Below, in pieces: positions 1 to 64,000 of a stretch of DNA of 64,000 nt. The stretch spans positions 8,308,001 through 8,372,000 of the forward strand of contig NZ_JAUSWV010000002.1 of the NCBI RefSeq assembly GCF_030815485.1, read 5' to 3'. A program made the position numbers and the translations under genes. The stretch's first letter is position 1; each line of letters begins with the position of its first letter. The notes under the pieces were generated by a model. The model was not told where the DNA came from. It did no database searches and saw nothing but the letters and a program-made list of their open reading frames with translations. The DNA is from Streptomyces rishiriensis. Lineage in GTDB: Bacteria; Actinomycetota; Actinomycetes; Streptomycetales; Streptomycetaceae.

Positions 1-411
1 AACGGCCAGGTGGGCGACGAGATCTGCCGGTGGCCCCTCCGCCTCCATGGCGTCGAGCAGGTCGTCGGTCCATGACTGGATGCGTGGCGTCATGGCCTCG
101 ATCCGCCGGACGGCGAACGCCCTGGACACCAGGGCGCGCAGTTCGGTGTGGGGGCGGCCGTCCATGTTCACCGACCGTGCGCTGCCCGGCTCCTGGCCGG
201 ACCGCCGGGCGCGTACACCCATGACGTCCCGGGTGAAGCTCCGGCCGTTCAGCACCGTCCGGACGTCCTCGTGCCGGGTCACCAGCCAGGCCTCCTGCCC
301 GTCTGCCAGGAGCACCCGGGGGAGCGAATCCTGGCTGCGCAGTTCGACCAGTCGCGGATGCAGTTCGCCCGCGGAGTCCGCGGAACTCGGAAAATCAAGA
401 ACACGGTCCAT
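1..411 (-). CDS. Cytochrome P450, N-terminal part (runs off left edge)
   Basis: The reverse strand from an ATG at 411 gives 137 codons without a stop to the window edge. The translation has the actinobacterial P450 N-terminal layout: AWLVTRHEDVRTVL (B helix region), then NMDGRPHTELRALVSRAF (C helix with the DGRPHTELR variant of the usual DPPEHTRLR) and a PPADLVAHLAV start of the D/E helix. The heme-binding cysteine and the I helix lie outside the window. The gene is divergent from the methyltransferase at 1,039 and is probably one of the tailoring oxygenases of the terpenoid cluster. Substrate unknown. That it is a P450 is firm; its role is inferred from position. Confidence 0.88.
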   Translation of the reverse strand, partial: MDRVLDFPSSADSAGELHPRLVELRSQDSLPRVLLADGQEAWLVTRHEDVRTVLNGRSFTRDVMGVRARRSGQEPGSARSVNMDGRPHTELRALVSRAFAVRRIEAMTPRIQSWTDDLLDAMEAEGPPADLVAHLAV

Positions 412-1038
412 TGTCGGGAATCCGATCTGGGTGGTCAGCGCGCAGGGCGTGCTTCGCCGCGTGCCCGGTACCGTGCGGTTCGCGGGAAAGGAAGTGGGTG
501 AAGAAGAGGAGAGCCCTCATGGCTTCGCGAGGGCGGCTCACGCGACCTCGCAATGTGGAATCACCCTGGCAGCCGCTTCCTGCGACGACAATCCCCGATT
601 AGTGGGGGAGGGCCCACCGGCGCGGGGGCCCATGACCTGGGCCCTCGCCTCGTTGGTGGCCCGCTGGAGCCGACGGACCCCGCACTTCTGCGCACGCTGG
701 TCGCCTGCTACGCGGTCACCGGGCACGACCACGGACCAGTCACCGCCGGCGACGAGCCGTAGCGCGCACAGCGCGCTTATGAAGATCACGATGCACGGGT
801 GGAGTAATAGCATGCGGATTCACGCCGTGGCCATCCCGACTTTTCGCAGTTGTCGTCGCTCGTGCCGTCCGACATCGTGGCCACTCGATTGTGGCGTCCT
901 GCCGTACCGGCGACGTGTGGCCATGAGCTGCGTGAGGCCGTAATTGCTTGCGCCAGGCGGGTATTGGCCCTGGCTCACCACTCCCCGCCGAAAGTGATCC
1001 GCGTGTGAGTCGGCTCATCAAGACAGGTGGTAGAGGCC
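412..1038. other. Divergent intergenic region, no supported gene
   Basis: About 630 bases separate the partial P450 (minus) from the methyltransferase (plus). Several open frames cross it, but none has a ribosome site together with credible protein composition. The heptamer GTGGCCA occurs three times in the same orientation (827-833, 877-883, 917-923), 50 and 40 bases apart, and could be regulator half-sites. The plus-strand ribosome site AGGTGG is at 1,025-1,030. Promoters for both genes are expected here, but I see no clear -10/-35 pair. Confidence 0.4.
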
Positions 1039-1854
1039 ATGCCCGACACACGAGTGTCATTCTCCGAGGACGAACTTCCCCGACATCGCCGGGTGGCGGA
1101 GGGGTTCGGCGCGGACCCGGAACGCTACGACCGGACCAGGCCCCGCTACCCGGAAGCTCTGGTCGACCGAATCGTCGGGGCCGGCACCGGGCTCGATGTC
1201 GTCGACGTCGGCTGCGGCACCGGCATCGCCGCCCGGCAGTTTCAGGCGGCCGGCTGCACGGTGCTCGGAGTGGAACCGGACACGCGGATGGCCGAGTTCG
1301 CGCGGCGGCGCGGGCTCGCGGTCGAGGTGTCGGCGTTCGAGGCCTGGGACCCGAACGGCCGGTCCTTCGACGCCGTCGTCTCCGGGCAGACCTGGCACTG
1401 GCTGGACGCGGTCGCCGGCGCCGTGAAGGCCGCGGAGGCGCTGCGGTCCGGTGGAGAGCTGGTGGTCTTCTGGAACGCGGAGATTCCGCCGCCCGAGGTG
1501 CTGCGGTCCTTCGGCGAGATCTACCGGAGGGTGTTGCCCGATTCTCTCGTCGCACGCCAGTGGACGACCAACGCCCTGGACGGCTACGCGATGTTGAGCG
1601 GCAACGCGGCCGACGGAGTGCGCAAGGCCGGTGCTTTCGGCACTCCGACGGAGTGGCGATTCAGCTGGGAGAAGTCCTACACCCGGGACGAGTGGCTGGA
1701 TCAGATGCCCACCCACGGTGACCTCGGCCAGCACCCTTCGACCCAGGTGACGCAGGTACAAGAGGGCATCGGTGCCGCCATCGACGCGATGGGGGGCAGC
1801 TTCACCATGGGCTACACCACGGTCGCGATGAGCGCGGTGCGAACGTCCACTTGA
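1039..1854 (+). CDS. SAM-dependent methyltransferase (class I, type 11-like)
   Basis: A 271-residue class I methyltransferase. The SAM-binding motif I VVDVGCGTGIAARQF is near residue 55, followed by the acidic loop GVEPDTRMAEFARR and a post-motif SGQTWHWLD. The ATG at 1,039 is preferred over GTG 1,027 because AGGTGG lies 8 bases upstream. It is clearly paralogous to the gene at 24,153: both share ERYDRTRPRYP, EPDTRMAEFAR, DEWLDQ and GAAIDAMGGSF. The two copies sit near opposite ends of the visible cluster, which suggests separate O-methylations, for example on sugar and aglycone. The substrate cannot be read from sequence. Upstream of the P450 at 2,075 by about 220 bases in the same direction. 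Confidence 0.85.
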   Translation: MPDTRVSFSEDELPRHRRVAEGFGADPERYDRTRPRYPEALVDRIVGAGTGLDVVDVGCGTGIAARQFQAAGCTVLGVEPDTRMAEFARRRGLAVEVSAFEAWDPNGRSFDAVVSGQTWHWLDAVAGAVKAAEALRSGGELVVFWNAEIPPPEVLRSFGEIYRRVLPDSLVARQWTTNALDGYAMLSGNAADGVRKAGAFGTPTEWRFSWEKSYTRDEWLDQMPTHGDLGQHPSTQVTQVQEGIGAAIDAMGGSFTMGYTTVAMSAVRTST

Positions 1855-2074
1855 GCGCGTGCCCCGCGGAGGAAGAACAACGGCGGCAACGACGGCGAGC
1901 GGGCGGAGACCGTCAGGAGCCGACCGCCGCGGTGGGACGTACCGAGCGACGCGTGGCGTCGGCTGTCGTCCACCTACGGCGGTGCGTTCGACGGCATCCC
2001 CCGAGGACGGTGCCCCTGGTGTCCGTCGCCTCCATGACCGAGACCGGCCACCGCCGACCACCGATCGGAAAGGG

Positions 2075-3289
2075 ATGACCGAGATGACGGCTACCGAGCG
2101 AGGGACCAGGCTGGCCGACCAGTCCGCCGATGCCGGGACGATGCTCGCCTGGTTCCGGCGGATGCGGGAGAGCGAACCCGTCAGCCATGACGGGGAAGCC
2201 GGTGTATGGCACGTCTTCCGTCACAGCGACGTGGAGCGGATCCTTGCCGACCCGGGCACCTTCTCCTCCGACTTCAGTTCGTTCATGCCGGCGCAGGAAG
2301 ACGTCGACCGCTTCATCAAGGGCAACCTTCTGCGGAAGGACCCGCCCCAGCACCGCAAGCTGCGCACCTTGGTGAGCAAGGCCTTCACCCCGGGTGTGGT
2401 CGCCCGGCTCGCGCCCCGCATCGAGGCGATCACCGACGAACTGCTGGACGCGAAGGCCGGCGCGGAAGAGATCGAACTGGTCTCGGATCTGGCGTCCCCC
2501 CTTCCGGTGACCGTGATCGCCGAACTCCTGGGCATCCCGGCCGAGGACCGCCCGATGTTCGGGCGGTGGGCCGACTCCCTGGTCGCACCGGAGAGCCAGA
2601 CGAGTTTCATACCGAACGAGGAACGCACGAAGTCCATGGCGATCGTCATGCGTGAGATGAACGCCTACTGCCTGGAGCACATTCGCGGTCGGCGGGCCAG
2701 ACCGAGGGAGGACCTGGTCAGCGAGCTCGTGGCGGCGGAGGTGGACGGTCAGCGGCTGGACGACGACGAGATCATCGGGTTCGTGGGGCTCCTGCTGCTC
2801 GCCGGACACATCACGACCACGGCGCTGCTGACCAATGTCGTCCTGTGTCTGGACGAGTATCCCGAGGTCGCCGCGGCACTGCGCGCGGACACTGCCGGGC
2901 TGCCCGGCGCCATGGAAGAGGTACTGCGTTTCCGTACACCGTTGGCTCCGAGCATGCGCAGGACGACGAGAGACGTCCGGGTCGGTGAACTCACGGTACC
3001 GGCGGGCCAGATCGTTCTCGCGTGGCTGGCCTCGGCCAACCGGGACGAGAGGCGCTTCCCCGCGCCGGACAGCTTCGACATCCGTCGCGCACCCAATCCC
3101 CACCTGAGCCTCGGGCACGGGATCCACTTCTGCCTGGGAGCACCACTCGCCCGTCTGGAGGTAAGGATCGCCCTGGAGAAGATGCTCGGCCGCTGGAGCG
3201 AGATGTCGGTGGGAGAGGGCGTCGAGTACCACGACGCGCGAGGAATCGTCGGGGCCAAACGGCTCCCGCTTCAGCTGCAATGGACCTGA
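2075..3289 (+). CDS. Cytochrome P450 (CYP107/105-like)
   Basis: A complete bacterial class I P450 of 404 residues. The C-helix motif is KDPPQHRKLRTLVSKAF; the I helix reads LLAGHITTTALL, with His where the usual acid (AGxE/DT) would be; the K-helix ExxR is in EEVLRFR; and the heme loop LGHGIHFCLGAP places the iron ligand at Cys353. The start is ATG 2,075; ATG 2,084 is equally possible and better spaced from GGAAAGGG at 2,067-2,074. It needs ferredoxin and reductase partners not seen here. Predicted to hydroxylate or oxidise the terpenoid aglycone, an inference from cluster context. The missing I-helix acid is worth noting because it often signals altered proton delivery. Confidence 0.92.
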   Translation: MTEMTATERGTRLADQSADAGTMLAWFRRMRESEPVSHDGEAGVWHVFRHSDVERILADPGTFSSDFSSFMPAQEDVDRFIKGNLLRKDPPQHRKLRTLVSKAFTPGVVARLAPRIEAITDELLDAKAGAEEIELVSDLASPLPVTVIAELLGIPAEDRPMFGRWADSLVAPESQTSFIPNEERTKSMAIVMREMNAYCLEHIRGRRARPREDLVSELVAAEVDGQRLDDDEIIGFVGLLLLAGHITTTALLTNVVLCLDEYPEVAAALRADTAGLPGAMEEVLRFRTPLAPSMRRTTRDVRVGELTVPAGQIVLAWLASANRDERRFPAPDSFDIRRAPNPHLSLGHGIHFCLGAPLARLEVRIALEKMLGRWSEMSVGEGVEYHDARGIVGAKRLPLQLQWT

Positions 3290-3615
3290 CGGCTGCATCC
3301 GATCGGGATGACGAAAAGACCGAACGGGGCGATCGACTCGAGGTGATTTCCGACCGGGGTGGCCATGGCCTGACAACGGCCGTGCAATGCCCGAGGGGCG
3401 ATCGGGGCCGACAGTCCCCCAGAAGTGGGGGTACTCCCTCACGAATGTGCGTGCGAGGATGCTGCGTACCCTCCGTCGCACAGAACGACAAGGGCGCGGG
3501 AGCCGGCGACTCGATCGCGGCATGACGCGAAGAATTCAGTCCCCTCAAGCGTCGATTCCCCTGCTGCACCGAGGAATTCTGACCAATCCGCTCATCGGGC
3601 CGAGGTTCTGTGAAT
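3290..3615. other. Intergenic leader before the pyrrole operon
   Basis: No gene is supported in these 325 bases. A short hairpin (CCCCCA-GAAG-TGGGGG, 3,416-3,431) may end the P450 transcript. The region just before the carrier-protein gene is less GC-rich (GAATTC at about 3,534 and 3,574) and is a plausible promoter zone. The 12-mer AGGAATTCTGAC at 3,572-3,583 recurs exactly at 3,868-3,879, near the end of the carrier-protein gene. Confidence 0.4.
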
Positions 3616-3891
3616 ATGGTCACGGAGAATGCAGACTCAGCATACGTTCTCGCTCGTCTCGACTCGCTCCTCAGAGAAGTCTGGGATCAACTGCCCGCCG
3701 ACGTTCCGGTTCAGAGCGACGCATCGTTCCTCAGTCTGGGCGTCGACTCCCTCACGCTTGTTCTGCTGCTCGACAAGGTGGGCTCGGAGTTCCACATCGA
3801 CTGGGAGACCGAGACGTCTCCGGGCGCCGCCAGCTCGCTGCGCTCGCTTTCGGACCTCGTGGTGCGAAGGAATTCTGACAACGCCGCTTGA
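3616..3891 (+). CDS. Acyl carrier protein (CloN1-like)
   Basis: A 91-residue acidic carrier protein. The phosphopantetheine attachment site is SLGVDSLTL with Ser45, on a four-helix carrier fold of typical length. ATG 3,616 is chosen; the in-frame GTG at 3,610 is an alternative because GAGG at 3,602-3,605 could serve either. It is the first gene of a tight operon with a KAS III-like acyltransferase, a prolyl dehydrogenase and an adenylation/carrier protein. In clorobiocin and coumermycin pathways an extra carrier protein (CloN1) receives the pyrrolyl group from the first carrier before transfer to the sugar. That role is inferred here from gene order and partners. Confidence 0.88.
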   Translation: MVTENADSAYVLARLDSLLREVWDQLPADVPVQSDASFLSLGVDSLTLVLLLDKVGSEFHIDWETETSPGAASSLRSLSDLVVRRNSDNAA

Positions 3892-3905
3892 ACAGGGGGG
3901 AACCA

Positions 3906-4973
3906 GTGCGTACCCGGGGTACATACCTCGCCGGAGTCGGTGTGTTCCTGCCTGCGGCGCGGAACATCGAATCGGCAGTGGAGCAGGGGCTCGTACCGGC
4001 CGCCACGGCGGCGGAGTACGACCTGTCGGGGGTCGCGGTCGCGGGGCGGATCTCGGCGCCGGAGATGGCCCTGGCCGCCGCGCAGGAGGCACTCAAGGGC
4101 AGCGGGGTGAGCGCCGAGGACATCGGGCTGCTCCTGTACGCGGGCGTCTGGCATCAGGGCCCCGACGGCTGGGGTCCCCAGGCGTACCTGCAACGGCACC
4201 TGCTCGGCGACGACCTGCTCGCGGTCGAGGTCAGGAACGGCTGCAACGGAACGTTCAGTGCGCTGGAACTGGCAGCCGGGTACCTCAAGGCCTTCCCGGA
4301 GATCCCGGCAGCGCTGGTCACCGCGAGCGACAACTTCGGCACGCCACTGATCGACAGGTGGAACCCCGGCGAAGGGGTCGCCTACCTGGGCGACGGCGCC
4401 AGCGCCGTGGTGGTGAGCACCGCGCCGGGTTTCGCGGAGCTGAGCTCCCTGTGCTCGGCCACGTTCTCGGAGATGGAGGAGGCCCATCGAGGCGGGGAGC
4501 CGTTGTTCCCGCCCAACGCCACCACCGCCACCGCGCTGGACTACGGAGCCAGAAGTGCCGCCTTCCAGCGGAAGGCCGAAGAGGACGGATCGTGGGTGCG
4601 GCTGCTGCTGGGTCATCAGAGGCACAACGTCGAATGCACCGAGCGGGCACTGGAGGAGGCCGGTGTGACGGCCGGTGACATCAGGCACGTCCTGATCCAC
4701 GGCATGCCGCGCCGGGCGGCCTCCTCCTATCTCAAGATCCTCGGTTTCTCCCTGGAACGCTCGACGTGGGACTTCAGCAGGACGGTCGGGCACCTCGGCG
4801 CGAGCGATCACCTGGCCGCGCTTCACCACCTGCTGGCGACGAACCGGCTCGAAGCCGGGGACCACGTGCTGCTGTGCGGCTTCTCCCCGGGAGTGACCTA
4901 CAAGGCGGCAGTCGTCCGCATCCTCGGCACCGACCCGACACGGAACCGTGAGGCGCAGGCCAGTGGACTTTGA
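3906..4973 (+). CDS. KAS III-like acyltransferase (CloN2-like carrier-to-carrier transferase)
   Basis: A 355-residue thiolase-fold protein of the beta-ketoacyl-ACP synthase III family. The nucleophile is Cys113 in RNGCNGTFSALE and the catalytic His is His265 in LIHGMPRR. Where true KAS III enzymes have Asn (GNTSAAS), this protein reads GHLGASD, so the Asn is lost and Asp301 is available for a Cys-His-Asp triad as in CerJ-type acyltransferases. That favours acyl shuttling over decarboxylative condensation. GTG 3,906 follows AGGGGGG at 3,894-3,900. By analogy with CloN2 it should move a pyrrolyl thioester between the two carrier proteins encoded in this operon. Function inferred; family assignment firm. 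Confidence 0.85.
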   Translation: MRTRGTYLAGVGVFLPAARNIESAVEQGLVPAATAAEYDLSGVAVAGRISAPEMALAAAQEALKGSGVSAEDIGLLLYAGVWHQGPDGWGPQAYLQRHLLGDDLLAVEVRNGCNGTFSALELAAGYLKAFPEIPAALVTASDNFGTPLIDRWNPGEGVAYLGDGASAVVVSTAPGFAELSSLCSATFSEMEEAHRGGEPLFPPNATTATALDYGARSAAFQRKAEEDGSWVRLLLGHQRHNVECTERALEEAGVTAGDIRHVLIHGMPRRAASSYLKILGFSLERSTWDFSRTVGHLGASDHLAALHHLLATNRLEAGDHVLLCGFSPGVTYKAAVVRILGTDPTRNREAQASGL

Positions 4974-6096
4974 CCTCACTGCGGAACAACGACGACGGGT
5001 CCGGCACATCCGCGACGCCGCCGGCCGTCTGCCCCGCCCGGAGCCGGGGGAGCCCGCCGGAAGGGACATCTGGCAGGCCGCGGGGGAGTGCGGGATCACG
5101 GGCCTGTGCCTGCCCGAGGAGCACGGCGGCGGCGGGTGCGGCGCGCTCGACACGGCTCTCGGCCTCGAGGCGTTCTGCGCGGGCGGCGCCGACACAGGGT
5201 TCGCCTTCGCCATCGCCGCACACCTGCTGGCCTGCGGCACCGCCCTGGCGGAGCACGCCCATGAGCCCGTGCGGGCCGACCTGCTGCACGGCCTGAGCTC
5301 CGGCAGGACGATCGCCGCCAACGCGATGACCGAGGACGAGGCCGGGTCGGACGTGGGCCGGCTCGCGACGACCGCGCTGCCCGACGGCGACTCCTACGTG
5401 ATCAACGGGGTGAAGTCGTTCGTCAGCAACGGCCCCTTGGCGGACGTTCTCGTGACCTACGCCGTCACCGCGCCCGCTGCCGGATTTCTGGGACTGTCGG
5501 CCTTCGCCGTTCCCGCCGGCTCGCCCGGCCTCCGCATCGGCCCGCCCCTCGCCAAGGCGGGGCTGGACGGGTGCGCCGCCGCACGGGTGGAGTTCACCGA
5601 ATGCAGGGTTCCCCGCGGATACCTGATGGGTGCGGAAGGTCAGGGCAGCGCCGTCTTCCAGGCTTCCATGACCTGGGAACGGGCCTGCCTGCCCGCGATC
5701 TATCTGGGCACGATGGAGGCCCAGCTGCACCGCTGCGTGACGCACGCCCGGGAACGACGCCAGTTCGGCAGACGCATCGGAGACTTCCAGGCGGTCTCCC
5801 ACCGTCTGGCCACGATGAAACAGCGCCTGGAGAGCAGCCGCCTGCTGTTGTACCGGGCGTGCTGGCAGCTCGACCAGGGCAGCGCGGACGCCGGTGCGGC
5901 GGCGGCCCTCGCCAAGGTCGCCGTCGCGGAGAGCGCGGTCGCCAACGGCGTCGACGCGCTCCAGGTGTTCGGCGCGAAGGGATATCTGGCCGGGGAAGGG
6001 GTCGGCGACCGGCTGAGGGACGTCGTGCCGATGCACATCTTCTCGGGAACGACGGACATCCAGCGGGAGATCATCGCCAAGGGGATGGGCCTGTGA
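4963..6096 (+). CDS. Acyl-CoA dehydrogenase family, prolyl-carrier-protein oxidase (CloN3-like)
   Basis: A 377-residue FAD-dependent acyl-CoA dehydrogenase family protein. The N-terminal LTAEQRRR segment, the mid-region AMTEDEAGSDVG (flavin contact) and the C-terminal helical domain (RERRQFGRRIGDFQAV and LQVFGAKGYLAGEGVGDRLRD) are all present. The GTG at 4,963 makes the protein begin VDFDLTAEQ, the usual family N-terminus, and overlaps the previous gene by 11 bases; a GTG at 4,948 is the alternative. Next to a proline-type adenylation domain and carrier, it should oxidise L-prolyl-S-carrier to the pyrrole-2-carboxyl thioester, as PltE, RedW and CloN3 do. The assignment rests on context plus family. 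Confidence 0.88.
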   Translation: MDFDLTAEQRRRVRHIRDAAGRLPRPEPGEPAGRDIWQAAGECGITGLCLPEEHGGGGCGALDTALGLEAFCAGGADTGFAFAIAAHLLACGTALAEHAHEPVRADLLHGLSSGRTIAANAMTEDEAGSDVGRLATTALPDGDSYVINGVKSFVSNGPLADVLVTYAVTAPAAGFLGLSAFAVPAGSPGLRIGPPLAKAGLDGCAAARVEFTECRVPRGYLMGAEGQGSAVFQASMTWERACLPAIYLGTMEAQLHRCVTHARERRQFGRRIGDFQAVSHRLATMKQRLESSRLLLYRACWQLDQGSADAGAAAALAKVAVAESAVANGVDALQVFGAKGYLAGEGVGDRLRDVVPMHIFSGTTDIQREIIAKGMGL

Positions 6097-7883
6097 ACAA
6101 GCCCGCCAACCTCCACCAGTTGCTGGCCGAAGCCGCGGCGCGTGCCCCGCAGGCCCTGGCTGTGGCGGGCCCCTGCGGCCCGGTGACCTATGCGGAACTC
6201 GACGCCCGCGCCGACGCCCTGGCCTGCGTCCTGGCCGGCCACGGCGTGGGCCGCGGCGACCGCGTCCTCGTGTGGAGTCCGAAGTCGGCGGACGCGCTCG
6301 CGGCCATGCAGGCGGTCCTGCGGCTCGGTGCCGCCTATGTCCCGGTCGACCCCCTCAGCCCCGTGGAGCGCGTCGCGACCATCGCCCGCGAGTCCGCGGC
6401 GCGAGCGCTGTGCGCCCCGGCCGAACTGCTCTCGCGCGTTCCCGGCGCACTTCGCCCCCTCCTGGCATGCGTCGACACCGCGCCCCAGGAAGGCGCCGCC
6501 GGGGCACCGGGCGGTGCCGGTACGCGCAAGGCGGCGAGTGCCCTCGTCGGCCGGGACGAGCCTGCGTACATCCTCTTCACGTCGGGTTCGACGGGAACGC
6601 CGAAGGGCGTGTCCATCAGCCACGGCAACGCCCTGGCCTTCGTCGAATGGGCCGTCGAGGAACTGTCGGCCGGCCCCGGGGACCGGTTCGCCAACCACGC
6701 CTCGTTCTCCTTCGACCTGTCAGTGCTGGACATCTACGCGGCGTTCGCGGTGGGCGCGTCAGTCTGTCCCGTGCCCAGCGAGTTCGCGTACGCCCCGAAA
6801 CGCCTGGTCGAACTCCTGCACCAAGAGCGCATCACCGTCTGGTACTCCGTTCCTTCCGTGCTCGTCCTCATGCAGCGCGACGGCGGCCTGCTCGATCAGC
6901 CGCCGCCCGAGTCGCTGCGTGCGCTGCTGTTCGCGGGCGAGCCGTTCCCCGTCCGCCATGTCCGGGAACTCGCCGAATGGACCGACGCCCGGCTGCTCAA
7001 CCTCTACGGTCCGACCGAGACGAACGTGTGCACGTACCACGAAGTCCGGCCCGAGGACCTCGACCGCGACGTTCCGGTCCCGATCGGCGCTGCCTGCAGC
7101 GGTGACCGCGTCTGGGCGGGCAGGCCCGACGGCCGGACGGCCGGCCCCGGCGAGGAGGGCGAGCTCATGGTCAGCGGCCCGACCGTCTTCCTCGGGTACT
7201 GGGGGCAGCCGGCGCAGGACGGTCCCTACGCCACCGGAGACCGGGTCAGGGTCCGGCCCGACGGTTCCTTCGACTACCTGGGGCGCGCCGACGGACAGGT
7301 CAAGGTCCGTGGCCACCGCATCGAACTGAGCGAGGTGTCCGCGGCACTGCACTCGCATCCGGAGGTGGCCGAAGCCGCGGTCACCGCCGTGGGGGACGGG
7401 CTGGACCGGTGTCTGGCCGCGTTCGTGACCCGGACCCCGGCCGGCACCCTCGGGAACATCGCGCTCAGGCGCCATCTGGCGCAGCGGCTTCCCCCGCAGA
7501 TGATTCCCGACGACGTTCGCTTCGTCGAGAAGTTGCCCCGAAACGACCGAGGGAAGCTCGACCTCGCGGCCCTGGTCGCCGAACACCATTCAGGAGGGGT
7601 ATCAGTGACAGCTACGCAGGAACGCGAAGAGATCGCAACGAAACTGCTCGCGTTCATCCGGGAGAGTTTCCTCTCCGGCGACCCTCAGGGAGAACTTGCC
7701 GGCGACACGCCACTGCTCGAACTGGGCGTCCTCAACTCGCTGAACACCGCGACATTGATCGCGCACATACACGAGCAGTTCGAGGTCAAGGTGGCCTGGC
7801 GCGACGTCACTCCGGAAACGTTCAAGAACATAGACAATCTCAGCGCGATGGTGCATGAGAGGCGGCTCTCCGCCCATGCATAA
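6093..7883 (+). CDS. Proline-type adenylation domain fused to peptidyl carrier domain (CloN4 + CloN5 equivalents)
   Basis: A 596-residue adenylate-forming enzyme with a C-terminal carrier. Core motifs in order: A3 ILFTSGSTGTPKG, A4 SFDLSVLD, A5 NLYGPTETN, A7 YATGDR, A8 GRADGQVKVRGHRIE and A10 NDRGKLD. The last 92 residues are a carrier domain with LGVLNSLNTA, phosphopantetheine Ser549. GTG 6,093 overlaps the previous stop (GTGA). It is expected to activate L-proline and load it onto the carrier. In known pathways these are two proteins. Here a strong internal ribosome site (AGGAGGGG, 7,592-7,599) and a GTG at 7,605 sit at the junction, and removing one G from GGGG would restore a GTGA overlap, so the fusion may be recent or a sequencing artefact. 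Confidence 0.9.
   Translation: MNKPANLHQLLAEAAARAPQALAVAGPCGPVTYAELDARADALACVLAGHGVGRGDRVLVWSPKSADALAAMQAVLRLGAAYVPVDPLSPVERVATIARESAARALCAPAELLSRVPGALRPLLACVDTAPQEGAAGAPGGAGTRKAASALVGRDEPAYILFTSGSTGTPKGVSISHGNALAFVEWAVEELSAGPGDRFANHASFSFDLSVLDIYAAFAVGASVCPVPSEFAYAPKRLVELLHQERITVWYSVPSVLVLMQRDGGLLDQPPPESLRALLFAGEPFPVRHVRELAEWTDARLLNLYGPTETNVCTYHEVRPEDLDRDVPVPIGAACSGDRVWAGRPDGRTAGPGEEGELMVSGPTVFLGYWGQPAQDGPYATGDRVRVRPDGSFDYLGRADGQVKVRGHRIELSEVSAALHSHPEVAEAAVTAVGDGLDRCLAAFVTRTPAGTLGNIALRRHLAQRLPPQMIPDDVRFVEKLPRNDRGKLDLAALVAEHHSGGVSVTATQEREEIATKLLAFIRESFLSGDPQGELAGDTPLLELGVLNSLNTATLIAHIHEQFEVKVAWRDVTPETFKNIDNLSAMVHERRLSAHA
7592..7607 (+). promoter_or_regulatory. Internal ribosome binding site and GTG start for a free-standing carrier protein
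   Basis: AGGAGGGG (7,592-7,599) lies 5 bases before GTG 7,605, in frame with the carrier domain of the surrounding gene. Translation from here would give a 92-residue peptidyl carrier protein beginning VTATQEREEI. The same spot contains GTGA (7,605-7,608), the usual stop/start overlap of this operon, in a frame shifted by one base from the adenylation frame. Confidence 0.6.
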
Positions 7884-9603
7884 GCTGAAGTCCGATATGT
7901 TCCTTCTGCATGCTCCGAGCGTCTTCGACTTCCGTGAGCGTGACGATCTCCTCTTCGCCTATCTGAGCGACAGCGACAGTGTCAACGTCACGTCCGTCTA
8001 CGAGATGTATCCGATCGGCTGGTTCTCGATCAAGCAGCATCTGGCGGAGAACGACGTGCAATGCGACATCGTCAATGTCGCGTCACTGATGCTGATGCAT
8101 CCGGAAATCGACGTCGAAGCGCTGATCGGACGGCTCGAGGCACCGATCTTCGGGTTCGATCTGCACTGGATGACGCAGTGCTATGGCGCTGTCGAGCTGG
8201 CGAAGCTCGTCAAGCGGGTGCATCCGGAGGCACTGACCGTCTTCGGCGGCATCTCCGCGACCTACTACGCGGAGGAACTGTCCAGGTACGAAGCGGTGGA
8301 CGTCGTCGTTCAGGGCTACGACACCCTCGAACCCGTTCGCCGCCTCACCGAGGAAGTGCTGAGGGGAAACCGGGACTTCCGCACGATCCCGAACCTTCTC
8401 TACACGTCCGGAGACGAAGTCGAGTCCACCGGATTCGACCACAAGCCCGCGACCAACTACAACGACGTCGCCAACAGTTGGTCGTACTACCAGAAAACGC
8501 CGGTGACGCCGCTCTCGAGCAAGCTCATCATGACGCTGCCGAACACCGGATGCGCCCACGACTGCGGCTGGTGCGGGGGCTCCCGCTTCGCCTACCGCAA
8601 CATCATGGACGTCCGTAAGACCCTGGTGCAGAAGAACAACGACCTCATCATCGAAGAGCTCAGGACGATGGGAGAGGCGGCGAAGCACACCTCCATCTAC
8701 GCCCTGCAGTGCTACTCCGAGAACAAGACCCGCATGCACAGCTACCTCGACGCCGTGCACGAGTTCGGTTACCGGAGCGTCTACTTCGAGCAGTTCAACC
8801 TGACGCCGGACGACACGTTGAAGAAGATGGGCGAATCCACCGACGCCTACATCCTGCTCTCGCCCGAGTCCCACGACCCCAGGATCAGCAAGGCGGCCGG
8901 CCGGGGCACGTTCACCATGGACGAGATGGAGCGGTGGATCCCGCGCGCGCTGGACGCCGGGATCAAGGGCGTCATGGTGTGGTTCTTCATCGGCATGCCG
9001 TACCAGGACCGACAGTCGGTCATGGACACGGTCGCCTACTCCGAGCGCTTGATACGCAAGTTCGGCGGCTGGCCCGCGCTTCCCCTCATCTGCCCGATGG
9101 TGCCGTTCCTCGACCCCGGATGCCGCTTCTTCGAGGAGCCCGATCAGCACGGATACCGGATCTTCCACCGCACGCTGGAGGAACACCGGCAGGCCATGAT
9201 CGAACCGATCTGGTACCGCCGCCTCAACTACGAGACGCGGTGGCTCAGCCGACGCGACCTGCAGGACGTCTCCTACGAGGCGATCGCACGGCTCGTCAGC
9301 ATCAAGGGCGAGTACGGCGTCCTGCGCGGCGAGTTCTGCGAGGCCGTACTGGAGACCATCGGCCAGACCCGGCGTCTGCTCGGGGAAATGGAACGCGCAC
9401 TCACTCTGGACGGGAAGCTCCCCGCCTCCCTGCGGGACGAGATGCGCGCGTACAACCGCAAGATCCTCGCCTATTCCAGCGATCAGATCCTGCCCATGCC
9501 GCGTCCCTTCGGAGGGCGCTGGTTCGACGATGTCACCGTGCCCGCCGAGATGATCAGCGAGATATCGGGCCCGAGCACCTGGGCGGTGAGCAACCCGGCG
9601 TGA
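7876..9603 (+). CDS. B12-binding radical SAM C-methyltransferase (CloN6-like pyrrole methylase)
   Basis: A 575-residue class B radical SAM enzyme. The N-terminal half resembles a cobalamin-binding domain (FGFDLHWMTQCYGAVELAK, then TVFGGISATYY). The cluster-binding motif is CAHDCGWC with Cys226, Cys230 and Cys233 (CxxxCxxC), followed by the TIM-barrel core. ATG 7,876 overlaps the upstream TAA; ATG 7,855 is an alternative. It directly follows the pyrrole-forming genes, as CloN6/CouN6 do; those are reported to methylate C5 of the pyrrole-2-carboxyl group. I infer the product carries a 5-methylpyrrole-2-carboxyl ester. Codon use matches the neighbours. Next gene starts 108 bases downstream. Confidence 0.9.
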   Translation: MHKLKSDMFLLHAPSVFDFRERDDLLFAYLSDSDSVNVTSVYEMYPIGWFSIKQHLAENDVQCDIVNVASLMLMHPEIDVEALIGRLEAPIFGFDLHWMTQCYGAVELAKLVKRVHPEALTVFGGISATYYAEELSRYEAVDVVVQGYDTLEPVRRLTEEVLRGNRDFRTIPNLLYTSGDEVESTGFDHKPATNYNDVANSWSYYQKTPVTPLSSKLIMTLPNTGCAHDCGWCGGSRFAYRNIMDVRKTLVQKNNDLIIEELRTMGEAAKHTSIYALQCYSENKTRMHSYLDAVHEFGYRSVYFEQFNLTPDDTLKKMGESTDAYILLSPESHDPRISKAAGRGTFTMDEMERWIPRALDAGIKGVMVWFFIGMPYQDRQSVMDTVAYSERLIRKFGGWPALPLICPMVPFLDPGCRFFEEPDQHGYRIFHRTLEEHRQAMIEPIWYRRLNYETRWLSRRDLQDVSYEAIARLVSIKGEYGVLRGEFCEAVLETIGQTRRLLGEMERALTLDGKLPASLRDEMRAYNRKILAYSSDQILPMPRPFGGRWFDDVTVPAEMISEISGPSTWAVSNPA

Positions 9604-9710
9604 CCACCTTCCCGGTGCCACCCCGCGACTGGACGACCTGACCGCCGGTGACCTGCGTGCCCCGACGGAAAGTACCTCCGATCCTGAGCATGAGACTTCC
9701 GAGGTGAGCT

Positions 9711-10790
9711 GTGCATGCCGAGACGGCAGTAACCCAAGATCTACCCGACTCCAGGCTTACGGACGCCGCCTCGAGGGCGATCCCACCGGAGATCGAGCGG
9801 GTGAACCGCATGGTGACCCCGATCCTCCACCAGGCGGTCACCCGGTTCGACGACCGGCTCCGGCCCATGATCGCCCACCATTTCGGATGGCCGGAGGCCG
9901 ATCTTCCGACGGCGACCACCAGCGGCAAGATGGTGCGCGCCACGCTCACCGTCCTGACCGGTGAGTGCTTCACGGACGACGCCGAGGCGATCTCCCGCGT
10001 CGCGGCCGCAGGGGCCGCCGTGGAGATGATCCACAACTTCTCCCTCATCCATGACGACGTCATGGACGGTGACACCGAACGCCGCGGCCGCCCGGCCGTC
10101 TGGCACGAGTACGGAGTGCCCGCCGCCATCCTGGCGGGCGATCTGCTGCTGGCCCAGGCCCCGTTGATGCTGGACGGGTCCTCGGCCGCCGACCCGCGCG
10201 CGACGCGGCTGCTGGCGGAGGCCGTCACCCGGCTCGCCGCCGGACAGATGGCCGACCTCTCGCTGGAGGGCCGGCCCCAGACCAGCCCGGACGAGGCGCT
10301 CGCGGTCGCCGCGGACAAGACGGGGGCGCTGCTCGCCTGCGCCTGCGAGCTCGGGGCCCTGCTGGCCGGCGCCTCCGAGGAGGCGACGCGGCGGTTCAAC
10401 CGGTTCGGTCTCCGGCTGGGCCTGGCGTTCCAGATAGCCGACGACATCCTGGGCATCTGGGGGGACCCCCGGCGCACCGGCAAGCCCGTCGGCTCCGACC
10501 TTCGCAGCAGGAAGGGCAGCTTCCCCGTGACGGCCGCCCTGGCCTCCGGTACGCCGGAGGCCGCCGAACTCGCCCGCTTCTACGCCGACGAGGGACCGGT
10601 GGGTGACGCCGAGGCGCGGCACGCGACCGACCTGGTCACCCGGGCCGGCGGCCGCACGAGCGCGGTGCGGGAGATCGAGCGGTTCGAGATGCTGGCCCGC
10701 GAGGAACTGAGCTCCGTACCGGGGCTGCCGGTGGACCGCGTGGCCGCCCTGCTGTCGCTCACCACCTACGTGTCCAACCGGAACCACTGA
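9711..10790 (+). CDS. Polyprenyl diphosphate synthase (probable GGPP synthase)
   Basis: A 359-residue all-alpha isoprenyl synthase. The first Asp-rich motif DDVMD is at residues 115-119 (LIHDDVMDGDTERRGRP) and the second is DDILG at 244-248 (AFQIADDILG). It is a head-to-tail chain-elongating enzyme making C15-C20 allylic diphosphates. The residues before the first Asp-rich motif (AAVEMIHNFSLIHDD) lack bulky aromatic residues close to the motif, which is compatible with GGPP. GTG 9,711 follows GAGGTGA at 9,701-9,707. With the adjacent deoxyxylulose-phosphate synthase it supplies the precursor of a terpenoid aglycone, and GGPP would fit a diterpenoid. Chain length is not proven by sequence. Confidence 0.92.
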   Translation: MHAETAVTQDLPDSRLTDAASRAIPPEIERVNRMVTPILHQAVTRFDDRLRPMIAHHFGWPEADLPTATTSGKMVRATLTVLTGECFTDDAEAISRVAAAGAAVEMIHNFSLIHDDVMDGDTERRGRPAVWHEYGVPAAILAGDLLLAQAPLMLDGSSAADPRATRLLAEAVTRLAAGQMADLSLEGRPQTSPDEALAVAADKTGALLACACELGALLAGASEEATRRFNRFGLRLGLAFQIADDILGIWGDPRRTGKPVGSDLRSRKGSFPVTAALASGTPEAAELARFYADEGPVGDAEARHATDLVTRAGGRTSAVREIERFEMLAREELSSVPGLPVDRVAALLSLTTYVSNRNH

Positions 10791-10866
10791 TGAGCGGGAT
10801 CGTCCGACGCCGGGCGGAACGCATGGAGGAGCCGGAGAACGAGGGCAGGGAAGGCGAAACGCGCTC

Positions 10867-12648
10867 ATGACATTGCTACAGGACATCACCTCACCCGCGG
10901 ACCTCAGAGGACTCGATCGGGCCCGGGACGGCGAACTGTGCGCCGAGATACGCGAGTTCCTCGTCCAGGCCGTGGCGGAGTCGGGCGGTCACCTCGGCCC
11001 GAACCTGGGCATGGTCGAACTGACCGTCGCGCTCCACCGGGTCTTCGAGTCCCCACGTGACGTGCTGCTGTTCGACGTCGGCCATCAGGCGTACGTGCAC
11101 AAGCTGCTGACCGGGCGGGCGCGGCGGTTCGGCAGTCTGCGCTCCGCCGGGGGGCTGTCGGGATATCCGTCGCGCGCGGAGTCCGACCACGATGTCATCG
11201 AGAACTCCCACGCCTCCACCGTGCTGTCGTACGCGGACGGGATGGCCAAGGCGTTCGCGCTGCGCGGTGACCACGATCGCAAGTTGGCCGCCGTGGTCGG
11301 CGACGGGGGACTCACCGGCGGGCTCGCCTGGGAGGCGCTCAACAACATCGGGGCCGCCCCGGAGCGGCCCATGGTGATCGTCCTGAACGACAACGGGCGG
11401 TCCTACCGGCCGACGGCAGGGGCGCTCGCGAGACATCTGGACGCGATCGGCACACGATCCGCGGACCGCTCCGACTTCTTCGAGAGCCTGGGGATCGCCT
11501 ACCTGGGAGCGGTGGACGGCCACGACTGCGCCGCGGTGGAAGAGGCGCTGTGGACCGCGGTGAGGATGAACCGTCCCGTGGTCGTGCACTGCCTGACCAA
11601 GAAGGGGCACGGCTACGCTCCCGCCGCGCAGGACGCCGAGGACCGCTGGCACGCGGTGGGTCGCTTCGACGCGGTGACCGGTGCCGCCGAGAGGCCGGGC
11701 ACGCCTTCATGGACGGAGATCTTCGCCGACGAGATGCTCGCCGTGGCGGCCGAACGCCCGGAGGTGGTCGGGGTCACCGCCGCGATGACCGTCCCCGTCG
11801 GCCTGCACAAGTTCGCCGCGAAATTCCCCGATCGGGTCTACGACGTCGGCATCAGCGAACAGCACGCGGTGGCCTCCGCCGCCGGTCTCGCCATCGCCGG
11901 GCTGCGGCCGGTGGTGGCGATCTACTCGACCTTCCTGGCCCGGGCGTTCGACCAGGTGCTGATGGACGTGGCCCTGCACCGCCTGCCGGTCGTCTTCGTG
12001 CTGGACCGGGCCGGAGTGACCGGACCCGACGGACCGAGCCACCACGGGATGTGGGACCTGTCCTGGCTGTCGCTCGTGCCCGGGCTGCGCGTGGCCGCGC
12101 CCCGCGACACGGCGCAGCTGCGTCTTCTGCTCCGCGACGCGCTCGACCGGGACGACGGCCCGACGGTGCTGAGGTTTCCCAAGGGGCAGGCACGACCGGG
12201 CATCGAACCCGTCGGGCAGCTTCGTGGCCTGGACGTCCTGCGCTCGCCGAAGGCACCGGACGTGCTGCTGGCCGCGGCCGGCCCCATGGCCGCGGCCTGT
12301 GTGGAGGCGGCCGGGCTGCTGGCCGTCCAGGGCGTGGAAGCGACGGTGGTGGATCCGCGCTGGGTGGTGCCCGTCCCCGACGCCTTGGTGGAGCTCGCCC
12401 GCACGCATCCGCTGACCGTGACCGTCGAGGACAACATCGGTACAGGCGGATTCGGCGAGCGGCTGGGCCGGTCCGTCGCCGCGGCCGGTGCCACGACCCG
12501 TGTAGCGAACCTCAGCCTGCCGACACGCTTCCTCGAACCCGGCGGCCGCGACGAGTTGCTGCACGCCTGTGGGCTGTCGGCACCGCGGATCGCGGAACAG
12601 GTTCTCGCCTGGACGAAGGCGACAACCGGCGCAGGGGGAGGCGGATGA
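10867..12648 (+). CDS. dxs: 1-deoxy-D-xylulose-5-phosphate synthase
   Basis: A 593-residue thiamine-diphosphate enzyme that condenses pyruvate and glyceraldehyde 3-phosphate, the first step of the MEP isoprenoid pathway. Visible are FDVGHQAYVHKLLTGR, the ThDP motif GDGGLTGGLAWEALNN (from residue 145), ISEQHAV and DRAGVTGPDGPSHHG in the pyrimidine domain, and the C-terminal transketolase domain ending near FGERLGRS. It is slightly shorter than typical housekeeping Dxs (about 620-640 residues). A second, cluster-borne Dxs next to a prenyl synthase normally raises precursor flux for terpenoid production. Starts 76 bases after the prenyl synthase, same operon direction. Confidence 0.95.
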   Translation: MTLLQDITSPADLRGLDRARDGELCAEIREFLVQAVAESGGHLGPNLGMVELTVALHRVFESPRDVLLFDVGHQAYVHKLLTGRARRFGSLRSAGGLSGYPSRAESDHDVIENSHASTVLSYADGMAKAFALRGDHDRKLAAVVGDGGLTGGLAWEALNNIGAAPERPMVIVLNDNGRSYRPTAGALARHLDAIGTRSADRSDFFESLGIAYLGAVDGHDCAAVEEALWTAVRMNRPVVVHCLTKKGHGYAPAAQDAEDRWHAVGRFDAVTGAAERPGTPSWTEIFADEMLAVAAERPEVVGVTAAMTVPVGLHKFAAKFPDRVYDVGISEQHAVASAAGLAIAGLRPVVAIYSTFLARAFDQVLMDVALHRLPVVFVLDRAGVTGPDGPSHHGMWDLSWLSLVPGLRVAAPRDTAQLRLLLRDALDRDDGPTVLRFPKGQARPGIEPVGQLRGLDVLRSPKAPDVLLAAAGPMAAACVEAAGLLAVQGVEATVVDPRWVVPVPDALVELARTHPLTVTVEDNIGTGGFGERLGRSVAAAGATTRVANLSLPTRFLEPGGRDELLHACGLSAPRIAEQVLAWTKATTGAGGGG

Positions 12649-12801
12649 AGGACGCCGAGGCCGTGCAGCCCGGGGGAGTGCTGACATCTGCCCGCCGGGG
12701 TCGCCGCTGGACCTCTGGGACGCGGGATGTCCGACGGACGCACCGCACCTGTCCCGCCACCGCGCTGCCCACCGCCTCATGACCTCATGAAGGGACGACC
12801 G

Positions 12802-13546
12802 ATGTCTGCACTGGCCGGCGTGTCGGCGCTGGTGACCGGAGGAACCAGCGGAATCGGCTCGGCGACCGCGATGGCGCTCGCTGAGCGAGGTGCGGACGTC
12901 GTGGTGGCCGGGCGGGACGAACAGCGTGGGCAGCAGGTCGTCGACGCCATCGCCGAGGCCGGGGGAACGGCGGACTTCATCGCCGCCGAGCTGCGAGGAG
13001 AGTCCTCCGCCAGGAGCCTGGCGCGCGCCGCGGTGACACGCTTCGGCCGGATAGACGTGCTGGTCAACAACGCCGGAGTCTTTCCGTTCGGTCCGACCGA
13101 GCAGATGACGGAGGCGGACTTCGACGCGGTGTTCGCCCTCAACGTCAGGGCTCCGTACTTCCTCGTCGCGGAACTGGCGCCGGCGATGGCCCGGCGCGGT
13201 CACGGCGCGATCGTCAACGTCACCACGGCGGCGGCCGGCTACGGCGCCGCCGGCTTGGGCCTCTACGGGGCCAGCAAGGCGGCGCTGGTGCTGCTGACGA
13301 AGGCGTGGGCCGCCGAGTACGGTCCGCACGGCGGTCCGGGTCAACGCGGTCAGTCCCGGTCCGACACGCACGGAGGGAACCGCCCCCAGGGGCGCCGCCC
13401 TCGACCGGGCGGCGCTGGCCGGGCCCGCGGGGCGACCGGGCACAGCGCAGGAGATCGCCGAGGCGATCGTCTTCCTCGCCTCGGAGCGGTCCAGTTTCGT
13501 CCACGGGGCGATACTTCCTGTCGACGGCGGTCGAGCGGCCGTCTGA
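12802..13546 (+). pseudogene. Short-chain dehydrogenase/reductase with a +1 frameshift
   Basis: ATG 12,802 follows AAGGGA and starts a classical SDR: Rossmann TGGTSGIGSATA, NNAGVFPFG, then the active-site YGASK. After AAEYGPHG the frame is lost. Skipping one base within GGCGG (13,330-13,334) restores the expected [16 protein letters not shown], then [11 protein letters not shown] and the C-terminal VDGGRAAV with a TGA at 13,544-13,546, giving about 247 residues. Either the gene is broken or the read has an extra G. It follows dxs in the same direction and would act as an oxidoreductase on the terpenoid or sugar. The uncorrected frame continues as low-complexity Arg/Gly-rich sequence to 13,680. 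Confidence 0.85.
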
Positions 13547-13827
13547 AGCCCGGTCATCACCCGCCGTCTGCTCGGCGGACTCAACGCCCGCACCAGCTGC
13601 ACGGGGTGGCGGCGGCCCCGGAAACCCTGAACCGCACAGGTCGTGGACGCCCGGTTCAGACGCTCCACACCGCGAGCTGACCGGCAGGGCCGCAACTCGT
13701 GCTCGCCCAGGTGACGTGGAGCCGGTCCGCACGATCTGCCGTCAACCGACCGCGCAGGGCGTCGCCGCCGCGCCGACGGACGACTACCGTGTGGCTGGAC
13801 GATACCCAGGCAACCGGGGGAGCAGCC
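13547..13827. other. Spacer after the SDR
   Basis: About 280 GC-rich bases without a supported gene. The end of the shifted SDR frame lies here, followed by the upstream region of the small secreted protein. GGGGGAG at 13,816-13,822 is the likely ribosome site of that gene. Confidence 0.35.
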
Positions 13828-14226
13828 TTGCCAAGGAAAGTCAGCGCGATCATCGCCGCCGTCGCGGCGGCAGCCGTGCCGGTTCTCGCAGGAGCGCCGG
13901 CCGCCACCGCCGCGACCACCTACCCGACCACATATTTCTCGGTCCAATCGGACGACAGTTGGTACGCCGGCCAGATCACCTGGTACAACCGGTCGGTCAG
14001 CCTCGACGGAGATCTCAACGCCTACGGCTGCAAGCGTGCGTACGGCATCGCGTGGGCAGGCATCACTCCACTGGACGAACGAAGCACCAGCACCCACTGC
14101 AACAACTACACGGACCAGAACATCTCCCTTGCCGCGAACGTCCCCGGCGGAGCCGACCATGTCCGGATCAACCTGACCGACGCCAACGGGAAGGTTCTCG
14201 CCTACAGGTACTACTACCGCCCGTGA
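13828..14226 (+). CDS. Small secreted protein of unknown function
   Basis: TTG 13,828 preceded by GGGGGAG gives 132 residues. A Sec signal peptide is evident: PRKV, a hydrophobic alanine/valine core, and a probable cleavage after ATAA (near residue 30). The mature part is about 100 residues, rich in Tyr, Asn and Thr, and contains exactly two cysteines (YGCKRAYG and THCNNYT) that could form one disulfide. I do not recognise the family. The next feature is a terminator hairpin, so it is probably its own transcription unit. It is an unusual protein to find inside a terpenoid cluster and could be an unrelated insertion. Confidence 0.65.
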   Translation: MPRKVSAIIAAVAAAAVPVLAGAPAATAATTYPTTYFSVQSDDSWYAGQITWYNRSVSLDGDLNAYGCKRAYGIAWAGITPLDERSTSTHCNNYTDQNISLAANVPGGADHVRINLTDANGKVLAYRYYYRP

Positions 14227-14243
14227 GGTGAGCGGGATCGGTC

Positions 14244-14272
14244 GGTGTGTGGCCGCTGTTCGGCCACACACC
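14244..14272. terminator. Rho-independent-type hairpin between convergent genes
   Basis: GGTGTGTGGCCG (14,244-14,255), loop CTGTT, then CGGCCACACACC (14,261-14,272): a perfect 12-bp stem. It lies between the ends of the secreted-protein gene (plus) and the serine-hydrolase gene (minus), so it can stop transcription from both sides. No U-tract, as is common in Streptomyces. Confidence 0.75.
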
Positions 14273-14291
14273 ACGCCGTGGGACGGGCGGC

Positions 14292-15746
14292 CTACGATCG
14301 CCGGTCCGACCAGAATCGCACCGGCGAGGGATCTTCGAAGCCCTTGCTTCCCCATTCCCTGCGCGCGAGCTTCCGGAACAGGCCGCCGACCGGGCAGTCC
14401 GTGTCCAGATACTCGTCGATGCGTTGTTCGCGCACGGCGGCCTGCATGTCCAGGTACCCCTCGACGAAGAGGCCCTCGTCGAACGCCGTGGTGGAGAACT
14501 GTCCGACCGGTCGCGACCCCTTGGCCATCCGAGCAATCTGGCCCTTGTCCAGCTCCGCCCCCATGAGGCCGGCGAACCTGTCGGCGGCGACGAGGCCCAT
14601 CGTGTACGAGCTCCACTCGGTGCGGGTGGACAGGCTGCGCGCGTCGACCCTCCCGCCGAGGACCCAGTCCGCGATCTCCCGGGCGAGGATGCCGAAGGAA
14701 TACTGGTCGGGTGGATTGAAGACGTCCCGCTGGTCCGCCAGATTCGTGCACACGGTGACACAGAAGGGCTCGGGGACGTTGGGATAGGCGAGCGAAACGG
14801 CCCACCAGCCGAACGCGTAGTGGCCCACGGAGCGTACGCAGTGGTCGGCCGCCTCCGGGTCTCCCGCGAGGTGGACACCGAATCCGACCTGGCTTCCGTC
14901 CCGTGCGGTCGTCCGGGGTCGCAGTATCTCCTGGGCGACGTCGCCACCGAACAGGCCCTCACGGCCGGTCAGCGCCAGCATCAGCGTGGTGTAGTCGGCG
15001 GCGGACATGACCGCCCCGACCGAGTGGTAGGTTCCGCACTCGTGCCACGGCAGCGGGACGGCGCGGTTCCCGAACACCATGTGACCCGTGGTGCAGCGGC
15101 CACGCACGTCGTCCCAGTTCGGGCTGTCGAGCCAGGCGGTGTCGCGCATGCCGAGCGGGTCGAGGATCTCGGCCTTCACATACTCGCCCAGCGGCATCCC
15201 GGTCACTGCCTCGGCCGTCAACGCGGCCACCTGGTACATGAACGAGGACGATCGCCATTCGCTCGTGTCCGCCGAGCTCACGAAGCGGGGCGCGCCCGTG
15301 CCGTACTCGTGGACGACTCCGCGCTTCAGTCCGCGCTCGATGTACTTCATCGCCGGCTCGGGCCGCTCGACCCAGTCGTATCCGTCCGTAGCGGCGCCGC
15401 TGAGCATGGACAGCGCTTTGGCCAGCGTGATCGTGCCGCCCTTCGGATTGACGACCGGGAAGGACAGATGCCGGTCGATGGGCGCGTCCAGGTCGAGCTC
15501 ACCTGAGTCGGCCAGACCCGCTATCGCGGTGGCCACCAGGAGTTTCCCGAGGCTGCCGACCCGCATGGTGTGCGACTCGTTCACCGGAACGCCGGTCTCG
15601 ACATCGGCCAGGCCGAACGGCATGGTCAGCGGGGTCTTCCCCGCGATGCCGACGGTGATGAGGGCGCCGGGGGTGCTGGTCACTTCCAGCACCGGGGGTA
15701 CGACCCGGTCGAGGCCTGTTCGCAGCGCATCCCGCGTCAGGCTCAT
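14292..15746 (-). CDS. Beta-lactamase-fold serine hydrolase / transesterase
   Basis: A 484-residue protein of the class C beta-lactamase / esterase EstB family. The nucleophile motif is SLGK at Ser65-Lys68 (RVGSLGKLLVAT) and the general-base Tyr is likely Tyr171 in FMYQVAAL, where the usual YxN is YQV. There is no signal peptide, which argues against a role in resistance and for an intracellular ester- or acyl-transfer enzyme; the family includes LovD-type acyltransferases. ATG 15,746 has GAGAGGAA upstream. It sits 30 bases after the P450 at 15,777-16,952 on the same strand, so the two form an operon. A possible candidate for acetyl or pyrrolyl transfer; function not proven. Confidence 0.82.
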   Translation of the reverse strand: MSLTRDALRTGLDRVVPPVLEVTSTPGALITVGIAGKTPLTMPFGLADVETGVPVNESHTMRVGSLGKLLVATAIAGLADSGELDLDAPIDRHLSFPVVNPKGGTITLAKALSMLSGAATDGYDWVERPEPAMKYIERGLKRGVVHEYGTGAPRFVSSADTSEWRSSSFMYQVAALTAEAVTGMPLGEYVKAEILDPLGMRDTAWLDSPNWDDVRGRCTTGHMVFGNRAVPLPWHECGTYHSVGAVMSAADYTTLMLALTGREGLFGGDVAQEILRPRTTARDGSQVGFGVHLAGDPEAADHCVRSVGHYAFGWWAVSLAYPNVPEPFCVTVCTNLADQRDVFNPPDQYSFGILAREIADWVLGGRVDARSLSTRTEWSSYTMGLVAADRFAGLMGAELDKGQIARMAKGSRPVGQFSTTAFDEGLFVEGYLDMQAAVREQRIDEYLDTDCPVGGLFRKLARREWGSKGFEDPSPVRFWSDRRS

Positions 15747-15776
15747 ATGAGTTCCTCTCGATCTCTGCGCATCGGC

Positions 15777-16952
15777 CTACCAGGTGACGGGAATGGACGT
15801 GGGGAGGGCGGCGAACGAGGCCGGCCTGACCGTCAGGTCCTCGACCGGAACGGTCAGGCGCATCTGCGGAAAGCGAAGGACCAACTGGCTGAGGGCGGCC
15901 TGTAGTTCCAGCCGGGCGAGGGGGGCCCCGATGCAGTACCGCAGGCCGAAACCGAAGCACAGGTGGGGGTTGTCCTCGCGGGTGATGTCGAACCGGTCGG
16001 GATCGGGAAAGACGTCCTCGTCATGGGTCGCGGCGTAGATGTCGAGCATCACGAGCTCGCCGCGCCGAACGGTGGCCCCGGCGATCTCCAGGTCCTCACG
16101 GGTGTAGCGGATGACCGGAGGCAGCAGACGGCTGACGACCCGCACGCTCTCCTCCGCCGCGGAGGGGACCAACTCCGGGTTGTCGCGCAGCGCGTCCCAC
16201 TGCTCCCGGGAGTCCAGCAGGAGCGCCGTGCCGACACAGAGCGCCGTCGCGGTGGTCTCGTACCCGGCGAACAGGACCCCCATGGTGAGCTGGGCGACCT
16301 CGTCGTCGGAGAGGGTCCCGTCCTCGCACAGCCCGGAAACGACATCCTGGCCCGGCCGCGCGCGCTTGCGCGCCGCCAGTTCCCGGCCGTACTGGTGCAG
16401 GCCGGCCAGCCCGGCCGCCGAACGCTTCCGGTCGCGGGCGTCGCCCACCGCCGTCGTCCACTCGTCCAGGCGCTCCCGTTCCTCCACCGGCACCCCCAGG
16501 AGCTCGCCGATCACCTCCCGCGGCAGGAGCAGCGCCAGGGCGTCGGCCAGATCGGCCGGCGGGCCCTGCTTGGCCAACCGGTCCAGGAGTTCGCCGGTCA
16601 GCGCCTCGACCCGAGGGCGCATGGCCTTCACATGCCGCGCCGAGAAGAACGGTTGCAGACGCGAGCGCATCGTCGCGATCCACTTCTGTTCGGTCTCGTA
16701 GTCACCGCGTGGACCGTCGAGCAGTTCCGATGCACCGCTGCGCGCGGCGTTGTCGGGGTCATGGTGGCTGCGGCCCAACCGCGGATCGCCGAGCAGCTGT
16801 CTGATCTCCTGATACCCGGTCACGAGCCAGGCGGGGTCCCCCACGGCGGTCCTGACCCGGTGCACCGGCGCCTGCTTCTGGAGTGCCCTTAGATTGTGCT
16901 GCGGTCGAGCCGGATGCGGTGGGTCGAGCGGAAGTTGAATCTGGGCGGCCAT
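15777..16952 (-). CDS. Cytochrome P450
   Basis: A 391-residue P450 with all hallmarks: I-helix LFAGYETTATAL with the acid-Thr pair, K-helix EESVRVVSR, PERF-region DPDRFDITRED, and heme loop CFGFGLRYCIGAP with Cys340 as iron ligand. The C-helix region is degenerate compared with the usual PEHTR. The start ATG 16,952 is divergent from the reductase gene at 17,132, leaving about 180 bases for back-to-back promoters. Co-transcribed with the serine hydrolase. Predicted tailoring oxygenase of the terpenoid; substrate unknown. Confidence 0.92.
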   Translation of the reverse strand: MAAQIQLPLDPPHPARPQHNLRALQKQAPVHRVRTAVGDPAWLVTGYQEIRQLLGDPRLGRSHHDPDNAARSGASELLDGPRGDYETEQKWIATMRSRLQPFFSARHVKAMRPRVEALTGELLDRLAKQGPPADLADALALLLPREVIGELLGVPVEERERLDEWTTAVGDARDRKRSAAGLAGLHQYGRELAARKRARPGQDVVSGLCEDGTLSDDEVAQLTMGVLFAGYETTATALCVGTALLLDSREQWDALRDNPELVPSAAEESVRVVSRLLPPVIRYTREDLEIAGATVRRGELVMLDIYAATHDEDVFPDPDRFDITREDNPHLCFGFGLRYCIGAPLARLELQAALSQLVLRFPQMRLTVPVEDLTVRPASFAALPTSIPVTW

Positions 16953-17131
16953 ACCTGATTACCTCTTCCTGTAAGCACCGGAAGTCACTTTTCCGACAGC
17001 CGCCCGGGCCGAACAATCCCCGATTTTGCAGGGGTTCCCCCGTCCGCGGTGCCGGCGATAACATCCACCATGTTTTTGTGCTGCCGCATTACCTGCCGAA
17101 CGGCCTCTGAGCGCCGGATGGGAGGATCGGC

Positions 17132-18139
17132 TTGAAAGAGCGAGCCGGGTCGGTGAGATTCGGCGTGATCGGTTGTGCCGACATCGCGTGGCGGCGGACG
17201 TTGCCGGCGATGCGCAGTGAACAGAGCATCGAGATACGGGCCGTGGCGAGCCGTGACCTGACGAGGGCCGAGCGGTTCACCGACAACTTCGGCGGAGTGG
17301 CCGTGAAAGGCTACGCGGAGCTGCTGAAGCGGGACGACGTGGACGCCGTCTACATTCCGCTGCCGGCCGCGCTGCATGCCGAGTGGGTGGAGCGTGCGCT
17401 GCTGGCCGGCAAGCATGTCCTTGCCGAGAAGCCGCTCACCACCCGGTCCCGGGAGACCGGACGCCTCCTTGGCCTGGCCGGCGAACGTGGACGCCTGCTG
17501 CTGGAGAACATGATGTTCCTGCACCATCCGCAGCACCGCCACGTCGACGATCTCGTCTCGAGCGGAGCCATCGGCGAGCTCCGCTCGTTCATGAGCACCT
17601 TCACGATTCCGCCGAGGCCGCCGGGGGACTCCCGTTACCTGCCGGACGTCGGCGGTGGCGCTCTGGAGGACATCGGCGTCTATCCCCTCCGTGCCGCGCT
17701 CCGGTTTCTCGGACCCCGCCTTCGTCTGGTCGGCGCGACGCTCCGCGTCGAACGAGCGCGGGGTGCCGTGGTGGGCGGCAGCGCCCTGTTGTCCGATCCG
17801 GTCGGTGCCACGGCGCAGCTCTCCTTCGGCATGGAGCATTCCTACTGCAGCGGTTACGAGCTGCGGGGCGCCTCGGGCCGGCTCGGTCTCGACCGTGCAT
17901 TCACGCCACCGCCCGATCACCGCCCCGTCCTGCGGATGGAGCGTCGGAACCGCGGTGAGGAGATCACCCTTCCGGCGGGAGACCAGTTCGCGAACATCGT
18001 CGCCTCCTTCGCCGCCGCCCTCCTGTCCGACGACGGCGTGATCGCACGGGACCTGGCCGCCCAGAACCTCGGTTCGCTCCGGCAGGCCGAACTCGTCGAC
18101 GACATCCGCGACAGGGCCGAGTACGCGTACACGTCCTGA
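17132..18139 (+). CDS. Gfo/Idh/MocA oxidoreductase, probable NDP-sugar 3-ketoreductase
   Basis: A 335-residue protein with an N-terminal Rossmann fold (GVIGCADIAWRRTLPAM) and the family signature AEKPLTT, followed by the C-terminal alpha/beta substrate domain (GGALEDIGVYPLRAAL). TTG 17,132 has GGGAGGA 6 bases upstream. In deoxysugar pathways this family reduces the C3 keto group left by a 2,3-dehydratase on the way to 2,6-dideoxy and 2,3,6-trideoxy sugars (OleW/UrdT-type). A 3-ketoreductase, 4-ketoreductase, 3,5-epimerase and glycosyltransferase all occur within 6 kb, which supports that role. The matching 2,3-dehydratase is not in the window. Confidence 0.87.
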   Translation: MKERAGSVRFGVIGCADIAWRRTLPAMRSEQSIEIRAVASRDLTRAERFTDNFGGVAVKGYAELLKRDDVDAVYIPLPAALHAEWVERALLAGKHVLAEKPLTTRSRETGRLLGLAGERGRLLLENMMFLHHPQHRHVDDLVSSGAIGELRSFMSTFTIPPRPPGDSRYLPDVGGGALEDIGVYPLRAALRFLGPRLRLVGATLRVERARGAVVGGSALLSDPVGATAQLSFGMEHSYCSGYELRGASGRLGLDRAFTPPPDHRPVLRMERRNRGEEITLPAGDQFANIVASFAAALLSDDGVIARDLAAQNLGSLRQAELVDDIRDRAEYAYTS

Positions 18140-18207
18140 GCGCACGCGTGGACCCGGCCGACATCCGCTGTGACGCCCGCAGCCCCCCGCAGCACCGACA
18201 GGACTGT

Positions 18208-18236
18208 CCGGCCGACGCGTTGAACGCGTCGGCCGG
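18208..18236. terminator. Bidirectional hairpin terminator
   Basis: CCGGCCGACGCG (18,208-18,219), loop TTGAA, then CGCGTCGGCCGG (18,225-18,236), a perfect 12-bp stem. It lies between the convergent ends of the sugar ketoreductase and the alpha/beta hydrolase. Confidence 0.75.
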
Positions 18237-18293
18237 CAGGGGGCGGGTGGGCGCCCCGGGCCCGACGTACATCAGGACGTCCGTCGCCGGGTC

Positions 18294-19340
18294 CTACGGT
18301 GCCGCGACGCCCATGGCCCACGTCAGCATGATGGAGCTGGTGACCGGCGCCGTCGTCGCCAGCGCCATGTCGTGACCCGTCTCCGGGACCATGGCGACCT
18401 TGAGCTTCGCCTCGGGCAGGTAGTACTGCGACTCGTGGGCCAGCACGCTGTCCGTGTCGTCGCAGTCGTAGGCGGTCACCCCCTGGCACTCCAACCAGTC
18501 CTGCGCCCCACCGACGACGAGCACCGGCACCTGGATCCCGTACGGCGGCTGCGCCGGCTGCGTCGTCGCGATCGGCTGGACGTCCTTGGTCTCCTCGTCC
18601 ATGGCCACCACTGCCGGATCGGTCGTGGCCGGGTAGTAGAACATGGAACCGCGCGTCCCCGGTTTGGTGGTCATGTACCCCGCGTCGAAGCCGGAGTTCG
18701 CGAACTTCGGATCTTGTACGGCCGGGTACATGTTGGCGGCTACGATCGCGGCGTGGTCCGGGTTGTGCCCGTTCAACGCGCTGGTAAGGATGGCTCCGTC
18801 CACATCGCCGTACCGTGGGATCTCGCGCCAGGCGTAGAACGAGCCGAGCGCGTGTCCCACCCAGATCACCTTCTTGAACGCCTGCCCGTCGAGGGTTCCG
18901 TTGCGCAGAGCGGTGATGGCGTCGTGCAGCGCCACGGTGCCGGCGTCACCGGTGACCTGGCTGCTCAGGGGATGGGAGCTGTTACCCGATCCGATCGGGT
19001 CGACGTTGAAGGTGGCGTACCCGGCCGCGACGGCGTTGCGCACGTACGAGTAGTAGCCGTTGCCGACGGGGAAATCCCAGTACACGTGGTTGTAGAACCC
19101 GCCGTGTACGAGCAACTGCACGGTGGTGGGGCGGCGGTTGCGGGGTTGGCAGAGCTCACCCCACAGGGTCTCCGTCGCCTGGCCGGAGTCGGAGAGGCGG
19201 ACCGGCAGCGAGTACGGCTTGCAACTCACTCCCTGGCCTGCTTCGTCCGCGGTGGCGGACGGGGAAGCGGCCACCAGCCCGGCGACCGTCATGAGCGCCG
19301 CGAGAAGTAAGTATTTCCATGATGAATGTCCAGCTGACAC
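18294..19340 (-). CDS. Secreted alpha/beta-hydrolase fold protein
   Basis: A 348-residue protein starting at GTG 19,340. The first about 32 residues are a signal peptide (KYLLLAALMTVAGLVAASPSATA). The mature part shows the alpha/beta-hydrolase layout: LLVHGGFYNHVYWDF (oxyanion region), a nucleophile elbow that reads GHALGS, with Ala where the catalytic Ser/Cys is expected in GxSxG, and a late VPETGHD that could hold the His. The altered elbow is unusual: either the next Ser is used or the enzyme is not a classical hydrolase. CloN7, which transfers the pyrrolyl group to the sugar, is also reported as an alpha/beta-fold acyltransferase, but an exported location fits poorly. Convergent with the ketoreductase. 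Confidence 0.8.
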   Translation of the reverse strand: MSAGHSSWKYLLLAALMTVAGLVAASPSATADEAGQGVSCKPYSLPVRLSDSGQATETLWGELCQPRNRRPTTVQLLVHGGFYNHVYWDFPVGNGYYSYVRNAVAAGYATFNVDPIGSGNSSHPLSSQVTGDAGTVALHDAITALRNGTLDGQAFKKVIWVGHALGSFYAWREIPRYGDVDGAILTSALNGHNPDHAAIVAANMYPAVQDPKFANSGFDAGYMTTKPGTRGSMFYYPATTDPAVVAMDEETKDVQPIATTQPAQPPYGIQVPVLVVGGAQDWLECQGVTAYDCDDTDSVLAHESQYYLPEAKLKVAMVPETGHDMALATTAPVTSSIMLTWAMGVAAP

Positions 19341-19464
19341 AGGATCACTGCTCCACGACCGAAAGGAATGTAGTCCACGGGGAGATCTGCCAGATCTGAC
19401 GCATGCTGCCGGAGGGCCTGGAGACCGGCGCTCGAGGTGTGCACCCTCAAGGGTTCCGTTCTCT

Positions 19465-19506
19465 CACAGGCCTCATAGTGGGCAGCAGCCCACTATGAGG
19501 CCTGTG
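19465..19506. promoter_or_regulatory. Perfect 19-bp inverted repeat containing the cluster palindrome
   Basis: ACAGGCCTCATAGTGGGC (19,466-19,483), loop AGCA, then its exact reverse complement (19,488-19,505), extended by one more pair. The core CATAGTGGGC-N4-GCCCACTATG (19,474-19,497) recurs at 24,121-24,144. The site lies in the 358-base region between the divergent hydrolase (start 19,340) and glycosyltransferase (start 19,700); nothing else is evident in that gap. It could be a regulator operator or a hairpin acting on RNA. Confidence 0.7.
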
Positions 19507-19699
19507 TTCACCTTGTTGTCAATAGCCCGCGGCTCCCCGGGGTCGTACGAGCAGGTTGCCGCCATGACGGGCGGGGCATTCCGCGTACCAGAAATTCCGG
19601 CGAGGCGGTACCCCGATCAGCCAGGCTTGTCCCGGTCGCACCGAAGCGGCACCGTGGGGCCCACCGTCACGCCTGCTGACAAGAATGGTCGGGTATCGG

Positions 19700-20890
19700 A
19701 TGCGCATACTGTTCATTCCGGCTTCCGCGCCGTCGCACTATTTCCCGATGGTGCCGCTGATCTGGGCCTGCCGCACCGCTGGTCATGACGTCTGTGTCGC
19801 CGCGCAGCCCTGGGGTGAATCAGTCGTCGTGAGTTCTGGGGTGTCGATGGTCACCATCGCCAAGGACTTCGACATGACCGAGGAACTGGCGCGGCACCGG
19901 CAGAGGGGACCGGTCGAGAGCGAACCGGGCGCCCCGCCTCCGCTGTATCAGACGCTGGTCAACGCCCAGGTCCGATTCGCCATGGAGGCCGCGAGCGACG
20001 TGGTGTCCCTCGCCCGTGACTGGCGCGCCGACCTGGTCGTCGCGGATCCGCTCGTGCTCGCGGCGCCACTGGCGGCCGCGGCGGCGAACGCGCCGCTGGT
20101 TCACCACCTCTGGGGCCCGGATCTGCTGCGCGGCTCCGGGTACGGCTACCCCGGATGCGGGATGTCGCCGGATGCCTGGCCCGAACCCCTGCGTGAACTC
20201 TATGCGCGCCACGGATGCGCGCCGCGCACCGAGAACGCCGTCGCGGCGGTCGATCCGTGGCTGGGGAGCATGCAGATCGTCGAGATACCGTCGCGGATTC
20301 CCGCCCGGTTCGTCCCCTACAACGGAACCGGCGTCCTGCCGCCCTCGGTTCTCGCTGCTCCGCGGCGGCGACGGGTCCTGGTCACCTGGGGCTCGATGCT
20401 GGTGATCCGTGACGGCATCGAGGCGTTCCCGGTCGCTGACGTCGTCAAGGCGCTCCACGAGCACGACGTCGAGGTCGTTCTCGCGGTCACGGGCGCCGAT
20501 CGCAGGTGGGTTCCGAGCCTGCCCCCGGGGGTCACCGTGGTGGAGAACGTCCCCCTCAACGCGATCATGCCGTCGTGCGACGCGGTCGTACACCACGGCG
20601 GAGCCGGCACAATCATGACGGCCGCGTACTACGGAGTCCCGCAGCTCGGCGTGCCGGCCACCCGTGACGTGCAGACCTGCTGCGCCCGGCTGGCCGCCAC
20701 CGGGGCCGGAATCGCCGTCAACAGGGAGGACGCGACGGTGGACGCACTGGCGAGCGCCGTCGCGACCCTCCTGACCGGCGACCGGATCGGAGGTGCCGCT
20801 GTGGCGCTGCGCGACGAGGTTCTCGCCCAGCCGAGCCCCGCCGAGGTGGCCGCACGCCTGACCGCACTCACCGCCGGCGCCCTCGGATAG
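19700..20890 (+). CDS. Glycosyltransferase, GT1 family (activator-independent antibiotic type)
   Basis: A 396-residue GT-B glycosyltransferase. The N-terminal acceptor domain begins RILFIPASAPSHYFPMVPLIWACRTAGHDV. The C-terminal NDP-sugar domain has VTWGSM, the VVENVPLNAIMPSCDAVVHH stretch and the signature HHGGAGTIMTAAYYGVPQL. ATG 19,700 gives the standard family N-terminus; ATG 19,685 is an alternative, and neither has a strong ribosome site. It should attach the deoxysugar made by the neighbouring ketoreductases and epimerase to the terpenoid aglycone. It is the only glycosyltransferase in the window, consistent with a single sugar. It is convergent with the 4-ketoreductase gene, 53 bases away. 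Confidence 0.92.
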   Translation: MRILFIPASAPSHYFPMVPLIWACRTAGHDVCVAAQPWGESVVVSSGVSMVTIAKDFDMTEELARHRQRGPVESEPGAPPPLYQTLVNAQVRFAMEAASDVVSLARDWRADLVVADPLVLAAPLAAAAANAPLVHHLWGPDLLRGSGYGYPGCGMSPDAWPEPLRELYARHGCAPRTENAVAAVDPWLGSMQIVEIPSRIPARFVPYNGTGVLPPSVLAAPRRRRVLVTWGSMLVIRDGIEAFPVADVVKALHEHDVEVVLAVTGADRRWVPSLPPGVTVVENVPLNAIMPSCDAVVHHGGAGTIMTAAYYGVPQLGVPATRDVQTCCARLAATGAGIAVNREDATVDALASAVATLLTGDRIGGAAVALRDEVLAQPSPAEVAARLTALTAGALG

Positions 20891-20943
20891 CAGGAGAAGA
20901 GCGGGCTCTGGAAGGGCAGGCCTCGACTCGGGAAGAGCCGGGC

Positions 20944-21879
20944 TCAGGACGAGAGCGCGTCCGCCACACCGGCCAGGCCGTCGTGCAGCCGGACGAGAGG
21001 TTGCCAGCCCGCGGCCGCTGCGAAGGACGACGGATCGACGTGCACGTTCCCGAAGTCGGTCGCGTCCGCCCAGTCCGGTGGCGGCACGGTGACCACGGGC
21101 ACGGCCGGGCGTCCGGTCCGGGCCGCGACCAGCTCGGCGAGAGTGCGGAACACCTCGCCGAGCCGCGCGGGCCGGCCGGTTCCCACCGGCCAGCGGCCGC
21201 CGCTGAGTGCCTCGGGCGCACGCGTCGCGGCGACGAAGGCGCGTGCGGCGTCCGTGACGTGCACCAGGTCCCGCTCCACCGTGCCGTCGTGCCACATGGT
21301 GATCGGCTCGTCCGCGAAGGCTCTGCGGGCCATCGCGGCGACCACGCCGCGGCCCGTCGCGCCGGTGATGGGGGTTCTGCCGTAGACCGTGGCCGGACGG
21401 AGCACGATCCCGCGCACCGCACCGTTCCGGGTCGCCTCTCCGAGCAACTGCTCGGCCGCGATCTTCTCCCGCACGTAGTCGTTGAGCGGTAGTCCGGCAG
21501 GGGCCGACGCCTGAACGGTGCTGGCGAACACGACGATCGGCGGTCGTCCGCGCACTGAGCGGACGAGCGTGTCGAGCAGGCCTGTACTCAGACGCGCGGA
21601 ATCGCTGCCAGGGTCGCGCCAGGAGCGTTCGTCGGGGAGCTGAGCCGCGAGGTGGATGATGGTGTCCGCGCCGTCGACGGCGTCACGCACCGCACGCGGA
21701 TCGGTCAGGTCCGCGAGGTGAACCTCGGCTGAGGAGGCCGGAAGCGGAAGCCTTCGCTCATGAGAGACGAGCCGAAGGCGTACCGGGAGGTCGATCAGCT
21801 CGGCGGTGACCGCGGCGCCGAGAAACCCGGATGCGCCGAGTACCGTTACGAGCGGCCGGTTCTTGGCCGATGACAACAC
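20944..21879 (-). CDS. NAD-dependent epimerase/dehydratase family, probable dTDP-sugar 4-ketoreductase
   Basis: A 311-residue extended SDR. The nucleotide-binding motif is TVLGASGFLGAAV and the catalytic pair is in NDYVREK, followed by RPATVYGR, typical of NDP-sugar reductases and epimerases. GTG 21,879 follows GAGAGGGG. In deoxysugar pathways this family (UrdZ3, NovS and CloS types) performs the last reduction at C4 before glycosyl transfer. It is followed on the same strand by nothing and preceded by the 3,5-epimerase gene 112 bases upstream, so the two are probably co-transcribed from a promoter near 22,630. Confidence 0.88.
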   Translation of the reverse strand: MLSSAKNRPLVTVLGASGFLGAAVTAELIDLPVRLRLVSHERRLPLPASSAEVHLADLTDPRAVRDAVDGADTIIHLAAQLPDERSWRDPGSDSARLSTGLLDTLVRSVRGRPPIVVFASTVQASAPAGLPLNDYVREKIAAEQLLGEATRNGAVRGIVLRPATVYGRTPITGATGRGVVAAMARRAFADEPITMWHDGTVERDLVHVTDAARAFVAATRAPEALSGGRWPVGTGRPARLGEVFRTLAELVAARTGRPAVPVVTVPPPDWADATDFGNVHVDPSSFAAAAGWQPLVRLHDGLAGVADALSS

Positions 21880-21991
21880 GATTGCCCCTCTCTGCTCCTG
21901 CTGTGTCGAGCCGCCGGCCGCACGCGTCCGCCCAGGGGCGCGCCTTGTCCACGCCGCGGAGCGTCCTGCACGCTGTCGGCCGGTGAAGGAC

Positions 21992-22567
21992 CTAGAGAGG
22001 GCCGGTGCAGTGGGGGAGTATCCCGGAGGCTGCCGCCTCCCGTAGACCCGGTGCGGCCCTGTCCTTGTCCGAGATGATCGGTTCCTCGTCCAGCGTCCAG
22101 GGCAGGGCGAGTTCGGGGTCCAACGGGTTCACGTCGATCTGGGAGCCCGGGACGAACTGTTCCGCGCACAGGTAGTTGATCCGGGTGTCGTCCGCGAGCG
22201 CCTGGTAGGCGTGCCCGAGACCGGGGACGAGGAACACCAGCTCGCCGGATTCCTCGGTCAGGGGTGCGGCGTCGAACGTCCCGAAGGCCGGCGACCCCAC
22301 TCGCAGATCCACCACGACATCGAGCACGGCGCCGCGCGTGCAGCTGATCAGCTTGGCCTCGCCGGAATCGGCCCCGGTGCCATGGACGCCGCGGATCGTC
22401 GTGCGCCTGCTGACCGAGACGTTGCCTTGACGGACTTGGAAGGGAAAGCCGGTCGCGCGGATCAACTCGTCGATCCGGAACGCCTCATAGAAACATCCCC
22501 GTCGGTCACGGTACTTGTCGGGGATGATGCGAAATGCGCCCGCTATCGCCATTTCCTTGATCTCCAA
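21992..22567 (-). CDS. dTDP-4-keto-6-deoxyhexose 3,5-epimerase (RmlC-like)
   Basis: A 191-residue cupin epimerase. Landmarks: IAGAFRIIPDKYRDRRGCFYE at the N-terminus, the catalytic His in TIRGVHG, FLVPGLGHAYQAL, and LDPELALPW near the end. The Tyr at the start of the YKxTxxY-like segment is kept (NYLCAEQF), but the last aromatic is Phe rather than Tyr, which may affect C3 versus C5 specificity. TTG 22,567 with GGAGGG upstream gives the normal family N-terminus; an ATG 15 bases later is possible. A 5-epimerase converts the D- to the L-series, consistent with an L-configured deoxysugar such as L-amicetose. Confidence 0.9.
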   Translation of the reverse strand: MEIKEMAIAGAFRIIPDKYRDRRGCFYEAFRIDELIRATGFPFQVRQGNVSVSRRTTIRGVHGTGADSGEAKLISCTRGAVLDVVVDLRVGSPAFGTFDAAPLTEESGELVFLVPGLGHAYQALADDTRINYLCAEQFVPGSQIDVNPLDPELALPWTLDEEPIISDKDRAAPGLREAAASGILPHCTGPL

Positions 22568-22604
22568 CGGTGGAGCCCTCCTGTCGGCGACGCGTGCACA
22601 CGTC

Positions 22605-22633
22605 ATTGTATGAGGAAAGTAAAATTCTGGTCA
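22605..22633 (-). promoter_or_regulatory. Candidate promoter for the epimerase-ketoreductase operon
   Basis: On the minus strand TGACCA (22,633-22,628), 17 bases, then TACAAT (22,610-22,605), about 38 bases before the TTG start of the epimerase. It lies in the most AT-rich stretch of the cluster (22,605-22,650). The 299-base divergent region also holds the upstream region of the P450 at 22,867, where TTGATC near 22,832 may be a -35 element. Confidence 0.5.
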
Positions 22634-22866
22634 CGCGTTCTCAATTATTCTGTTGGAGGGGGGACGTGACGTCATCCCCTTATTTGTTGGGGGCGGGTCC
22701 GCGGATTCCTGTCGCGGTGCGATGTGGCACCTCTTCGCGACCAGGAAAAACGTCTGCGGCGATAGGTGCGGACGCGTGGTGAGCATAACCGCGCTCGGTT
22801 GTCGTCCCTCGATGAGCCGGGTTGGTGTGTTGATCAGTCGGGCATACGCTTGTTAGCGTCAAGATC

Positions 22867-24096
22867 ATGGCTGAAATCCAGGAAACGACCTGGCCCTACC
22901 TCGCTGGAAAAGGGAATTCCGAGAGCGGCGTCGCCCCCGGTTATACGGTTCCGGCGCAGGTTAACGAGATGTGGCGAGAAACGCCTGTACGCAGAATTGC
23001 GACCAGGGACGGCCGCGACGCCTGGCTGGTGACCGGAATGGCGCAGGTGCGCGCCGTCCTCGCCGATCCGCGGTTCGGTCGCGTCGAGGCACGGCGACTC
23101 GGCGCCGTGGTGAGCCCCGCCGTCATCTTCACCAAACCCGGCATCCTCGACATGGACCCGCCGGAGCACACCCGGCTGCGTCGCTTGCTCGCAGGGGCGT
23201 TCAGCGCCCGCCGGATCCGCAGTCTCCGCCCACGGATCCAGCAGATCGCCGACGGACTGATCGAGACGATGAAGGAGGCCGGGCCACCCGCAGACCTGGC
23301 GGAGGGGCTGTCCTATCCGTTGCCGATCGCCGTGATCTGCGAGATTCTCGGCGTCCCCTACGCGGATCGGGAGATCTTCCGCGCCTGGGCCGATCGGGTC
23401 AGCGCCCCCGGGACGCAGCCGGAGGAGGCGATGTCGGCGCTGCGATCACTGTTCGACTACATGGGCGGACTGGTCGAGGACAAGCGCGCCCACCCCGATG
23501 GCAGTCTGCTCCACGGGCTTGTCACCGCCCGCGACGAGCAGGGCCGTCTCGACGACGAGGAGCTGGTCACCCTCGGCTGCGGCCTGCTCCTGGCAGGCTA
23601 CGAGACGACCGCGACCATGCTCGGCAAGGGGCTGCTGGCTCTGCTGGACCATCCGGACCAGCTGGCGGCGGTTCGCGCCGATCCGGGGTCGGTGCCCGCC
23701 GCGGTCTCCGAGGTGCTGCGCTATGTCACTCCTGGCGTCGACCCGCACGCCGGACTGATCCGCGCCACCACGACGGACGTGGAGCTCGGCGGAACCACCA
23801 TTCCCGCCCACAGCGTGGTCATCGCGTGCAACGCGGCCGCCAACTTCGACCCGGCGACGTTCCTGGACCCGGACCGATTCGACATCACCCGCGAGCGTGC
23901 CGCGGAGCACCTGGCGTTCGGGCACGGGATGCACCGCTGTGTGGGTGCCCAGCTCGCCCGGATCGAACTCGAGGTCGCGTTCGGCACCCTGTTCACGGCG
24001 ATCCCTGGATTGCGGCCGGCGGTGCCGTGCGACGAGATCGTTTACATCGAGGGCACGCTCATCAGGGGTTTGCGCTCGCTTCCGGTCCTCTGGTGA
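22867..24096 (+). CDS. Cytochrome P450
   Basis: A 409-residue complete P450. C helix DPPEHTRLRRLLAGAF, I helix LLLAGYETTATML with acid-Thr pair, ExxR in SEVLRYVT, DPDRFDITRE, and heme loop FGHGMHRCVGAQLARIE with Cys358. ATG 22,867 has only weak ribosome-site similarity upstream (CAAGATC), so it may be leaderless. It is divergent from the epimerase and followed 56 bases later by the second methyltransferase, with a large palindrome between them. It is the most canonical P450 of the four and probably an aglycone hydroxylase. Confidence 0.93.
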   Translation: MAEIQETTWPYLAGKGNSESGVAPGYTVPAQVNEMWRETPVRRIATRDGRDAWLVTGMAQVRAVLADPRFGRVEARRLGAVVSPAVIFTKPGILDMDPPEHTRLRRLLAGAFSARRIRSLRPRIQQIADGLIETMKEAGPPADLAEGLSYPLPIAVICEILGVPYADREIFRAWADRVSAPGTQPEEAMSALRSLFDYMGGLVEDKRAHPDGSLLHGLVTARDEQGRLDDEELVTLGCGLLLAGYETTATMLGKGLLALLDHPDQLAAVRADPGSVPAAVSEVLRYVTPGVDPHAGLIRATTTDVELGGTTIPAHSVVIACNAAANFDPATFLDPDRFDITRERAAEHLAFGHGMHRCVGAQLARIELEVAFGTLFTAIPGLRPAVPCDEIVYIEGTLIRGLRSLPVLW

Positions 24097-24113
24097 GTGT
24101 CCGGAACACCTCT

Positions 24114-24152
24114 GGATTGACATAGTGGGCGCGCGCCCACTATGGTCAATCC
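24114..24152. promoter_or_regulatory. Operator-like inverted repeat abutting the methyltransferase start
   Basis: The core CATAGTGGGC-GCGC-GCCCACTATG (24,121-24,144) is flanked by GGATTGA on the left and GTCAATCC on the right, so the imperfect repeat runs from 24,114 to the base before the ATG at 24,153. No ribosome site separates it from the start codon. The same 10-bp arms occur at 19,474-19,497. A bound repressor would block the methyltransferase promoter; as RNA the hairpin would hide its start. Confidence 0.7.
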
Positions 24153-24962
24153 ATGGCGAATTGGAAGCTCGATGGAGAACTCCATCAGCAGCGACGCGTG
24201 GCCGAATCCTATGGGATCGACGCAGAACGCTACGACCGAACTCGACCTCGTTATCCAGACGCTTTGGTGAACCGTATGGCGCGGTCATGCCCGGGTCTCG
24301 AGCTCCTGAATGTGGGCGCGGGTACGGGTATTGAGGCACGCCAATTCCAGGCCGTCGGATGTTCGGTTCTCGGCGTGGAGCCCGACACGCGGATGGCGGA
24401 GTTCGCGCGGGCCAAGGGCACTGAAATCGAAGTCGCACGATTCGAGGAATGGGAACCGGCAGGACGCCGATTCGACGGGATCATCTCGGGCCAAGCCTGG
24501 CACTGGGTGGACCCCGTGGCGGGTGCGGCCAAGGCGGCGTCGGTGCTGCGTCCGGGAGGACGGCTGGCCGCCTTCTGGAACGTCTCCCAACCTCCGGAAG
24601 AGGTGCGCGACGCCTTCAGGGAGGTCTACGTCGAGGTGGTGCCGGACGCGCTGGCCACTCGCGCCTACAGCATGCCGACGCCTCCGCCGAGCGCCTCCCC
24701 GCTCCTCACCAAGACCATCGAGGGCATCCGCCAGGTCGACGGATTCGGTGAGCCCGAGCAATGGCAGTTCGAGTGGCAGTACACCTACAGCAAGGACGAA
24801 TGGCTGGATCAGCTGCCCACGCAGGGGGATCACGGCCAGTTCCCGCCCGAGAAGCTGGACAGGGTGCTGGCGGGGGTCGGCGCCGCCATTGACGCCATGG
24901 GTGGCAGCTTCGACATGAAGTACACCGCCGTCGCGGTGACCGCGACGCTGCCGACGCCCTGA
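24153..24962 (+). CDS. SAM-dependent methyltransferase, paralogue of the gene at 1,039
   Basis: A 269-residue class I methyltransferase. The SAM-binding loop reads LLNVGAGTGIEARQF, with GAG in place of the first paralogue's GCG, followed by GVEPDTRMAEFARAKG and SGQAWHWVD. The C-terminal SKDEWLDQLPTQGDHG and GAAIDAMGGSFDMKYT match the paralogue nearly residue for residue. The ATG directly follows the inverted repeat and lacks a ribosome site, so translation may be leaderless. It is the last gene of the cluster on this side and is followed by a strong terminator. Probably an O-methyltransferase on the sugar or aglycone; which one is unknown. Confidence 0.86.
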   Translation: MANWKLDGELHQQRRVAESYGIDAERYDRTRPRYPDALVNRMARSCPGLELLNVGAGTGIEARQFQAVGCSVLGVEPDTRMAEFARAKGTEIEVARFEEWEPAGRRFDGIISGQAWHWVDPVAGAAKAASVLRPGGRLAAFWNVSQPPEEVRDAFREVYVEVVPDALATRAYSMPTPPPSASPLLTKTIEGIRQVDGFGEPEQWQFEWQYTYSKDEWLDQLPTQGDHGQFPPEKLDRVLAGVGAAIDAMGGSFDMKYTAVAVTATLPTP

Positions 24963-24997
24963 CATCACACCGCCGCGCTCCGCGCGAGTGCTGCCGA

Positions 24998-25039
24998 CGA
25001 CATGCCGTGACCTCGTGACTCCGAGGCCACGGCATGTCG
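24998..25039. terminator. Strong hairpin terminator closing the biosynthetic cluster
   Basis: CGACATGCCGTGACCTCG (24,998-25,015), loop TGACTC, then CGAGGCCACGGCATGTCG (25,022-25,039): 17 of 18 positions pair. It lies 35 bases after the methyltransferase stop. From here to 25,345 no gene is supported; the last bases hold the GGGAGGG ribosome site of the next gene. Confidence 0.8.
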
Positions 25040-25345
25040 CCGTGCTGAAACAAGCACGTACGCCAGGAGCTTTGGGGTTACGCAAGGACATCCAACTATT
25101 GCTGTCTGTGCGGATGTTGCTGAGCGCCTCTTGTCGACGCTCCCCTCGAACTCGGTGGTCCGCGACGAAGGCAGCCGGTTCCCAAGGCTTTTGCGTGATC
25201 GCGACGTGGTCTGCGGACCGGGCGCGTCATCCCGGTGTCAGCGCGGTCGCCGTACCCTCCTGCTGCCCGACCCGCGCATTCGATGGCTCGCATCGGGCCC
25301 TGATCGCTACGCTGGGGCAGGTCAAGGCCTGGGAGGGTGCCGGCA

Positions 25346-26008
25346 ATGTCGTTCAGCTACTACGTTTACGTCAGCGACAGCAAGGTCAACATGCTCCTGC
25401 CGCAGATCGACCCCGGGTTCGGGGCGAAGCGCACGACGGAACTGGGCGTGAATCTCTCGGTGTTGTCGGCGAAGCGAACGACCGAGGGCCCGTCCGACGA
25501 CCGGATCGGCCGCCTGGAGACCGTCGTCGAGTACCTGCGCGATCACGGTGATCTCGGCACGGTGGACGAGCCGGGCCAGTTCTTCTGGGGATCGCTGCCG
25601 ATGCGCTGGGGGGCGTTCCCCGGCGATCCCACGTCCTCGCTGGTGTTCTTCGGCGGGCGGAGCGGGGACACCGTCGTCGGGCTGGGCGGCTCGTACAGGC
25701 ACGTGTGCGACTCCGTGCCGGACGTGGAGGCGCACGGGGTGGGGCGCTCGATGATGTCGTCCATGCTCGACGGGCTGGGAGCCACCTCGGACCTGGAGGA
25801 CGAGTACGTCGCCGACGCGGTGGACGGCGACCTCGACCGGGCCGATCGCGCCGCGCTCGCCCGGGTGCAGGGCGCCGTGACGAGCCTGAGGTGGCCGGCG
25901 CAGAACGTCGAGTTCGTGGCCAAGCGCCTGCTGCACGGTGACAGCCCGGACGGCACGGCCAAGTCGGTGCTGCTCGGAACGCCGGTGTACGTCGCCATCG
26001 TCGACTGA
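25346..26008 (+). CDS. DUF7019-like protein, first gene of the kinase-WD40 operon
   Basis: A 220-residue soluble protein. It starts SFSYYVYVSDSKVNMLLPQI and contains PGQFFWGSLPMRWG and VFFGGRSGDTVVGLGGSYRH, features I associate with the DUF7019 family (function unknown). No signal peptide or membrane segment. ATG 25,346 is chosen because GGGAGGG (25,331-25,337) lies 8 bases upstream; GTG 25,337 overlaps that site. Its stop is 4 bases before the kinase start, so the two are translationally coupled. A functional link with the kinase-WD40 protein is inferred from this coupling. Confidence 0.8.
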   Translation: MSFSYYVYVSDSKVNMLLPQIDPGFGAKRTTELGVNLSVLSAKRTTEGPSDDRIGRLETVVEYLRDHGDLGTVDEPGQFFWGSLPMRWGAFPGDPTSSLVFFGGRSGDTVVGLGGSYRHVCDSVPDVEAHGVGRSMMSSMLDGLGATSDLEDEYVADAVDGDLDRADRAALARVQGAVTSLRWPAQNVEFVAKRLLHGDSPDGTAKSVLLGTPVYVAIVD

Positions 26009-26012
26009 CGCG

Positions 26013-29000
26013 ATGGAGGCGTGGCACCGCGGGGACCTCATCCTCGACCTGTACGAGGTCCTGGACGTGGTCCGCACCGGCGGCATGGGACTGGTGCACC
26101 GGGTCCGGCACCGCGGCTGGGACATCGACCTGGCGGTGAAGACCCCGCGCCGGGCCCTGGTCCGCTCGCCCGAGGCGATGCGGGACTTCGAGCGGGAAGC
26201 CGAGGTCTGGGTCGGGCTGGGCCTGCACCCGCACATCGCGAACTGCGTGTACGTCCGCACCCTCGACGGCGTGCCCCGGGTCTTCGCGGAGTGGGCGGAC
26301 GGCGGCAGCCTGGCCGAAGCCGTCCGGAGCCGCAGCCTCTACGGGAACGACTCCCTGGCATCGCTGCTGGACGTCGCCATCCAGTCCGCATGGGGGCTCG
26401 ACCACGCACACGAGAACGGGGTCGTGCACCAGGACGTCAAGCCCGCCAACGTGATGCTCACCCGGGACGGCACGGTCAAGGTCACCGACTTCGGCATGGC
26501 CCGGGCCCGCATGGCCACCGGGGAGGACGCCGGGGACGGGGATCCGTTCGTCAGCCGCGGCGGCCTGACTCCCGCGTACTGCTCGCCCGAACAGGCGCGG
26601 TCGCCGGGCGGGCTCACGACGGCCACGGACATCTGGTCCTGGGCGGTCACCGTCCTCGAGATGTTCCTCGGCCGGCCACCGGACCCGGACGGGACCGCGG
26701 CGGGTGGCGTCTTCGACGGCTTCGCCCGGTCCGGGGCCCCGGACGCGATCCTTCCGGTGCCGGGCGAGGTGGCGGACCTGCTGCGCGAGTGCTTCACCGA
26801 GGACCCGGCCGCGCGCCCCGGCCGCCTCGGCCCGCTCGCGGAGCGCCTGATCCGAGTGCACGAGCGGGAAGTCGGCCCGTACCCCCGGCGCGCCCCGGCG
26901 GCGGCCACCCTGCTCGCCGACGGCCTGTCCAACCACGCACTGTCCATGCTGGACCTCGGCCGCCGCGACAGCGCCGATGAGCTGTGGACCCGGGCCCTGC
27001 GGGCGGATCCGCACCACCCGCACGCCCGCTACAACCGCGGGCTGCACCGGTGGAGGACCGGGGTGATCACCGACGCCGAGCTGGTCGACGAGCTGGAATC
27101 CGTGCGGTTCGGCGATCCGGGTGACGGCGTTGGCGCATACCTGCTCGCGCTGGTGCACCGGGAACGCGGTGATCCGCTCGCGGCGGCCGCGCTGCTGCGC
27201 GACGTGGTCGCGCGGAGGCCCGGTGACCCGCAGGCCGCCGCCGCGCTCGCGTCGGTCGAGCACGCACCCGCCCCCGCGCAGTCGGTCCTGCCGCAGGAGC
27301 ACGAAGACCGGATCACCGCCCTGGCGCTGACACCGGACGGCCGGGTCGCGGTCTCGGCCGACCGCTCGGGAGGGTTCCGTGTCTGGGACGTTCCGGCGAA
27401 GGAGTGCCGGCAACGGTTCGAGCTCGAGAACTACAGGGTTTCGGCCCTGGCGGTGCGCGACGACGGACAACTCGTGGTCGTCGGCGGGGACATAGGACGG
27501 GCGCTCGTGCTCGACCTCGAAGCCGCGGCCGGGTTCGAACTGCCCGGCCACCCCAGCTGGGTGGGCCTGGTCGCGCTGACGGCGGATCAGCGGCACGCGG
27601 TCACCAGCGGCTTCGACGGGGAGACCGTCACCTGGGACCTCGAGACGCGCGAACCCCTGCACGTCCGGCAGTTCGAGAACAAGGCGGACGTCCTCGGCGC
27701 CCGGGGCACCCTGTGTTCCGTCGTCGATCACCGGCGCCACACGAATTCCGTGTACGACGTCCGCACGGGTGAGCTGGTGCACCGGTTCGAGCACACCCTG
27801 ATGGAGGCGTGGTTCAGCGGCGACGGCCGCCTCGCCGTGGTCGGCCTCGGCAGCACGGACGTCCGGCTGGTCGATCTCGAATCCGGCGAACCCCTGCGGG
27901 ACCTGAAGACCGGGCACAGCCGGATCGCCGTCAACCTGGACGGCACGGTCGGCTTCTCCAGCGGTGGCCGCGTGGAGCCGTCGAGGGTCTGGGACCTGAG
28001 CAGTGGCCGGTGCCGGTTGTCCCTCGACCAGGCGCCCGACACCAAGGAGGTCGTGCTGAGCGCGGCCGGGCGGGTCGCCGTGACCGCCGGAGGGAGGTCC
28101 GTCCGGGTGTGGCACCTGCCGCCCGCGGGGCCGCCGGCGCCCTGGAGTTACGTCCGCCCCCATGAAGCCCCGGACGTCGCCGCCACCGCCGCCCGGGCGG
28201 CCGCCCTGCTGGCGGAGGCGGCCACGCTGGCGGGCGCCGGGCGGCTCGACGAGGCGGCAGGCCGGATCCGTACCGCTCGCGCGCTGCCGGGGCACCTGCG
28301 CCACGCCGAACCGGTGCGCCTCTGGCGCCGTCTCGGCGCCCTCGGCCGTCGGACCGAGCTCACCGACGCCTGGTCTGCGGGCCGGATCGAACCGGAGGAC
28401 GGCCGGTCGTGGGCACTGGAGTTCAGCGGCCGCAGCCCCACCGCGCTCGCCCGCGCCTGGAGCCCCGCCGAAGTGTGGGTCTTCGACGTCGAGACCGGGC
28501 AGCTGCTGCACACGCTCAGCCTGCACACCGGCCACATCAGCGCCGCGGCGATGACCGGCGACGGCCGGCTCGCGGTGTCCGGGGGCGAGGACGGCCGGGT
28601 CGTCGTCTGGCACCCGCGCGACAGGCGGATGGTCCAGCTGTTCACCAGCCCTCGCGACCACGTGTACTACGTCGCGGTCAGCGAGGACGGCCAAGTGGCT
28701 CTCTCGGGAACCGCCGAGGGCGTGGTCGCGGCCTGGGACATCGCCAGCGGCCGGACCATCGGGCGCTGGGAGGCCCACCCGGGGGCGGTGCTGGGCGTGG
28801 CCGTCAGCGCCGATCACCGCTACGGGCTCTCTCGCGGCCAGGACGTCAGCGTGAAGATCTGGGATCTGCGCGCGGGCGAGCTGCGGTGGGTGCTGCGCGG
28901 GCACGACGAGTGGATCGGCGCCGCACGGCTGAGCGACGACAGCCGGTTCGTGGTCACCGGTGGCGCCGACGCCGCGGTGCGGGTCTGGCGGATCGCCGAC

Positions 29001-30366
29001 GGACAGTGCGAGGTGGTGCTGACCGGGCACGCGGACGCCGTGGTCGACGTCCTGCCGAGCCCGGACGCCCGGCGGCTGCTGTCCTGCTCGGTGGACGGCA
29101 CCGTCCGGCTGTGGGACGTGGTGGGTGCTCGCTGCGTCCACGTCCTGGCCGGGCACACCGGCGTCGTGCGAAGTCTGGCCGTCACACCGGACTTCCGGCT
29201 CGCGGCGTCGGGCGGGGAGGACCGCAAGGCCCGGTTGTGGGACCTCACGACCGGCCGTCAACTGCGCGCCTTCACCGGCTTCTCTGACGCCGTCACCCAT
29301 GTCGCGCTGGCCCCCGACGGCGCCCTGCTGCTGGCCGGCCGGCGACGAGAGCGGGCGCCTGCTGACCTGGGCCCTGGACTGGGAGTACGACTTCGGCTCG
29401 GCGACGGGCTCCCTGCGGCCGGAGGCCGAGCCGACGCTCGGCGAGCTGCGGGCCGAGGTCGCCGTGCCGCTGCCTTCCCGCGAAGACAGCCGCCCGGCGC
29501 TCGTCGAGGCGTTCGCCCGCCTCGGCGACCGGCAGCGGCACGCCGTCACCCGCACCCTGGACCTCGCCGGAGAACTGGACAAGATCCTTTCACGCACCGA
29601 TACCGGCTACCGGCTGTACGTGCGCTTCGCGGCCGAGGACGCGGCGGCCCGGGAGCCCACCCGGACACCGAGCACGGCCGAACGGCTCGCGCTGCTGCTG
29701 CGACCGCAGGAAGAGCTGAACCGGTCCGAGGAGTTCTGGGCAGGCCACTTCGCCGGGCAGCTCCAGGACGACCTCGTCACGCTCGCCGAGGCCGCCCGGG
29801 TGCTGCACCGCGAGGGTGACCTGGCCGTGGCCGAGCACGCGTGGCAACTCGTCGTCGACGTCCGCTCCCACCTCTGGGACGCGGGGCACGTCGAGACGCA
29901 AGGCGCGATGCTCGGCTGGGCCGCGGTCCTCAGCGACCTGCACCGGGAGCCGGAGGCCCTGGCGCTGGTCCGGGCGGTGACCGGAGAGCGTGCACAGCAC
30001 CTGGGGCCGGACGACCCGGCCACCCTGGAGGCGACCGCGGCGCTCGCGTCCCTGCTGTCGGCGAGCGGCGAGCAGGCGGAAGCGGAACGGGTCTACGACG
30101 ACCTGCTGCCCCGGCTCGCGAGGCGCTTCGGCCGCGACGACGCCCGGACGCTCGACGCCCGGGTGGGGCTGGCGCGCGTGCACCACCGGCTCGGGCGACC
30201 GGGCGAGGCCGAGCGGGTCCTGCGTGAGGTGCTGGGGAAACGGCGGCTGCGGTTGGGCGACGACCACCCGGACACGCTCGCCGTCCAGACCGAGCTGGAC
30301 AGCGTGCGGGCGATGTCGCCGGCGCCGGAGAAACCGGCGTGGTGGCGATGGAGGAGGCGGAGATGA
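26013..30366 (+). CDS. Ser/Thr protein kinase with two WD40 propellers and C-terminal TPRs (one +1 frameshift)
   Basis: About 1,450 residues after correcting one extra base near 29,340 (GGCCGGCC; skipping one C continues LLLAGGDESGRLLTW). Residues 1-290 are a kinase: RTGGMG loop, Lys43, HQDVKPAN (140 is Gln instead of the HRD Arg), DFG at 159-161 and CSPEQA. A TPR-like linker follows, then a WD40 propeller (about 430-700), a helical spacer, and a second propeller (about 790-1,115) with repeats such as VRLWDVVGARCVHVLAGH. The shifted frame supplies the C-terminal part with repeats such as ALASLLSASGEQAEAERVYDDLLPRL (TPR). Without correction the protein ends at 29,819 with Arg/Gly-rich junk. 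No membrane segment is seen, so it is probably cytoplasmic, unlike PknB-type receptors. Confidence 0.88.
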
Positions 30367-31082
30367 TCCCGGGTCGGTCCAGTGTCGAAGCTCTGATCAC
30401 CGGCAAGGTGTTCATGGGGGAGATCGGGGCGTTCTTCCCCGTGAGCGTGACGGTGCGGGGCGACGAGTTCGCGGCCGTGTTCATGATGCGTCCCGGTGAG
30501 CTCGGGCATCGCACCACCGGGCCCTACACGCCCGAGCGGCCACCGGTCGACGCGATGAACTGGGCTCAACTGCGGACGGGGACGGGCATGGCGGGGCACT
30601 TTCCCCGCTTCCGGATCGAAGCGAGCGGCCGGTGGCCTCGCATCCACGTCGAACTGCTCGGCACCGCCGTCCGCGGACTGATCGTGATGCCGGAGGAGGT
30701 GACCGCGGAGTCGGTGAACGCGCCCTACCTCGGCGAGTGGCAGGAGCAGATCTCTTCCACGGTGCGGATCGCGCTCGACTGGATCGCCGGCTGGCTCACA
30801 ACCTGTCACCACCAGGCCGGCGGCGCCGAGCCGTCGGTCGACATCGATCTGGTCTATCGGCCGGACGACGACTACGAAACCGGCCTCGCCAAGGTCGACG
30901 AGCGGGTGCGGGAGCTGATCCCGCCGGTGCGCCCGGTCCTCGAGTTGCGCTGGCGTTCTGCGAGCCCGGCGCAGCGCAAGGCCTTCGCGAAGAACCTGAA
31001 GGGCGCCCGAAAGATCGGCACCCGGTCCGACCGGCGACTGAGCTACCGGATCGGCGGCATCGAGCTGGAAGTGCCGGCCTGA
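30363..31082 (+). CDS. Unknown protein, third gene of the kinase-WD40 operon
   Basis: A 239-residue protein of no family I recognise. ATG 30,363 overlaps the kinase stop (ATGA) and has GGAGGAGG just upstream. No signal peptide or transmembrane helix; the central part (RIALDWIAGWLTTCHHQAG) could be an amphipathic helix and the C-terminus (KNLKGARKIGTRSDRRL) is strongly basic. Its tight coupling to the kinase gene suggests a partner or substrate. The stop is 31 bases from the convergent end of the NB-ARC-WD40 gene. Confidence 0.75.
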   Translation: MIPGRSSVEALITGKVFMGEIGAFFPVSVTVRGDEFAAVFMMRPGELGHRTTGPYTPERPPVDAMNWAQLRTGTGMAGHFPRFRIEASGRWPRIHVELLGTAVRGLIVMPEEVTAESVNAPYLGEWQEQISSTVRIALDWIAGWLTTCHHQAGGAEPSVDIDLVYRPDDDYETGLAKVDERVRELIPPVRPVLELRWRSASPAQRKAFAKNLKGARKIGTRSDRRLSYRIGGIELEVPA

Positions 31083-31113
31083 GGAAGGCCACGGTGAACG
31101 CTTTCCGGCCTTG

Positions 31114-33741
31114 TCAAAGAAGCAGCCCGAAGAGATACACACCGTAACGGCCTAACACCGCGAGACTTCGCCCGTCCGCGCCCCATGAACACGAGTGCAG
31201 CGGCCCCTCGGTGCGCACCAGCGCCACGGTGTGGTGCCTGGCGATGTCCCAGATTCGCACGGTGCAGTCCAGGCCGACAGTCGCCAACCACGCCCCGTCG
31301 GGCGTGACGGCCACCGCCGTCACACGCTCGGTGTGGCCGCGAAGCGTGGCACGGCACGTTTTGGACACAAGATCCCATACCTGCACAGAGCAGTCTGCGG
31401 ACGCAGTGGCGAGCCAGGCCCCGTCGGGTGCCACCGCCGCTGCCGTGATGTGCTCGGCGCGGCGTGGCAGGCTCGCAAGCTGTGATCCTGATGTCAGGTC
31501 CCAGAACTGCACGGAGCAGTCCTCGCTGGCAGTCGCCACCCAGGAACCGTCCGGTGCGATGGCTATCAGCTGGAGTGGCCCCATGTAGCGGGTGAGGACG
31601 GCGGTGCAGGTTGCGGACCCCACGTCCCAGATCCGTACCGAGCCGTCACGGCCGGCGGTAGCCAGTCGCGCCGCATCCGGCGTGATGATCACTGAGCACA
31701 CTGCCCTGACGTGGCCGGTCAGCACTGCCAGGCAGGTGCCGGACCGTGGATCCCAGATTCTCACCGTGCGGTCGTCACCGACCGTGGCGAGTCGTGCTCC
31801 GTCAGGTGTGGCCGCTACAGATCGCAGTTGCCGGGTGTGCCCCGTGAGCGTGGCCGTCCGGGTCCTTGACGCTGCGTCCCAGATCCGTACCGAACCGTCG
31901 TAGCCGCCCGTGGCGACCCGAGCTCCGTTCGGCAGAGCGGACAGCAGCCAGACCGCTCTGGAGTAGCCGGAGAAGGTCCGTTGCACCACAGAGGCGGGAT
32001 GGTCGGGAGGGACCCACCGGTTGGTCAGAAGGGGATGCTGGGAAGCGTCCTGTTCACGCGCGGTGACCTGATCGTCCCAGTGCGGGTGGGGTTTGAGGCG
32101 GCTGTACAGGGTGCCGATAAGCGCACGCGGGGGCTCCGTGGGGCTGAGGAGGTGGGCCGCCTGGGCGAGTGTCAGAGCGGCCGCGCGAGCCCCAGGGGTA
32201 TCGATACGGGCGAGGTCACTCCAAGGCGCGGTGGGGCCGCGCTGAGCCAGTCGGGTTTCGACCCAGCGCAGGTCACCGGTCACGGCTTCCGCCCGGGTTG
32301 TGCGGCGGGCGGCGAGAAGATGCTCGATGAGATGGTCGAGCAGGTAGCCCTCTTGGAGGCGCCACCAGGCCCATTGAGGGTCCGGTGCAGTCGATGCCAG
32401 CGGTGCGGCTACCGGCAGCGTGGCAGCGATCGCGCCCACCAGACGGCCGTGCAGGACAGTGAGTCGAGCATCGCCGAGTCGGCCACGCAGGTAGTCACGG
32501 ATGACGTCGTGCAGGCGGATGCGGCCGCCATCATGGGCCTTGAGCATCAGGAGCGACAGGCGTTCCATGGCACGGCACAGCGCGCGCGTCTGTCCTTCGG
32601 TGAGTCCGCCCGTGTCGCGCCACAGAAGAGCGACCAGGTTCAAAGGGATGGCTTCGTCCTCAGCGAAGACGGCGAGTTCGGCGAAGCGGACGGCGCCGTC
32701 CGGAGGCAGCAGGGTAATGGCTGCTTCGATCGAAGCCTGGACCGCTTGGCTGCGGCGCTGCGGGTCGCCCAGTTCCCAGGCTCCTGCCGGCTCGTCTACG
32801 GCAGCCGGCCCCAGCACGCGCAACTGCTGCAGGATGCTCCGCGCAGCAGCCGCGGGGGCAGCGCCGGTTGCCACCTGCTCAGCGATCAGTCGGTTGGTCA
32901 GATGCAGCAGCAGTACCCACCGGCCGGTGATCTCCAAGAGGGGATCGATGATTTCGGCAGGCAGCGACGGCAGTTCCCAAGCCAACACCGCACGGGCCTG
33001 GTCGGGGGACATCTCGTCGACTTTGATCGATTGGGCGCCGGGCGGCAGCAGGTTGGGGTTGCGCGTGGTGACCAAGCGAACGCAACGACGACCGCCGTGG
33101 AGGAACGGGGACAGCTGCTCGTCCTCCCAGACGTCATCGAGCACCAGGAGGATGCGAGGCCGCTGGTTGAGCAAGCGGCCCAGATGGGCGCCGGCCAGTT
33201 CCGGATCGTCGAACTCGGTCGTGTCGCCCGTGATGTACCGGGTGACCTCCGCGATCTTCGCCGCGATGGCTGCTCGGCCGCGAACATCCCGGCCGATGGT
33301 GACGAAGTAGATGCGGGAACGAAAGCGCCGCCGAACTCGCTTGTGAGCGCACACCGCGGTGGCCAGCGTCGTCTTGCCGAATCCACCGGCGCCCCATAAG
33401 GACGTGGTGATTCCCACCGTGTGGCCGGCGCGGCAGACCGCCGCCACTGCGTCGAGGGTCTCCGAGCGAGCCACGAACCATCCCTGCACGACCGCCGCCT
33501 GTGGGGGCGGGGGATCGTCGCGGCCGGCGGATGGGCGGCCCTGCTGCCACGTGGTCACAGCAACGACGGCAACAGAGAGAAGCAGCAGCACAGTGACCGA
33601 TTGCCACGAGTCCCGGCGCAGCTTGTCCAACGGGCCGGGCCACCGTTGGTCGGCAGTTGCCGCGTTACTGGCCAGCGATAACAGCGCCGGCAGGACGACG
33701 CTCGCACAGACGAGCACCGTCAGTCCCATGCGTCCCCGCAC
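31114..33741 (-). CDS. Membrane-anchored NB-ARC / WD40 STAND ATPase
   Basis: An 875-residue protein. Two hydrophobic helices at the N-terminus (about 5-30 and 48-63) are followed by an NB-ARC module: Walker A GAGGFGKTTLA (117-127), Walker B ILLVLDDVW (197-205), then a sensor RLVTTRN and a winged-helix region with IRLHDVIRDYLRG. After a helical linker, residues about 590-875 form a WD40 propeller of seven repeats ending VRIWD or VQVWD. This is an Apaf-1-like layout in which the propeller senses and the ATPase oligomerises. No separate effector domain is visible; the N-terminal membrane helices may be the effector. GTG 33,741 has GGGGAG upstream. Convergent with the kinase-WD40 operon. Confidence 0.9.
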   Translation of the reverse strand: MRGRMGLTVLVCASVVLPALLSLASNAATADQRWPGPLDKLRRDSWQSVTVLLLLSVAVVAVTTWQQGRPSAGRDDPPPPQAAVVQGWFVARSETLDAVAAVCRAGHTVGITTSLWGAGGFGKTTLATAVCAHKRVRRRFRSRIYFVTIGRDVRGRAAIAAKIAEVTRYITGDTTEFDDPELAGAHLGRLLNQRPRILLVLDDVWEDEQLSPFLHGGRRCVRLVTTRNPNLLPPGAQSIKVDEMSPDQARAVLAWELPSLPAEIIDPLLEITGRWVLLLHLTNRLIAEQVATGAAPAAAARSILQQLRVLGPAAVDEPAGAWELGDPQRRSQAVQASIEAAITLLPPDGAVRFAELAVFAEDEAIPLNLVALLWRDTGGLTEGQTRALCRAMERLSLLMLKAHDGGRIRLHDVIRDYLRGRLGDARLTVLHGRLVGAIAATLPVAAPLASTAPDPQWAWWRLQEGYLLDHLIEHLLAARRTTRAEAVTGDLRWVETRLAQRGPTAPWSDLARIDTPGARAAALTLAQAAHLLSPTEPPRALIGTLYSRLKPHPHWDDQVTAREQDASQHPLLTNRWVPPDHPASVVQRTFSGYSRAVWLLSALPNGARVATGGYDGSVRIWDAASRTRTATLTGHTRQLRSVAATPDGARLATVGDDRTVRIWDPRSGTCLAVLTGHVRAVCSVIITPDAARLATAGRDGSVRIWDVGSATCTAVLTRYMGPLQLIAIAPDGSWVATASEDCSVQFWDLTSGSQLASLPRRAEHITAAAVAPDGAWLATASADCSVQVWDLVSKTCRATLRGHTERVTAVAVTPDGAWLATVGLDCTVRIWDIARHHTVALVRTEGPLHSCSWGADGRSLAVLGRYGVYLFGLLL

Positions 33742-33834
33742 TCACACTCCCCGTGAACAACTGCGCAGCCATGAGACAGTACCGGTCCCTCCCTTGCCGG
33801 GCTGGTCGAATGCCGCAGCTACTGAACTCAAGGT
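33742..33834. other. Short spacer upstream of the STAND gene
   Basis: Contains the upstream region of the NB-ARC-WD40 gene (GGGGAG ribosome site on the minus strand near 33,748) and the degraded beginning of the xdhC remnant. No other feature. Confidence 0.3.
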
Positions 33835-34323
33835 GTGGGCCAGATCCTTCCGGCCCAATCGCGGGGGCGACGCGGACGGCAACGCGGCAGCATCTCCGGC
33901 GGTTGCGTCGAGGGCGCCGTCCACGACCTGTGCCGACAGGTGCTGCGCCACCGTGGCGCGCCGCAACGCACCCGGTGCGGCGACTCCGACGACGACGCCT
34001 TCGCCGTCGGCCTGACCTGCGGTGGCGAACGCGACGTCCTCGTCCAGCGCATCGATCAGCTCGCCCGGCTGCGCTCCCCGATCGGCCTCGGCCTCGGCGC
34101 CCGCACGCCGCAGGAGACCGCGGTGTCCATCACCGCGGAGATCATCGCCCACGCCCACCTGGGCACGGGTCTGCCCCTGTCACAGGCCACGGGACCGATT
34201 CACCGGCCGCTCCCACTCCTGGACTCCGGCCACGGCCGCCTGAGGGAGGAGGCGGCAGATCCCGGCCGACCGCCGACGTGGCGCCACGGGAACGCAGCGC
34301 CTGTACAGGCGGCGGTCTCATAG
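33835..34323 (+). pseudogene. XdhC/CoxI family remnant
   Basis: The frame contains GSISGGCVEGAVHDLCRQVL and DAFAVGLTCGG, the hallmark N-terminal motifs of XdhC/CoxI molybdenum-cofactor maturation proteins, then jumps directly to the family C-terminus SPIGLGLGARTPQETAVSI, TAEIIAHAHLG and TGPIHR. The central NAD-binding part is missing. Upstream, a frameshift separates the preceding DADGNAAA segment from GSIS. A full protein is about 350-380 residues, so this is a decayed gene with an internal deletion. No xanthine dehydrogenase or CO dehydrogenase subunits lie nearby. Confidence 0.75.
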
Positions 34324-34383
34324 ACGCGAAAGAGGTTCCGGCGCATCCGGAGTGAGCAGCTCATCGGCTGCCGCGGGCCATGA

Positions 34384-35253
34384 TCAGCGGAGGGAGGACG
34401 AGGGTGTCATGTTCTGGTCGGCGGCCCAGGAAGCGAGGATACGCAGCCGCTCACGGGTGGGAGAACCGGGGACGGCGGTCCAGACGGTCAGGTGCTGGTC
34501 GGGGTCGGTGTTGGCGGTGAGGGTGTCCCAGTCCAGCACGAGTTCTCCGACGACCGGATGGTTGAGGGTCTTCGTGCCCACCGTCCGGGCGGCGACGTGG
34601 TGATCGCTCCACCATTGGGCGAACTGCTCGTCACGCGTGGACAGTTCACCGACCAGCTCGATCAGTCGGGGGTCCTCGGGATACTTCGCCGTCTCCATCC
34701 GCACCTGCGCCACCGCGATCCGCGCCGAGCCCTCCCAGTCGGCGTACAGGCTGCGCATCGCCGGATCGGTGAAGATGAGCCGCGGGTAGTTGCGGTGCTT
34801 CTCCGGAATGCGGGAGAAGTCCGTGACCAGCGCGGCCGCCAGCGCGTTCCAGGCCAGGATGTCCCCGCGCCGTCCCTGCACGATGGCCGGGGTGGCGGTC
34901 AGGTCGTCCAGCACGCGCTGGAGCTGCGGTTGGACCTTCTGCCTGCCGTGACGCCGGGTGCGGTCGGTGGTCTTGCCCGCCAGCTGGAACAGATAGCCCC
35001 GCTCGTCGTCGTCCAGGTGGAGTACGCGGGCGATGGTGTCCAGCACGGGAGCGGACGCCTGCATACGGCCCTGCTCGAGCCGGGTGTAGTAGTCGGTGCT
35101 GATCGAGGCGAGCTGGGCCACTTCCTCGCGGCGCAGTCCGGCCACCCGGCGGGGCCCGCCGGTCTCCGGCAGTCCTACCGTGCGCGGGCTGAGCTCGGAG
35201 CGGCGCTTCTTCAGGAATTCGCCGAGCTCACTGAGGGGGACGTTGCTGGTCAT
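34384..35253 (-). CDS. XRE-family regulator with MmyB-like ligand domain (copy 2)
   Basis: A 289-residue transcriptional regulator. The N-terminal helix-turn-helix is in GLRREEVAQLASISTDYYTRLE. The C-terminal PAS-like domain carries GRRGDILAWNALAAALV, EKHRNYPRLIF and the histidine-containing TKTLNHPVVGEL, the pattern of MmyB-like Streptomyces regulators. ATG 35,253 overlaps the stop of the upstream paralogue (ATGA). The two proteins are about three-quarters identical by eye, so they arose by tandem duplication. Probably regulates the divergent ADH-SDR-MFS cluster and itself. Confidence 0.9.
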   Translation of the reverse strand: MTSNVPLSELGEFLKKRRSELSPRTVGLPETGGPRRVAGLRREEVAQLASISTDYYTRLEQGRMQASAPVLDTIARVLHLDDDERGYLFQLAGKTTDRTRRHGRQKVQPQLQRVLDDLTATPAIVQGRRGDILAWNALAAALVTDFSRIPEKHRNYPRLIFTDPAMRSLYADWEGSARIAVAQVRMETAKYPEDPRLIELVGELSTRDEQFAQWWSDHHVAARTVGTKTLNHPVVGELVLDWDTLTANTDPDQHLTVWTAVPGSPTRERLRILASWAADQNMTPSSSLR

Positions 35254-36125
35254 GCTTCCCATTCTGACGAGGCCGGCAGGTTCTGGTCGGCGGCCCAGGA
35301 AGCAAGAATGCGCAGCTGATCGTGGGCTGGGGAGCCCGGGGCGGCGGTCCAGACCGTCATGTACTGGTCGGGGTCGGTGCTGGCGGTGAGGGTGTCGCAG
35401 TCGAGGGTGACCTCGCCCATGACCGGATGGAGCAAGGTCTTCGTGCCCACGGTGCGGGCGGCGACGCGGTGGTCGCCCCACCACTGGGCGAACTGCTGGT
35501 CCCGCATGGAGAGTTCACCCACGAGCGCGATCAGTCGGGGGTCCTCGGGGTACTTCGCCGCCTCCATCCGCAGCTGCGCCACCGTCACCTGCGCGGCCGT
35601 CTGCCAGTCGGCGTACAGCCGGCGCACCGCAGGGTCGACGAACAGAAGCCGGGGGTAGTTGCGGTGCTTCTCCGGGACACGGGAGAAATCCGTGACCAGC
35701 GCCGCAGCCAGCGCATTCCACGCCAGGATGTCCCCGCGTCGCCCCTGGATCATGGCCGGGACGGTGGTGAGATCCTCCAGCACCCGCTGCAGTGGCGGTT
35801 GGACCTTCTGCACGCCGCGGCGTCGCGTGCGGCCGGTGGTTCTTCCCGCCAGCTGGAACAGATAGCCCCGCTCGTCGTCGTCCAGGTGGAGTACGCGGGC
35901 GATGGTGTCCAGCACGGGAGCGGACGCCTGCATCCGACCTTGCTCGAGCCGGGTGTAGTAGTCGGTGCTGATGGAGGCGAGCTGGGCGACCTCCTCGCGG
36001 CGCAGTCCTTCGACCCGGCGGGGCCGGCCGGTCGCCGGAAGCCCGACCGTGCGCGGGCTCAGCTGTGCCCGGCGCTTCTTGAGAAATTCTCCCAGTTCGT
36101 TCAGGTTGACATTCCTGCTGGTCAT
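35250..36125 (-). CDS. XRE-family regulator with MmyB-like ligand domain (copy 1)
   Basis: A 291-residue protein, first gene of the tandem pair. Same architecture: helix-turn-helix GLRREEVAQLASISTDYY, then GRRGDILAWNALAAALV, NYPRLLFVDPAVRRLYADW and TKTLLHPVMGEV. ATG 36,125 is followed by TSRNVNLNELGEFLKKRR. The intergenic region to the divergent alcohol dehydrogenase (36,126-36,307) contains an 18-bp palindrome that may be its operator. The difference between the copies lies mainly in the ligand-binding domain, suggesting they sense related but not identical signals. Confidence 0.9.
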   Translation of the reverse strand: MTSRNVNLNELGEFLKKRRAQLSPRTVGLPATGRPRRVEGLRREEVAQLASISTDYYTRLEQGRMQASAPVLDTIARVLHLDDDERGYLFQLAGRTTGRTRRRGVQKVQPPLQRVLEDLTTVPAMIQGRRGDILAWNALAAALVTDFSRVPEKHRNYPRLLFVDPAVRRLYADWQTAAQVTVAQLRMEAAKYPEDPRLIALVGELSMRDQQFAQWWGDHRVAARTVGTKTLLHPVMGEVTLDCDTLTASTDPDQYMTVWTAAPGSPAHDQLRILASWAADQNLPASSEWEA

Positions 36126-36161
36126 GCTTCCCAGCATGACATCGATCGCACCTGGACAAGG

Positions 36162-36179
36162 GGGGAGGATTTCCTCCCC
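36162..36179. promoter_or_regulatory. 18-bp palindrome in the XRE/ADH divergent region
   Basis: GGGGAGGA-TT-TCCTCCCC is a perfect palindrome 37 bases upstream of the regulator start. TCCCCGGAT is repeated directly just after it. Candidate operator for one or both XRE regulators. Confidence 0.5.
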
Positions 36180-36307
36180 GGATGTGCCTCTCCCCGGATA
36201 GATTCCTCCGCTTTTCGTGCCCACCCGCACGTGTGAGGCTCGATCGTGAGCAGCCGTTCCTGACTCCGGCTGCGGCTCACCACCCTCGTACCGAAGGAAG
36301 CACCATC

Positions 36308-37324
36308 ATGCGCGGAGCAGTCATTCACGCCCCCGGCGACGTGCGCTTCGAGGAACTGGACGATCCGAGGATCAACCGGCCGACGGACGCCGTCATCCGA
36401 ACGGTCGCCACCTGCGTATGCGGTTCGGATCTGTGGCCCTACCGGGGCGCGGAGCCGGTGGACGGGCCCCATCCGATGGGGCACGAATACGTCGGCATCG
36501 TCGAGGAGGTCGGCAGCGAGGTCACCCACGTCAAGCCCGGCCAGTTCGTGGTCGGCTCCTTCGCCACCTCGGACAACACATGTGCGAACTGCCGTAACGG
36601 CTGGCAGTCCAGCTGTCTGAACCGGGAGTTCATGAGCACCTGCCAGGCCGACTACATCCGCATCCCCAACGCCCACGGCACCCTGGTCGCCACCGACGAA
36701 CACCCGTCCGGCGATCTCGTGCCCAGCCTGCTCGCCGTCTCCGACGTGATGGGCACCGGCTGGTACGCCGCCGTCGCCGCCGAGGTCGAGCCCGGCTCCA
36801 CCGCCGTCGTCGTCGGCGACGGAGCGGTCGGCCTGTGCGGGGTCATCGCGGCCAAGGAACTCGGCGCGGAGCGGATCATCGCCATGAGCCGTCACGAGTC
36901 GCGCCAGAAGCTGGCCGTGGAGTTCGGTGCCACCGACATCGTCAGCGAACGCGGGGAGGAGGGCGTCGCCCGCATCAAGGACCTCACCGGCGGCATCGGC
37001 GCCGACTCGGTCCTGGAGTGCGTCGGCACGGCCGAGTCCATGCGGCAGGCCCTGCACTGCGCCCGCCCCGGAGGCAACGTCGGCTTCGTCGGCGTCCCGC
37101 ACGAGGTGTCGATCGAAGGGCAGGAACTGTTCTTCTCGCAGGTCGCCCTGCGCGGCGGCCCCGCCCCCGTGCGCCGCTTCCTGCCCGACCTGATCGACCG
37201 GGTCCTGTCCGGCCGGATCCAGCCGGGCAAGGTCTTCGACCTCACTCTGCCCCTGGACCAGGTCGCCGAGGGCTACAGGGCGATGGACGAGCGCCGCGCC
37301 GTCAAGACCCTCCTGAAGCCCTGA
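36308..37324 (+). CDS. Zinc-dependent alcohol dehydrogenase (MDR family)
   Basis: A 338-residue medium-chain dehydrogenase. Catalytic zinc site: CGSD and GHEYVGIVEEVG. The structural-zinc lobe is partial (TCANCRNGWQSSC). The NAD(P) fold reads VVVGDGAVGLCGVIAAKELGAERII. GAAGGAAG lies about 8 bases before ATG 36,308. It is divergent from the XRE pair and heads a plus-strand group with an SDR, a lipoprotein and an MFS exporter, a combination that suggests aldehyde or drug detoxification under XRE control. Substrate unknown. Confidence 0.92.
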   Translation: MRGAVIHAPGDVRFEELDDPRINRPTDAVIRTVATCVCGSDLWPYRGAEPVDGPHPMGHEYVGIVEEVGSEVTHVKPGQFVVGSFATSDNTCANCRNGWQSSCLNREFMSTCQADYIRIPNAHGTLVATDEHPSGDLVPSLLAVSDVMGTGWYAAVAAEVEPGSTAVVVGDGAVGLCGVIAAKELGAERIIAMSRHESRQKLAVEFGATDIVSERGEEGVARIKDLTGGIGADSVLECVGTAESMRQALHCARPGGNVGFVGVPHEVSIEGQELFFSQVALRGGPAPVRRFLPDLIDRVLSGRIQPGKVFDLTLPLDQVAEGYRAMDERRAVKTLLKP

Positions 37325-37398
37325 CCGCAAACCGTCCCGCCCCCGGGCCGGGCCTTCGCAGCCCGGCCCGGCACGGCCCCGGCCACCAAGGACTCACC

Positions 37399-38064
37399 GT
37401 GACCACCTTCGCCCTCATAGGCGCCGGCCCCGGCCTCGGGCTCGCCACCGCCCGCCGCTTCGCGACCGCCGGCCACACCGTCGCGCTCATCGCCCGCGAC
37501 CCCCGGCACCTGGACAGCCTGACGGCCGAACTGGCCCGCGACGGCATCAAGGCCCGCGGCTTCGCCGCCGACGTCCTCGACACCGAATCCCTCGACGCCG
37601 CCCTGAACGCGGCCGGAACCTCACTGGGGCCCATCGAGATCCTCCAGTACAGCCCCGTGCCCCGCGCCGACTTCATGAAGCCGGTCCTCGACACCGGCGC
37701 CGACGACCTCGACGCGCCCCTCGCCTTCTCCGTCAGGGGTCCCGTCACGGCCGTGAACGCCGTCCTGCCCGGCATGCGCGAACTCGGCCGAGGCACCCTG
37801 CTGTTCGTGAACGGCCTCAGCGCCGTACGCCCCAACCCGAAAGTGGCCGGCACCTCGATCGCCTTCGCCGCCGAAAGCGCGTACGCCCGCATGCTCCACG
37901 ACGCGCTCGCCCCGAAGAACATCCATGCCGCGCAGCTGATCGTCCCCGGAGCCATCCGGCCCGACGCCGAGCACAGCAGCCCCGAGGCCCTGGCCCAGCG
38001 CCTCTACGACATCCACCGCGAGCGCGACGGCTTCCGCCACTACTCCGAGCCCCTCGCCGACTGA
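37399..38064 (+). CDS. Short-chain dehydrogenase-like protein
   Basis: A 221-residue Rossmann-fold protein beginning TTFALIGAGPGLGLATARRFA, the SDR nucleotide-binding motif in a GAGPGLG form. The usual active-site YxxxK is not clear: the expected region reads AAESAYARMLHDALA, so Tyr is present without the Lys at +4. GTG 37,399 has AAGGA upstream. It follows the alcohol dehydrogenase by 75 bases and is probably co-transcribed. May be a weak or divergent oxidoreductase. Confidence 0.85.
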   Translation: MTTFALIGAGPGLGLATARRFATAGHTVALIARDPRHLDSLTAELARDGIKARGFAADVLDTESLDAALNAAGTSLGPIEILQYSPVPRADFMKPVLDTGADDLDAPLAFSVRGPVTAVNAVLPGMRELGRGTLLFVNGLSAVRPNPKVAGTSIAFAAESAYARMLHDALAPKNIHAAQLIVPGAIRPDAEHSSPEALAQRLYDIHRERDGFRHYSEPLAD

Positions 38065-38082
38065 CCCCCTGGACACCACCCC

Positions 38083-38625
38083 GTGATCCCGGCCGCCGTT
38101 CCCGCCCTCGCCCGTACCGTCACGGCCGCCGCCCTGCTGATGGCCGTCACCGCCTGCACCGAAGACTCACCACGCTCGCCGTCTTCGTCCCGGTCCTCGT
38201 CGCCGAGTCCACCTGAACGGACGACGAGTCCCGCGCCCACCACAACCCCCGGCAGGTCCACCGCCATGAAGATCCGGATCAGCATCGACGGCACCCCGGT
38301 CGACGCCACCCTGAACAGCAGCGCCGCCGCCCAGGACTTCGCCGCGCACCTCCCTCTCACTCTCAGACTGACCGACTTCCACCAGAACGAGAAGATCGCC
38401 GACCTGCCGCGTCGGCTGTCCACCTCGGGCGCCCCCAGCGGAGTCCACCCCCGTACCGGTGACCTCGCGTTCTACGTGCCCTGGGGGAACCTCGCCCTCT
38501 ACTACCGCGACGGCTCACCCAGCCCCGGCACCGACCTGATCATTCTGGGTCACATGCCCGAGAGCGCCACCGAGCCGCTCGCCGAGAACGACGAGGTCAG
38601 CGTCACCATCGAAGACGCCTCCTGA
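38083..38625 (+). CDS. Lipoprotein with cyclophilin-like fold domain
   Basis: A 180-residue protein from GTG 38,083. The N-terminus is a lipoprotein signal (ALLMAVTAC, lipobox Cys near residue 26), followed by a Ser/Pro/Thr-rich linker, then from MKIRISIDGTPVDATL a cyclophilin-like domain (PF18050 type) with FAAHLPLTLRLTDF, GDLAFYVPWGNLALYY and LIILGHM. The family lacks proline-isomerase activity in most members, and its role is unclear. Cytoplasmic relatives lack the lipoprotein leader, so an internal ATG at 38,266 could be the true start. Same direction as the ADH-SDR genes. Confidence 0.8.
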   Translation: MIPAAVPALARTVTAAALLMAVTACTEDSPRSPSSSRSSSPSPPERTTSPAPTTTPGRSTAMKIRISIDGTPVDATLNSSAAAQDFAAHLPLTLRLTDFHQNEKIADLPRRLSTSGAPSGVHPRTGDLAFYVPWGNLALYYRDGSPSPGTDLIILGHMPESATEPLAENDEVSVTIEDAS

Positions 38626-38714
38626 ACTTCCCGGCAGTGAGGCGGCGCTCCTTTCCACCGCGACGGCTTCCCCCAGCGCCTGCCCCCCATCGCCCGCCCC
38701 CCATCGCCGCATCC

Positions 38715-38762
38715 CGCTATCCCCCTGTTCCGCTATCCCCCTGTTCCGCCATCCCGCTGTTC
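38715..38762. repeat. Three tandem 16-bp repeats upstream of the MFS gene
   Basis: CGCTATCCCCCTGTTC occurs twice in tandem (38,715-38,730, 38,731-38,746), followed by a variant CGCCATCCCGCTGTTC (38,747-38,762). They end 6 bases before the AAGGAG ribosome site of the transporter gene. Confidence 0.85.
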
Positions 38763-38784
38763 CGCTCAAGGAGTGACCACACGT

Positions 38785-40041
38785 ATGCCTTCCGCATCCG
38801 GGACCACCCTCGGCAAGCTGCCCTTCGTCGTCTGGGTGCTCGCCGCCGGCACGTTCCTGATGGGCACCACTGAGTTCGTCATCGCCGGACTGCTGCCCGA
38901 ACTGTCCACCGGCCTCGGTGTGAGCACCTCTCAGGCCGGTCTGCTGATCACCGCCTTCGCCGTCGGCATGATCGTCGGGGCGCCGACCATGGCCATGGCC
39001 ACCCTGCGCCTGCCCCAGCGCCAGACGCTCATCCTGGCTTTGTCCGTCTTCAGCCTCGGTCATGTGGTGGCGGCCCTCAGCACCTCCTTCACCGTCGTCC
39101 TCGCGGCCCGGGTCGTCACCGCGCTGGCGACCGGAGCGTTCTGGTCCGTCGGGTTCGTCGTCGCCACCACCGCCGCGGGCCCACAGAAGGCCACCCGCGC
39201 AACCGGTGTCATGATCGGCGGCCTGACCCTGGCGAACGTCGTCGGCGTGCCCATCGGCTCCCTCGCCGGCCAGTTCGTGGGCTGGCGTGGCCCGTTCTGG
39301 ACCCTGGCCGCCCTTTCCGCCCTCGCCGCCGTCTTCATCGGCCGCTTCATCCCCACCCAGGAACAGCGCGCGACCGTCTCGCTGCGCGCCGAGTTCGGCG
39401 CCCTGCGCCAGGGTCGGCTGTGGCTGGCGCTGGGCGCTGCCATGCTGATCATGGGCGGCGTCCTGGCGACGTACTCCTACGTCACCCCGCTGCTGACCGG
39501 CCGCGCGGGGACCCCGGCAGGCGCCGTGCCGTTCGTCCTCATCGCCTTCGGCATCGGCGCCCTGGGCGGCACCACCACCGGCGGACGCCTGGGTGAGCGG
39601 CGTCCGATGGTCACGACCATCACCGCCGCCGCGGCCACCGCACTGGTCCTGTTCCTGATGATCCCGCTGTCCGCCAACGCCGTCACGGCCACCATCCTCG
39701 TCTTCCTCATGGGGCTGACCGGATTCACCGTGAACCCCGTCGTCACCGCGCTCGCCATGCGCTTCGCCGGAGACACCCCCACCCTCACGTCCGCGTTGAC
39801 CACCTCCGCCTTCAACGTCGGCGTGGCCGGCGGATCCTTCGTCGCGGGTACGGCCCTGGATTCCTCCCTCGGCCTGACGGGCCCGCCCCTGGTCGGCACG
39901 GTCATCGCGGTACTCACCCTGCTCCCGCTGACCGCCCTCGCAGTCCGCGGCACCTCCGGCGGGAGCCGAATCGTGGCCCAGCGCACTGCCTCCACCCGCG
40001 CGCCTGGTGACGTACCCGCACAGGCGCCGTCCTCTCGCTGA
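38785..40041 (+). CDS. MFS drug exporter (Cmx/CmlR-like)
   Basis: A 418-residue, about 12-helix major facilitator. Signature segments: LAAGTFLMGTTEFVIAGLLPEL (helix 1, typical of the Cmx/AraJ group), then AFAVGMIVGAPTMA, RVVTALATGAFWSV and GGLTLANVVGVPIG (the drug-efflux motif C region). ATG 38,785 is preferred over GTG 38,773 because AAGGAG (38,768-38,773) overlaps the latter. Close relatives export chloramphenicol or similar small drugs. Here it probably removes toxic compounds under the XRE regulators; it is not obviously the exporter of the terpenoid. Confidence 0.9.
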   Translation: MPSASGTTLGKLPFVVWVLAAGTFLMGTTEFVIAGLLPELSTGLGVSTSQAGLLITAFAVGMIVGAPTMAMATLRLPQRQTLILALSVFSLGHVVAALSTSFTVVLAARVVTALATGAFWSVGFVVATTAAGPQKATRATGVMIGGLTLANVVGVPIGSLAGQFVGWRGPFWTLAALSALAAVFIGRFIPTQEQRATVSLRAEFGALRQGRLWLALGAAMLIMGGVLATYSYVTPLLTGRAGTPAGAVPFVLIAFGIGALGGTTTGGRLGERRPMVTTITAAAATALVLFLMIPLSANAVTATILVFLMGLTGFTVNPVVTALAMRFAGDTPTLTSALTTSAFNVGVAGGSFVAGTALDSSLGLTGPPLVGTVIAVLTLLPLTALAVRGTSGGSRIVAQRTASTRAPGDVPAQAPSSR

Positions 40042-41084
40042 CCGCAGGTCCTGCGCCGCGGTTACATCCATGTCGCTCGGGCAGCGACAGAGCATGAACC
40101 GGGTGGGGCCCGGGTATACGGGTGTGGTTGGCCGGGGAAGGACCGTGACCTGGGGAGGTCGGGCGTGTCCTTTCCCGGCCCCTCGCTTCCCTCGAGGGAA
40201 CGGGGCGACGAGGGCGTTCACGGGAAGAGTCTCGCCGGGCATGAACTTCGCAGGGGCCCGGCGTACCGACTTCACGGTCGACGGCCGGCGATCAAGGGTG
40301 CAGCCACGGGGGAGGCCTGCGATCCGCGCGATGAGCGAGGCCCGCGGCGATGTCGGCATCCGCGACCTCGATCAGCCGGTCGACCCGCTCGGGACGGCAG
40401 GGCGGCATGGGCAGCCAGTCCGCACAGGACGTGGTTCACAGAGGGGATCCTGCCTGTGCTGTGACCGAAATGGCTCCCGGTTTTCGCCGTCACCGCGTTG
40501 TCGGCGACGCCTGGGCAGGTGCTGAGGGCCGTATGTGGCCAAGCCCCGCCACACAGAGCGCGCGGTCACATCACCGCTTCCACGGCCTCCCGTCGTGCGT
40601 ACCGTGGCCGGAGGACCTGCCAGAGTGTGGATGAGCACGCACCGCGAATGAGCCCCCGCCCCGTCGGCCCCGGCCGCCGCTGCCCAGCCGCTCGCGCGAC
40701 TGTGTGCCGACCGCCGTGCCGGCATGTGGGTGCCGGCCTTCGCGGGACTGGGCGAAGGCCCTGGGGGACTGCCGCCACAGCTTGCCCTACGGTCGAACGG
40801 CGAGGGTTGCTGGCGCATGGGCCGGAAAGTCCCCGGGGACCGGCGTTCGGCCCCGGTCCGCGCGATGCGGCAGCGCGGGGCCGATCAGGCCCGGTCGCGG
40901 CTCCACATGCGCCGGGAAGGGGATTGGGGTACTCCTCGAAGGAGGGAAGTATCGCGCTCGGCATATCGGCGGCTTGCGGAACACGCCCGCCATCGGACTT
41001 GGCGAGGAGCGCGACGAAGCCGGGACGCTCGTTCGCCCTCATCGACCGTCGTATCCCGCGTCGCAACCAGATGGAGGCACCGCC
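40042..41084. other. About 1 kb without a supported gene
   Basis: Open frames on both strands have poor amino-acid composition and no ribosome sites. A minus-strand segment near 40,310-40,400 reads like a protein fragment (RVDRLIEVADADIAAGLA), too short to name. GGACCGG (40,837-40,843) and CCGGTCC (40,853-40,859) form an inverted repeat upstream of the stress-protein gene and could be a dormancy-regulator-type site, a weak suggestion. The last 20 bases carry the ribosome site ATGGAGG of the next gene. Confidence 0.4.
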
Positions 41085-41957
41085 ATGCAATCGGTCGTCA
41101 CTGTGGGCCTCGACGGCTCACCCGCGAGTCTTGCCGCCGCCCGCTGGGCCGCCGACGAGGCCGACAAGCGCAGGCTCACGCTGCGCCTGCTGCACGCGTG
41201 GCCCCTGCTCACGCCGGAACCCGCCCACGCTCCCGCCGAGGTCGATCAGAACTACTGGTCGAAGCGTCTCGTGCACACGGCGAGGGCCGAGCTGCAGTCC
41301 CGCCACCCAGGCCTGACCGTGGTCGGGAGCCTGGTAGCCGACGACGCCCAGGAGGCTCTCCTCCACGCGGCGTCGGAATCCGAGATGACGGTGCTCGGCT
41401 CACGGGCGATGGAATTCGTCGCGAGCTATTTCCTGGGCGATGTCAGCCTGCCGGTCGTGGCACGGGCCGAACGGCCGGTGGTACTCGTTCGCGCCGCCTC
41501 GGGCGCGGACGAGGGATCGGTCTCAGCGCCCGACGAACGGGTGGTGGTGGCTCTGAAACTGAACGGATCCGGCGACGATCTGCTCGACTTTGCGTTCCAC
41601 ACCGCCGCAGCCAGGGATGTTCCGCTGCTGGCCGTGCACGGCCGAAGCGTGCCGCTGCACGCCCGCGTGCCTTGGGGGGTGGACCACGATGCGGCCGAGG
41701 AGATGACACGGGACGCGCGGCAGGAGATGAGCAAGGTGCTCCGTCCCTGGCGTGAGAAGTACCCGCAGGTGCACGTGGCCGACAGCATCCGACTCACGAG
41801 CCCCGCCAAGGCCGTCGTGCAGGCCGCCGAAGGTGCCGCGCTGCTCGTCGTCGGCCGGCGCGGGCACCGACATGGTGCGGGACCCCGGCTGGATGCGGTC
41901 GCCCACGCCGCCCTCCATCACGGACGCTGCCCCGTCGCTGTCGTCCCCCATGACTGA
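41085..41957 (+). CDS. Universal stress protein, tandem UspA domains
   Basis: A 290-residue protein with two UspA folds. Domain 1 starts VVTVGLDGSPASLAAARWAADEA and ends with VLGSRAMEFVASYFLGDVSLPVV; domain 2 ends LLVVGRRGHRHGAGPRLDAVAHAALHH and CPVAVVPHD, the GxxGx(9)G(S/T) type ATP-binding loop in variant form. ATG 41,085 has a GGAGG upstream. Proteins of this kind in Streptomyces respond to hypoxia or redox stress. Its stop codon overlaps the ATG of the truncated phosphotransferase-like gene that follows, which indicates an original two-gene operon. Confidence 0.92.
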   Translation: MQSVVTVGLDGSPASLAAARWAADEADKRRLTLRLLHAWPLLTPEPAHAPAEVDQNYWSKRLVHTARAELQSRHPGLTVVGSLVADDAQEALLHAASESEMTVLGSRAMEFVASYFLGDVSLPVVARAERPVVLVRAASGADEGSVSAPDERVVVALKLNGSGDDLLDFAFHTAAARDVPLLAVHGRSVPLHARVPWGVDHDAAEEMTRDARQEMSKVLRPWREKYPQVHVADSIRLTSPAKAVVQAAEGAALLVVGRRGHRHGAGPRLDAVAHAALHHGRCPVAVVPHD

Positions 41958-42112
41958 GCTCGCCCCCCAGGGGCGGCATCCCTCGCGAGCGGAGGTGTCC
42001 GAGACCCATACCGCGATCGTGTTCTTCGCCGGGGACCGCGCCTACAAGGTCAAGAAGCCGGTGGGCGGTCTATCTGGGGCCGGGTGAATTCGGCGTACAG
42101 GAAGGGGCCGTC
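41950..42112 (+). pseudogene. Truncated kinase/phosphotransferase-like gene
   Basis: ATG 41,950 overlaps the stress-protein stop. The frame reads ETHTAIVFFAGDRAYKVKKPV, the N-terminal signature of the bifunctional aminoglycoside-phosphotransferase/gluconate-kinase-like ATPases often found beside universal stress proteins. It then breaks and a different frame shows VYLGPGEFGVQEG, which belongs further downstream in that family. An internal deletion plus frameshift has therefore removed the protein, which is about 500 residues when intact. Only a 45-residue peptide remains before TGA at 42,085-42,087. Confidence 0.65.
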
Positions 42113-42150
42113 CTGAACGACGTCCGGCGGGCTCGTCCTGGATGCGTCGG

Positions 42151-42462
42151 CTACAGGTCAAGGACCGCGCGGAGGGCGTTGTCGACGAGCTCCTGCTGCT
42201 CGGGGCCGATGTTGCCGTGGGGAGTGCCGGTTTCGAAGCGGATGGCGGAGAGCTGGAGGAGGTTGATAGCTACGAGGGAGGCGTCGACCGGAGTGCTCAG
42301 ATGCACACTCATCGCCGTGTCGGGGTGCTGGGCCGGAGCGTGGAGCACCACGGCGACGACAGCGTTATAGGCCTCGGCGAGGCCGTCGAGACTAACGACG
42401 AGAACAGTGCGGGTGCCCTTGCCCGTGTCGACGTCCCAGACGTCACCCTTGCGGATGATCAC
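42151..42462 (-). CDS. MazF/PemK-type toxin
   Basis: A 103-residue protein. IIRKGDVWDVD at the N-terminus and TRTVLVVSLDGLAEAYNAVV, then MSVHLSTPVDASLVAINLLQLSAIRF, match the beta-barrel fold of MazF/PemK/Kid endoribonuclease toxins (about 100-120 residues). GTG 42,462 overlaps the antitoxin stop (GTGA), so the pair is translationally coupled. Probably cleaves mRNA when the antitoxin is degraded. The usual conserved Arg in GDIW-x-R and the later Thr are not both clear, so activity is uncertain. Confidence 0.8.
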   Translation of the reverse strand: MIIRKGDVWDVDTGKGTRTVLVVSLDGLAEAYNAVVAVVLHAPAQHPDTAMSVHLSTPVDASLVAINLLQLSAIRFETGTPHGNIGPEQQELVDNALRAVLDL

Positions 42463-42644
42463 AGTGCATCGCCCTCGCCCGCGAGGTCGAGGGGCGCGAT
42501 GGAGGCGAGCTTGCGCGCGGCGTCGATCGTCATCTGCCGACGCACGGCGCGCACGATGTATTCGTTCAGGGACGGGGCGTCGGCGGCCGCGGCGCGCAGT
42601 GTTTTGTCCATGGCATCAGGGATCCGCAGAGTGATGGCAGTCAT
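42459..42644 (-). CDS. Ribbon-helix-helix antitoxin
   Basis: A 61-residue protein starting at ATG 42,644: TAITLRIPDAMDKTLRAAAADAPSLNEYIVRAV is a classic ribbon-helix-helix DNA-binding domain with a short acidic C-terminal tail (LDLAGEGDAL) that would cap the toxin. It precedes and overlaps the toxin, the normal order of a type II module, and would autorepress its own promoter. Immediately upstream is a decayed IS5-type transposase, so the promoter region borders foreign DNA. Confidence 0.85.
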   Translation of the reverse strand: MTAITLRIPDAMDKTLRAAAADAPSLNEYIVRAVRRQMTIDAARKLASIAPLDLAGEGDAL

Positions 42645-42654
42645 GACACCAAAT

Positions 42655-42945
42655 GTAGTGGCACCTGTGCCGCCATGGAAGCGATCACAAGAATGCCGCC
42701 GTGTCCGTCGGTGATCAGGTGGTGTTTGGAGCCGGCCCGCCCCAGGTCGACTGGCGACGGGCCCGGGCCCGTCTGAGCCCCCTTTTAGCGCCCTGACGTG
42801 GCTGGAGTCGACGACCGCTCTCGACCGGTCGACCCTGGCAGCGGCCCACGTCCACACCCAGTGGTGCTCGCCCACCCCCCCCTCCAGCCGGCCGGACGGG
42901 AAATCCGCACCGAGCCGACCCCTGTTGGTCACTGAGGGGACAGCC
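42655..42945 (-). mobile_element. IS5-family transposase remnant
   Basis: On the minus strand the sequence reads VDSSHVRALKGG, then after a one-base shift QTGPGPSPVDLGRAG and SKHHLITDGHGGILV, the catalytic-core signature of IS5-family DDE transposases. Both ends and most of the gene are missing. It sits directly upstream of the antitoxin gene. Confidence 0.8.
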
Positions 42946-42948
42946 ACC

Positions 42949-43299
42949 CTAGGCCGGGAGGAAGAAGCCGGTGATGTCGGCGAGGCGGCCGTCCTCCTGG
43001 TGGCGGGCGGTGCTGATGCCGGTGGACGCGGTCTCGCCCTGCTCACCGAGTTGGGTCCAGCGGGCGAGGGAGCGGTCGTGGTGCTCCAGTACCTCGTCGA
43101 TGCGGAACCGGTGGCCGGGGAAGGCTGCGGCGAAGCCGGTCATGTAGGCGGCGAGTTCGGTCAGGCTGCCGACCTCGGCTCCGGGGTCGCGGTAGGCGAC
43201 GCCGTCCACCGCGACCGCGCCCAGGGCGGCGAGTCGGTCGGCGGGGTCGGCCGACCAGCAGGCGGCGTAGTCGTTCCAGAGACGCTGGGTGTCACTCAT
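42949..43299 (-). CDS. SnoaL-like / NTF2-fold protein
   Basis: A 116-residue small alpha+beta-barrel protein: WNDYAACWSADPADRLAAL, VAYRDPGAEVGSLTELAAYM, FPGHRFRIDEVLEHHDRSLARW. This is the SnoaL/ketosteroid-isomerase-like fold. ATG 43,299 overlaps the stop of the TetR gene (ATGA), so the regulator and this protein form an operon. Function not known; relatives range from polyketide cyclases to stress proteins. Confidence 0.85.
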   Translation of the reverse strand: MSDTQRLWNDYAACWSADPADRLAALGAVAVDGVAYRDPGAEVGSLTELAAYMTGFAAAFPGHRFRIDEVLEHHDRSLARWTQLGEQGETASTGISTARHQEDGRLADITGFFLPA

Positions 43300-43934
43300 G
43301 GTCGGTCCTGCTTTCGGGGGTTCCTCAGGGAGCCGATCGACGCCATTGCGCCGTCGGTGACGTTGTGCAGTGTGGTGCGGGGCAGGCCGGCCCGGACGAA
43401 CACCAACAGGCCCTGGTAGAGGGCGAGCAGGTGGGTGGCCGTGGTCTTGACGTCGAGGTCCGGCGGCGTGTCGCCGCTGCGTCGGGCACGCGTCAGCGCG
43501 TCGGCGAAGCCGCCCTCGATCACTGCCAGGCCGTGGTGCACGCCGGCGGCGGTCTTGGGGAGGGTGAAGGACTCGACGGCGGTGTTGGTGAGCAAGCAGC
43601 CAGGGTCGGGCTCGGCGCCGGTTTCGATCGCCGAGGTGAAGAACGAGCGAATGCCGACCAGGGGGTCCGCCGACTCCAACAGATGGACCCGCACCCGGTC
43701 CTGGACCACCTGCTCGTTGTAGGCCTCCAGAGCGGCGTGGAACAGGCCGTCCTTGCTCTGGAAGGTCCGGTACAGGCTCCCCGGGTGCAGTCCGGTGGCC
43801 TCCTCGATGTCCCGCAGCGACGCGCCGAGGTACCCCCGGCGACGGAAGAGCTGCATGGCCGAGGCCAGCACCTCACCTTGATCCCAAAGCTGTCTGCGCC
43901 CCATCCGGGCCTCCGTAGTTGAACGATCGCTCAC
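43296..43934 (-). CDS. TetR-family transcriptional regulator
   Basis: A 212-residue regulator. The N-terminal helix-turn-helix is LRRRGYLGASLRDIEEATGLHPGSLYRTF with KDGLFHAAL following, as in AcrR/TetR proteins; the C-terminal all-helical domain (PGCLLTNTAVE) resembles the TetR_C group in which a Cys senses electrophiles (the NemR/AcuR type). Co-transcribed with the SnoaL-like gene. Likely represses its own operon. Confidence 0.92.
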   Translation of the reverse strand: MSDRSTTEARMGRRQLWDQGEVLASAMQLFRRRGYLGASLRDIEEATGLHPGSLYRTFQSKDGLFHAALEAYNEQVVQDRVRVHLLESADPLVGIRSFFTSAIETGAEPDPGCLLTNTAVESFTLPKTAAGVHHGLAVIEGGFADALTRARRSGDTPPDLDVKTTATHLLALYQGLLVFVRAGLPRTTLHNVTDGAMASIGSLRNPRKQDRP

Positions 43935-45009
43935 AAAATAGCACGGCCCACTGGCTTGTGTGGCCGCCCGGCCGCCGGTGGCCGCTCTGCGGGCGCACGG
44001 GAGAGATCGTTAGGGCGTACTGACGAGCAGGATTCGTCTTGCTGCCGATGCCCTGGAAGCAGGGGTTGGGCGCGTGTGGTGTCCGGGAGCGCTGTGCGGG
44101 TCGGCCGGGCTGGCGGCTAAGGGACGGATGTGGGTGTGTTCGGGCGGGGTGACGGCGCATGTCTGGTTCCCCGACCGGCCTGTCAGGGCGCGACAGGCGC
44201 CGGGGGAGGGACTCCCCTGGAAGACATGTCTCGACAGCGCATGGCGCGCTCACTTCGCTCCGCCGCGGTCCTGGGCCTGGTCGCGGCCCTGGCCGCCATC
44301 GCGAGGAACTCCTCGCCGTCGTGGACGGAGCCGCGGCGCCCGTGGCGGTCATCGAATCACCGGGCTCCTGACGGCCGCGGGTCGCTCGGCATCTGGGCAC
44401 GGGTCGGCCGCTGTCCGGCGGGGAAGTGCTCCGGCCTGGAAGTCATCAGTGAGTAGCTCTGGCGTCGGACACTGCAGCTCTCCTGCGCTCGCTGAAGACA
44501 AAGATTGGTTCACCCGGCCCGCACAAGCCACCCGAAGCCTTTCAGTCGGCGATGCCGTCGAAGGCGATGACTTTGTCGTGTGGACGGAGCCTCTCCCTGT
44601 TCACCCGCCGCACCCGGCAGCACACCGTCCGAAATCCAGCACGGGCGTCTCCATCCGATCCCGGCACGATCCCAGCGCGGTAGGGATGAGCAGGGGTGAT
44701 GACGGGTGACGAGGGGTCAGCCAGGGGCGGAAGCACGCCTGTGACGCCGCCGCAACCCGGGCCTGCGGCCGAACCAGCGTGGCCGCCATGTGGACCGCCG
44801 ACATTGCTGACGAGCCCAGGACGCCTCTGACGTCCGCGCTCGGAACGCCGCCCGCACGGGGCACCTGCAGCACCTGCACCCGCCCCTGCGCCTGCGCCGC
44901 TGGTTCTCGGTCTCACTGCGGCTGAGCAGTAGATCTCGCAGCAAGCCCGGAGCATTTACAGGTCACCTGAGTTTGCGGCGCTGAGGGGTGCTCATGCTGC
45001 CGGTGAGTT
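43935..45009. other. About 1.1 kb with no supported gene
   Basis: No frame has both a ribosome site and credible composition. A plus-strand frame near 44,226-44,300 reads like a signal peptide (MARSLRSAAVLGLVAALAAI) with GGAAGA upstream, then degenerates, so it may be the scar of a secreted-protein gene. GC-rich minus-strand frames between 44,540 and 44,955 do not resemble any family. Confidence 0.4.
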
Positions 45010-45110
45010 CGCGCAGATTATTCGATTCAGCCGATGGCTGATCGGCTCGGGGTCGATCACCAGCGGTTCCAGCACTGGTGGTCAACCGGGTTGAACCGGC
45101 CGGGCCCGGT
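45010..45110 (+). mobile_element. IS701-type transposase remnant
   Basis: The frame around 45,019 reads SIQPMADRLGVDHQRFQHWW, which resembles the N-terminal helix of IS701-family transposases (SIQPMAERL...QQFV). It stops resembling the family within 30 residues. Short, so moderate confidence. Confidence 0.5.
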
Positions 45111-45209
45111 GGCGGTCACACCCCTGTCGGCCCCAAGGAATCAGACGTTGCAAGCGGTCTTGACGCCTGCCCTGCGGTGCGGTGCCATGGCCTCAACGAG
45201 GGAGGGGCC

Positions 45210-45428
45210 GTGGCACCCGATGGGTACAGTGACGCCGTGGACCGTGCTGGTGAGGGTGGCGGTGACCGGCCGGACAGCTCACCGGATCCGCACCGTCCGG
45301 GACCTGCGGACAGCTTCTGGGTGGGGATGCTCGTCCTGATCGCGGTGGTACTCCTCCTGACCGTCCTCGTGGCCCACATGGACTGGAGTCCTGGAGACCC
45401 GACCAACAACATGCCGCCCTACAAGTGA
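45210..45428 (+). CDS. Small single-pass membrane protein
   Basis: GTG 45,210 preceded by GAGGGAGGGG gives 72 residues: an acidic/proline-rich N-terminal half (GEGGGDRPDSSPDPHRPG), one strong membrane helix (WVGMLVLIAVVLLLTVLVAHM) and a short polar tail ending NNMPPYK. No family recognised. Good ribosome site and a clean hydrophobic helix make it plausible, but it lies in a region of decayed sequence. Confidence 0.5.
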   Translation: MAPDGYSDAVDRAGEGGGDRPDSSPDPHRPGPADSFWVGMLVLIAVVLLLTVLVAHMDWSPGDPTNNMPPYK

Positions 45429-45602
45429 CATTTCCGCCGCCGGCCTGAGCCGATGTCGCGACGGTGTCGCCACAGCCGCTGGCTGAGGAAGCGCAGGGCA
45501 GACGGGATACGTCGACGCCCGACGGGGAGACAAGCACGTGCAGCCTCTGGTGGTCGCGCTTCTCTTGGTCGAAAACCCGTCTACCAGGACTTCACCACGT
45601 TG

Positions 45603-45900
45603 TCAGGTCAACGGCGCGGCTGCCGCGGCAAGTTGGGCCTCACGGGTGGGGTGGTCGGTGGCGTCCCGAGCGAAGTGGCGAAGGGCCGTGAACTGGGCCC
45701 TGGTCCGATTCAGCCAGGAGCTGTTCGTCGGGGTGCAGGCGATCTCGACGTTGTTCGTCTCGGCCCGGTCCGACGACGCGTCGGCACCGCTCGGTGGTCA
45801 GGTGCGGCGAATAATTTCCACACACGATCGAGAATGCGCTTCTCGGTCGGATGCAGGGACCGCAGGGAGCGGCGGAACTCCGGGAACCTGCTGCGGTCTT
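45603..45900 (-). mobile_element. IS630-family transposase remnant
   Basis: Minus-strand pieces in different frames read SLHPTEK, NYSPHLTTE and AETNNVEIACTPTNSSWLN followed by AQFTALRHFARDATDHPT. These are the DDE_3 core motifs of IS630 transposases, broken by frameshifts; the last frame ends at TGA 45,603-45,605. Inactive fragment. Confidence 0.75.
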
Positions 45901-45961
45901 GGTCCTGATGTGGCCGTGGAGCTGGTCGTTGCCCAGGTCGTGGGCTGGTCTGCTCGCTCGT

Positions 45962-46735
45962 CTACGGCGCGGTGAAGAGCATCGGGAAGCGCAGGCCCAG
46001 CCACGGTTTGCGGCCCCAGACGACGACCTTGGCGCGGGCCATGGTGGTGGGGGTGGTCCAGCGGCCCAGGGCGAGGAGCAGGAAGGCGACGGGGGCGATG
46101 GCTATCGTGCAGTCGGGACGCCGCGGTGCGGTGTCGGTGACCGTGGGCACTCCGTCCGCGAAGGTGACGGCGAAGCGGTCGCGGCCGATCCGCAGCAGAT
46201 AGCACGCATGGTGGCCGGCCGCGCCGGCGTTCACTGCACGCGGCATGGCCAGTCGCATGAAGGGCAGAGTGAACCCGACCACTTCCCGGGTGACCATGTG
46301 GGGCCCGCGCAGCGCGACCGCGATGTCGTATCCGTGCCCGAGCAGGTGCGTGAGCAGGTACGAGCCCAGGGTGGGCATGTCCATCGGCCCCATCGGCGTC
46401 AGCACCGCCTCCCGCGGACTGCGGCCGGCCGAGGCCGCGACGAAGTCCCGGGCGCTGTCCGCGATCTCCGTGCCGAGGACCGCAGGATCCCGCTGAGGGA
46501 AGACGGCCAGAGCCGCACGGTTGGCCGCCGCGAGACCGCTCGGCGTCCCATCGCCGTAGGGGCGGTCTTCGCCCGCCCCGATGTCCGCCATCAGCTTCCC
46601 CGCCAGCGCGAGGTGCGCCGCCGCCTCTCCCACCGTCCACTCTGCGCCCGGCAGTGGCGTGTGTGGGTCGGCCCCTGCCTTGAGCAGCTCCGCGATCCGG
46701 TCGGCAGTGGCGACAATGGCGTCCTCGGGTGTCAT
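45962..46735 (-). CDS. Maleylpyruvate-isomerase-like (mycothiol-dependent/DinB) protein
   Basis: A 257-residue protein: TPEDAIVATADRIAELL, then PGAEWTVGEAAAHLALAGKLMADI and YLLTHLLGHGYDIAVALRGP, the DinB/MDMPI helical-bundle layout with metal-site histidines (AAHLAL, THLLGHGYD). A C-terminal SCP2-like part follows (RFAVTFADGVPTVTDTAPRRPDCTIA). ATG 46,735 is chosen by domain start; the frame is open upstream to a possible start at 46,876 and no clear ribosome site decides. Such proteins use mycothiol in isomerisation or thiol-transfer reactions. Isolated gene between transposase scars. Confidence 0.8.
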   Translation of the reverse strand: MTPEDAIVATADRIAELLKAGADPHTPLPGAEWTVGEAAAHLALAGKLMADIGAGEDRPYGDGTPSGLAAANRAALAVFPQRDPAVLGTEIADSARDFVAASAGRSPREAVLTPMGPMDMPTLGSYLLTHLLGHGYDIAVALRGPHMVTREVVGFTLPFMRLAMPRAVNAGAAGHHACYLLRIGRDRFAVTFADGVPTVTDTAPRRPDCTIAIAPVAFLLLALGRWTTPTTMARAKVVVWGRKPWLGLRFPMLFTAP

Positions 46736-47724
46736 GAACGCGATCGTGTCCGCGCTCGGACTTGCTGTCCAGTGCCCTGTCGGCCCTTCTTCCCACCTGT
46801 ACCTGAAGGAGCACTCATCGGGGGTGCGGCGTTCATGGTCGGGTTCTGGCAGCGAAGGGGCCGTCTCGGTCAGCAACCCCCTGGGCGCGAAGGGTGCCTT
46901 GGCGATGCGATCACGCGGGGGTTCCGTGCCGGTGCACTGGAAGTCGATCGCCCAGGCCGCTGGGCGAGAACCGCCGCCCCCGCCCGTGTCGGCGAGGGCG
47001 TCCTGTGAAAGTACTGGTCACAGCCACTCGTTGATGACTGCCTGCCAGCCGGGTCCGACCCGCGTCTCCGGGAGGGCGATGACCCCGGCGTTGTCGATGA
47101 CGAAGTCCGGGGCCCGGCCGGCTTCAGCAGGGGGAAACCGACCGGCGTTCCCCGGGCATGGCGTCCTTCGTTGTGTTCCGCGTCACCCTGCCGGACGGCA
47201 GCCAGGACGCCCCTTAGGGCTACTGGCTCACCACCTCCCGTGCCTACCCGGACTCGGCGGGCTGGACGGACAGGAGCAGAGGGAAGTTGCCGAACTGCGC
47301 GAGAGGGAACGCGACCTGAACCGCCGCGATCCTCCCGCACGCCTTCTGAAACGTCATCGCCGGACCCGAACGGCTCGATGACCGCTCCCCACTCGATTAC
47401 GCCCTCGCACGCGAGGACCGCGAGGGTCAGGAGGCGGCGTAGCCGTGGCGCAGACGCCACCCGAGCCGGAGCCGCCACCGTTCACCGTGATCCCCTCGAC
47501 GGCCGGGAGTTCTCTGGCTGCAACGGTGTGGTGCGAGGTGAAGTTCGATGGCTGGTGCAGCTCAGCGCTGGTGTCGTCGACAGCAGCGGAGGCGACACGT
47601 GTGGTGCCATCGCCGGATCGAGCGAACCGGGTCAGGGCGACCAGGCGGTGCACGTCGGCGTCTGGTCGGTCCAGATCCCGAGGCTCAGACCCGGCGAACG
47701 TTCGTGGTCAACGCACCGGCCGAC
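46736..47724. other. Degenerate region with gene scars
   Basis: Apart from the SDR fragment at 47,018-47,125, this stretch holds only short broken frames. One plus-strand piece (VFRVTLPDGSQDAP, from 47,159) and a nearby charged piece (EQREVAELRERERDL, about 47,272-47,320) look protein-derived but are too short to name. I see no intact gene. Confidence 0.4.
47018..47125 (-). pseudogene. Short-chain dehydrogenase fragment
   Basis: Minus strand: PDFVIDNAGVIALPETRVGPGWQAVINEWL then TGA (47,018-47,020). The NAGV motif and spacing are those of an SDR between strand 4 and helix 4; everything else is lost. Confidence 0.55.
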
Positions 47725-48225
47725 CTAAAGGAACTCGCTCCGGTAGGCCGACGCCAACTCGACGGCCCGGTGGCGGCGTTGGGCGAGTTCGTCGTCCGAC
47801 AGCTGTGGGGGCCGTGCGTCCCTGCCGGCGACGACGTCACCGATGCGCGTGAAGTACTCGTCCTGGCCGGCGGGGGTGCACATGCACAGCATGCGGGCCG
47901 GCGCACCCGATGCGTTGCGGAAGTTGTGCGGTGCGTTGGCCGGGATGTTGATCGTGGACCCGGCCCGTACGGTGTGCTCTTCGCCGCGGAAGGTGAACTC
48001 GATCTCGCCTTCGAGGATCGTGAACATCTCCTCGAAGTCGTGCCGGTGCGGCGGCGGGCCGCCGCCGTCGGGGACGTGCATGTCGATCAGGCAGTATCGG
48101 CCGTCGGTCTGCTCGCCGGTGACCAGCATGCCGTAGGTGTTGCCCACCAGTGAGATGTACGTCGTGGCGGGATCGTCGGGGTTCGCCACGGTCAGCGAGC
48201 GGGACGGATCGTCGTCGGGGATCAT
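47725..48225 (-). CDS. Cupin-domain protein
   Basis: A 166-residue single-domain cupin. Motif 1 is PPPHRHDFEEMFTILEGEIEF (His, His and Glu metal ligands) and motif 2 is PANAPHNFRNAS. ATG 48,225 has AAGGAGG 8 bases upstream. No helix-turn-helix, so probably a small metal-dependent enzyme or binding protein. Located 37 bases after the quinone-oxidoreductase stop on the same strand, so likely co-transcribed with it. Confidence 0.9.
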   Translation of the reverse strand: MIPDDDPSRSLTVANPDDPATTYISLVGNTYGMLVTGEQTDGRYCLIDMHVPDGGGPPPHRHDFEEMFTILEGEIEFTFRGEEHTVRAGSTINIPANAPHNFRNASGAPARMLCMCTPAGQDEYFTRIGDVVAGRDARPPQLSDDELAQRRHRAVELASAYRSEFL

Positions 48226-48261
48226 CGTGGTCGCCTCCTTCACAGGTCAGTCGGGTGGGCG

Positions 48262-49206
48262 TCAGGCGCCGGGCGTGACGACGACCTTGCCGCTGGGCAG
48301 TGCGCTCGCGGCAGCGTCGGCGTGCAGGGCCGGCAGCTCGGCCAGCGGCACCCGCCGGGCGACCTCGACGCGCAGCTCGCCGCCGTCGATCAGCTCCACC
48401 AGGTGCGACAGCTGCTCCGCGTCGCTGCGGACGAACACGTCGATGGCGCGTACGCCGCGCTCCTCGTCGGTGGGTGCGGGCATCCACACGGTGGTGTTCA
48501 CCAGGACACCGCCGGGGCGGATCAGACCGAGGAGCGCGGCCAGTTGTGCGGGTTCGACCGGCGCGAGGTTGAGTACTGCGTCGACGGGCTGGCTCACCGT
48601 CGCGACGACGTCGGCGGTCGTGTGGTCGATGACCTCGTCCGCGCCCGCGTCCGTGACGCGCCGGCTGCTGCGCGGACCGGCCGTGGCGATCACGCGGGCG
48701 CCGGCCTGCTTGGCCAACTGCACGGCGTAGCCGCCGACCGCTCCGCCCGCGCCGTTGATCAGCACGCGCTGCCCGGCGGTCAGCTTGGCGTGCTCGAACA
48801 GCGCCTGCCATGCGGTCAGGCCCACCAGCGGCAGCGCGGCCGCGTCGGACAGCGCGACGCTCTTGGGCGCTGGCGTCAGGGCCTCAGCCGGTGCCAGGAC
48901 GTACTCCGCGGCGGCGCCGGGTGCCGCCATCGGCAGAAAGCCGATGACCTGGTCCCCGGCCTGGATACCGGTCACGCCCTCGCCGAGCGCGTCGACCGTG
49001 CCGGCGACGTCGATGCCGGGAGTGTGCGGCAGTGTCACCGGGATCGGTCCCTGCATGAAACCGGCGCGAATGTTGGCGTCGACCGGGTTGAACGATGTGG
49101 CCGCAACACGGACCCGCACCTGCCCGGCGCCCGGGTTCGGCTGTTCCACGTCCTCGTAGCGCAGGACGTCGGCATTGCCGTACTGGTGGAAGCGCACTGC
49201 CTTCAT
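48262..49206 (-). CDS. NADPH:quinone oxidoreductase (zinc-less MDR)
   Basis: A 314-residue medium-chain dehydrogenase: KAVRFHQYGNADVLRYEDV, no zinc ligands, and the NADP fold VLINGAGGAVGGYAVQLAKQAGARVIATAG (AAGGVG-type loop). This is the quinone-reductase (QOR) branch, which reduces quinones or alpha,beta-unsaturated carbonyls. ATG 49,206 with AGAAG upstream. Divergent from the AraC regulator at 49,429, which probably controls it together with the cupin. Confidence 0.93.
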   Translation of the reverse strand: MKAVRFHQYGNADVLRYEDVEQPNPGAGQVRVRVAATSFNPVDANIRAGFMQGPIPVTLPHTPGIDVAGTVDALGEGVTGIQAGDQVIGFLPMAAPGAAAEYVLAPAEALTPAPKSVALSDAAALPLVGLTAWQALFEHAKLTAGQRVLINGAGGAVGGYAVQLAKQAGARVIATAGPRSSRRVTDAGADEVIDHTTADVVATVSQPVDAVLNLAPVEPAQLAALLGLIRPGGVLVNTTVWMPAPTDEERGVRAIDVFVRSDAEQLSHLVELIDGGELRVEVARRVPLAELPALHADAAASALPSGKVVVTPGA

Positions 49207-49428
49207 AGTTCTTCTCACTTTCGCCCGCGGGGTCGCGGTCGCCCTGCGCCGCGCGCGAGGTGCAAGACGCAAGACACGGTGGCTGCGGCGCCGGGCACGG
49301 CCGGCAGGCGGTAGATCGTTGTGGAGGTTGAAGCGTCACCAAGCGTAGGAACAGGCGTACGTGGAACGGGTGTACCTTCGCGACACGGAATGGGATTCCG
49401 GCGACATCCTCATGAGGGCGGAGGGCAC

Positions 49429-50412
49429 ATGACGAGCAGGCCGAGTTTTCGTGGCCCGGCCAGCAAGGTGGGCACGTTCACCGTCGACGCCGACTCCACC
49501 GGCACCGGTCGTGGAACGTGGGAGCCGTTCATCGACACCTGGAACGACCGTATGGGAGACCTGTACCCGCTGCCGGAATTCAGCGCTTCCACGGTCGACG
49601 GCTTTCAGGGAACGATGCGCTCGGTGGCTCTGGAAGACACCGCCGTCAACGAGCTCTGGGCATCCTCACCCGTGAGCACCCGGGCAGTCGGGACGTACGA
49701 GCACGATGAGATCAGGTTGTACGTCGGGTTGCGCGGCGCGGTGGCCCTGCAGGACCCGCACGATCAGGGCAGTGACGCGTACGTCTCGGTCGGCACCTAC
49801 TTCATGCACCACGTCGTGACGGAGAATCACTTCCACACCACGCCCGTCATCGGCACCCGTATCTTCATCTTTCCCGGCGACGCCCTGCGGCCCCTGGTCG
49901 CCGGGAAACCGCGCACCGGCCAGGCCACCTCGCCCGCGGCGCAGATCCTCATGGCGCACACCAGCATGGTGCAGCGGACGGTGATCGACCTCAGCCCGGC
50001 GGGCGCGCACGCGTCCCGAAACGCCCTGCTCGAACTCTCCAAAGGGCTGATCCTCGACCACTTCGACGACCGCGAGCCCGCCTTCACCCCGGCGCTGGCG
50101 CAGGCGGCCAAGGACCTGGCAGATGCCCGGCTCACCGACGCCGAGTTGTCACCGGCCACGGTCGCCGCGCAACTGCACGTCTCCGTCCGGACCCTGCAGC
50201 GGGCCTTCGCGAGTCTGGACGAGTCGTTCAGCGCCTACATCCGCCGCCGACGCCTGGAGGAAGCGGCCGAGGCACTCACCGCCTCCGGGTCACGGCTCAC
50301 CGTCTCCGAGGCCGCCGCGCGTTGGCATTTCACTGACAGCAGCCACTTCATCCGCGCTTTCAAGAAGCAATACCACGCCACACCAGCGCAATTCGCACGC
50401 CGCCTGACGTAA
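49429..50412 (+). CDS. AraC-family transcriptional regulator
   Basis: A 327-residue regulator. The N-terminal part resembles the AraC-binding-like domain (TVDGFQGTMRSVALEDTAV, GLRGAVALQDPHDQG). The C-terminal double helix-turn-helix is LSPATVAAQLHVSVRTLQRAF and VSEAAARWHFTDSSHFIRAFKKQYHATPAQFA. ATG 49,429 follows GGGCGGAGGG. Divergent from the quinone oxidoreductase-cupin pair across about 220 bases, so likely their regulator. Confidence 0.93.
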   Translation: MTSRPSFRGPASKVGTFTVDADSTGTGRGTWEPFIDTWNDRMGDLYPLPEFSASTVDGFQGTMRSVALEDTAVNELWASSPVSTRAVGTYEHDEIRLYVGLRGAVALQDPHDQGSDAYVSVGTYFMHHVVTENHFHTTPVIGTRIFIFPGDALRPLVAGKPRTGQATSPAAQILMAHTSMVQRTVIDLSPAGAHASRNALLELSKGLILDHFDDREPAFTPALAQAAKDLADARLTDAELSPATVAAQLHVSVRTLQRAFASLDESFSAYIRRRRLEEAAEALTASGSRLTVSEAAARWHFTDSSHFIRAFKKQYHATPAQFARRLT

Positions 50413-50737
50413 CGCCTCACCCGGCGCCGCGCGGAGCGGCCTTGGACATGCCCGCGATGCTATCCACCATGTGCTCCGCTGTGACCACGGCTGCTGCCGA
50501 GACTGCGGGGCCCAGTGCCTGCCCATCGCCCATCGCCCACCGAGCGCGAGCGGCTCGTGGCCGTCACGGCGCAGAGCCGTGCCGGTACGCCGCTTCGGCT
50601 TCGAAGCACGCCCGCGCTGGCGGGGAACTACACTCCCCACGACCCTTTTGACCACGCCGGATAGCGAAACGCTGCTGGAGTATTAGGCTATGCGCCGGTC
50701 GGGCCCAGGCGCAGGGTCTCAGGGGGCGGGGAACTGG
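50413..50737. other. Intergenic region, nothing evident
   Basis: 325 bases with no supported gene or strong repeat. The downstream end carries AGGGGGCGGGGAA, ribosome-site-like sequence for the next gene. Confidence 0.35.
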
Positions 50738-51388
50738 ATGTCCGTAGAACGTCACATAGCGGGGCTGCTCCGGCAGATTGCCCGTCAGCAGGACATCGTT
50801 GAGATCGCCCCCCAGGGCTCGACGCTGAAGGCGGCGGCCCTGGCGCACGTGGCGGAGCAGTACGGCTACACGTACGGGCTGGCCTACAGGACCGGGTTCA
50901 AGAACTCGCTCGTGCAGGTCCGGATGTACCGGGACCCGCGGCTCGAGGCGCGCGTCCGCGAGGCGGCCACCATCACCGCCCACCCGCAGGCGGGCAACGG
51001 CGGGACAGTGCCGGGGCTGGAGCAGGGCTCGCTGAAGCCGCTCTCCGAAGCGGTCGGTGCCGTGGCCGTGCTGAAGGACCTCATCACCTTCGACGTCATG
51101 GCCCAGTACGTCGCCGACCGGACCCAGAAGGTGCTGGGCTACCTCGCCTGCGCGGTCCTGACCGTCCTCCTGCTCATCGACAGGTCGCCGGTCGAAGCGG
51201 TCGCCTCCGGCGGAGCGGTCGCGCTGCTCTTCACCGTGGCGTTCAAGGTGGGCGCGATCCGCCGCGGCAAGATCGCACAGCGGCTGACGGACGCCGGGTT
51301 CCTCGCGGTACGCGACGAACAGGGCGCCCAGCGGTTCCTGCGCCCGGGACAGCAGTTGCCCGGCCACACCAACCCGTTCACCGCCTGA
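50738..51388 (+). CDS. Membrane protein of unknown function
   Basis: A 216-residue protein from ATG 50,738 (ATG 50,690 is an in-frame alternative). It begins SVERHIAGLLRQIARQQDIVEIAP and has a soluble N-terminal half, then two adjacent membrane helices (LGYLACAVLTVLLLIDRSPV and SGGAVALLFTVAFKVGAI) and a basic C-terminal tail ending HTNPFTA. No family recognised. Stands alone between an AraC gene and a transposase scar. Confidence 0.75.
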   Translation: MSVERHIAGLLRQIARQQDIVEIAPQGSTLKAAALAHVAEQYGYTYGLAYRTGFKNSLVQVRMYRDPRLEARVREAATITAHPQAGNGGTVPGLEQGSLKPLSEAVGAVAVLKDLITFDVMAQYVADRTQKVLGYLACAVLTVLLLIDRSPVEAVASGGAVALLFTVAFKVGAIRRGKIAQRLTDAGFLAVRDEQGAQRFLRPGQQLPGHTNPFTA

Positions 51389-51743
51389 GACCCTGCCTGC
51401 GGCGCAGGCAGGACTGAGCCGTGTCTCTGCGACCGCGCGGGTGATGGTGGAGCGGTCGACGCCGAACAGCAGTTCCTCGACCGTGCCGCACCACGGAGTC
51501 CCGGTACTTCCACGGCTGCTACTCGCTGGGCTGAACCCCACCGGCCCGGACGCGACCGGTTCCGCACCGGCCCCCGTCCCCTCCAGGTTCAGCAGCTGTA
51601 CGGCGCTGCGCCCCAGTTGCTCCACCAGCGCACCCGGCAGCCAGCCGCCCGCCACCAGCCGGGCCGCGCCCTGCGGGGACGGCAGACGGGATGGGAGCTG
51701 AGGTGAGTGGTGGGTGGGTGTCCGAGCGGGGCGCGGGCGATGT
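51389..51743 (-). mobile_element. IS5-group transposase scar and flanking spacer
   Basis: Minus strand 51,496 to about 51,418 reads CGTVEELLFGVDRSTITRAV, the helix-turn-helix of IS5-group (Tnp_4-type) transposases. Only this fragment remains. The rest of the interval to 51,743 shows no gene. Confidence 0.6.
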
Positions 51744-52136
51744 TCAGCCGGCTGTCGGGTCCGGGCCAGGGGTTCGCGGCGGGCGCTCGCTCTGTGGCAG
51801 ACCGTCGACGACCAGGTCGTAGGAGTGCTCGACCGCATCGTTGATCAGCCGCTGCGTGATGCCCGGCCCGGGCCCCAGCGAGATCCAGTGCCTCTTGTCG
51901 AGATAGCGGCCCGGGGCGATCGAGGCGTAGCCGCGCTCCAGTGCCCGCGCGTGCTCGGGCTCGCACTTGACCGTGATGATCTGTTCGTCCGGGTCGTCGG
52001 TGACGATCAGGAACACCTTGTCCGCGACCTTGTACACGTCGAGTTCGGGGGTGAAGGGGCGGCCGTGGCTGACGTCGGGGAGGGCGAGGGCCGCCTTACG
52101 GGCGGTGTCCTGGAGGCGGTCACCGGCCCCGCTCAC
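51744..52136 (-). CDS. MmcQ/YjbR family protein (copy 2)
   Basis: A 130-residue protein starting GTG 52,136, overlapping the upstream stop (GTGA). ALALPDVSHGRPFTPELDVYKVADKVF, IITVKCEPEHARALERGY, GRYLDKRHWISLGPG and YDLVVDGLP are the MmcQ/YjbR (CyaY-like fold) signature. Function unknown; often DNA-binding or stress-linked. Tandem paralogue of the next gene. Confidence 0.88.
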   Translation of the reverse strand: MSGAGDRLQDTARKAALALPDVSHGRPFTPELDVYKVADKVFLIVTDDPDEQIITVKCEPEHARALERGYASIAPGRYLDKRHWISLGPGPGITQRLINDAVEHSYDLVVDGLPQSERPPRTPGPDPTAG

Positions 52137-52528
52137 CGAGCCGCCTGCGTGCTGGTGCCGTAGGTGTGCGGGTCGACGGGTCGCTCGGCCTTGGGCAGAT
52201 GGGCGACGACGAGCAGGTAGGAGTCGGTGACGAGTTCCCTGGCGAGCTGCTTGTCGATGCCTGTCCCGCCCTCCAGCGTGATCCAGTGCTTCTTGTTCAT
52301 GTGGTAGCCGGGGGTGATGTGGCTGTTGCTCTCCCGGAGAGCGTGGGCCTCGCCGGGGTCCGCCTTGAGGATCACGACGGGGCGCCCGGGGACCTCGGTC
52401 ATCAGCATGAACACCTTGCCTCGTACCTTGAAGACCTCCCAGTCCGGACCGAAGGGATGCTCCAACTGCGCTCCGGGCAGTTCCTCCGCGCACTCGGCGG
52501 CGAACTTCTGCAGGGTCGATCCGTTCAT
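52133..52528 (-). CDS. MmcQ/YjbR family protein (copy 1)
   Basis: A 131-residue protein, ATG 52,528. LPGAQLEHPFGPDWEVFKVRGKVF, VVILKADPGEAHALRE, PGYHMNKKHWITLEGG and YLLVVAHLPKAER. Same family and layout as the overlapping downstream copy, at roughly 40% similarity by eye, so an old duplication. Divergent from an AraC regulator 107 bases away, which is the likely controller. Confidence 0.9.
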   Translation of the reverse strand: MNGSTLQKFAAECAEELPGAQLEHPFGPDWEVFKVRGKVFMLMTEVPGRPVVILKADPGEAHALRESNSHITPGYHMNKKHWITLEGGTGIDKQLARELVTDSYLLVVAHLPKAERPVDPHTYGTSTQAAR

Positions 52529-52634
52529 GAGTGTTTCCTTTCCCAGGTGGTGGCGGGCCGGGCGTCGGCCACGGACGGCACGCACCATCCTTTTCCCTGA
52601 AGCGGGCGAAACGGCGGTAAGGTGCGGACACGTG

Positions 52635-53570
52635 ATGGTCGACAGGCGACACCCCGGGCGTTCTGCCGGACACCGCGGGCAGGCGGCGGTTCCGCTGTAC
52701 GGTTTCCAGCCCCCGGTCGGCACTCCGTACGGCCTTGAGGTGAGCACCCTCGAGGACTTCTTCGCCGAGCACGACGACTGGCCGTGGAATCCGCCCCTTC
52801 CGGGCCGCGCCACCTTCCACTACCTGATCCTCGTCACCGAGGGCGAGCTGCTCCACGATGTCGACCACGTCACGCGGACCGTCGCCTGCGGCCAGTGGCT
52901 GTGGGTGCGTCCCGGGCACGCGCAGTGCTGGCATCCTCCGGGCGCCGCCCGCGGCTTGTTCATCCTGTTCGAGCCGGACGTGCTGACGTCCGACGCCGCC
53001 CGCCTGCTGGCCCCGCTCACCGCGCACGAGGCCCCTGCCGTCCTCAGCCCGCACCCCGATGACGCGTCCTGGCTGAGGCAGACGGCGCTCCAACTCCTGG
53101 ACGAGCACCGTGCACTGGGGCGCCGCCGGCTCGACGTCCACCACGCACTGCGGCGCAGTCTGCTCGAATCGCTGCTGCTGCGCCTCGCCAATTCCCCGGA
53201 TGTCACCTCCACCGGCGCGTCGGCGGGCGGCACGGGCCGCAGCGTCACGTACGCACGGTTCGCGGACGCCCTTGAGCTGCACTTCCGGGAACTGCACCGG
53301 GCTGCGGACTATGCCGGGCTGCTGGGCTGTTCGGTCCGGACCCTCAGCCGCGCGGCCCGGGACGCCACCGGCAAGGGGGTGCGTGAGGTCATCGACGAGC
53401 GGCGGCTGCTCGAAGCCCGGCGTCTGCTGGGAGGCGGCGGTTGGGACGCCCGGGCGGTGGCCGTCCATCTCGGGTTCACCGATCCCGCGAACTTCGGCCG
53501 CTTCTTCCGTGGCCACACCGGTCTCACCCCGGCCGCCTTCGCGGCCCGCGAAGCCGGGACCGGCAGGTGA
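52635..53570 (+). CDS. AraC-family transcriptional regulator
   Basis: A 311-residue regulator. The N-terminal cupin-like sensing domain (FHYLILVTEGELLHDVD, WLWVRPGHAQCW) is followed by the AraC helix-turn-helix pair: YAGLLGCSVRTLSRAARDATG and RAVAVHLGFTDPANFGRFFRGHTGLTPAAFA. Start at ATG 52,635 (GTG 52,632 possible), AAGG upstream. Divergent from the MmcQ pair. Confidence 0.93.
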   Translation: MVDRRHPGRSAGHRGQAAVPLYGFQPPVGTPYGLEVSTLEDFFAEHDDWPWNPPLPGRATFHYLILVTEGELLHDVDHVTRTVACGQWLWVRPGHAQCWHPPGAARGLFILFEPDVLTSDAARLLAPLTAHEAPAVLSPHPDDASWLRQTALQLLDEHRALGRRRLDVHHALRRSLLESLLLRLANSPDVTSTGASAGGTGRSVTYARFADALELHFRELHRAADYAGLLGCSVRTLSRAARDATGKGVREVIDERRLLEARRLLGGGGWDARAVAVHLGFTDPANFGRFFRGHTGLTPAAFAAREAGTGR

Positions 53571-53714
53571 GGGGGGCACGGCGCGATCCCGCATCCCCGC
53601 GGCCGCCACGGCCTTGATCGCGTCCGGAGCGGGGGCAGGGCCGGGGCCGGCCGCCTCCTTGGACAGCTTGCTCACCGGCCGGGGGTGCGTCACCTCGGAT
53701 CCTCGGATCCCCGG

Positions 53715-54146
53715 TCAGGACGCGGTCGCTCCTGTCGCGGTCTGGGCGAACGCCCAGTTGGAGTGCACGATGCGCCACTCGTCGTCGATCAGCCGGTATG
53801 CCTCGGTGGCGTTCCAGGCGCGCAGCTGCCGCTCGTTGCCGTTGTCGTCGAGCACGTAGGTGTTCAGGTTGTAGGCCAGGAGGGCGAAGTCACCACCGTC
53901 GCTGACGTGCACGACGGGGTTGAGGTACTCGTTGCGCACGATGTGCGGGTCGGAGTAGATCGCCTCGATGTGGGCGACGGTCGCGTCACGGCCGACGACC
54001 AGGTCCTTCTCGATGGGGTCGAAGTAGCTGATCTCCTCGGCGTAGTTGTCGAGGTAGCCGCGGTTGTCGCCGACGCTCCACCGCTCGTTGAAGGACTTCT
54101 CCAGTTCCAGAACGGTCTCGCTGATTTCTTCCTTGTTGACGCCCAT
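53715..54146 (-). CDS. SnoaL-like nuclear-transport-factor-2 fold protein
   Basis: A 143-residue protein: LEKSFNERWSVGDNRGYLDNY, YFDPIEKDLVVGRDATVAH, FALLAYNLNTYVLDDNGN, RLIDDEWRIVHSNWAF. This is the NTF2/SnoaL (DUF4440-like) fold. ATG 54,146 has GAGGAGA about 6 bases upstream. Single-gene unit; probable small enzyme or binding protein of unknown substrate. Confidence 0.88.
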   Translation of the reverse strand: MGVNKEEISETVLELEKSFNERWSVGDNRGYLDNYAEEISYFDPIEKDLVVGRDATVAHIEAIYSDPHIVRNEYLNPVVHVSDGGDFALLAYNLNTYVLDDNGNERQLRAWNATEAYRLIDDEWRIVHSNWAFAQTATGATAS

Positions 54147-54859
54147 CGCAGTCTCCTCGTCGTGCGTGCCGCCGCCAGTCGGCTCCGACCGGCGTGGAAT
54201 GGATGTGCTTCTCAGTCGTCGAGCGTCACCATGTGCGTGCCCGGCGTCGTGCCGGCCCCGACGTCGGTCTGGGCATCGCGAACCTGCTCCAGCTGCGGCA
54301 GACCTTCGCGACCGGGGCCTGGGCCCAACTCGCCCCTTTGGGTGGTGACCTCGGGCTCGTTGACGCCGAAAGCCTTCACCTTGACGCGCACCCCTCCAGG
54401 CTGCTGCTCGGTATCGGCACCGTGGTGACCTGAAGGGCATGGAGGCCGTCGGGCTGCGGGACGACGAGCGCTCGCCTCGTCGCAGGGGCGGTGCCGGCGG
54501 AGGCCGCGCGCTTGTCCATGCCAGTTCCTTGCTTGTCGTGTACGGCCCGCTGCGTCGCCGTTCGCCTGCTGCGGCCCCGGGGCTGGATGGTCGCCGCAGC
54601 ACCTCTCGATCTTCTGTGGACATCCGGCGAATCGCTCAGTCGGTTGCGGACAGCTGGTGGTCGATGGGGGACATCGGGCGAAGGCCCCGTGATCGCAGGG
54701 CTTCCCTGGGCCCCTCATCCCGGCTGGGGAAGCGCTGAGCGCCCGCCCCGTCACCCGTTCGGTTCGGCCGCACCCGTGGGGGAGTGGTTCGGCCAGAAGG
54801 GACGGGCCCGGGGTGTCCTGGTCAGTCCGCCGGGCGGCGAGAAGGGGACGAGGCGCCTG
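54147..54859. other. Intergenic region holding an oxidoreductase scar
   Basis: Besides the MDR remnant (54,212-54,425) there are only GC-rich frames without ribosome sites. The interval borders the convergent ends and starts of stress genes and shows no hairpin of note. Confidence 0.35.
54212..54425 (-). pseudogene. Quinone-oxidoreductase-type MDR remnant
   Basis: Minus strand: GVRVKVKAFGVNEPEVTTQRGE is the N-terminal segment of a zinc-less MDR (RVKAFGLNxxE). It is followed, after only about 10 residues, by LEQVRDAQTDVGAGTTPGTHMVTLDD, the family C-terminus, and a TGA. The catalytic and NADP domains are gone, so an internal deletion has joined the two ends. Confidence 0.6.
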
Positions 54860-55780
54860 TCACCGGTGCCGTGCGGTACGCAGCTCGTCGGTATACCGGG
54901 CGAGGACCTCCTCGGCCGTGGGGATGGGCCCGAACAGCTGCTCCTGGCGGTGGGGGTCGGCGACGTAGCGTCCGGTCTCGAACCAGCGGAACATCGCGGC
55001 CATGTCCGCGATCAGGGGCATGAAGCGGCCGGCGACGGCTCCTGCGGTGCGGGTGACGGAGGACGGGACGGCCCACACCTTGATCTTCTTTCCGGCCCGG
55101 CTGCCCATCACGTCGGCCACCTCTCGCATGCTGACCGGGCGGTCCCATCCGATGTCGATCCGCTCACCGGCCTCGGCCTCGGCGTCGACCGCGGCTGCCA
55201 GGTACGCCGCGAGATCGGAGGTGTGGACGAAGGTCAGCGGGACGGTGGCCTTGCCGAGCCACACCATGCGGCCCTTGTCGACCGGGTCGCCCGCCATGCT
55301 CGCGACCTGGTCGAGGAACGCCCCCGGGCGCAGTGCGACGAACGGGACGCCGAGCTGTTCGAGCTTGTCCTCGGCGAGCTTCTTGTGCCAGAAGTGCGGG
55401 ACTTGGGGCGTCTGGTCGCTGGTGAGGATGCTGGTCAGGACGAACCGCCGGATGCCGGTGCGGTGGGCGGCCTCGGCGAGGTTGGCGTTGCCGATGGTGT
55501 CGATGTCGTGGGCGTTCTTTCCGCCGCGGGTGTAGCCGGCGGCGGTGGTGATGACGGCATCGGCGCCGTTCATCGCGGCGACGAGCGAGTCGACGTCGAG
55601 CATGTCACCGCGGACGATATGGACGCCCCGGCTTTCGAGCCGGCCGGCGTCGCTGGCCGGCCTCACCAGGGCGCGGACGTTCTTGCCCCGCCCCAGGAGT
55701 TCGTCGACGACCTTGCTCCCCAGGGAGCCGGTCGCCCCGACGACGAGGACCGGGAGGGTGTTTGAATGGGTGGCCGGCAT
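54860..55780 (-). CDS. NmrA-like NAD(P)-binding reductase
   Basis: A 306-residue atypical SDR. LVVGATGSLGSKVVDELLGRGKNVRALVRP is the GxxGxxG motif of the NmrA/QOR2 branch; HFWHKKLAEDKLEQLGVPFVALRPG corresponds to the catalytic region without a classical YxxxK. ATG 55,780. Members reduce quinones or sense the NAD(P) ratio. Lies downstream of, but separated by a terminator from, the MarR-OYE operon. Confidence 0.88.
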   Translation of the reverse strand: MPATHSNTLPVLVVGATGSLGSKVVDELLGRGKNVRALVRPASDAGRLESRGVHIVRGDMLDVDSLVAAMNGADAVITTAAGYTRGGKNAHDIDTIGNANLAEAAHRTGIRRFVLTSILTSDQTPQVPHFWHKKLAEDKLEQLGVPFVALRPGAFLDQVASMAGDPVDKGRMVWLGKATVPLTFVHTSDLAAYLAAAVDAEAEAGERIDIGWDRPVSMREVADVMGSRAGKKIKVWAVPSSVTRTAGAVAGRFMPLIADMAAMFRWFETGRYVADPHRQEQLFGPIPTAEEVLARYTDELRTARHR

Positions 55781-55995
55781 GAGGGTCTCACTTTCGGTCA
55801 GGTCATCAGCGAGGGGCTTGGTGGGCGGGGCGGGCGCGGCTGCGGACAAAGGCGCCTGCGTGCCGGGCGGGTCAAGGAAGGCGGGCCGTGGAGGCGGATC
55901 CGCAGTGCGCCTCGCCGCCGGAACGTGCCGCGTCGAGGAGCCACTGGGCGGATGGGTGACGGGGCCGACCTGGCGGTGGCCGCGCCGCATGCGGG

Positions 55996-56028
55996 ACGGT
56001 GTGCACCCCGGCCCGCGCGGGGTGCACA
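55996..56028. terminator. Hairpin terminator of the MDR-OYE-MarR operon
   Basis: GGTGTGCACCCCG (55,996-56,008), 7-base loop, then CGGGGTGCACACC (56,016-56,028), a perfect 13-bp stem, 8 bases after the MarR stop on the minus strand. Confidence 0.75.
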
Positions 56029-56036
56029 CCGGGGAG

Positions 56037-56516
56037 TCACGCGGACTCTTCTCCCGGCAGCGCGCGGCTGCTGATCGCCTCGGTGATGGCGTACGCGGTC
56101 TCGACGAAGGACTCCGCCTGCTGCTCCGACAGATTCCCGGCGGAGGTCTCCTCCAGGGACTTCCACAGGGCTGCCAGAGGCTCGCGCATCGCCCGGCCCC
56201 TGTCGGTGAGGTGGACCACCATGACGCGCCGGTCATGGGCGGCCGGCTCGCGGATGAGCAGGCCGGCGTCCTGCATGCGGCGAAGGGACTTGGAGACGGT
56301 GGAGTGGTCCAGGCCGACGCTGCCGAGCAGCTCGGACTGGGTCTGGCCGTCCCGGTCGAGAAGGTGCATCAGCAGCAGCTCCTGTCCGGGATGCAGGTCC
56401 ATCTCGCGGAGCATGGCGGCGGCGTAGGCGCGGTGGGCGCGGGCGAGTTGGAAGATCGCGTAGCTCATCGGTCCTGCGCCGGCCGTCGTGGGGATGAGGG
56501 GTTCGGGGGTGTTCAT
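56037..56516 (-). CDS. MarR-family transcriptional regulator
   Basis: A 159-residue winged-helix regulator: QELLLMHLLDRDGQTQSELLGSVGLDHSTVSKSLRRMQDAGLL and the wing REPAAHDRRVMVVHLTDRG. ATG 56,516, 10 bases after the OYE stop, so co-transcribed. Likely represses the operon in response to electrophiles or phenolics; candidate operators lie upstream of the first gene at 58,609-58,654. Confidence 0.93.
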   Translation of the reverse strand: MNTPEPLIPTTAGAGPMSYAIFQLARAHRAYAAAMLREMDLHPGQELLLMHLLDRDGQTQSELLGSVGLDHSTVSKSLRRMQDAGLLIREPAAHDRRVMVVHLTDRGRAMREPLAALWKSLEETSAGNLSEQQAESFVETAYAITEAISSRALPGEESA

Positions 56517-56526
56517 GGTCGGTTCC

Positions 56527-57588
56527 TCAGACGGTGTGGGTGGGGTAGTCGGTGTAGCCGGCCACCCCGCCGCCGTAGAAGGTCGCCGGGTCGGGGGTGT
56601 TCAGCGGCGCGCCGGCGCGGAGCCGCTCGACCAGGTCCGGGTTGGCGAGCGCGAGGGCGCCGACGGAGACGAGGTCGGCCGTGCCGTTGTCGACGTCCTT
56701 GGCACGGGCGGGCAGGTCGGCGCCGCCCCGGTTGAGGATCAGCGTGGTCGGCCACAGCGCGCGCAGGGTGCCCAGCAGCTCCTCGTCGCCCGCGTGCATC
56801 ACGTGGAGGTAGGCCAGGCCCAGGGGGCGCAGGGCGTCCAGGAGCGCCGGATACAGCTCGGCGGTGTCGGACTCGGCGATGTCGTTGTAGGGGTTGCCGG
56901 GGGAGATGCGGATGCCGGTGCGCTCGGCGCCGATCTCGTCGGCCACCGCGGCGGCGACCTCGACGGCGAAGCGGATGCGGCCCTCGATCGAGCCGCCGTA
57001 GCCATCGGTGCGCTGATTGGTGTTGTCGGACAGGAACTGGTGCACCAGGTAGCCGTTGGCGCCGTGGATCTCCACGCCGTCGGCGCCGGCCGCGACGGCG
57101 GCCGCTGCTGCGCGGCGGAAGTCGTCGACGGTCGCCGCGATTTCCTGCGTCGACAGAGCACGCGGGATCGGCATCTCCTGGGGCCCCGACGCGGTGAACA
57201 TCGCGCCCTGCGCCTGGATCGCCGAAGGGGCGACCGGCCGGCGCCCGTGGGGGGTGTTGTCGGGGTGGGCGATGCGTCCGGTGTGCATCAGCTGGATGAC
57301 GATCCGGCCGTCGGCCGCGTGCACGGCGTCGGTGACCTTGCGCCACCCGGCGATCTGCTCGTCGTTGTGGATGCCGGGGGTCAGGAGGTAGCCCTGGCCG
57401 TCGGCGGAGGGCTGTGTTCCCTCGGTGATGATGAGCGCGTGCGAGGCCCGCTGGGCGTAATACTCGGCGTTCAGCTCGGTCGGTACGCCTTCGGGCGTGG
57501 AGCGGTCACGGGTCATGGGGGCCATGACCAGGCGGTGCGGCAGGGATATGCCGCCAAGAGTGGTCGGCGTCCACAGGGCATTCAGCAT
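56527..57588 (-). CDS. Old Yellow Enzyme family ene-reductase (NemA-like)
   Basis: A 353-residue FMN TIM-barrel. LGGISLPHRLVMAPMTRDR (FMN Thr), QLMHTGRIAHPDNTP, the catalytic DGVEIHGANGYLVHQFLSD (His-x-x-Asn pair) and GGSIEGRIRF. It reduces activated C=C bonds of enones, nitroesters and similar electrophiles with NADPH. ATG 57,588 with AAGGA upstream. Middle gene of the operon MDR-OYE-MarR, the common arrangement for reactive-electrophile defence. Confidence 0.95.
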   Translation of the reverse strand: MLNALWTPTTLGGISLPHRLVMAPMTRDRSTPEGVPTELNAEYYAQRASHALIITEGTQPSADGQGYLLTPGIHNDEQIAGWRKVTDAVHAADGRIVIQLMHTGRIAHPDNTPHGRRPVAPSAIQAQGAMFTASGPQEMPIPRALSTQEIAATVDDFRRAAAAAVAAGADGVEIHGANGYLVHQFLSDNTNQRTDGYGGSIEGRIRFAVEVAAAVADEIGAERTGIRISPGNPYNDIAESDTAELYPALLDALRPLGLAYLHVMHAGDEELLGTLRALWPTTLILNRGGADLPARAKDVDNGTADLVSVGALALANPDLVERLRAGAPLNTPDPATFYGGGVAGYTDYPTHTV

Positions 57589-57671
57589 GAGGGAGTCCTT
57601 CGCGAGGGCGGTGACCGGCGGTCACCGTGAAGACAGCGGGTGGTCGTGGGAAGGCGGTGTGCGGGGGGTGC

Positions 57672-58577
57672 TCAGTCGACGGTCAGGACGAGCTTGCCCC
57701 GCACGTGCCCGGCGTCGCTGACCTGCTGGGCCGTGGCGGCCTGGTCGAGCGGGTAGGCGGTGACGGTGGTGACGAGCTTGCCGGCCGCGGCGTCCTGGGC
57801 CAGGGCGGCCAGGCGCGCGGTCGAGCGCTCCTGGGACCCCTGGGAGAAGGTGATGCCCAGTTGCCGTGCGCCGAAGTCGGCGATGGTGACGATGCGGTCG
57901 GTGCCGCCCCGCAGGGTGATGGAGTCCTCCAGGGCTCCCTTCCCGGCCAGGTCGAACACCGCGTCCACGCCGTCGGGGGCCAGCGCCCGCACCCGCTCGA
58001 CCAGACCGTCGCCGTACACGGTCGCGGTGGCGCCGAGCGAGGTGAGGTAGTCCTGGTTGGAGGGGCCCGCGGTGGCGATCACGCGTGCTCCGCGGGCCGT
58101 GGCGAGCTGGACCGCCAGGGTTCCCACCGCTCCGGACGCGCCGTGCATCAGCACGGTCTCCCCGGCGGCGACCCCCAGCAGGTTCAGAACCCGCTCGGCC
58201 GTCTCACTGGCCACCGGCAGCGCGACCGCGTGCTGCCAGTCGAGGCCGGCGGGCTTGTGGGCCACGGTGGTGGCCAGCGCGTACTGGGCGTACGAGCCGC
58301 TGTCCGACCAGCCCAGCACCTCATCGCCGACCTGCACGTCGCTCACGCCCTCACCCAGGGCGTCGACCACGCCGGCGAGCTCGCCACCGGGGACGGCGGG
58401 AAGGGTCGTCGGGCGGACGGCCTCCAGCATCCCGGAGCGGATCTTGCCGTCCAGCGCGTTCAGCCCGGCGGCCTTGACGCGGACCCGGATCTGGCCGGGG
58501 CCGGGCTGCGGCACCTCGATGTCCGCCTCGTGCAGCACGTCCGGGCCGCCGAACTGGTCGAAAACGATCGCTTTCAT
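57672..58577 (-). CDS. Zinc-less MDR NADP-dependent oxidoreductase
   Basis: A 301-residue quinone-reductase-type protein. KAIVFDQFGGPDVLHEADI, then GELAGVVDALGEG and the NADP fold VLMHGASGAVGTLAVQLATARGARVIATAG; no zinc ligands. ATG 58,577 with GGAG upstream. First gene of the operon with OYE and MarR. Related to the gene at 48,262 and to the remnant at 54,212, so three relatives lie within 10 kb. Confidence 0.92.
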   Translation of the reverse strand: MKAIVFDQFGGPDVLHEADIEVPQPGPGQIRVRVKAAGLNALDGKIRSGMLEAVRPTTLPAVPGGELAGVVDALGEGVSDVQVGDEVLGWSDSGSYAQYALATTVAHKPAGLDWQHAVALPVASETAERVLNLLGVAAGETVLMHGASGAVGTLAVQLATARGARVIATAGPSNQDYLTSLGATATVYGDGLVERVRALAPDGVDAVFDLAGKGALEDSITLRGGTDRIVTIADFGARQLGITFSQGSQERSTARLAALAQDAAAGKLVTTVTAYPLDQAATAQQVSDAGHVRGKLVLTVD

Positions 58578-58608
58578 GAGGACTCCATTCCCTTCGGCCA
58601 CCAAAACA

Positions 58609-58654
58609 GTGGCTGGCCACATATTCAAGGTAACAGTAATCGTGTGGCTAGCCA
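58609..58654. promoter_or_regulatory. Candidate MarR operators upstream of the MDR-OYE-MarR operon
   Basis: GTGGCTGGCCAC (58,609-58,620) and TGGCTAGCCA (58,645-58,654) are two related near-palindromes 32-45 bases upstream of the MDR start, flanking an AT-rich core that should hold the promoter. Their position suits binding by the co-encoded MarR protein. Confidence 0.5.
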
Positions 58655-59065
58655 AGTATTCGCGAAGGCGGTCCGCCTCGTGTCGCTGCGGGGGTGCGCC
58701 GACCACCTGCACGGCCGACCTGGCGACCGACCGTCCCGGCCACCAGGGTGTGAACAAGGGGCAGCGGCCCTTCGGTGTCACCGTCCACCGATCCTCACGG
58801 AGGCTGAGTGGGGGAGCCGGGCAGTCACGCTCAAGATCACTTGTGTTCCGTTGCCCGGCGATACCCCGGTCGGCACATCCGCATCACGACCAGCGCGAAG
58901 AAGGGCCGACACGCCCCTCACCCGCAACCGTCATGCGGATGCTCCGCGAACACGACGTACAGGGCCGCCACCGCGGCGGGCACGTGACTACACGGCTGGT
59001 TTGCGGCTGGTGTCTGAGCCAGGACTCCGGGGCCTACCCCAGCCCCCACGCCCCGGAGGGGGCCG
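58655..59065. other. Spacer without a supported gene
   Basis: About 410 bases between the operator region and the VOC gene stop. GC-rich with no credible frame. A short repeat CCCCAGCCCCCACGCCCC near 59,038 adjoins the end of the VOC gene. Confidence 0.35.
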
Positions 59066-59413
59066 TCACCGGTGGCTCAGCACGTTCACCACCCGGCCGT
59101 TGGGGTCACGGACGAAGAATCGGCGCACTCCCCACTCCTCGTCCTGCAACGGGTGCACGATCTCCGCACCGCTCTCCCGCATGAGCGCATAGGCGGCGTC
59201 CACATCGTCCACCTCGACACTCATGTCGGGCGTGACCGGCGCGGTCTTGTCGCTGGACATGAAGCTGAGCTGTGCCGCCGGGTTCGACGGGGAAGCGAGC
59301 GTCATGATCCAGCCGTGATTCATGACCTCCTCGAAGCCGAGGAGGCCGTAGAACTCCCGGCTCTCCCGCACCGCCTCCGACTGGACATTGGGTACGACAC
59401 GGCGAACGGCCAT
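59066..59413 (-). CDS. VOC-family (glyoxalase/bleomycin-resistance-like) protein
   Basis: A 115-residue protein, ATG 59,413, GGAG upstream: AVRRVVPNVQSEAVRESREFYG, LGFEEVMNHGWIMTLAS, VDDVDAAYALMRESGAEIVHPL and FVRDPNGRVVNVLSH, the paired beta-alpha-beta-beta-beta units of the vicinal oxygen chelate fold. Possibly a metal-dependent detoxification enzyme or a drug-binding protein. The metal ligands are not complete (no N-terminal His), so binding is more likely than catalysis. Confidence 0.88.
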   Translation of the reverse strand: MAVRRVVPNVQSEAVRESREFYGLLGFEEVMNHGWIMTLASPSNPAAQLSFMSSDKTAPVTPDMSVEVDDVDAAYALMRESGAEIVHPLQDEEWGVRRFFVRDPNGRVVNVLSHR

Positions 59414-60017
59414 CGGCAACTCCGAGCGAGAGACGGTGTCCTGTGGCTCTCCAGAACTACTACGCCGCACCAGCCGCCGCACGCTCTTTCGGCACTCGCC
59501 CTGGATGTGCTGTCCCGCGATGAGCCCTCTGCGCTGGCGGGCATCACCTCATCGGCCGACGAGGCTCGACCATCGGTTCGCGCTGACGGCTCGGCTGTGC
59601 CCGAGCAGCCGCGTGGCCTCGCGCACGTTGCCGCCGCCGAGACGGGTCGGCAGCGCGTCGTCGATGACTTTCTCGTTCGGCTCAGGCAGTTGGACTGCGG
59701 CTGCGGCTGCGGCTGCGTCGGTAGCGGTACAGCGGCAGGCGAACTCGCCTTGGGTCAGGCGTCTGCCCGGCGTCACCGGAACCGAGACTCCACGCATCTC
59801 TCGGACCGCCATCTGCTGTCGCTTCCGTGGACGAAGCCACGCGTGGATTCGCGGGTGACGTCCCCCCGTGCCGGAGGGGATCCGCACGCTGCCTCGTCTT
59901 CGCGTGCCGAGGAGGGAAGGGCAATTTCGCCTTCTGGCGTGTGTAAAGCGGGGCAAATCAGTCACTCGTGAATATGTCCGGCGTAGAACCGCATGACCTG
60001 CGAGGAGGAGTGAGCTG
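59414..60017. other. About 600 bases without a supported gene
   Basis: Several open frames, e.g. a minus-strand one ending near 59,549, contain protein-like stretches but no ribosome site, start or recognisable family. The right end includes GAGGAGGAG, the ribosome site of the next gene, about 60,001-60,009. Confidence 0.4.
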
Positions 60018-60707
60018 ATGAGTGAGGCAGTGCAGGACACCACGAGGTTGCAGCAGGCCGGTGAGACGGCGAGAGCGGAGGCGTCGGCCACCGCCGATCA
60101 GGCCCAGCAGGCCGCGGGGCAGGTTGCGGGTACAGCCGTCGGCCAGGCCAAGGCCGTGGCCGGGGAGGCGCGGCAGCAGGCCGGCAAGGTCGCCGACGAC
60201 CTGCGCCGCCGTGCGAGGGACGAGGCCGAGGGACAGACCCGGCGGGCTGCCGGGGTACTGCGCCAGTGGGCGGACGACCTGGCGGGACTGGCCGAGAACG
60301 CGCCGAGCGACTCGCCCGCCCGCAGTCTCGCCGCTCAGGCCTCCGGCGGCGGACACCGGACGGCCGACTACCTGGAGAAGCAGGGAGTCGACGGCGTCCT
60401 CTCCGACGTGCAGAGCTTCGCCCGCCGCCGTCCCGCGGCCTTCCTGGGCGGTGCCCTGCTGGCGGGGTTCGCCGTCGGGCGAATGGTGAAGGTGGCGGCC
60501 AAGGCCGACACGTCTTCGGGAACGGACCAGCAGGGGGCCCCCGGCTCGGACCAGGCCTCGCTGAGCGAGCCGGGTTCCGCCGCGCTCCCGCCCACTCCTT
60601 CGGTGGGCGCCGCGCAGGAGCCGGTGCCGGCGATGCCGCCCTCTCCGCCACCGCCCCTCGGCATGCCCACCGGTGACGCACCGGGCCGGCCGGGTCCGGG
60701 GGTGTGA
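60018..60707 (+). CDS. Alanine/glutamine-rich helical stress protein
   Basis: A 229-residue protein. The N-terminal half is a long amphipathic helix with alanine/glutamine repeats (ADQAQQAAGQVAGTAVGQAKAVAGEARQQAGKVADDL), similar to LEA or apolipoprotein-like helices. It is followed by LEKQGVDGVLSDVQSFARRRPAAFLGGALLAGFAVGRMVK with one hydrophobic segment, and a Pro/Ser-rich tail. It starts a three-gene group with the holin-like and DUF3618-type genes, a common Streptomyces envelope-stress set. Exact role unknown. Confidence 0.85.
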   Translation: MSEAVQDTTRLQQAGETARAEASATADQAQQAAGQVAGTAVGQAKAVAGEARQQAGKVADDLRRRARDEAEGQTRRAAGVLRQWADDLAGLAENAPSDSPARSLAAQASGGGHRTADYLEKQGVDGVLSDVQSFARRRPAAFLGGALLAGFAVGRMVKVAAKADTSSGTDQQGAPGSDQASLSEPGSAALPPTPSVGAAQEPVPAMPPSPPPPLGMPTGDAPGRPGPGV

Positions 60708-60710
60708 GCC

Positions 60711-61127
60711 ATGTCCTTCGTTCCGTCCCGCTCGGCGGCGTCGCACGTCGATGACAGGTCGGTGGGCGAGCTGCTGTCCGTCGTCACCTCGGACGTCCAG
60801 ACGCTGTTCCGTCAGGAGGTCGAACTGGCCAAAGTCGAGGTCAGACAGGAGGCGACCAAGGCGGGCAAGGCTGCCGGCATGTACGGCGGCGCCGGGTTCG
60901 CCGGCTACATGGTTCTCCTGTTCCTGTCGCTGGCCGCCGTCTTCGGACTCGCCAACGTGATCGACGCGGGTTGGGCCGCGCTGATCGTCGCCGCCGTGTG
61001 GGCTGTGGTCGCAGCCGTCCTGTATCAGCGAGGAAAGACCCAGATGCGCACGGTGGCACCCAAGCCGGAGCACACAGTCGAGACGATGAAGGAGAATGCG
61101 CAATGGGCACGTCACCCGACCGGATGA
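60711..61127 (+). CDS. Holin-like membrane protein (actinobacterial Phage_holin_3_6 family)
   Basis: A 138-residue protein starting 3 bases after the previous stop. SVGELLSVVTSDVQTLFRQEVELAKVEV is the family N-terminal helix, followed by two membrane helices (YMVLLFLSLAAVFGLANVI and AALIVAAVWAVVAAVLY). Despite the name it is a chromosomal cell-envelope protein, not evidence of phage. Confidence 0.9.
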   Translation: MSFVPSRSAASHVDDRSVGELLSVVTSDVQTLFRQEVELAKVEVRQEATKAGKAAGMYGGAGFAGYMVLLFLSLAAVFGLANVIDAGWAALIVAAVWAVVAAVLYQRGKTQMRTVAPKPEHTVETMKENAQWARHPTG

Positions 61128-61777
61128 GGGCAGAGATCGACGCCACTCGGGGCCGGCTGTCCGCGGACGTGGACCGCCTCGCGGACCGGGCCAGCCCCCG
61201 AAGGGTGGTCCGCCGACGCACTCGAAGGATGCGCGGCGCTGTCACAGGGATGCGTGAGCGGGTCATGGGAACGGTCTCGTACACCGCCCAGGGGGTCACC
61301 AGCGGTGTCCAGACCGCGGCTGGATCCCTCCAGGAGGGCACCCAGCAAGCGACCGGCAGCGTGCGCGACGCGGCCGGCCAGGCAGAGGAAGCGATACGGC
61401 AAGCACCTGACACGGCGATGCGCCAGACACAGGGCAACCCGCTGGCCGCCGGTCTGATCGCTTTCGGCGCGGGCATGCTGGCGTCCTCGCTGTTGCCGAC
61501 ATCCGAGGTGGAGCAGGAAAAGGCCGCTGACCTGATGGCGAGCGACGGGGCGCTGCAACCGGTGAAGGAAGCCGCCCTCGACTCCGCGCAGAACCTGAAG
61601 GAAGGTGCCAAGGAGGCCACCCAGAACGCGGCGCAGGAGATGAAGGACACCGCAGCCGAAGCGGCCCGCACCACTCAGGACGAGGCCCGCGAACAGGCTG
61701 CGCAGGTGACGGACCAAGCGCGTCAATCAGGCCGGCAGGTCGCCGACGAGGCGCGGCAACAGCCCGGGTCGGGCTGA
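61103..61777 (+). CDS. DUF3618-type stress protein
   Basis: A 224-residue protein overlapping the holin-like gene by 25 bases; AAGGAG lies 8 bases before ATG 61,103. PDRMRAEIDATRGRLSADVDRLADRASPRRVVRRR is the DUF3618 signature, a glutamine/alanine helical middle follows, then one membrane segment NPLAAGLIAFGAGMLASSLLP and a long basic-acidic helix. Last of the three-gene group. Envelope or osmotic-stress role inferred from context. Confidence 0.9.
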   Translation: MGTSPDRMRAEIDATRGRLSADVDRLADRASPRRVVRRRTRRMRGAVTGMRERVMGTVSYTAQGVTSGVQTAAGSLQEGTQQATGSVRDAAGQAEEAIRQAPDTAMRQTQGNPLAAGLIAFGAGMLASSLLPTSEVEQEKAADLMASDGALQPVKEAALDSAQNLKEGAKEATQNAAQEMKDTAAEAARTTQDEAREQAAQVTDQARQSGRQVADEARQQPGSG

Positions 61778-61999
61778 ACCTCCGAAGCCTCTGGCAGGGC
61801 CGTGCGCTGGTGAGCGTGAGCCCGCCCGCGCAGGCCCTGCCCACCTGCCTGCTCCCACCTGCTCGCTTACGCGTGTCGATGCGGGCGCCGGGTACCGGGC
61901 GCCGGGTGCCGGTGCGGGGCGGTTCAGCCGTGAAGTCGGGGTACCCGCCGCCCAAGGGCGGCTCCGCCCACCACCGCCACCTTCGAGAGGTGACCCACG
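61778..61999. other. Spacer
   Basis: 222 GC-rich bases with a direct repeat of GCGCCGGGT (around 61,881-61,905). No gene seen. The ribosome site for the next gene is GAGAGG near 61,985. Confidence 0.3.
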
Positions 62000-62467
62000 A
62001 TGAGTTCGAGAAAAGTGCTCTGGACGGCAGCCGCGGGCGTCACCGCCGGCGCCGTCCTCGTCCGGCGCCGGGCACGGACACGATCCTCTGCGGCAGCTGC
62101 TGAGCGTTGGCTGTCGGTGACGGTCAACTGCGGACCGGGCGACATCCATCCCGAGAAGCTGCCGTCCCCGCTCCAGGAGTACGGCGATCGGATCGACACG
62201 AACATCCGCCCCGCGCCCGGTGACCGGGGCACGGAACTGAGCGTACGCCTGAAGGAACCGCAGCCGGGCGTTGCGCACTCGCTGCCCGCCCGGCTCGCCG
62301 GCCAGGACCCGCGCCAGGATCTGCGCCGCGCCCTGCGTGAGGCGAAGGCACTGCTCGAGACGGGAGAAGTCATGCGCCCCGACACACCGCCCACCACACA
62401 TGACACCCCCGGCGGGAAGCTCGTCGGACTGCTGAGTCGGCGCGCGGGTGGGGAGGGCGTGCTGTGA
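62000..62467 (+). CDS. Conserved hypothetical protein
   Basis: A 155-residue protein with an N-terminal membrane-anchor-like helix (VLWTAAAGVTAGAVLV) followed by RRRARTR and a soluble domain WLSVTVNCGPGDIHPEK, IDTNIRPAPGDRGTELSVRL, DPRQDLRRALREAKALLETGE. I recall similar Streptomyces proteins beside zinc alcohol dehydrogenases but no known function. Stop overlaps the dehydrogenase start (GTGA). Confidence 0.85.
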   Translation: MSSRKVLWTAAAGVTAGAVLVRRRARTRSSAAAAERWLSVTVNCGPGDIHPEKLPSPLQEYGDRIDTNIRPAPGDRGTELSVRLKEPQPGVAHSLPARLAGQDPRQDLRRALREAKALLETGEVMRPDTPPTTHDTPGGKLVGLLSRRAGGEGVL

Positions 62468-63639
62468 AGGCTTTGTGCTGGGAAGGCGTCAACAAGCTCG
62501 CTGTCGAGGACGTGCCGGACCCCGTCCTGCACAACGACCAGGACGTGATCGTACGGCTGATCGCGGGTACCACCTGCGGCTCGGATCTTCATCTCATCGG
62601 CGGCTACATCCCGTTCATGCGCTCCGGGGACGTGATCGGACACGAGTTCCTCGGCGAAGTCGTGGAGGTGGGCGCCGGTGTGCGCCGGCACGCGGTGGGC
62701 GACCGGGTGGTGGTCTGCTCCTTCGTCGGCTGCGGCCGCTGCTGGTACTGCGCCAACGACCTGTGGTCGCTGTGCGACAACACCAACACCAATCCCGGCA
62801 TCGGACAGGCGCTCTTCGGGGCCGACACCGGCGGGATCTTCGGCTATTCCCACGCCATGGGAGGCCTGCGCGGCAGCCACGCCGAGTACGTGCGCGTGCC
62901 CTTCGCGGACTACGGCGCCTTCCCCGTCCCCGAGGGCATCGACGACACGAGCGCCCTGTTCGTGTCGGACTCGGTACCCACGGGTTGGATGGGCGCCGAC
63001 CTGGCGGGCGTGAAGGCCGGTGACGTGGTCGCCGTGTGGGGCTGCGGGGCCGTCGGTCAGATGGCGGCCCGCGCCGCCATGCTGCTGGGCGCGGAGCGGG
63101 TGATCTCCATCGACCGGATCCCCGAGAGGCTGGAGATGACCGAGCGGTACATCGGCAGCGAGGTCATCGACTACTCGGCCACCGACGTCGGGGCGGAGCT
63201 GCGCGAGCGTACCGGCGGCCGCGGCCCGGACGTCTGTATCGAGGCGGTCGGCATGGAGGCGCACAGCGACACCCTGGTGCACGCCTACGACCAGGTGAAG
63301 CAGCAGCTGCGGCTCCAGACGGACCGCCCCACCGCAGTGCGGGAGGCCATCCATGCCTGCCGCAAGGGCGGCACGGTCTTCGTCCTCGGCGTCTTCGCGG
63401 GCGCCGTCGACAAGTTCCCCCTCGGAGCGGTGATCAACAAAGGCCTGACCGTGCGCGGCGCCCAGCAGCACGGCCAGCGCTACATCCCCATGCTGCTCGA
63501 CCGGATGGCGTCCGGGGACCTGAGCACCTCCCATCTGGCGACCCACAGTGTGCCGCTGGACGAGGCGCCGCGGGCCTACGAGATGTTCAAGAAGAAGGAC
63601 GACGGCTGTGTGCGCGCCGTGATCCGCCCGAACGGCTGA
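62464..63639 (+). CDS. Zinc-dependent alcohol dehydrogenase (glutathione-independent formaldehyde-dehydrogenase-like)
   Basis: A 391-residue MDR enzyme. Catalytic zinc: TTCGSD and GHEFLGEVVEVG. Structural zinc lobe: CGRCWYCANDLWSLC. NAD fold: VAVWGCGAVGQMAARAAMLLGAERVIS. The longer insert after the zinc lobe (FGYSHAMGGLRGSHAEYV) is typical of the FdhA/threonine-dehydrogenase-like subgroup. GTG 62,464 overlaps the preceding stop. Likely oxidises aldehydes or alcohols during stress; substrate not proven. Confidence 0.92.
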   Translation: MKALCWEGVNKLAVEDVPDPVLHNDQDVIVRLIAGTTCGSDLHLIGGYIPFMRSGDVIGHEFLGEVVEVGAGVRRHAVGDRVVVCSFVGCGRCWYCANDLWSLCDNTNTNPGIGQALFGADTGGIFGYSHAMGGLRGSHAEYVRVPFADYGAFPVPEGIDDTSALFVSDSVPTGWMGADLAGVKAGDVVAVWGCGAVGQMAARAAMLLGAERVISIDRIPERLEMTERYIGSEVIDYSATDVGAELRERTGGRGPDVCIEAVGMEAHSDTLVHAYDQVKQQLRLQTDRPTAVREAIHACRKGGTVFVLGVFAGAVDKFPLGAVINKGLTVRGAQQHGQRYIPMLLDRMASGDLSTSHLATHSVPLDEAPRAYEMFKKKDDGCVRAVIRPNG

Positions 63640-63768
63640 ACCGGAGCGGCCCACAGCGGTTCGTGGATCGCTTAACGAGCCGCGCGAGTCGGCGCCGGCA
63701 ACACGCAACAGACCGACCGCTGCCGCGGTGTCCATCGGCTGCGGAACCGGATCGAACGGGACGCCGTT

Positions 63769-63810
63769 GAGGTGCTCGACGACGTGCGTGACCACGTCGT
63801 CGAGCACCTC
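63769..63810. terminator. Perfect 18-bp inverted repeat
   Basis: GAGGTGCTCGACGACGTG (63,769-63,786), loop CGTGAC, then CACGTCGTCGAGCACCTC (63,793-63,810), 18 of 18 paired. It lies 130 bases downstream of the dehydrogenase and may end its transcript. It also encodes a coiled-like peptide on both strands, so it could instead be a folded-back gene fragment. The rest of 63,640-63,928 holds no intact gene. Confidence 0.6.
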
Positions 63811-63831
63811 GGGACCCAGACGCCGTGACGC

Positions 63832-63892
63832 CCTACTCAACGTGGACGACATCGGCTTCCTGAAGAAGGGCGAGCGGGTCCAGCCGGCGTGA
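63832..63892 (+). mobile_element. IS701-type transposase fragment
   Basis: The plus strand reads LLNVDDIGFLKKGERVQPA then TGA (63,890-63,892). VDDTGFLKKG is the hallmark around the first catalytic Asp of IS701-family DDE transposases. Only about 20 codons remain. Confidence 0.7.
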
Positions 63893-63928
63893 AGCGTCCG
63901 TACACCGGCACCTGTAGGCTCCGCGCCC

Positions 63929-64000
63929 GTGGACGACATACGGCGGACGACCATCAGCTTCAGCGGACTCCTGACGCGGGAGGAGTTCGACGAAGCCCTG
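63929..64000 (+). CDS. Start of an unidentified gene (runs off right edge)
   Basis: GTG 63,929 opens a frame to the window end (24 codons): DDIRRTTISFSGLLTREEFDEAL. The amphipathic TREEFDEAL and good codon usage suggest a real N-terminus, but there is no clear ribosome site and the family cannot be named from so little. Confidence 0.45.
   Translation, partial: MDDIRRTTISFSGLLTREEFDEAL

Follow-up and report, generated by a model that had tools for sequence, protein, structure and literature searches.

The phenalinolactone (pla) cluster of Streptomyces sp. Tu6071 carries deoxysugar and methylpyrrole parts, and the pathway reportedly runs, as the title of a phenalinolactone paper has it, from prenylation over epoxidation to cyclisation. 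The published cluster spans 42 kb with 35 genes (PMC6902898, PMC7601586), GGPP is given as the substrate of an epoxidase in phenalinolactone biosynthesis (PMC5618424), and PlaV is listed as acetyltransferase, PlaU and PlaZ as dehydrogenases (PMC10301674). The same source names tiancilactones, produced by Streptomyces sp. CB03234, 'close structural analogues of phenalinolactones' (PMC10301674). To make and attach the methylpyrrole unit of clorobiocin, the CloN1-N7 pathway loads proline, oxidises it, passes it on to a second carrier, methylates it and transfers the acyl group (PMC11218499).

Here, we analysed a stretch of 64,000 nucleotides (the window) from Streptomyces rishiriensis, for which the original prediction had placed a phenalinolactone-like cluster at positions 1-24962. 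The host is a soil bacterium. Genes were called with our own codon-usage script, and Pfam was run on 40 proteins, some of them scanned from a longer start than the final gene call. The predicted parts list turned out to be real: Pfam gives a polyprenyl synthase, Dxs, two methyltransferases, three deoxysugar-type genes and one glycosyltransferase, and resolves the pyrrole module at 3616-9603 into ACP, KASIII-like protein, acyl-CoA-dehydrogenase-like protein, AMP ligase with PCP and B12 radical SAM protein; three of the four predicted P450s lie inside the window and the fourth crosses its left edge. The left limit, in contrast, had to be moved. The window opens mid-cluster and 18 kb of cluster extends left of position 1, so that the cluster covers window -18054 to 24962 (43.0 kb, 35 genes called). 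Leftward lie FAH-family protein, UbiA, SHC-like cyclase, SE-like epoxidase, TauD dioxygenase (all aglycone genes), ABH1, sugar O-methyltransferase, RmlA and RmlB, followed by 2,3-dehydratase, RfbH/UrdQ-type protein, LuxR, TetR and SARP; four further deoxysugar genes are among them. The cyclase that was to be looked for left of position 1 is present, and together with the epoxidase and UbiA it represents the expected phenalinolactone aglycone genes, which supports the phenalinolactone-like reading. A polyketide core, which could have defined another scaffold, is found in none of the 40 proteins scanned.

Table 1 Features of the cluster in window coordinates; negative positions lie left of the window.
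Feature	Position	Strand	Evidence
SARP, BTAD protein	-18054..-17257		Pfam
ABH1, alpha/beta-hydrolase	-7680..-6802		
P450a, whole gene	-782..411 (= L006:9218-10411)	-	PF00067
P450a, C-terminal part	1..411	-	PF00067; heme motif FGYGAHHCLG
MTa, SAM methyltransferase, MTb paralogue	1093..1854	+	Pfam
P450b	2075..3289	+	Pfam
ACP, CloN1-like by position and logic	3616..3891	+	PF00550; GVDSL serine present
KASIII-like, candidate carrier-to-carrier acyltransferase (CloN2-like)	3906..4973	+	Pfam, PDB match
Candidate prolyl-PCP dehydrogenase (acyl-CoA-dehydrogenase-like)	4963..6096	+	NCBIfam PigA/RedW
L-proline adenylation domain + PCP, fused	6093..7883	+	closest PDB 6o6e
B12 radical SAM, candidate pyrrole C5-methyltransferase (CloN6-like)	7876..9603	+	PF02310+PF04055; CxxxCxxC
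Polyprenyl synthase, probably GGPP (presumed chain length)	9801..10790	+	PF00348; DDVMD, DDILG
Dxs, 1-deoxyxylulose-5-phosphate synthase	10867..12648	+	PF13292
Short-chain dehydrogenase (SDR), frameshifted near 13332	12802..13680	+	tblastn
BLAC, beta-lactamase/class C esterase-fold protein	14292..15746	-	PF00144
P450c	15777..16865	-	Pfam
GFO/IDH/MocA oxidoreductase, candidate NDP-hexose 3-ketoreductase	17210..18139	+	Pfam
ABH2, StnA-like alpha/beta-hydrolase, nucleophile Ser replaced (GHALG)	18294..19340	-	Pfam; PDB 5hdf/5hdp
EryCIII-like glycosyltransferase	19685..20890	+	PF06722/PF21036
Epimerase-type reductase, candidate NDP-hexose 4-ketoreductase	20944..21879	-	PF01370
dTDP-sugar 3,5-epimerase	21992..22567	-	PF00908
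P450d	22867..24096	+	PF00067
MTb, SAM methyltransferase, last shared cluster gene	24276..24962	+	Pfam

Based on gene content and on the clusters of relatives, we consider the region from -18054 to 24962 to be probably a complete phenalinolactone-type biosynthetic gene cluster (probability about 0.87). Gene families, completeness of the gene set and orthology to other clusters are established. The locus looks like a new member of the known phenalinolactone family of sugar- and methylpyrrole-decorated diterpene antibiotics.

Among the 80 named loci listed in the cyclase search, which did not include Tu6071, seven with a cyclase at least 63% identical were followed via longer stretches, while the other 73 stood at 24-34%. 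The relatives' stretches measured 37-80 kb (the ISL-100 contig 37 kb; the Kutzneria stretch is cut off by a contig end), so absence of a gene in a relative can be truncation. The closest clusters reached, with cyclases 81-88% identical, belong to S. hyderabadensis JCM 17657 (L022; 86%), G255 (88%) and Symbioplanes lichenis (L023; 81%); they share the pyrrole module, and a literature search yielded no paper on any of the three. The near-100% identity to a known cluster that would have spoken against a new locus was thus not seen among the clusters reached. S. hyderabadensis has 34 of the 35 genes in the same order (75-95% identical) and G255 has 33 in a different order, the SARP at 47% only; window genes beyond MTb, up to 34.5 kb, have no match in any pyrrole-type relative. 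Such pyrrole-type clusters were seen in three of 392 same-genus genomes, S. rishiriensis included. The collinearity of 34 genes in S. hyderabadensis argues that the combination is not due to chance. Could the locus nevertheless consist of two unrelated adjoining clusters, a terpenoid cluster and an aminocoumarin-like fragment? Its pyrrole and deoxysugar parts resemble those of clorobiocin (in part PMC11218499). However, S. hyderabadensis has this whole combination in collinear order, G255 has it rearranged and Symbioplanes has most of it, and no coumarin-ring or gyrase gene was found among the 40 proteins scanned. Since the genes are conserved as a set, we reject this very improbable reading.

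In the CB03234 stretch (L026; L113-L115), which we take to be the published tia cluster, ten genes are shared at 57-83% identity: cyclase (67%), epoxidase, UbiA, FAH-family, P450a, TauD, P450b, MTa, ACP and ABH1, with the aglycone genes at 64-83%. Orthologues of the glycosyltransferase, of any deoxysugar gene and of KASIII, radical SAM, BLAC, P450c or ABH2 are missing from its 50 kb, which instead contain 37% and ~30% homologues of the Trp halogenase and Trp dioxygenase of Actinomadura litoris, where Pfam detected both. Together with an aryl-AMP ligase, these two are the chloroanthranilate genes expected of a tiancilactone-type cluster. Neither a Trp halogenase nor a Trp dioxygenase was found among the 40 proteins scanned here, and we hence rejected a tiancilactone cluster.

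UbiA, the SE-like epoxidase and an SHC-like diterpene cyclase of non-canonical type lie together in one unit. Epoxidase and cyclase occur in all nine relatives, UbiA, FAH-family protein and P450a in eight and TauD in seven. The cyclase of this cluster contains no D.D[DT], i.e. no canonical class II DxDD motif; PN[FI]LD[ST]A takes its place in 10/10 cyclases of this group. In a cyclase tree that included L018 and L019 and left out L017 and L015 (the L015 reading had stops), the four pyrrole-type clusters form a clade with 100/100 support. When plasmids were searched with the cyclase, only three weak matches appeared, each spanning less than 80% of the query. The prenyl synthase is merely 33-37% identical to those of non-pyrrole relatives.

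From these genes we infer all reactions, their order and the product. Cluster-borne Dxs and prenyl synthase would raise GGPP, UbiA would prenylate a small acceptor, which we assume to be pyruvate-derived, and the SE-like flavoenzyme would epoxidise the terminal alkene, before the cyclase with the replaced motif would open the epoxide to a tricyclic scaffold. The gamma-butyrolactone may be built by FAH-family protein, TauD dioxygenase and P450a, and further oxygens may be added by P450b-d. Orthologues of P450b are also found in A. litoris, ISL-100 and CB03234 (68-80%), P450c shares its four relatives with BLAC, at 70% identity or more, and P450d is 84% identical in G255 and S. hyderabadensis and 61-66% in ISL-100, CB03234 and A. 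flavus. A P450-derived glycosyltransferase activator was rejected, as all four P450s carry the heme-Cys motif, P450b as judged by eye and the other three by pattern match. The MTa and MTb genes match at the DNA level (window 1114-1800 versus 24219-24908, 66%).

By gene content, the deoxysugar set is complete for a 2,3,6-trideoxy-L-sugar, with a sugar O-methyltransferase. RmlA, RmlB, 2,3-dehydratase, 3-ketoreductase, RfbH/UrdQ-type C3-deoxygenase, 3,5-epimerase and 4-ketoreductase would lead to a 2,3,6-trideoxy-L-hexose, for which we propose amicetose or rhodinose type; stereochemistry (C4: amicetose or rhodinose) and attachment sites are not readable from sequence. The glycosyltransferase, which scores 264 bits against the activator-dependent family model TIGR04516 (cut-off 440), would attach this sugar and the NanM-like enzyme would O-methylate it.

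Two deviations from relatives concern the SDR and GcpE. In tblastn against its S. hyderabadensis counterpart, which is intact at the same place (264 aa), the SDR is read in two frames (12781-13332 and 13334-13543); the frame break could be real or a sequencing error. None of the genes called in the nine relatives corresponds to the adjacent ORF 13789-14226, which also lacks a Pfam match. No GcpE gene lies in the 104 kb searched here, whereas it is an extra gene in S. hyderabadensis (Pfam) and G255 (blastp), the latter also with LytB, and has further blastp counterparts in ISL-100 and A. flavus. With the SDR frameshifted and GcpE missing, the product may therefore differ: lacking a functional SDR and with a smaller MEP supplement, the strain would accumulate a phenalinolactone congener in which one oxidation step is left out. 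The report that Tu6071 mutants in oxygenase genes, plaU, plaZ and plaV yield derivatives (PMC10301674) is in line with such a variant. We nonetheless regard it as doubtful, given that a difference of one position could be a sequencing error, that the genome has two GcpE genes and two more Dxs genes at other loci, and that the SDR may be dispensable, as G255 and Symbioplanes have no orthologue in the stretches compared.

In the methylpyrrole module, the adenylation domain matches 6o6e, an L-proline--[L-prolyl-carrier protein] ligase, as closest PDB entry (E 5.7e-153); it is fused to the PCP in S. hyderabadensis too, but encoded in two genes in G255 and Symbioplanes, where gene order also differs. 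The dehydrogenase scores 399 and 396 bits with the PigA/RedW models, below their curated cut-offs of 500 and 650, and the best PDB chains for the KASIII-like protein are 9z38 (3-oxoacyl-ACP synthase-3) and ChlB3 (7eqi). The radical SAM protein is 93%, 92% and 88% identical to those of S. hyderabadensis, G255 and Symbioplanes; in G377 (76%), blastp over 27 genes in the first 35 kb of the contig gave no counterpart of ABH1, BLAC, KASIII or ACP. Proline loaded onto the PCP would be oxidised to pyrrole-2-carboxyl, the KASIII-like protein would move the pyrrolyl group to the second carrier, and the B12 radical SAM enzyme would C-methylate it.

But, which protein would transfer the acyl unit to the molecule, ABH1 or BLAC? 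CloN7 has an alpha/beta-hydrolase fold, and ABH1 may resemble it by role. ACP and ABH1 occur in the same six of nine relatives, three with and three without pyrrole module; the ACP orthologues include A. litoris, ISL-100 and CB03234. That the two co-occur in pyrrole- and chloroanthranilate-type clusters alike suggests a swappable acyl unit. The nucleophile Ser and the His of ABH1 are retained in 7/7 sequences, ISL-100 and CB03234 must still transfer an acyl group yet have no BLAC, and CloN7 is an acyltransferase working with carrier CloN1 (PMC11218499). For ABH1 as a CloN7-like pyrrolyl transferase from the second carrier, with BLAC in another role such as acetylation, we see an even chance: its PDB matches are hydrolases, the 50 kb of A. 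flavus encode an AMP ligase and a member of the Trp dioxygenase family yet no ACP and no ABH1, and Symbioplanes points the other way. There, BLAC and ACP form one 577-aa reading frame, with the ACP in frame directly after residue 484.

BLAC shares its beta-lactamase/esterase family with LovD, which together with this fusion raises the alternative of a LovD-type acyltransferase for pyrrolyl-ACP. BLAC retains SxxK, but the Tyr of the usual YxN is Ser in 5/5 orthologues; its 37 PDB matches are mostly named esterases, carboxypeptidases and beta-lactamases, none LovD, and, as said, two acylating clusters do without it. The ACP of A. litoris is fused to a different neighbour, a flavin-reductase-like domain (by eye, across two loci), and the ACP fusion may therefore be incidental. 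We thus consider a LovD-type function unlikely. Predicted structures of BLAC and ABH2 (five-row alignments) were too low in confidence for use (mean pLDDT 33.4 and 38.1).

ABH2, with an N-terminus that appears signal-like by eye, aligns over residues 15-341 with the streptonigrin methylesterase StnA (E 7e-50). Its catalytic Ser of GxSxG is lost in 6/6 copies (Ala in five, Gly in one); where StnA has its nucleophile Ser185, ABH2 has Ala, a substitution that laboratory mutant S185A, entry 5HDP, carries too (PMC5225493). The distribution of ABH2 matches that of the orthologous glycosyltransferase exactly (both in five of nine relatives, neither in four); a non-hydrolytic ABH2 might bind or protect the glycosylated product. 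The fusion in Symbioplanes suggests BLAC as carrier-protein-dependent acyltransferase, and the ACP/ABH1 pair stays constant as the acyl unit switches between pyrrole and chloroanthranilate. We raise, as a speculative and rather improbable idea, that ABH2 as non-hydrolytic partner and BLAC as carrier-dependent acyltransferase are both fixed parts of this antibiotic family, and that the family, with its ACP/ABH1 pair, is a natural acyl-swapping system.

The main finding is an expected member of the described phenalinolactone family, with the details on ACP/ABH1, ABH2 and BLAC being new. Pyrrole-type clusters are rare; the four orthologous clusters provide a comparative set from which tailoring genes can be assigned. 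Testable questions are posed by the esterase that is conserved in a dead form, by the beta-lactamase-fold protein with its altered motif and by the acyl carrier and ABH1 as a shared pair. Compared with clorobiocin, the methylpyrrole logic is common to both, a likeness by pathway logic only, whereas the acceptor here would be a diterpenoid, adenylation domain and PCP are fused, and two acyltransferase candidates are present. Compared with pla, size and gene count agree (43.0 kb and 35 genes versus 42 kb and 35), the equal count being partly coincidence because our 35 include an SDR with a frame break and a gene that has no relatives. No gene is an unmistakable PlaV counterpart, two acyltransferase candidates being present, and for PlaU and PlaZ only one SDR, the frameshifted one, was seen. 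The pla cluster likewise has a SARP, a SE-like epoxidase, oxygenases and dehydrogenases (PMC10301674, PMC10972967, PMC5618424), and the SARP gene at -18054 fits PlaR1 of phenalinolactone being a SARP (PMC10972967).

The first position of the window (G000:C2:8308001-8372000, from a host genome of 9.07 Mb on three contigs) falls within a gene, so that 40 kb to its left were added. Genes were called with a codon-usage gene finder and domains assigned with Pfam and NCBIfam. The full cluster comprises 35 called genes over 43.0 kb, from SARP through the methyltransferase MTb, a total in which the frameshifted SDR gene and 13789-14226, which has no relatives, are both counted. The original prediction had placed the cluster at 1-24962; its right end holds, while the cluster reaches further left, to -18054, and the left part includes the cyclase that had been suggested for a search there. 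In the three pyrrole-type relatives, Streptomyces hyderabadensis, the same-genus genome G255 and Symbioplanes lichenis, no reciprocal match was found to the genes left of SARP or to the right flank (25337-33729) when -20.5 to 34.5 kb were compared. This flank encodes a DUF7019 protein, a protein kinase with a WD40 propeller and, opposing it, an NB-ARC-WD40 protein. The methyltransferases MTa and MTb are paralogues (66% DNA identity over window 1114-1800).

Selected cluster features (negative positions lie left of the window; single values as called)
Feature	Position	Strand
SARP	-18054..-17257	-
TetR	-16047	-
LuxR	-15168	-
RfbH/UrdQ-type dehydratase	-13465	+
NDP-hexose 2,3-dehydratase	-12164	+
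RmlB	-10652	-
RmlA	-9681	-
NanM-like sugar O-methyltransferase	-8676	-
ABH1, alpha/beta-hydrolase	-7680	-
TauD dioxygenase	-6677	-
SE-like flavoenzyme	-5781	-
SHC-like cyclase	-4459	-
UbiA	-2728	-
FAH-family protein	-1710	-
P450a	-782..411	-
MTa	1093-1854	
Dxs	10867-12648	
SDR	12802-13680	
BLAC, beta-lactamase fold	14292..15746	-
MTb, last cluster gene	24276-24962	

Using the cyclase as query against 84,980 species genomes, we kept 80 loci, seven with 63-86% identity (S. hyderabadensis, Symbioplanes lichenis, Actinomadura litoris, Streptomyces sp. ISL-100, the tiancilactone producer Streptomyces sp. CB03234, Actinoplanes flavus and a Kutzneria MAG) and the remainder with 24-34%. Within the genus, 6/392 genomes, S. 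rishiriensis counted, carry it at 65% or more, which adds G255 (88%) and G058 (65%). The four pyrrole-type clusters group together in the cyclase tree (support 100/100), which does not resolve how the remaining types branch. The radical SAM protein of the pyrrole module is found in S. hyderabadensis (93%), G255 (92%) and Symbioplanes (88%); five of the other six relatives gave no match, and that in A. litoris is weak (34% over 157 residues) and not on the contig of its cyclase. Four of the 392 same-genus genomes encode it, the fourth, G377 (76%; L141-L142, G377:C484), in other surroundings, near AMP-ligase/NRPS-like genes instead of the genes found in our cluster. Across a phylum sample, 69/396 genomes, own genome counted, match at E 1e-60 or better; matches other than its own have 30-37% identity and come from genomes of 1.3-3.9 Mb.

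S. hyderabadensis retains 34/35 genes in order and strand, with an extra GcpE gene between prenyl synthase and Dxs. G255 retains 33/35 in rearranged order, its SARP-like gene at only 47%, with GcpE and LytB extra; SDR and the 13789 gene were not found there. Most cluster genes occur in Symbioplanes, where RmlB, Dxs, SDR and an orthologous P450d are absent from the 80 kb read. In our SDR gene two reading frames meet near 13332, the S. hyderabadensis counterpart being intact. GcpE was not found by tblastn within 104 kb examined around the cluster; two copies lie elsewhere in the genome, which has three Dxs genes including the cluster copy. About 1.1 Mb away, a GcpE match is directly followed by a Dxs match (G000:C2:7154916-7156870), possibly another terpenoid locus. 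Against PF13292 the cluster Dxs aligns as two segments that leave out profile positions 193-231; its called length is 593 aa here and in S. hyderabadensis and 605 aa in G255.

Among the nine relatives, epoxidase and cyclase are present in all, UbiA, the FAH-family protein and P450a in eight and TauD in seven. The acyl carrier protein (ACP) and ABH1 share an identical distribution (6/9) despite a differing acyl unit, and the KASIII-like protein occurs only in the three pyrrole-type relatives. BLAC and P450c (at least 70%) are found in the same four relatives, ABH2, a second alpha/beta-hydrolase-fold protein, and an orthologous glycosyltransferase in the same five. In A. litoris (L120-L122, G394:C12:334001-390000), a phenalinolactone-type glycosyltransferase, BLAC, P450c, ABH2 and some sugar genes occur together with genes that Pfam assigns to Trp halogenase and to the Trp 2,3-dioxygenase family, an apparent hybrid cluster predicted to make a glycosylated chloroanthraniloyl diterpenoid. 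ISL-100 and CB03234 encode homologues of this halogenase (37%) and dioxygenase (about 30%). Gene content thus suggests a fixed terpenoid-lactone core and a shared acyl-carrier/transfer device, to which exchangeable acyl-unit and sugar modules would be added. Two observations do not fit so neatly: in A. flavus, an AMP ligase and a homologue of the dioxygenase (70%) occur without ACP or ABH1, and the pyrrole-type prenyl synthase shares only 33-37% identity with those of the six other relatives, in four of which it lies between the FAH-family and UbiA genes.

The cyclase lacks DxDD; the corresponding stretch, aligned by eye, reads PN[FI]LD[ST]A in 10/10 cyclases. Oxygenation at C-3, described for the phenalinolactone relative CD8 (PMC11509760), is what an epoxide-opening cyclisation would yield. 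Their co-conservation suggests that the FAH-family protein, TauD and P450a may act in lactone formation. ABH2 (348 aa, N-terminus signal-like by eye) has the nucleophile elbow GHALG in 5/6 and GHGTG in 1/6 orthologues and apparently retains the triad Asp and His. Its only two PDB matches are both the streptonigrin methylesterase StnA, whose nucleophile is Ser185 (entry 5HDP being the S185A mutant; PMC5225493). BLAC retains SxxK and has Ser for the usual Tyr in 5/5 (motif assigned by eye). In Symbioplanes it is fused in frame to ACP (577 aa, L116:10745-12478), a fusion not to be over-read, since A. litoris joins ACP to a different domain. Within the pyrrole module, the solved structure nearest to the adenylation domain is an L-prolyl-carrier ligase, the dehydrogenase is nearest to the PigA/RedW models with scores under their cut-offs, and the KASIII-like protein is closest to 9z38 and ChlB3. 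The latter reportedly moves an acyl group between carriers.

Our literature search, whose coverage omits most subscription journals, returned no paper on this cluster. The phenalinolactone cluster of Streptomyces sp. Tu6071 is described as spanning 42 kb with 35 genes (PMC6902898, PMC7601586), including a SARP (PMC10972967), a squalene-monooxygenase-like enzyme (PMC5618424), the oxygenases PlaO2/O3/O5, the dehydrogenases PlaU/PlaZ and the putative acetyltransferase PlaV (PMC10301674). As far as these descriptions go, its gene content agrees with that found here, and we class the S. rishiriensis cluster, likened to pla by published descriptions, as a new phenalinolactone-type member. Its pyrrole module matches the logic described for the methylpyrrole pathway of clorobiocin, CloN4/N5/N3/N2/N1/N6/N7 (PMC11218499).
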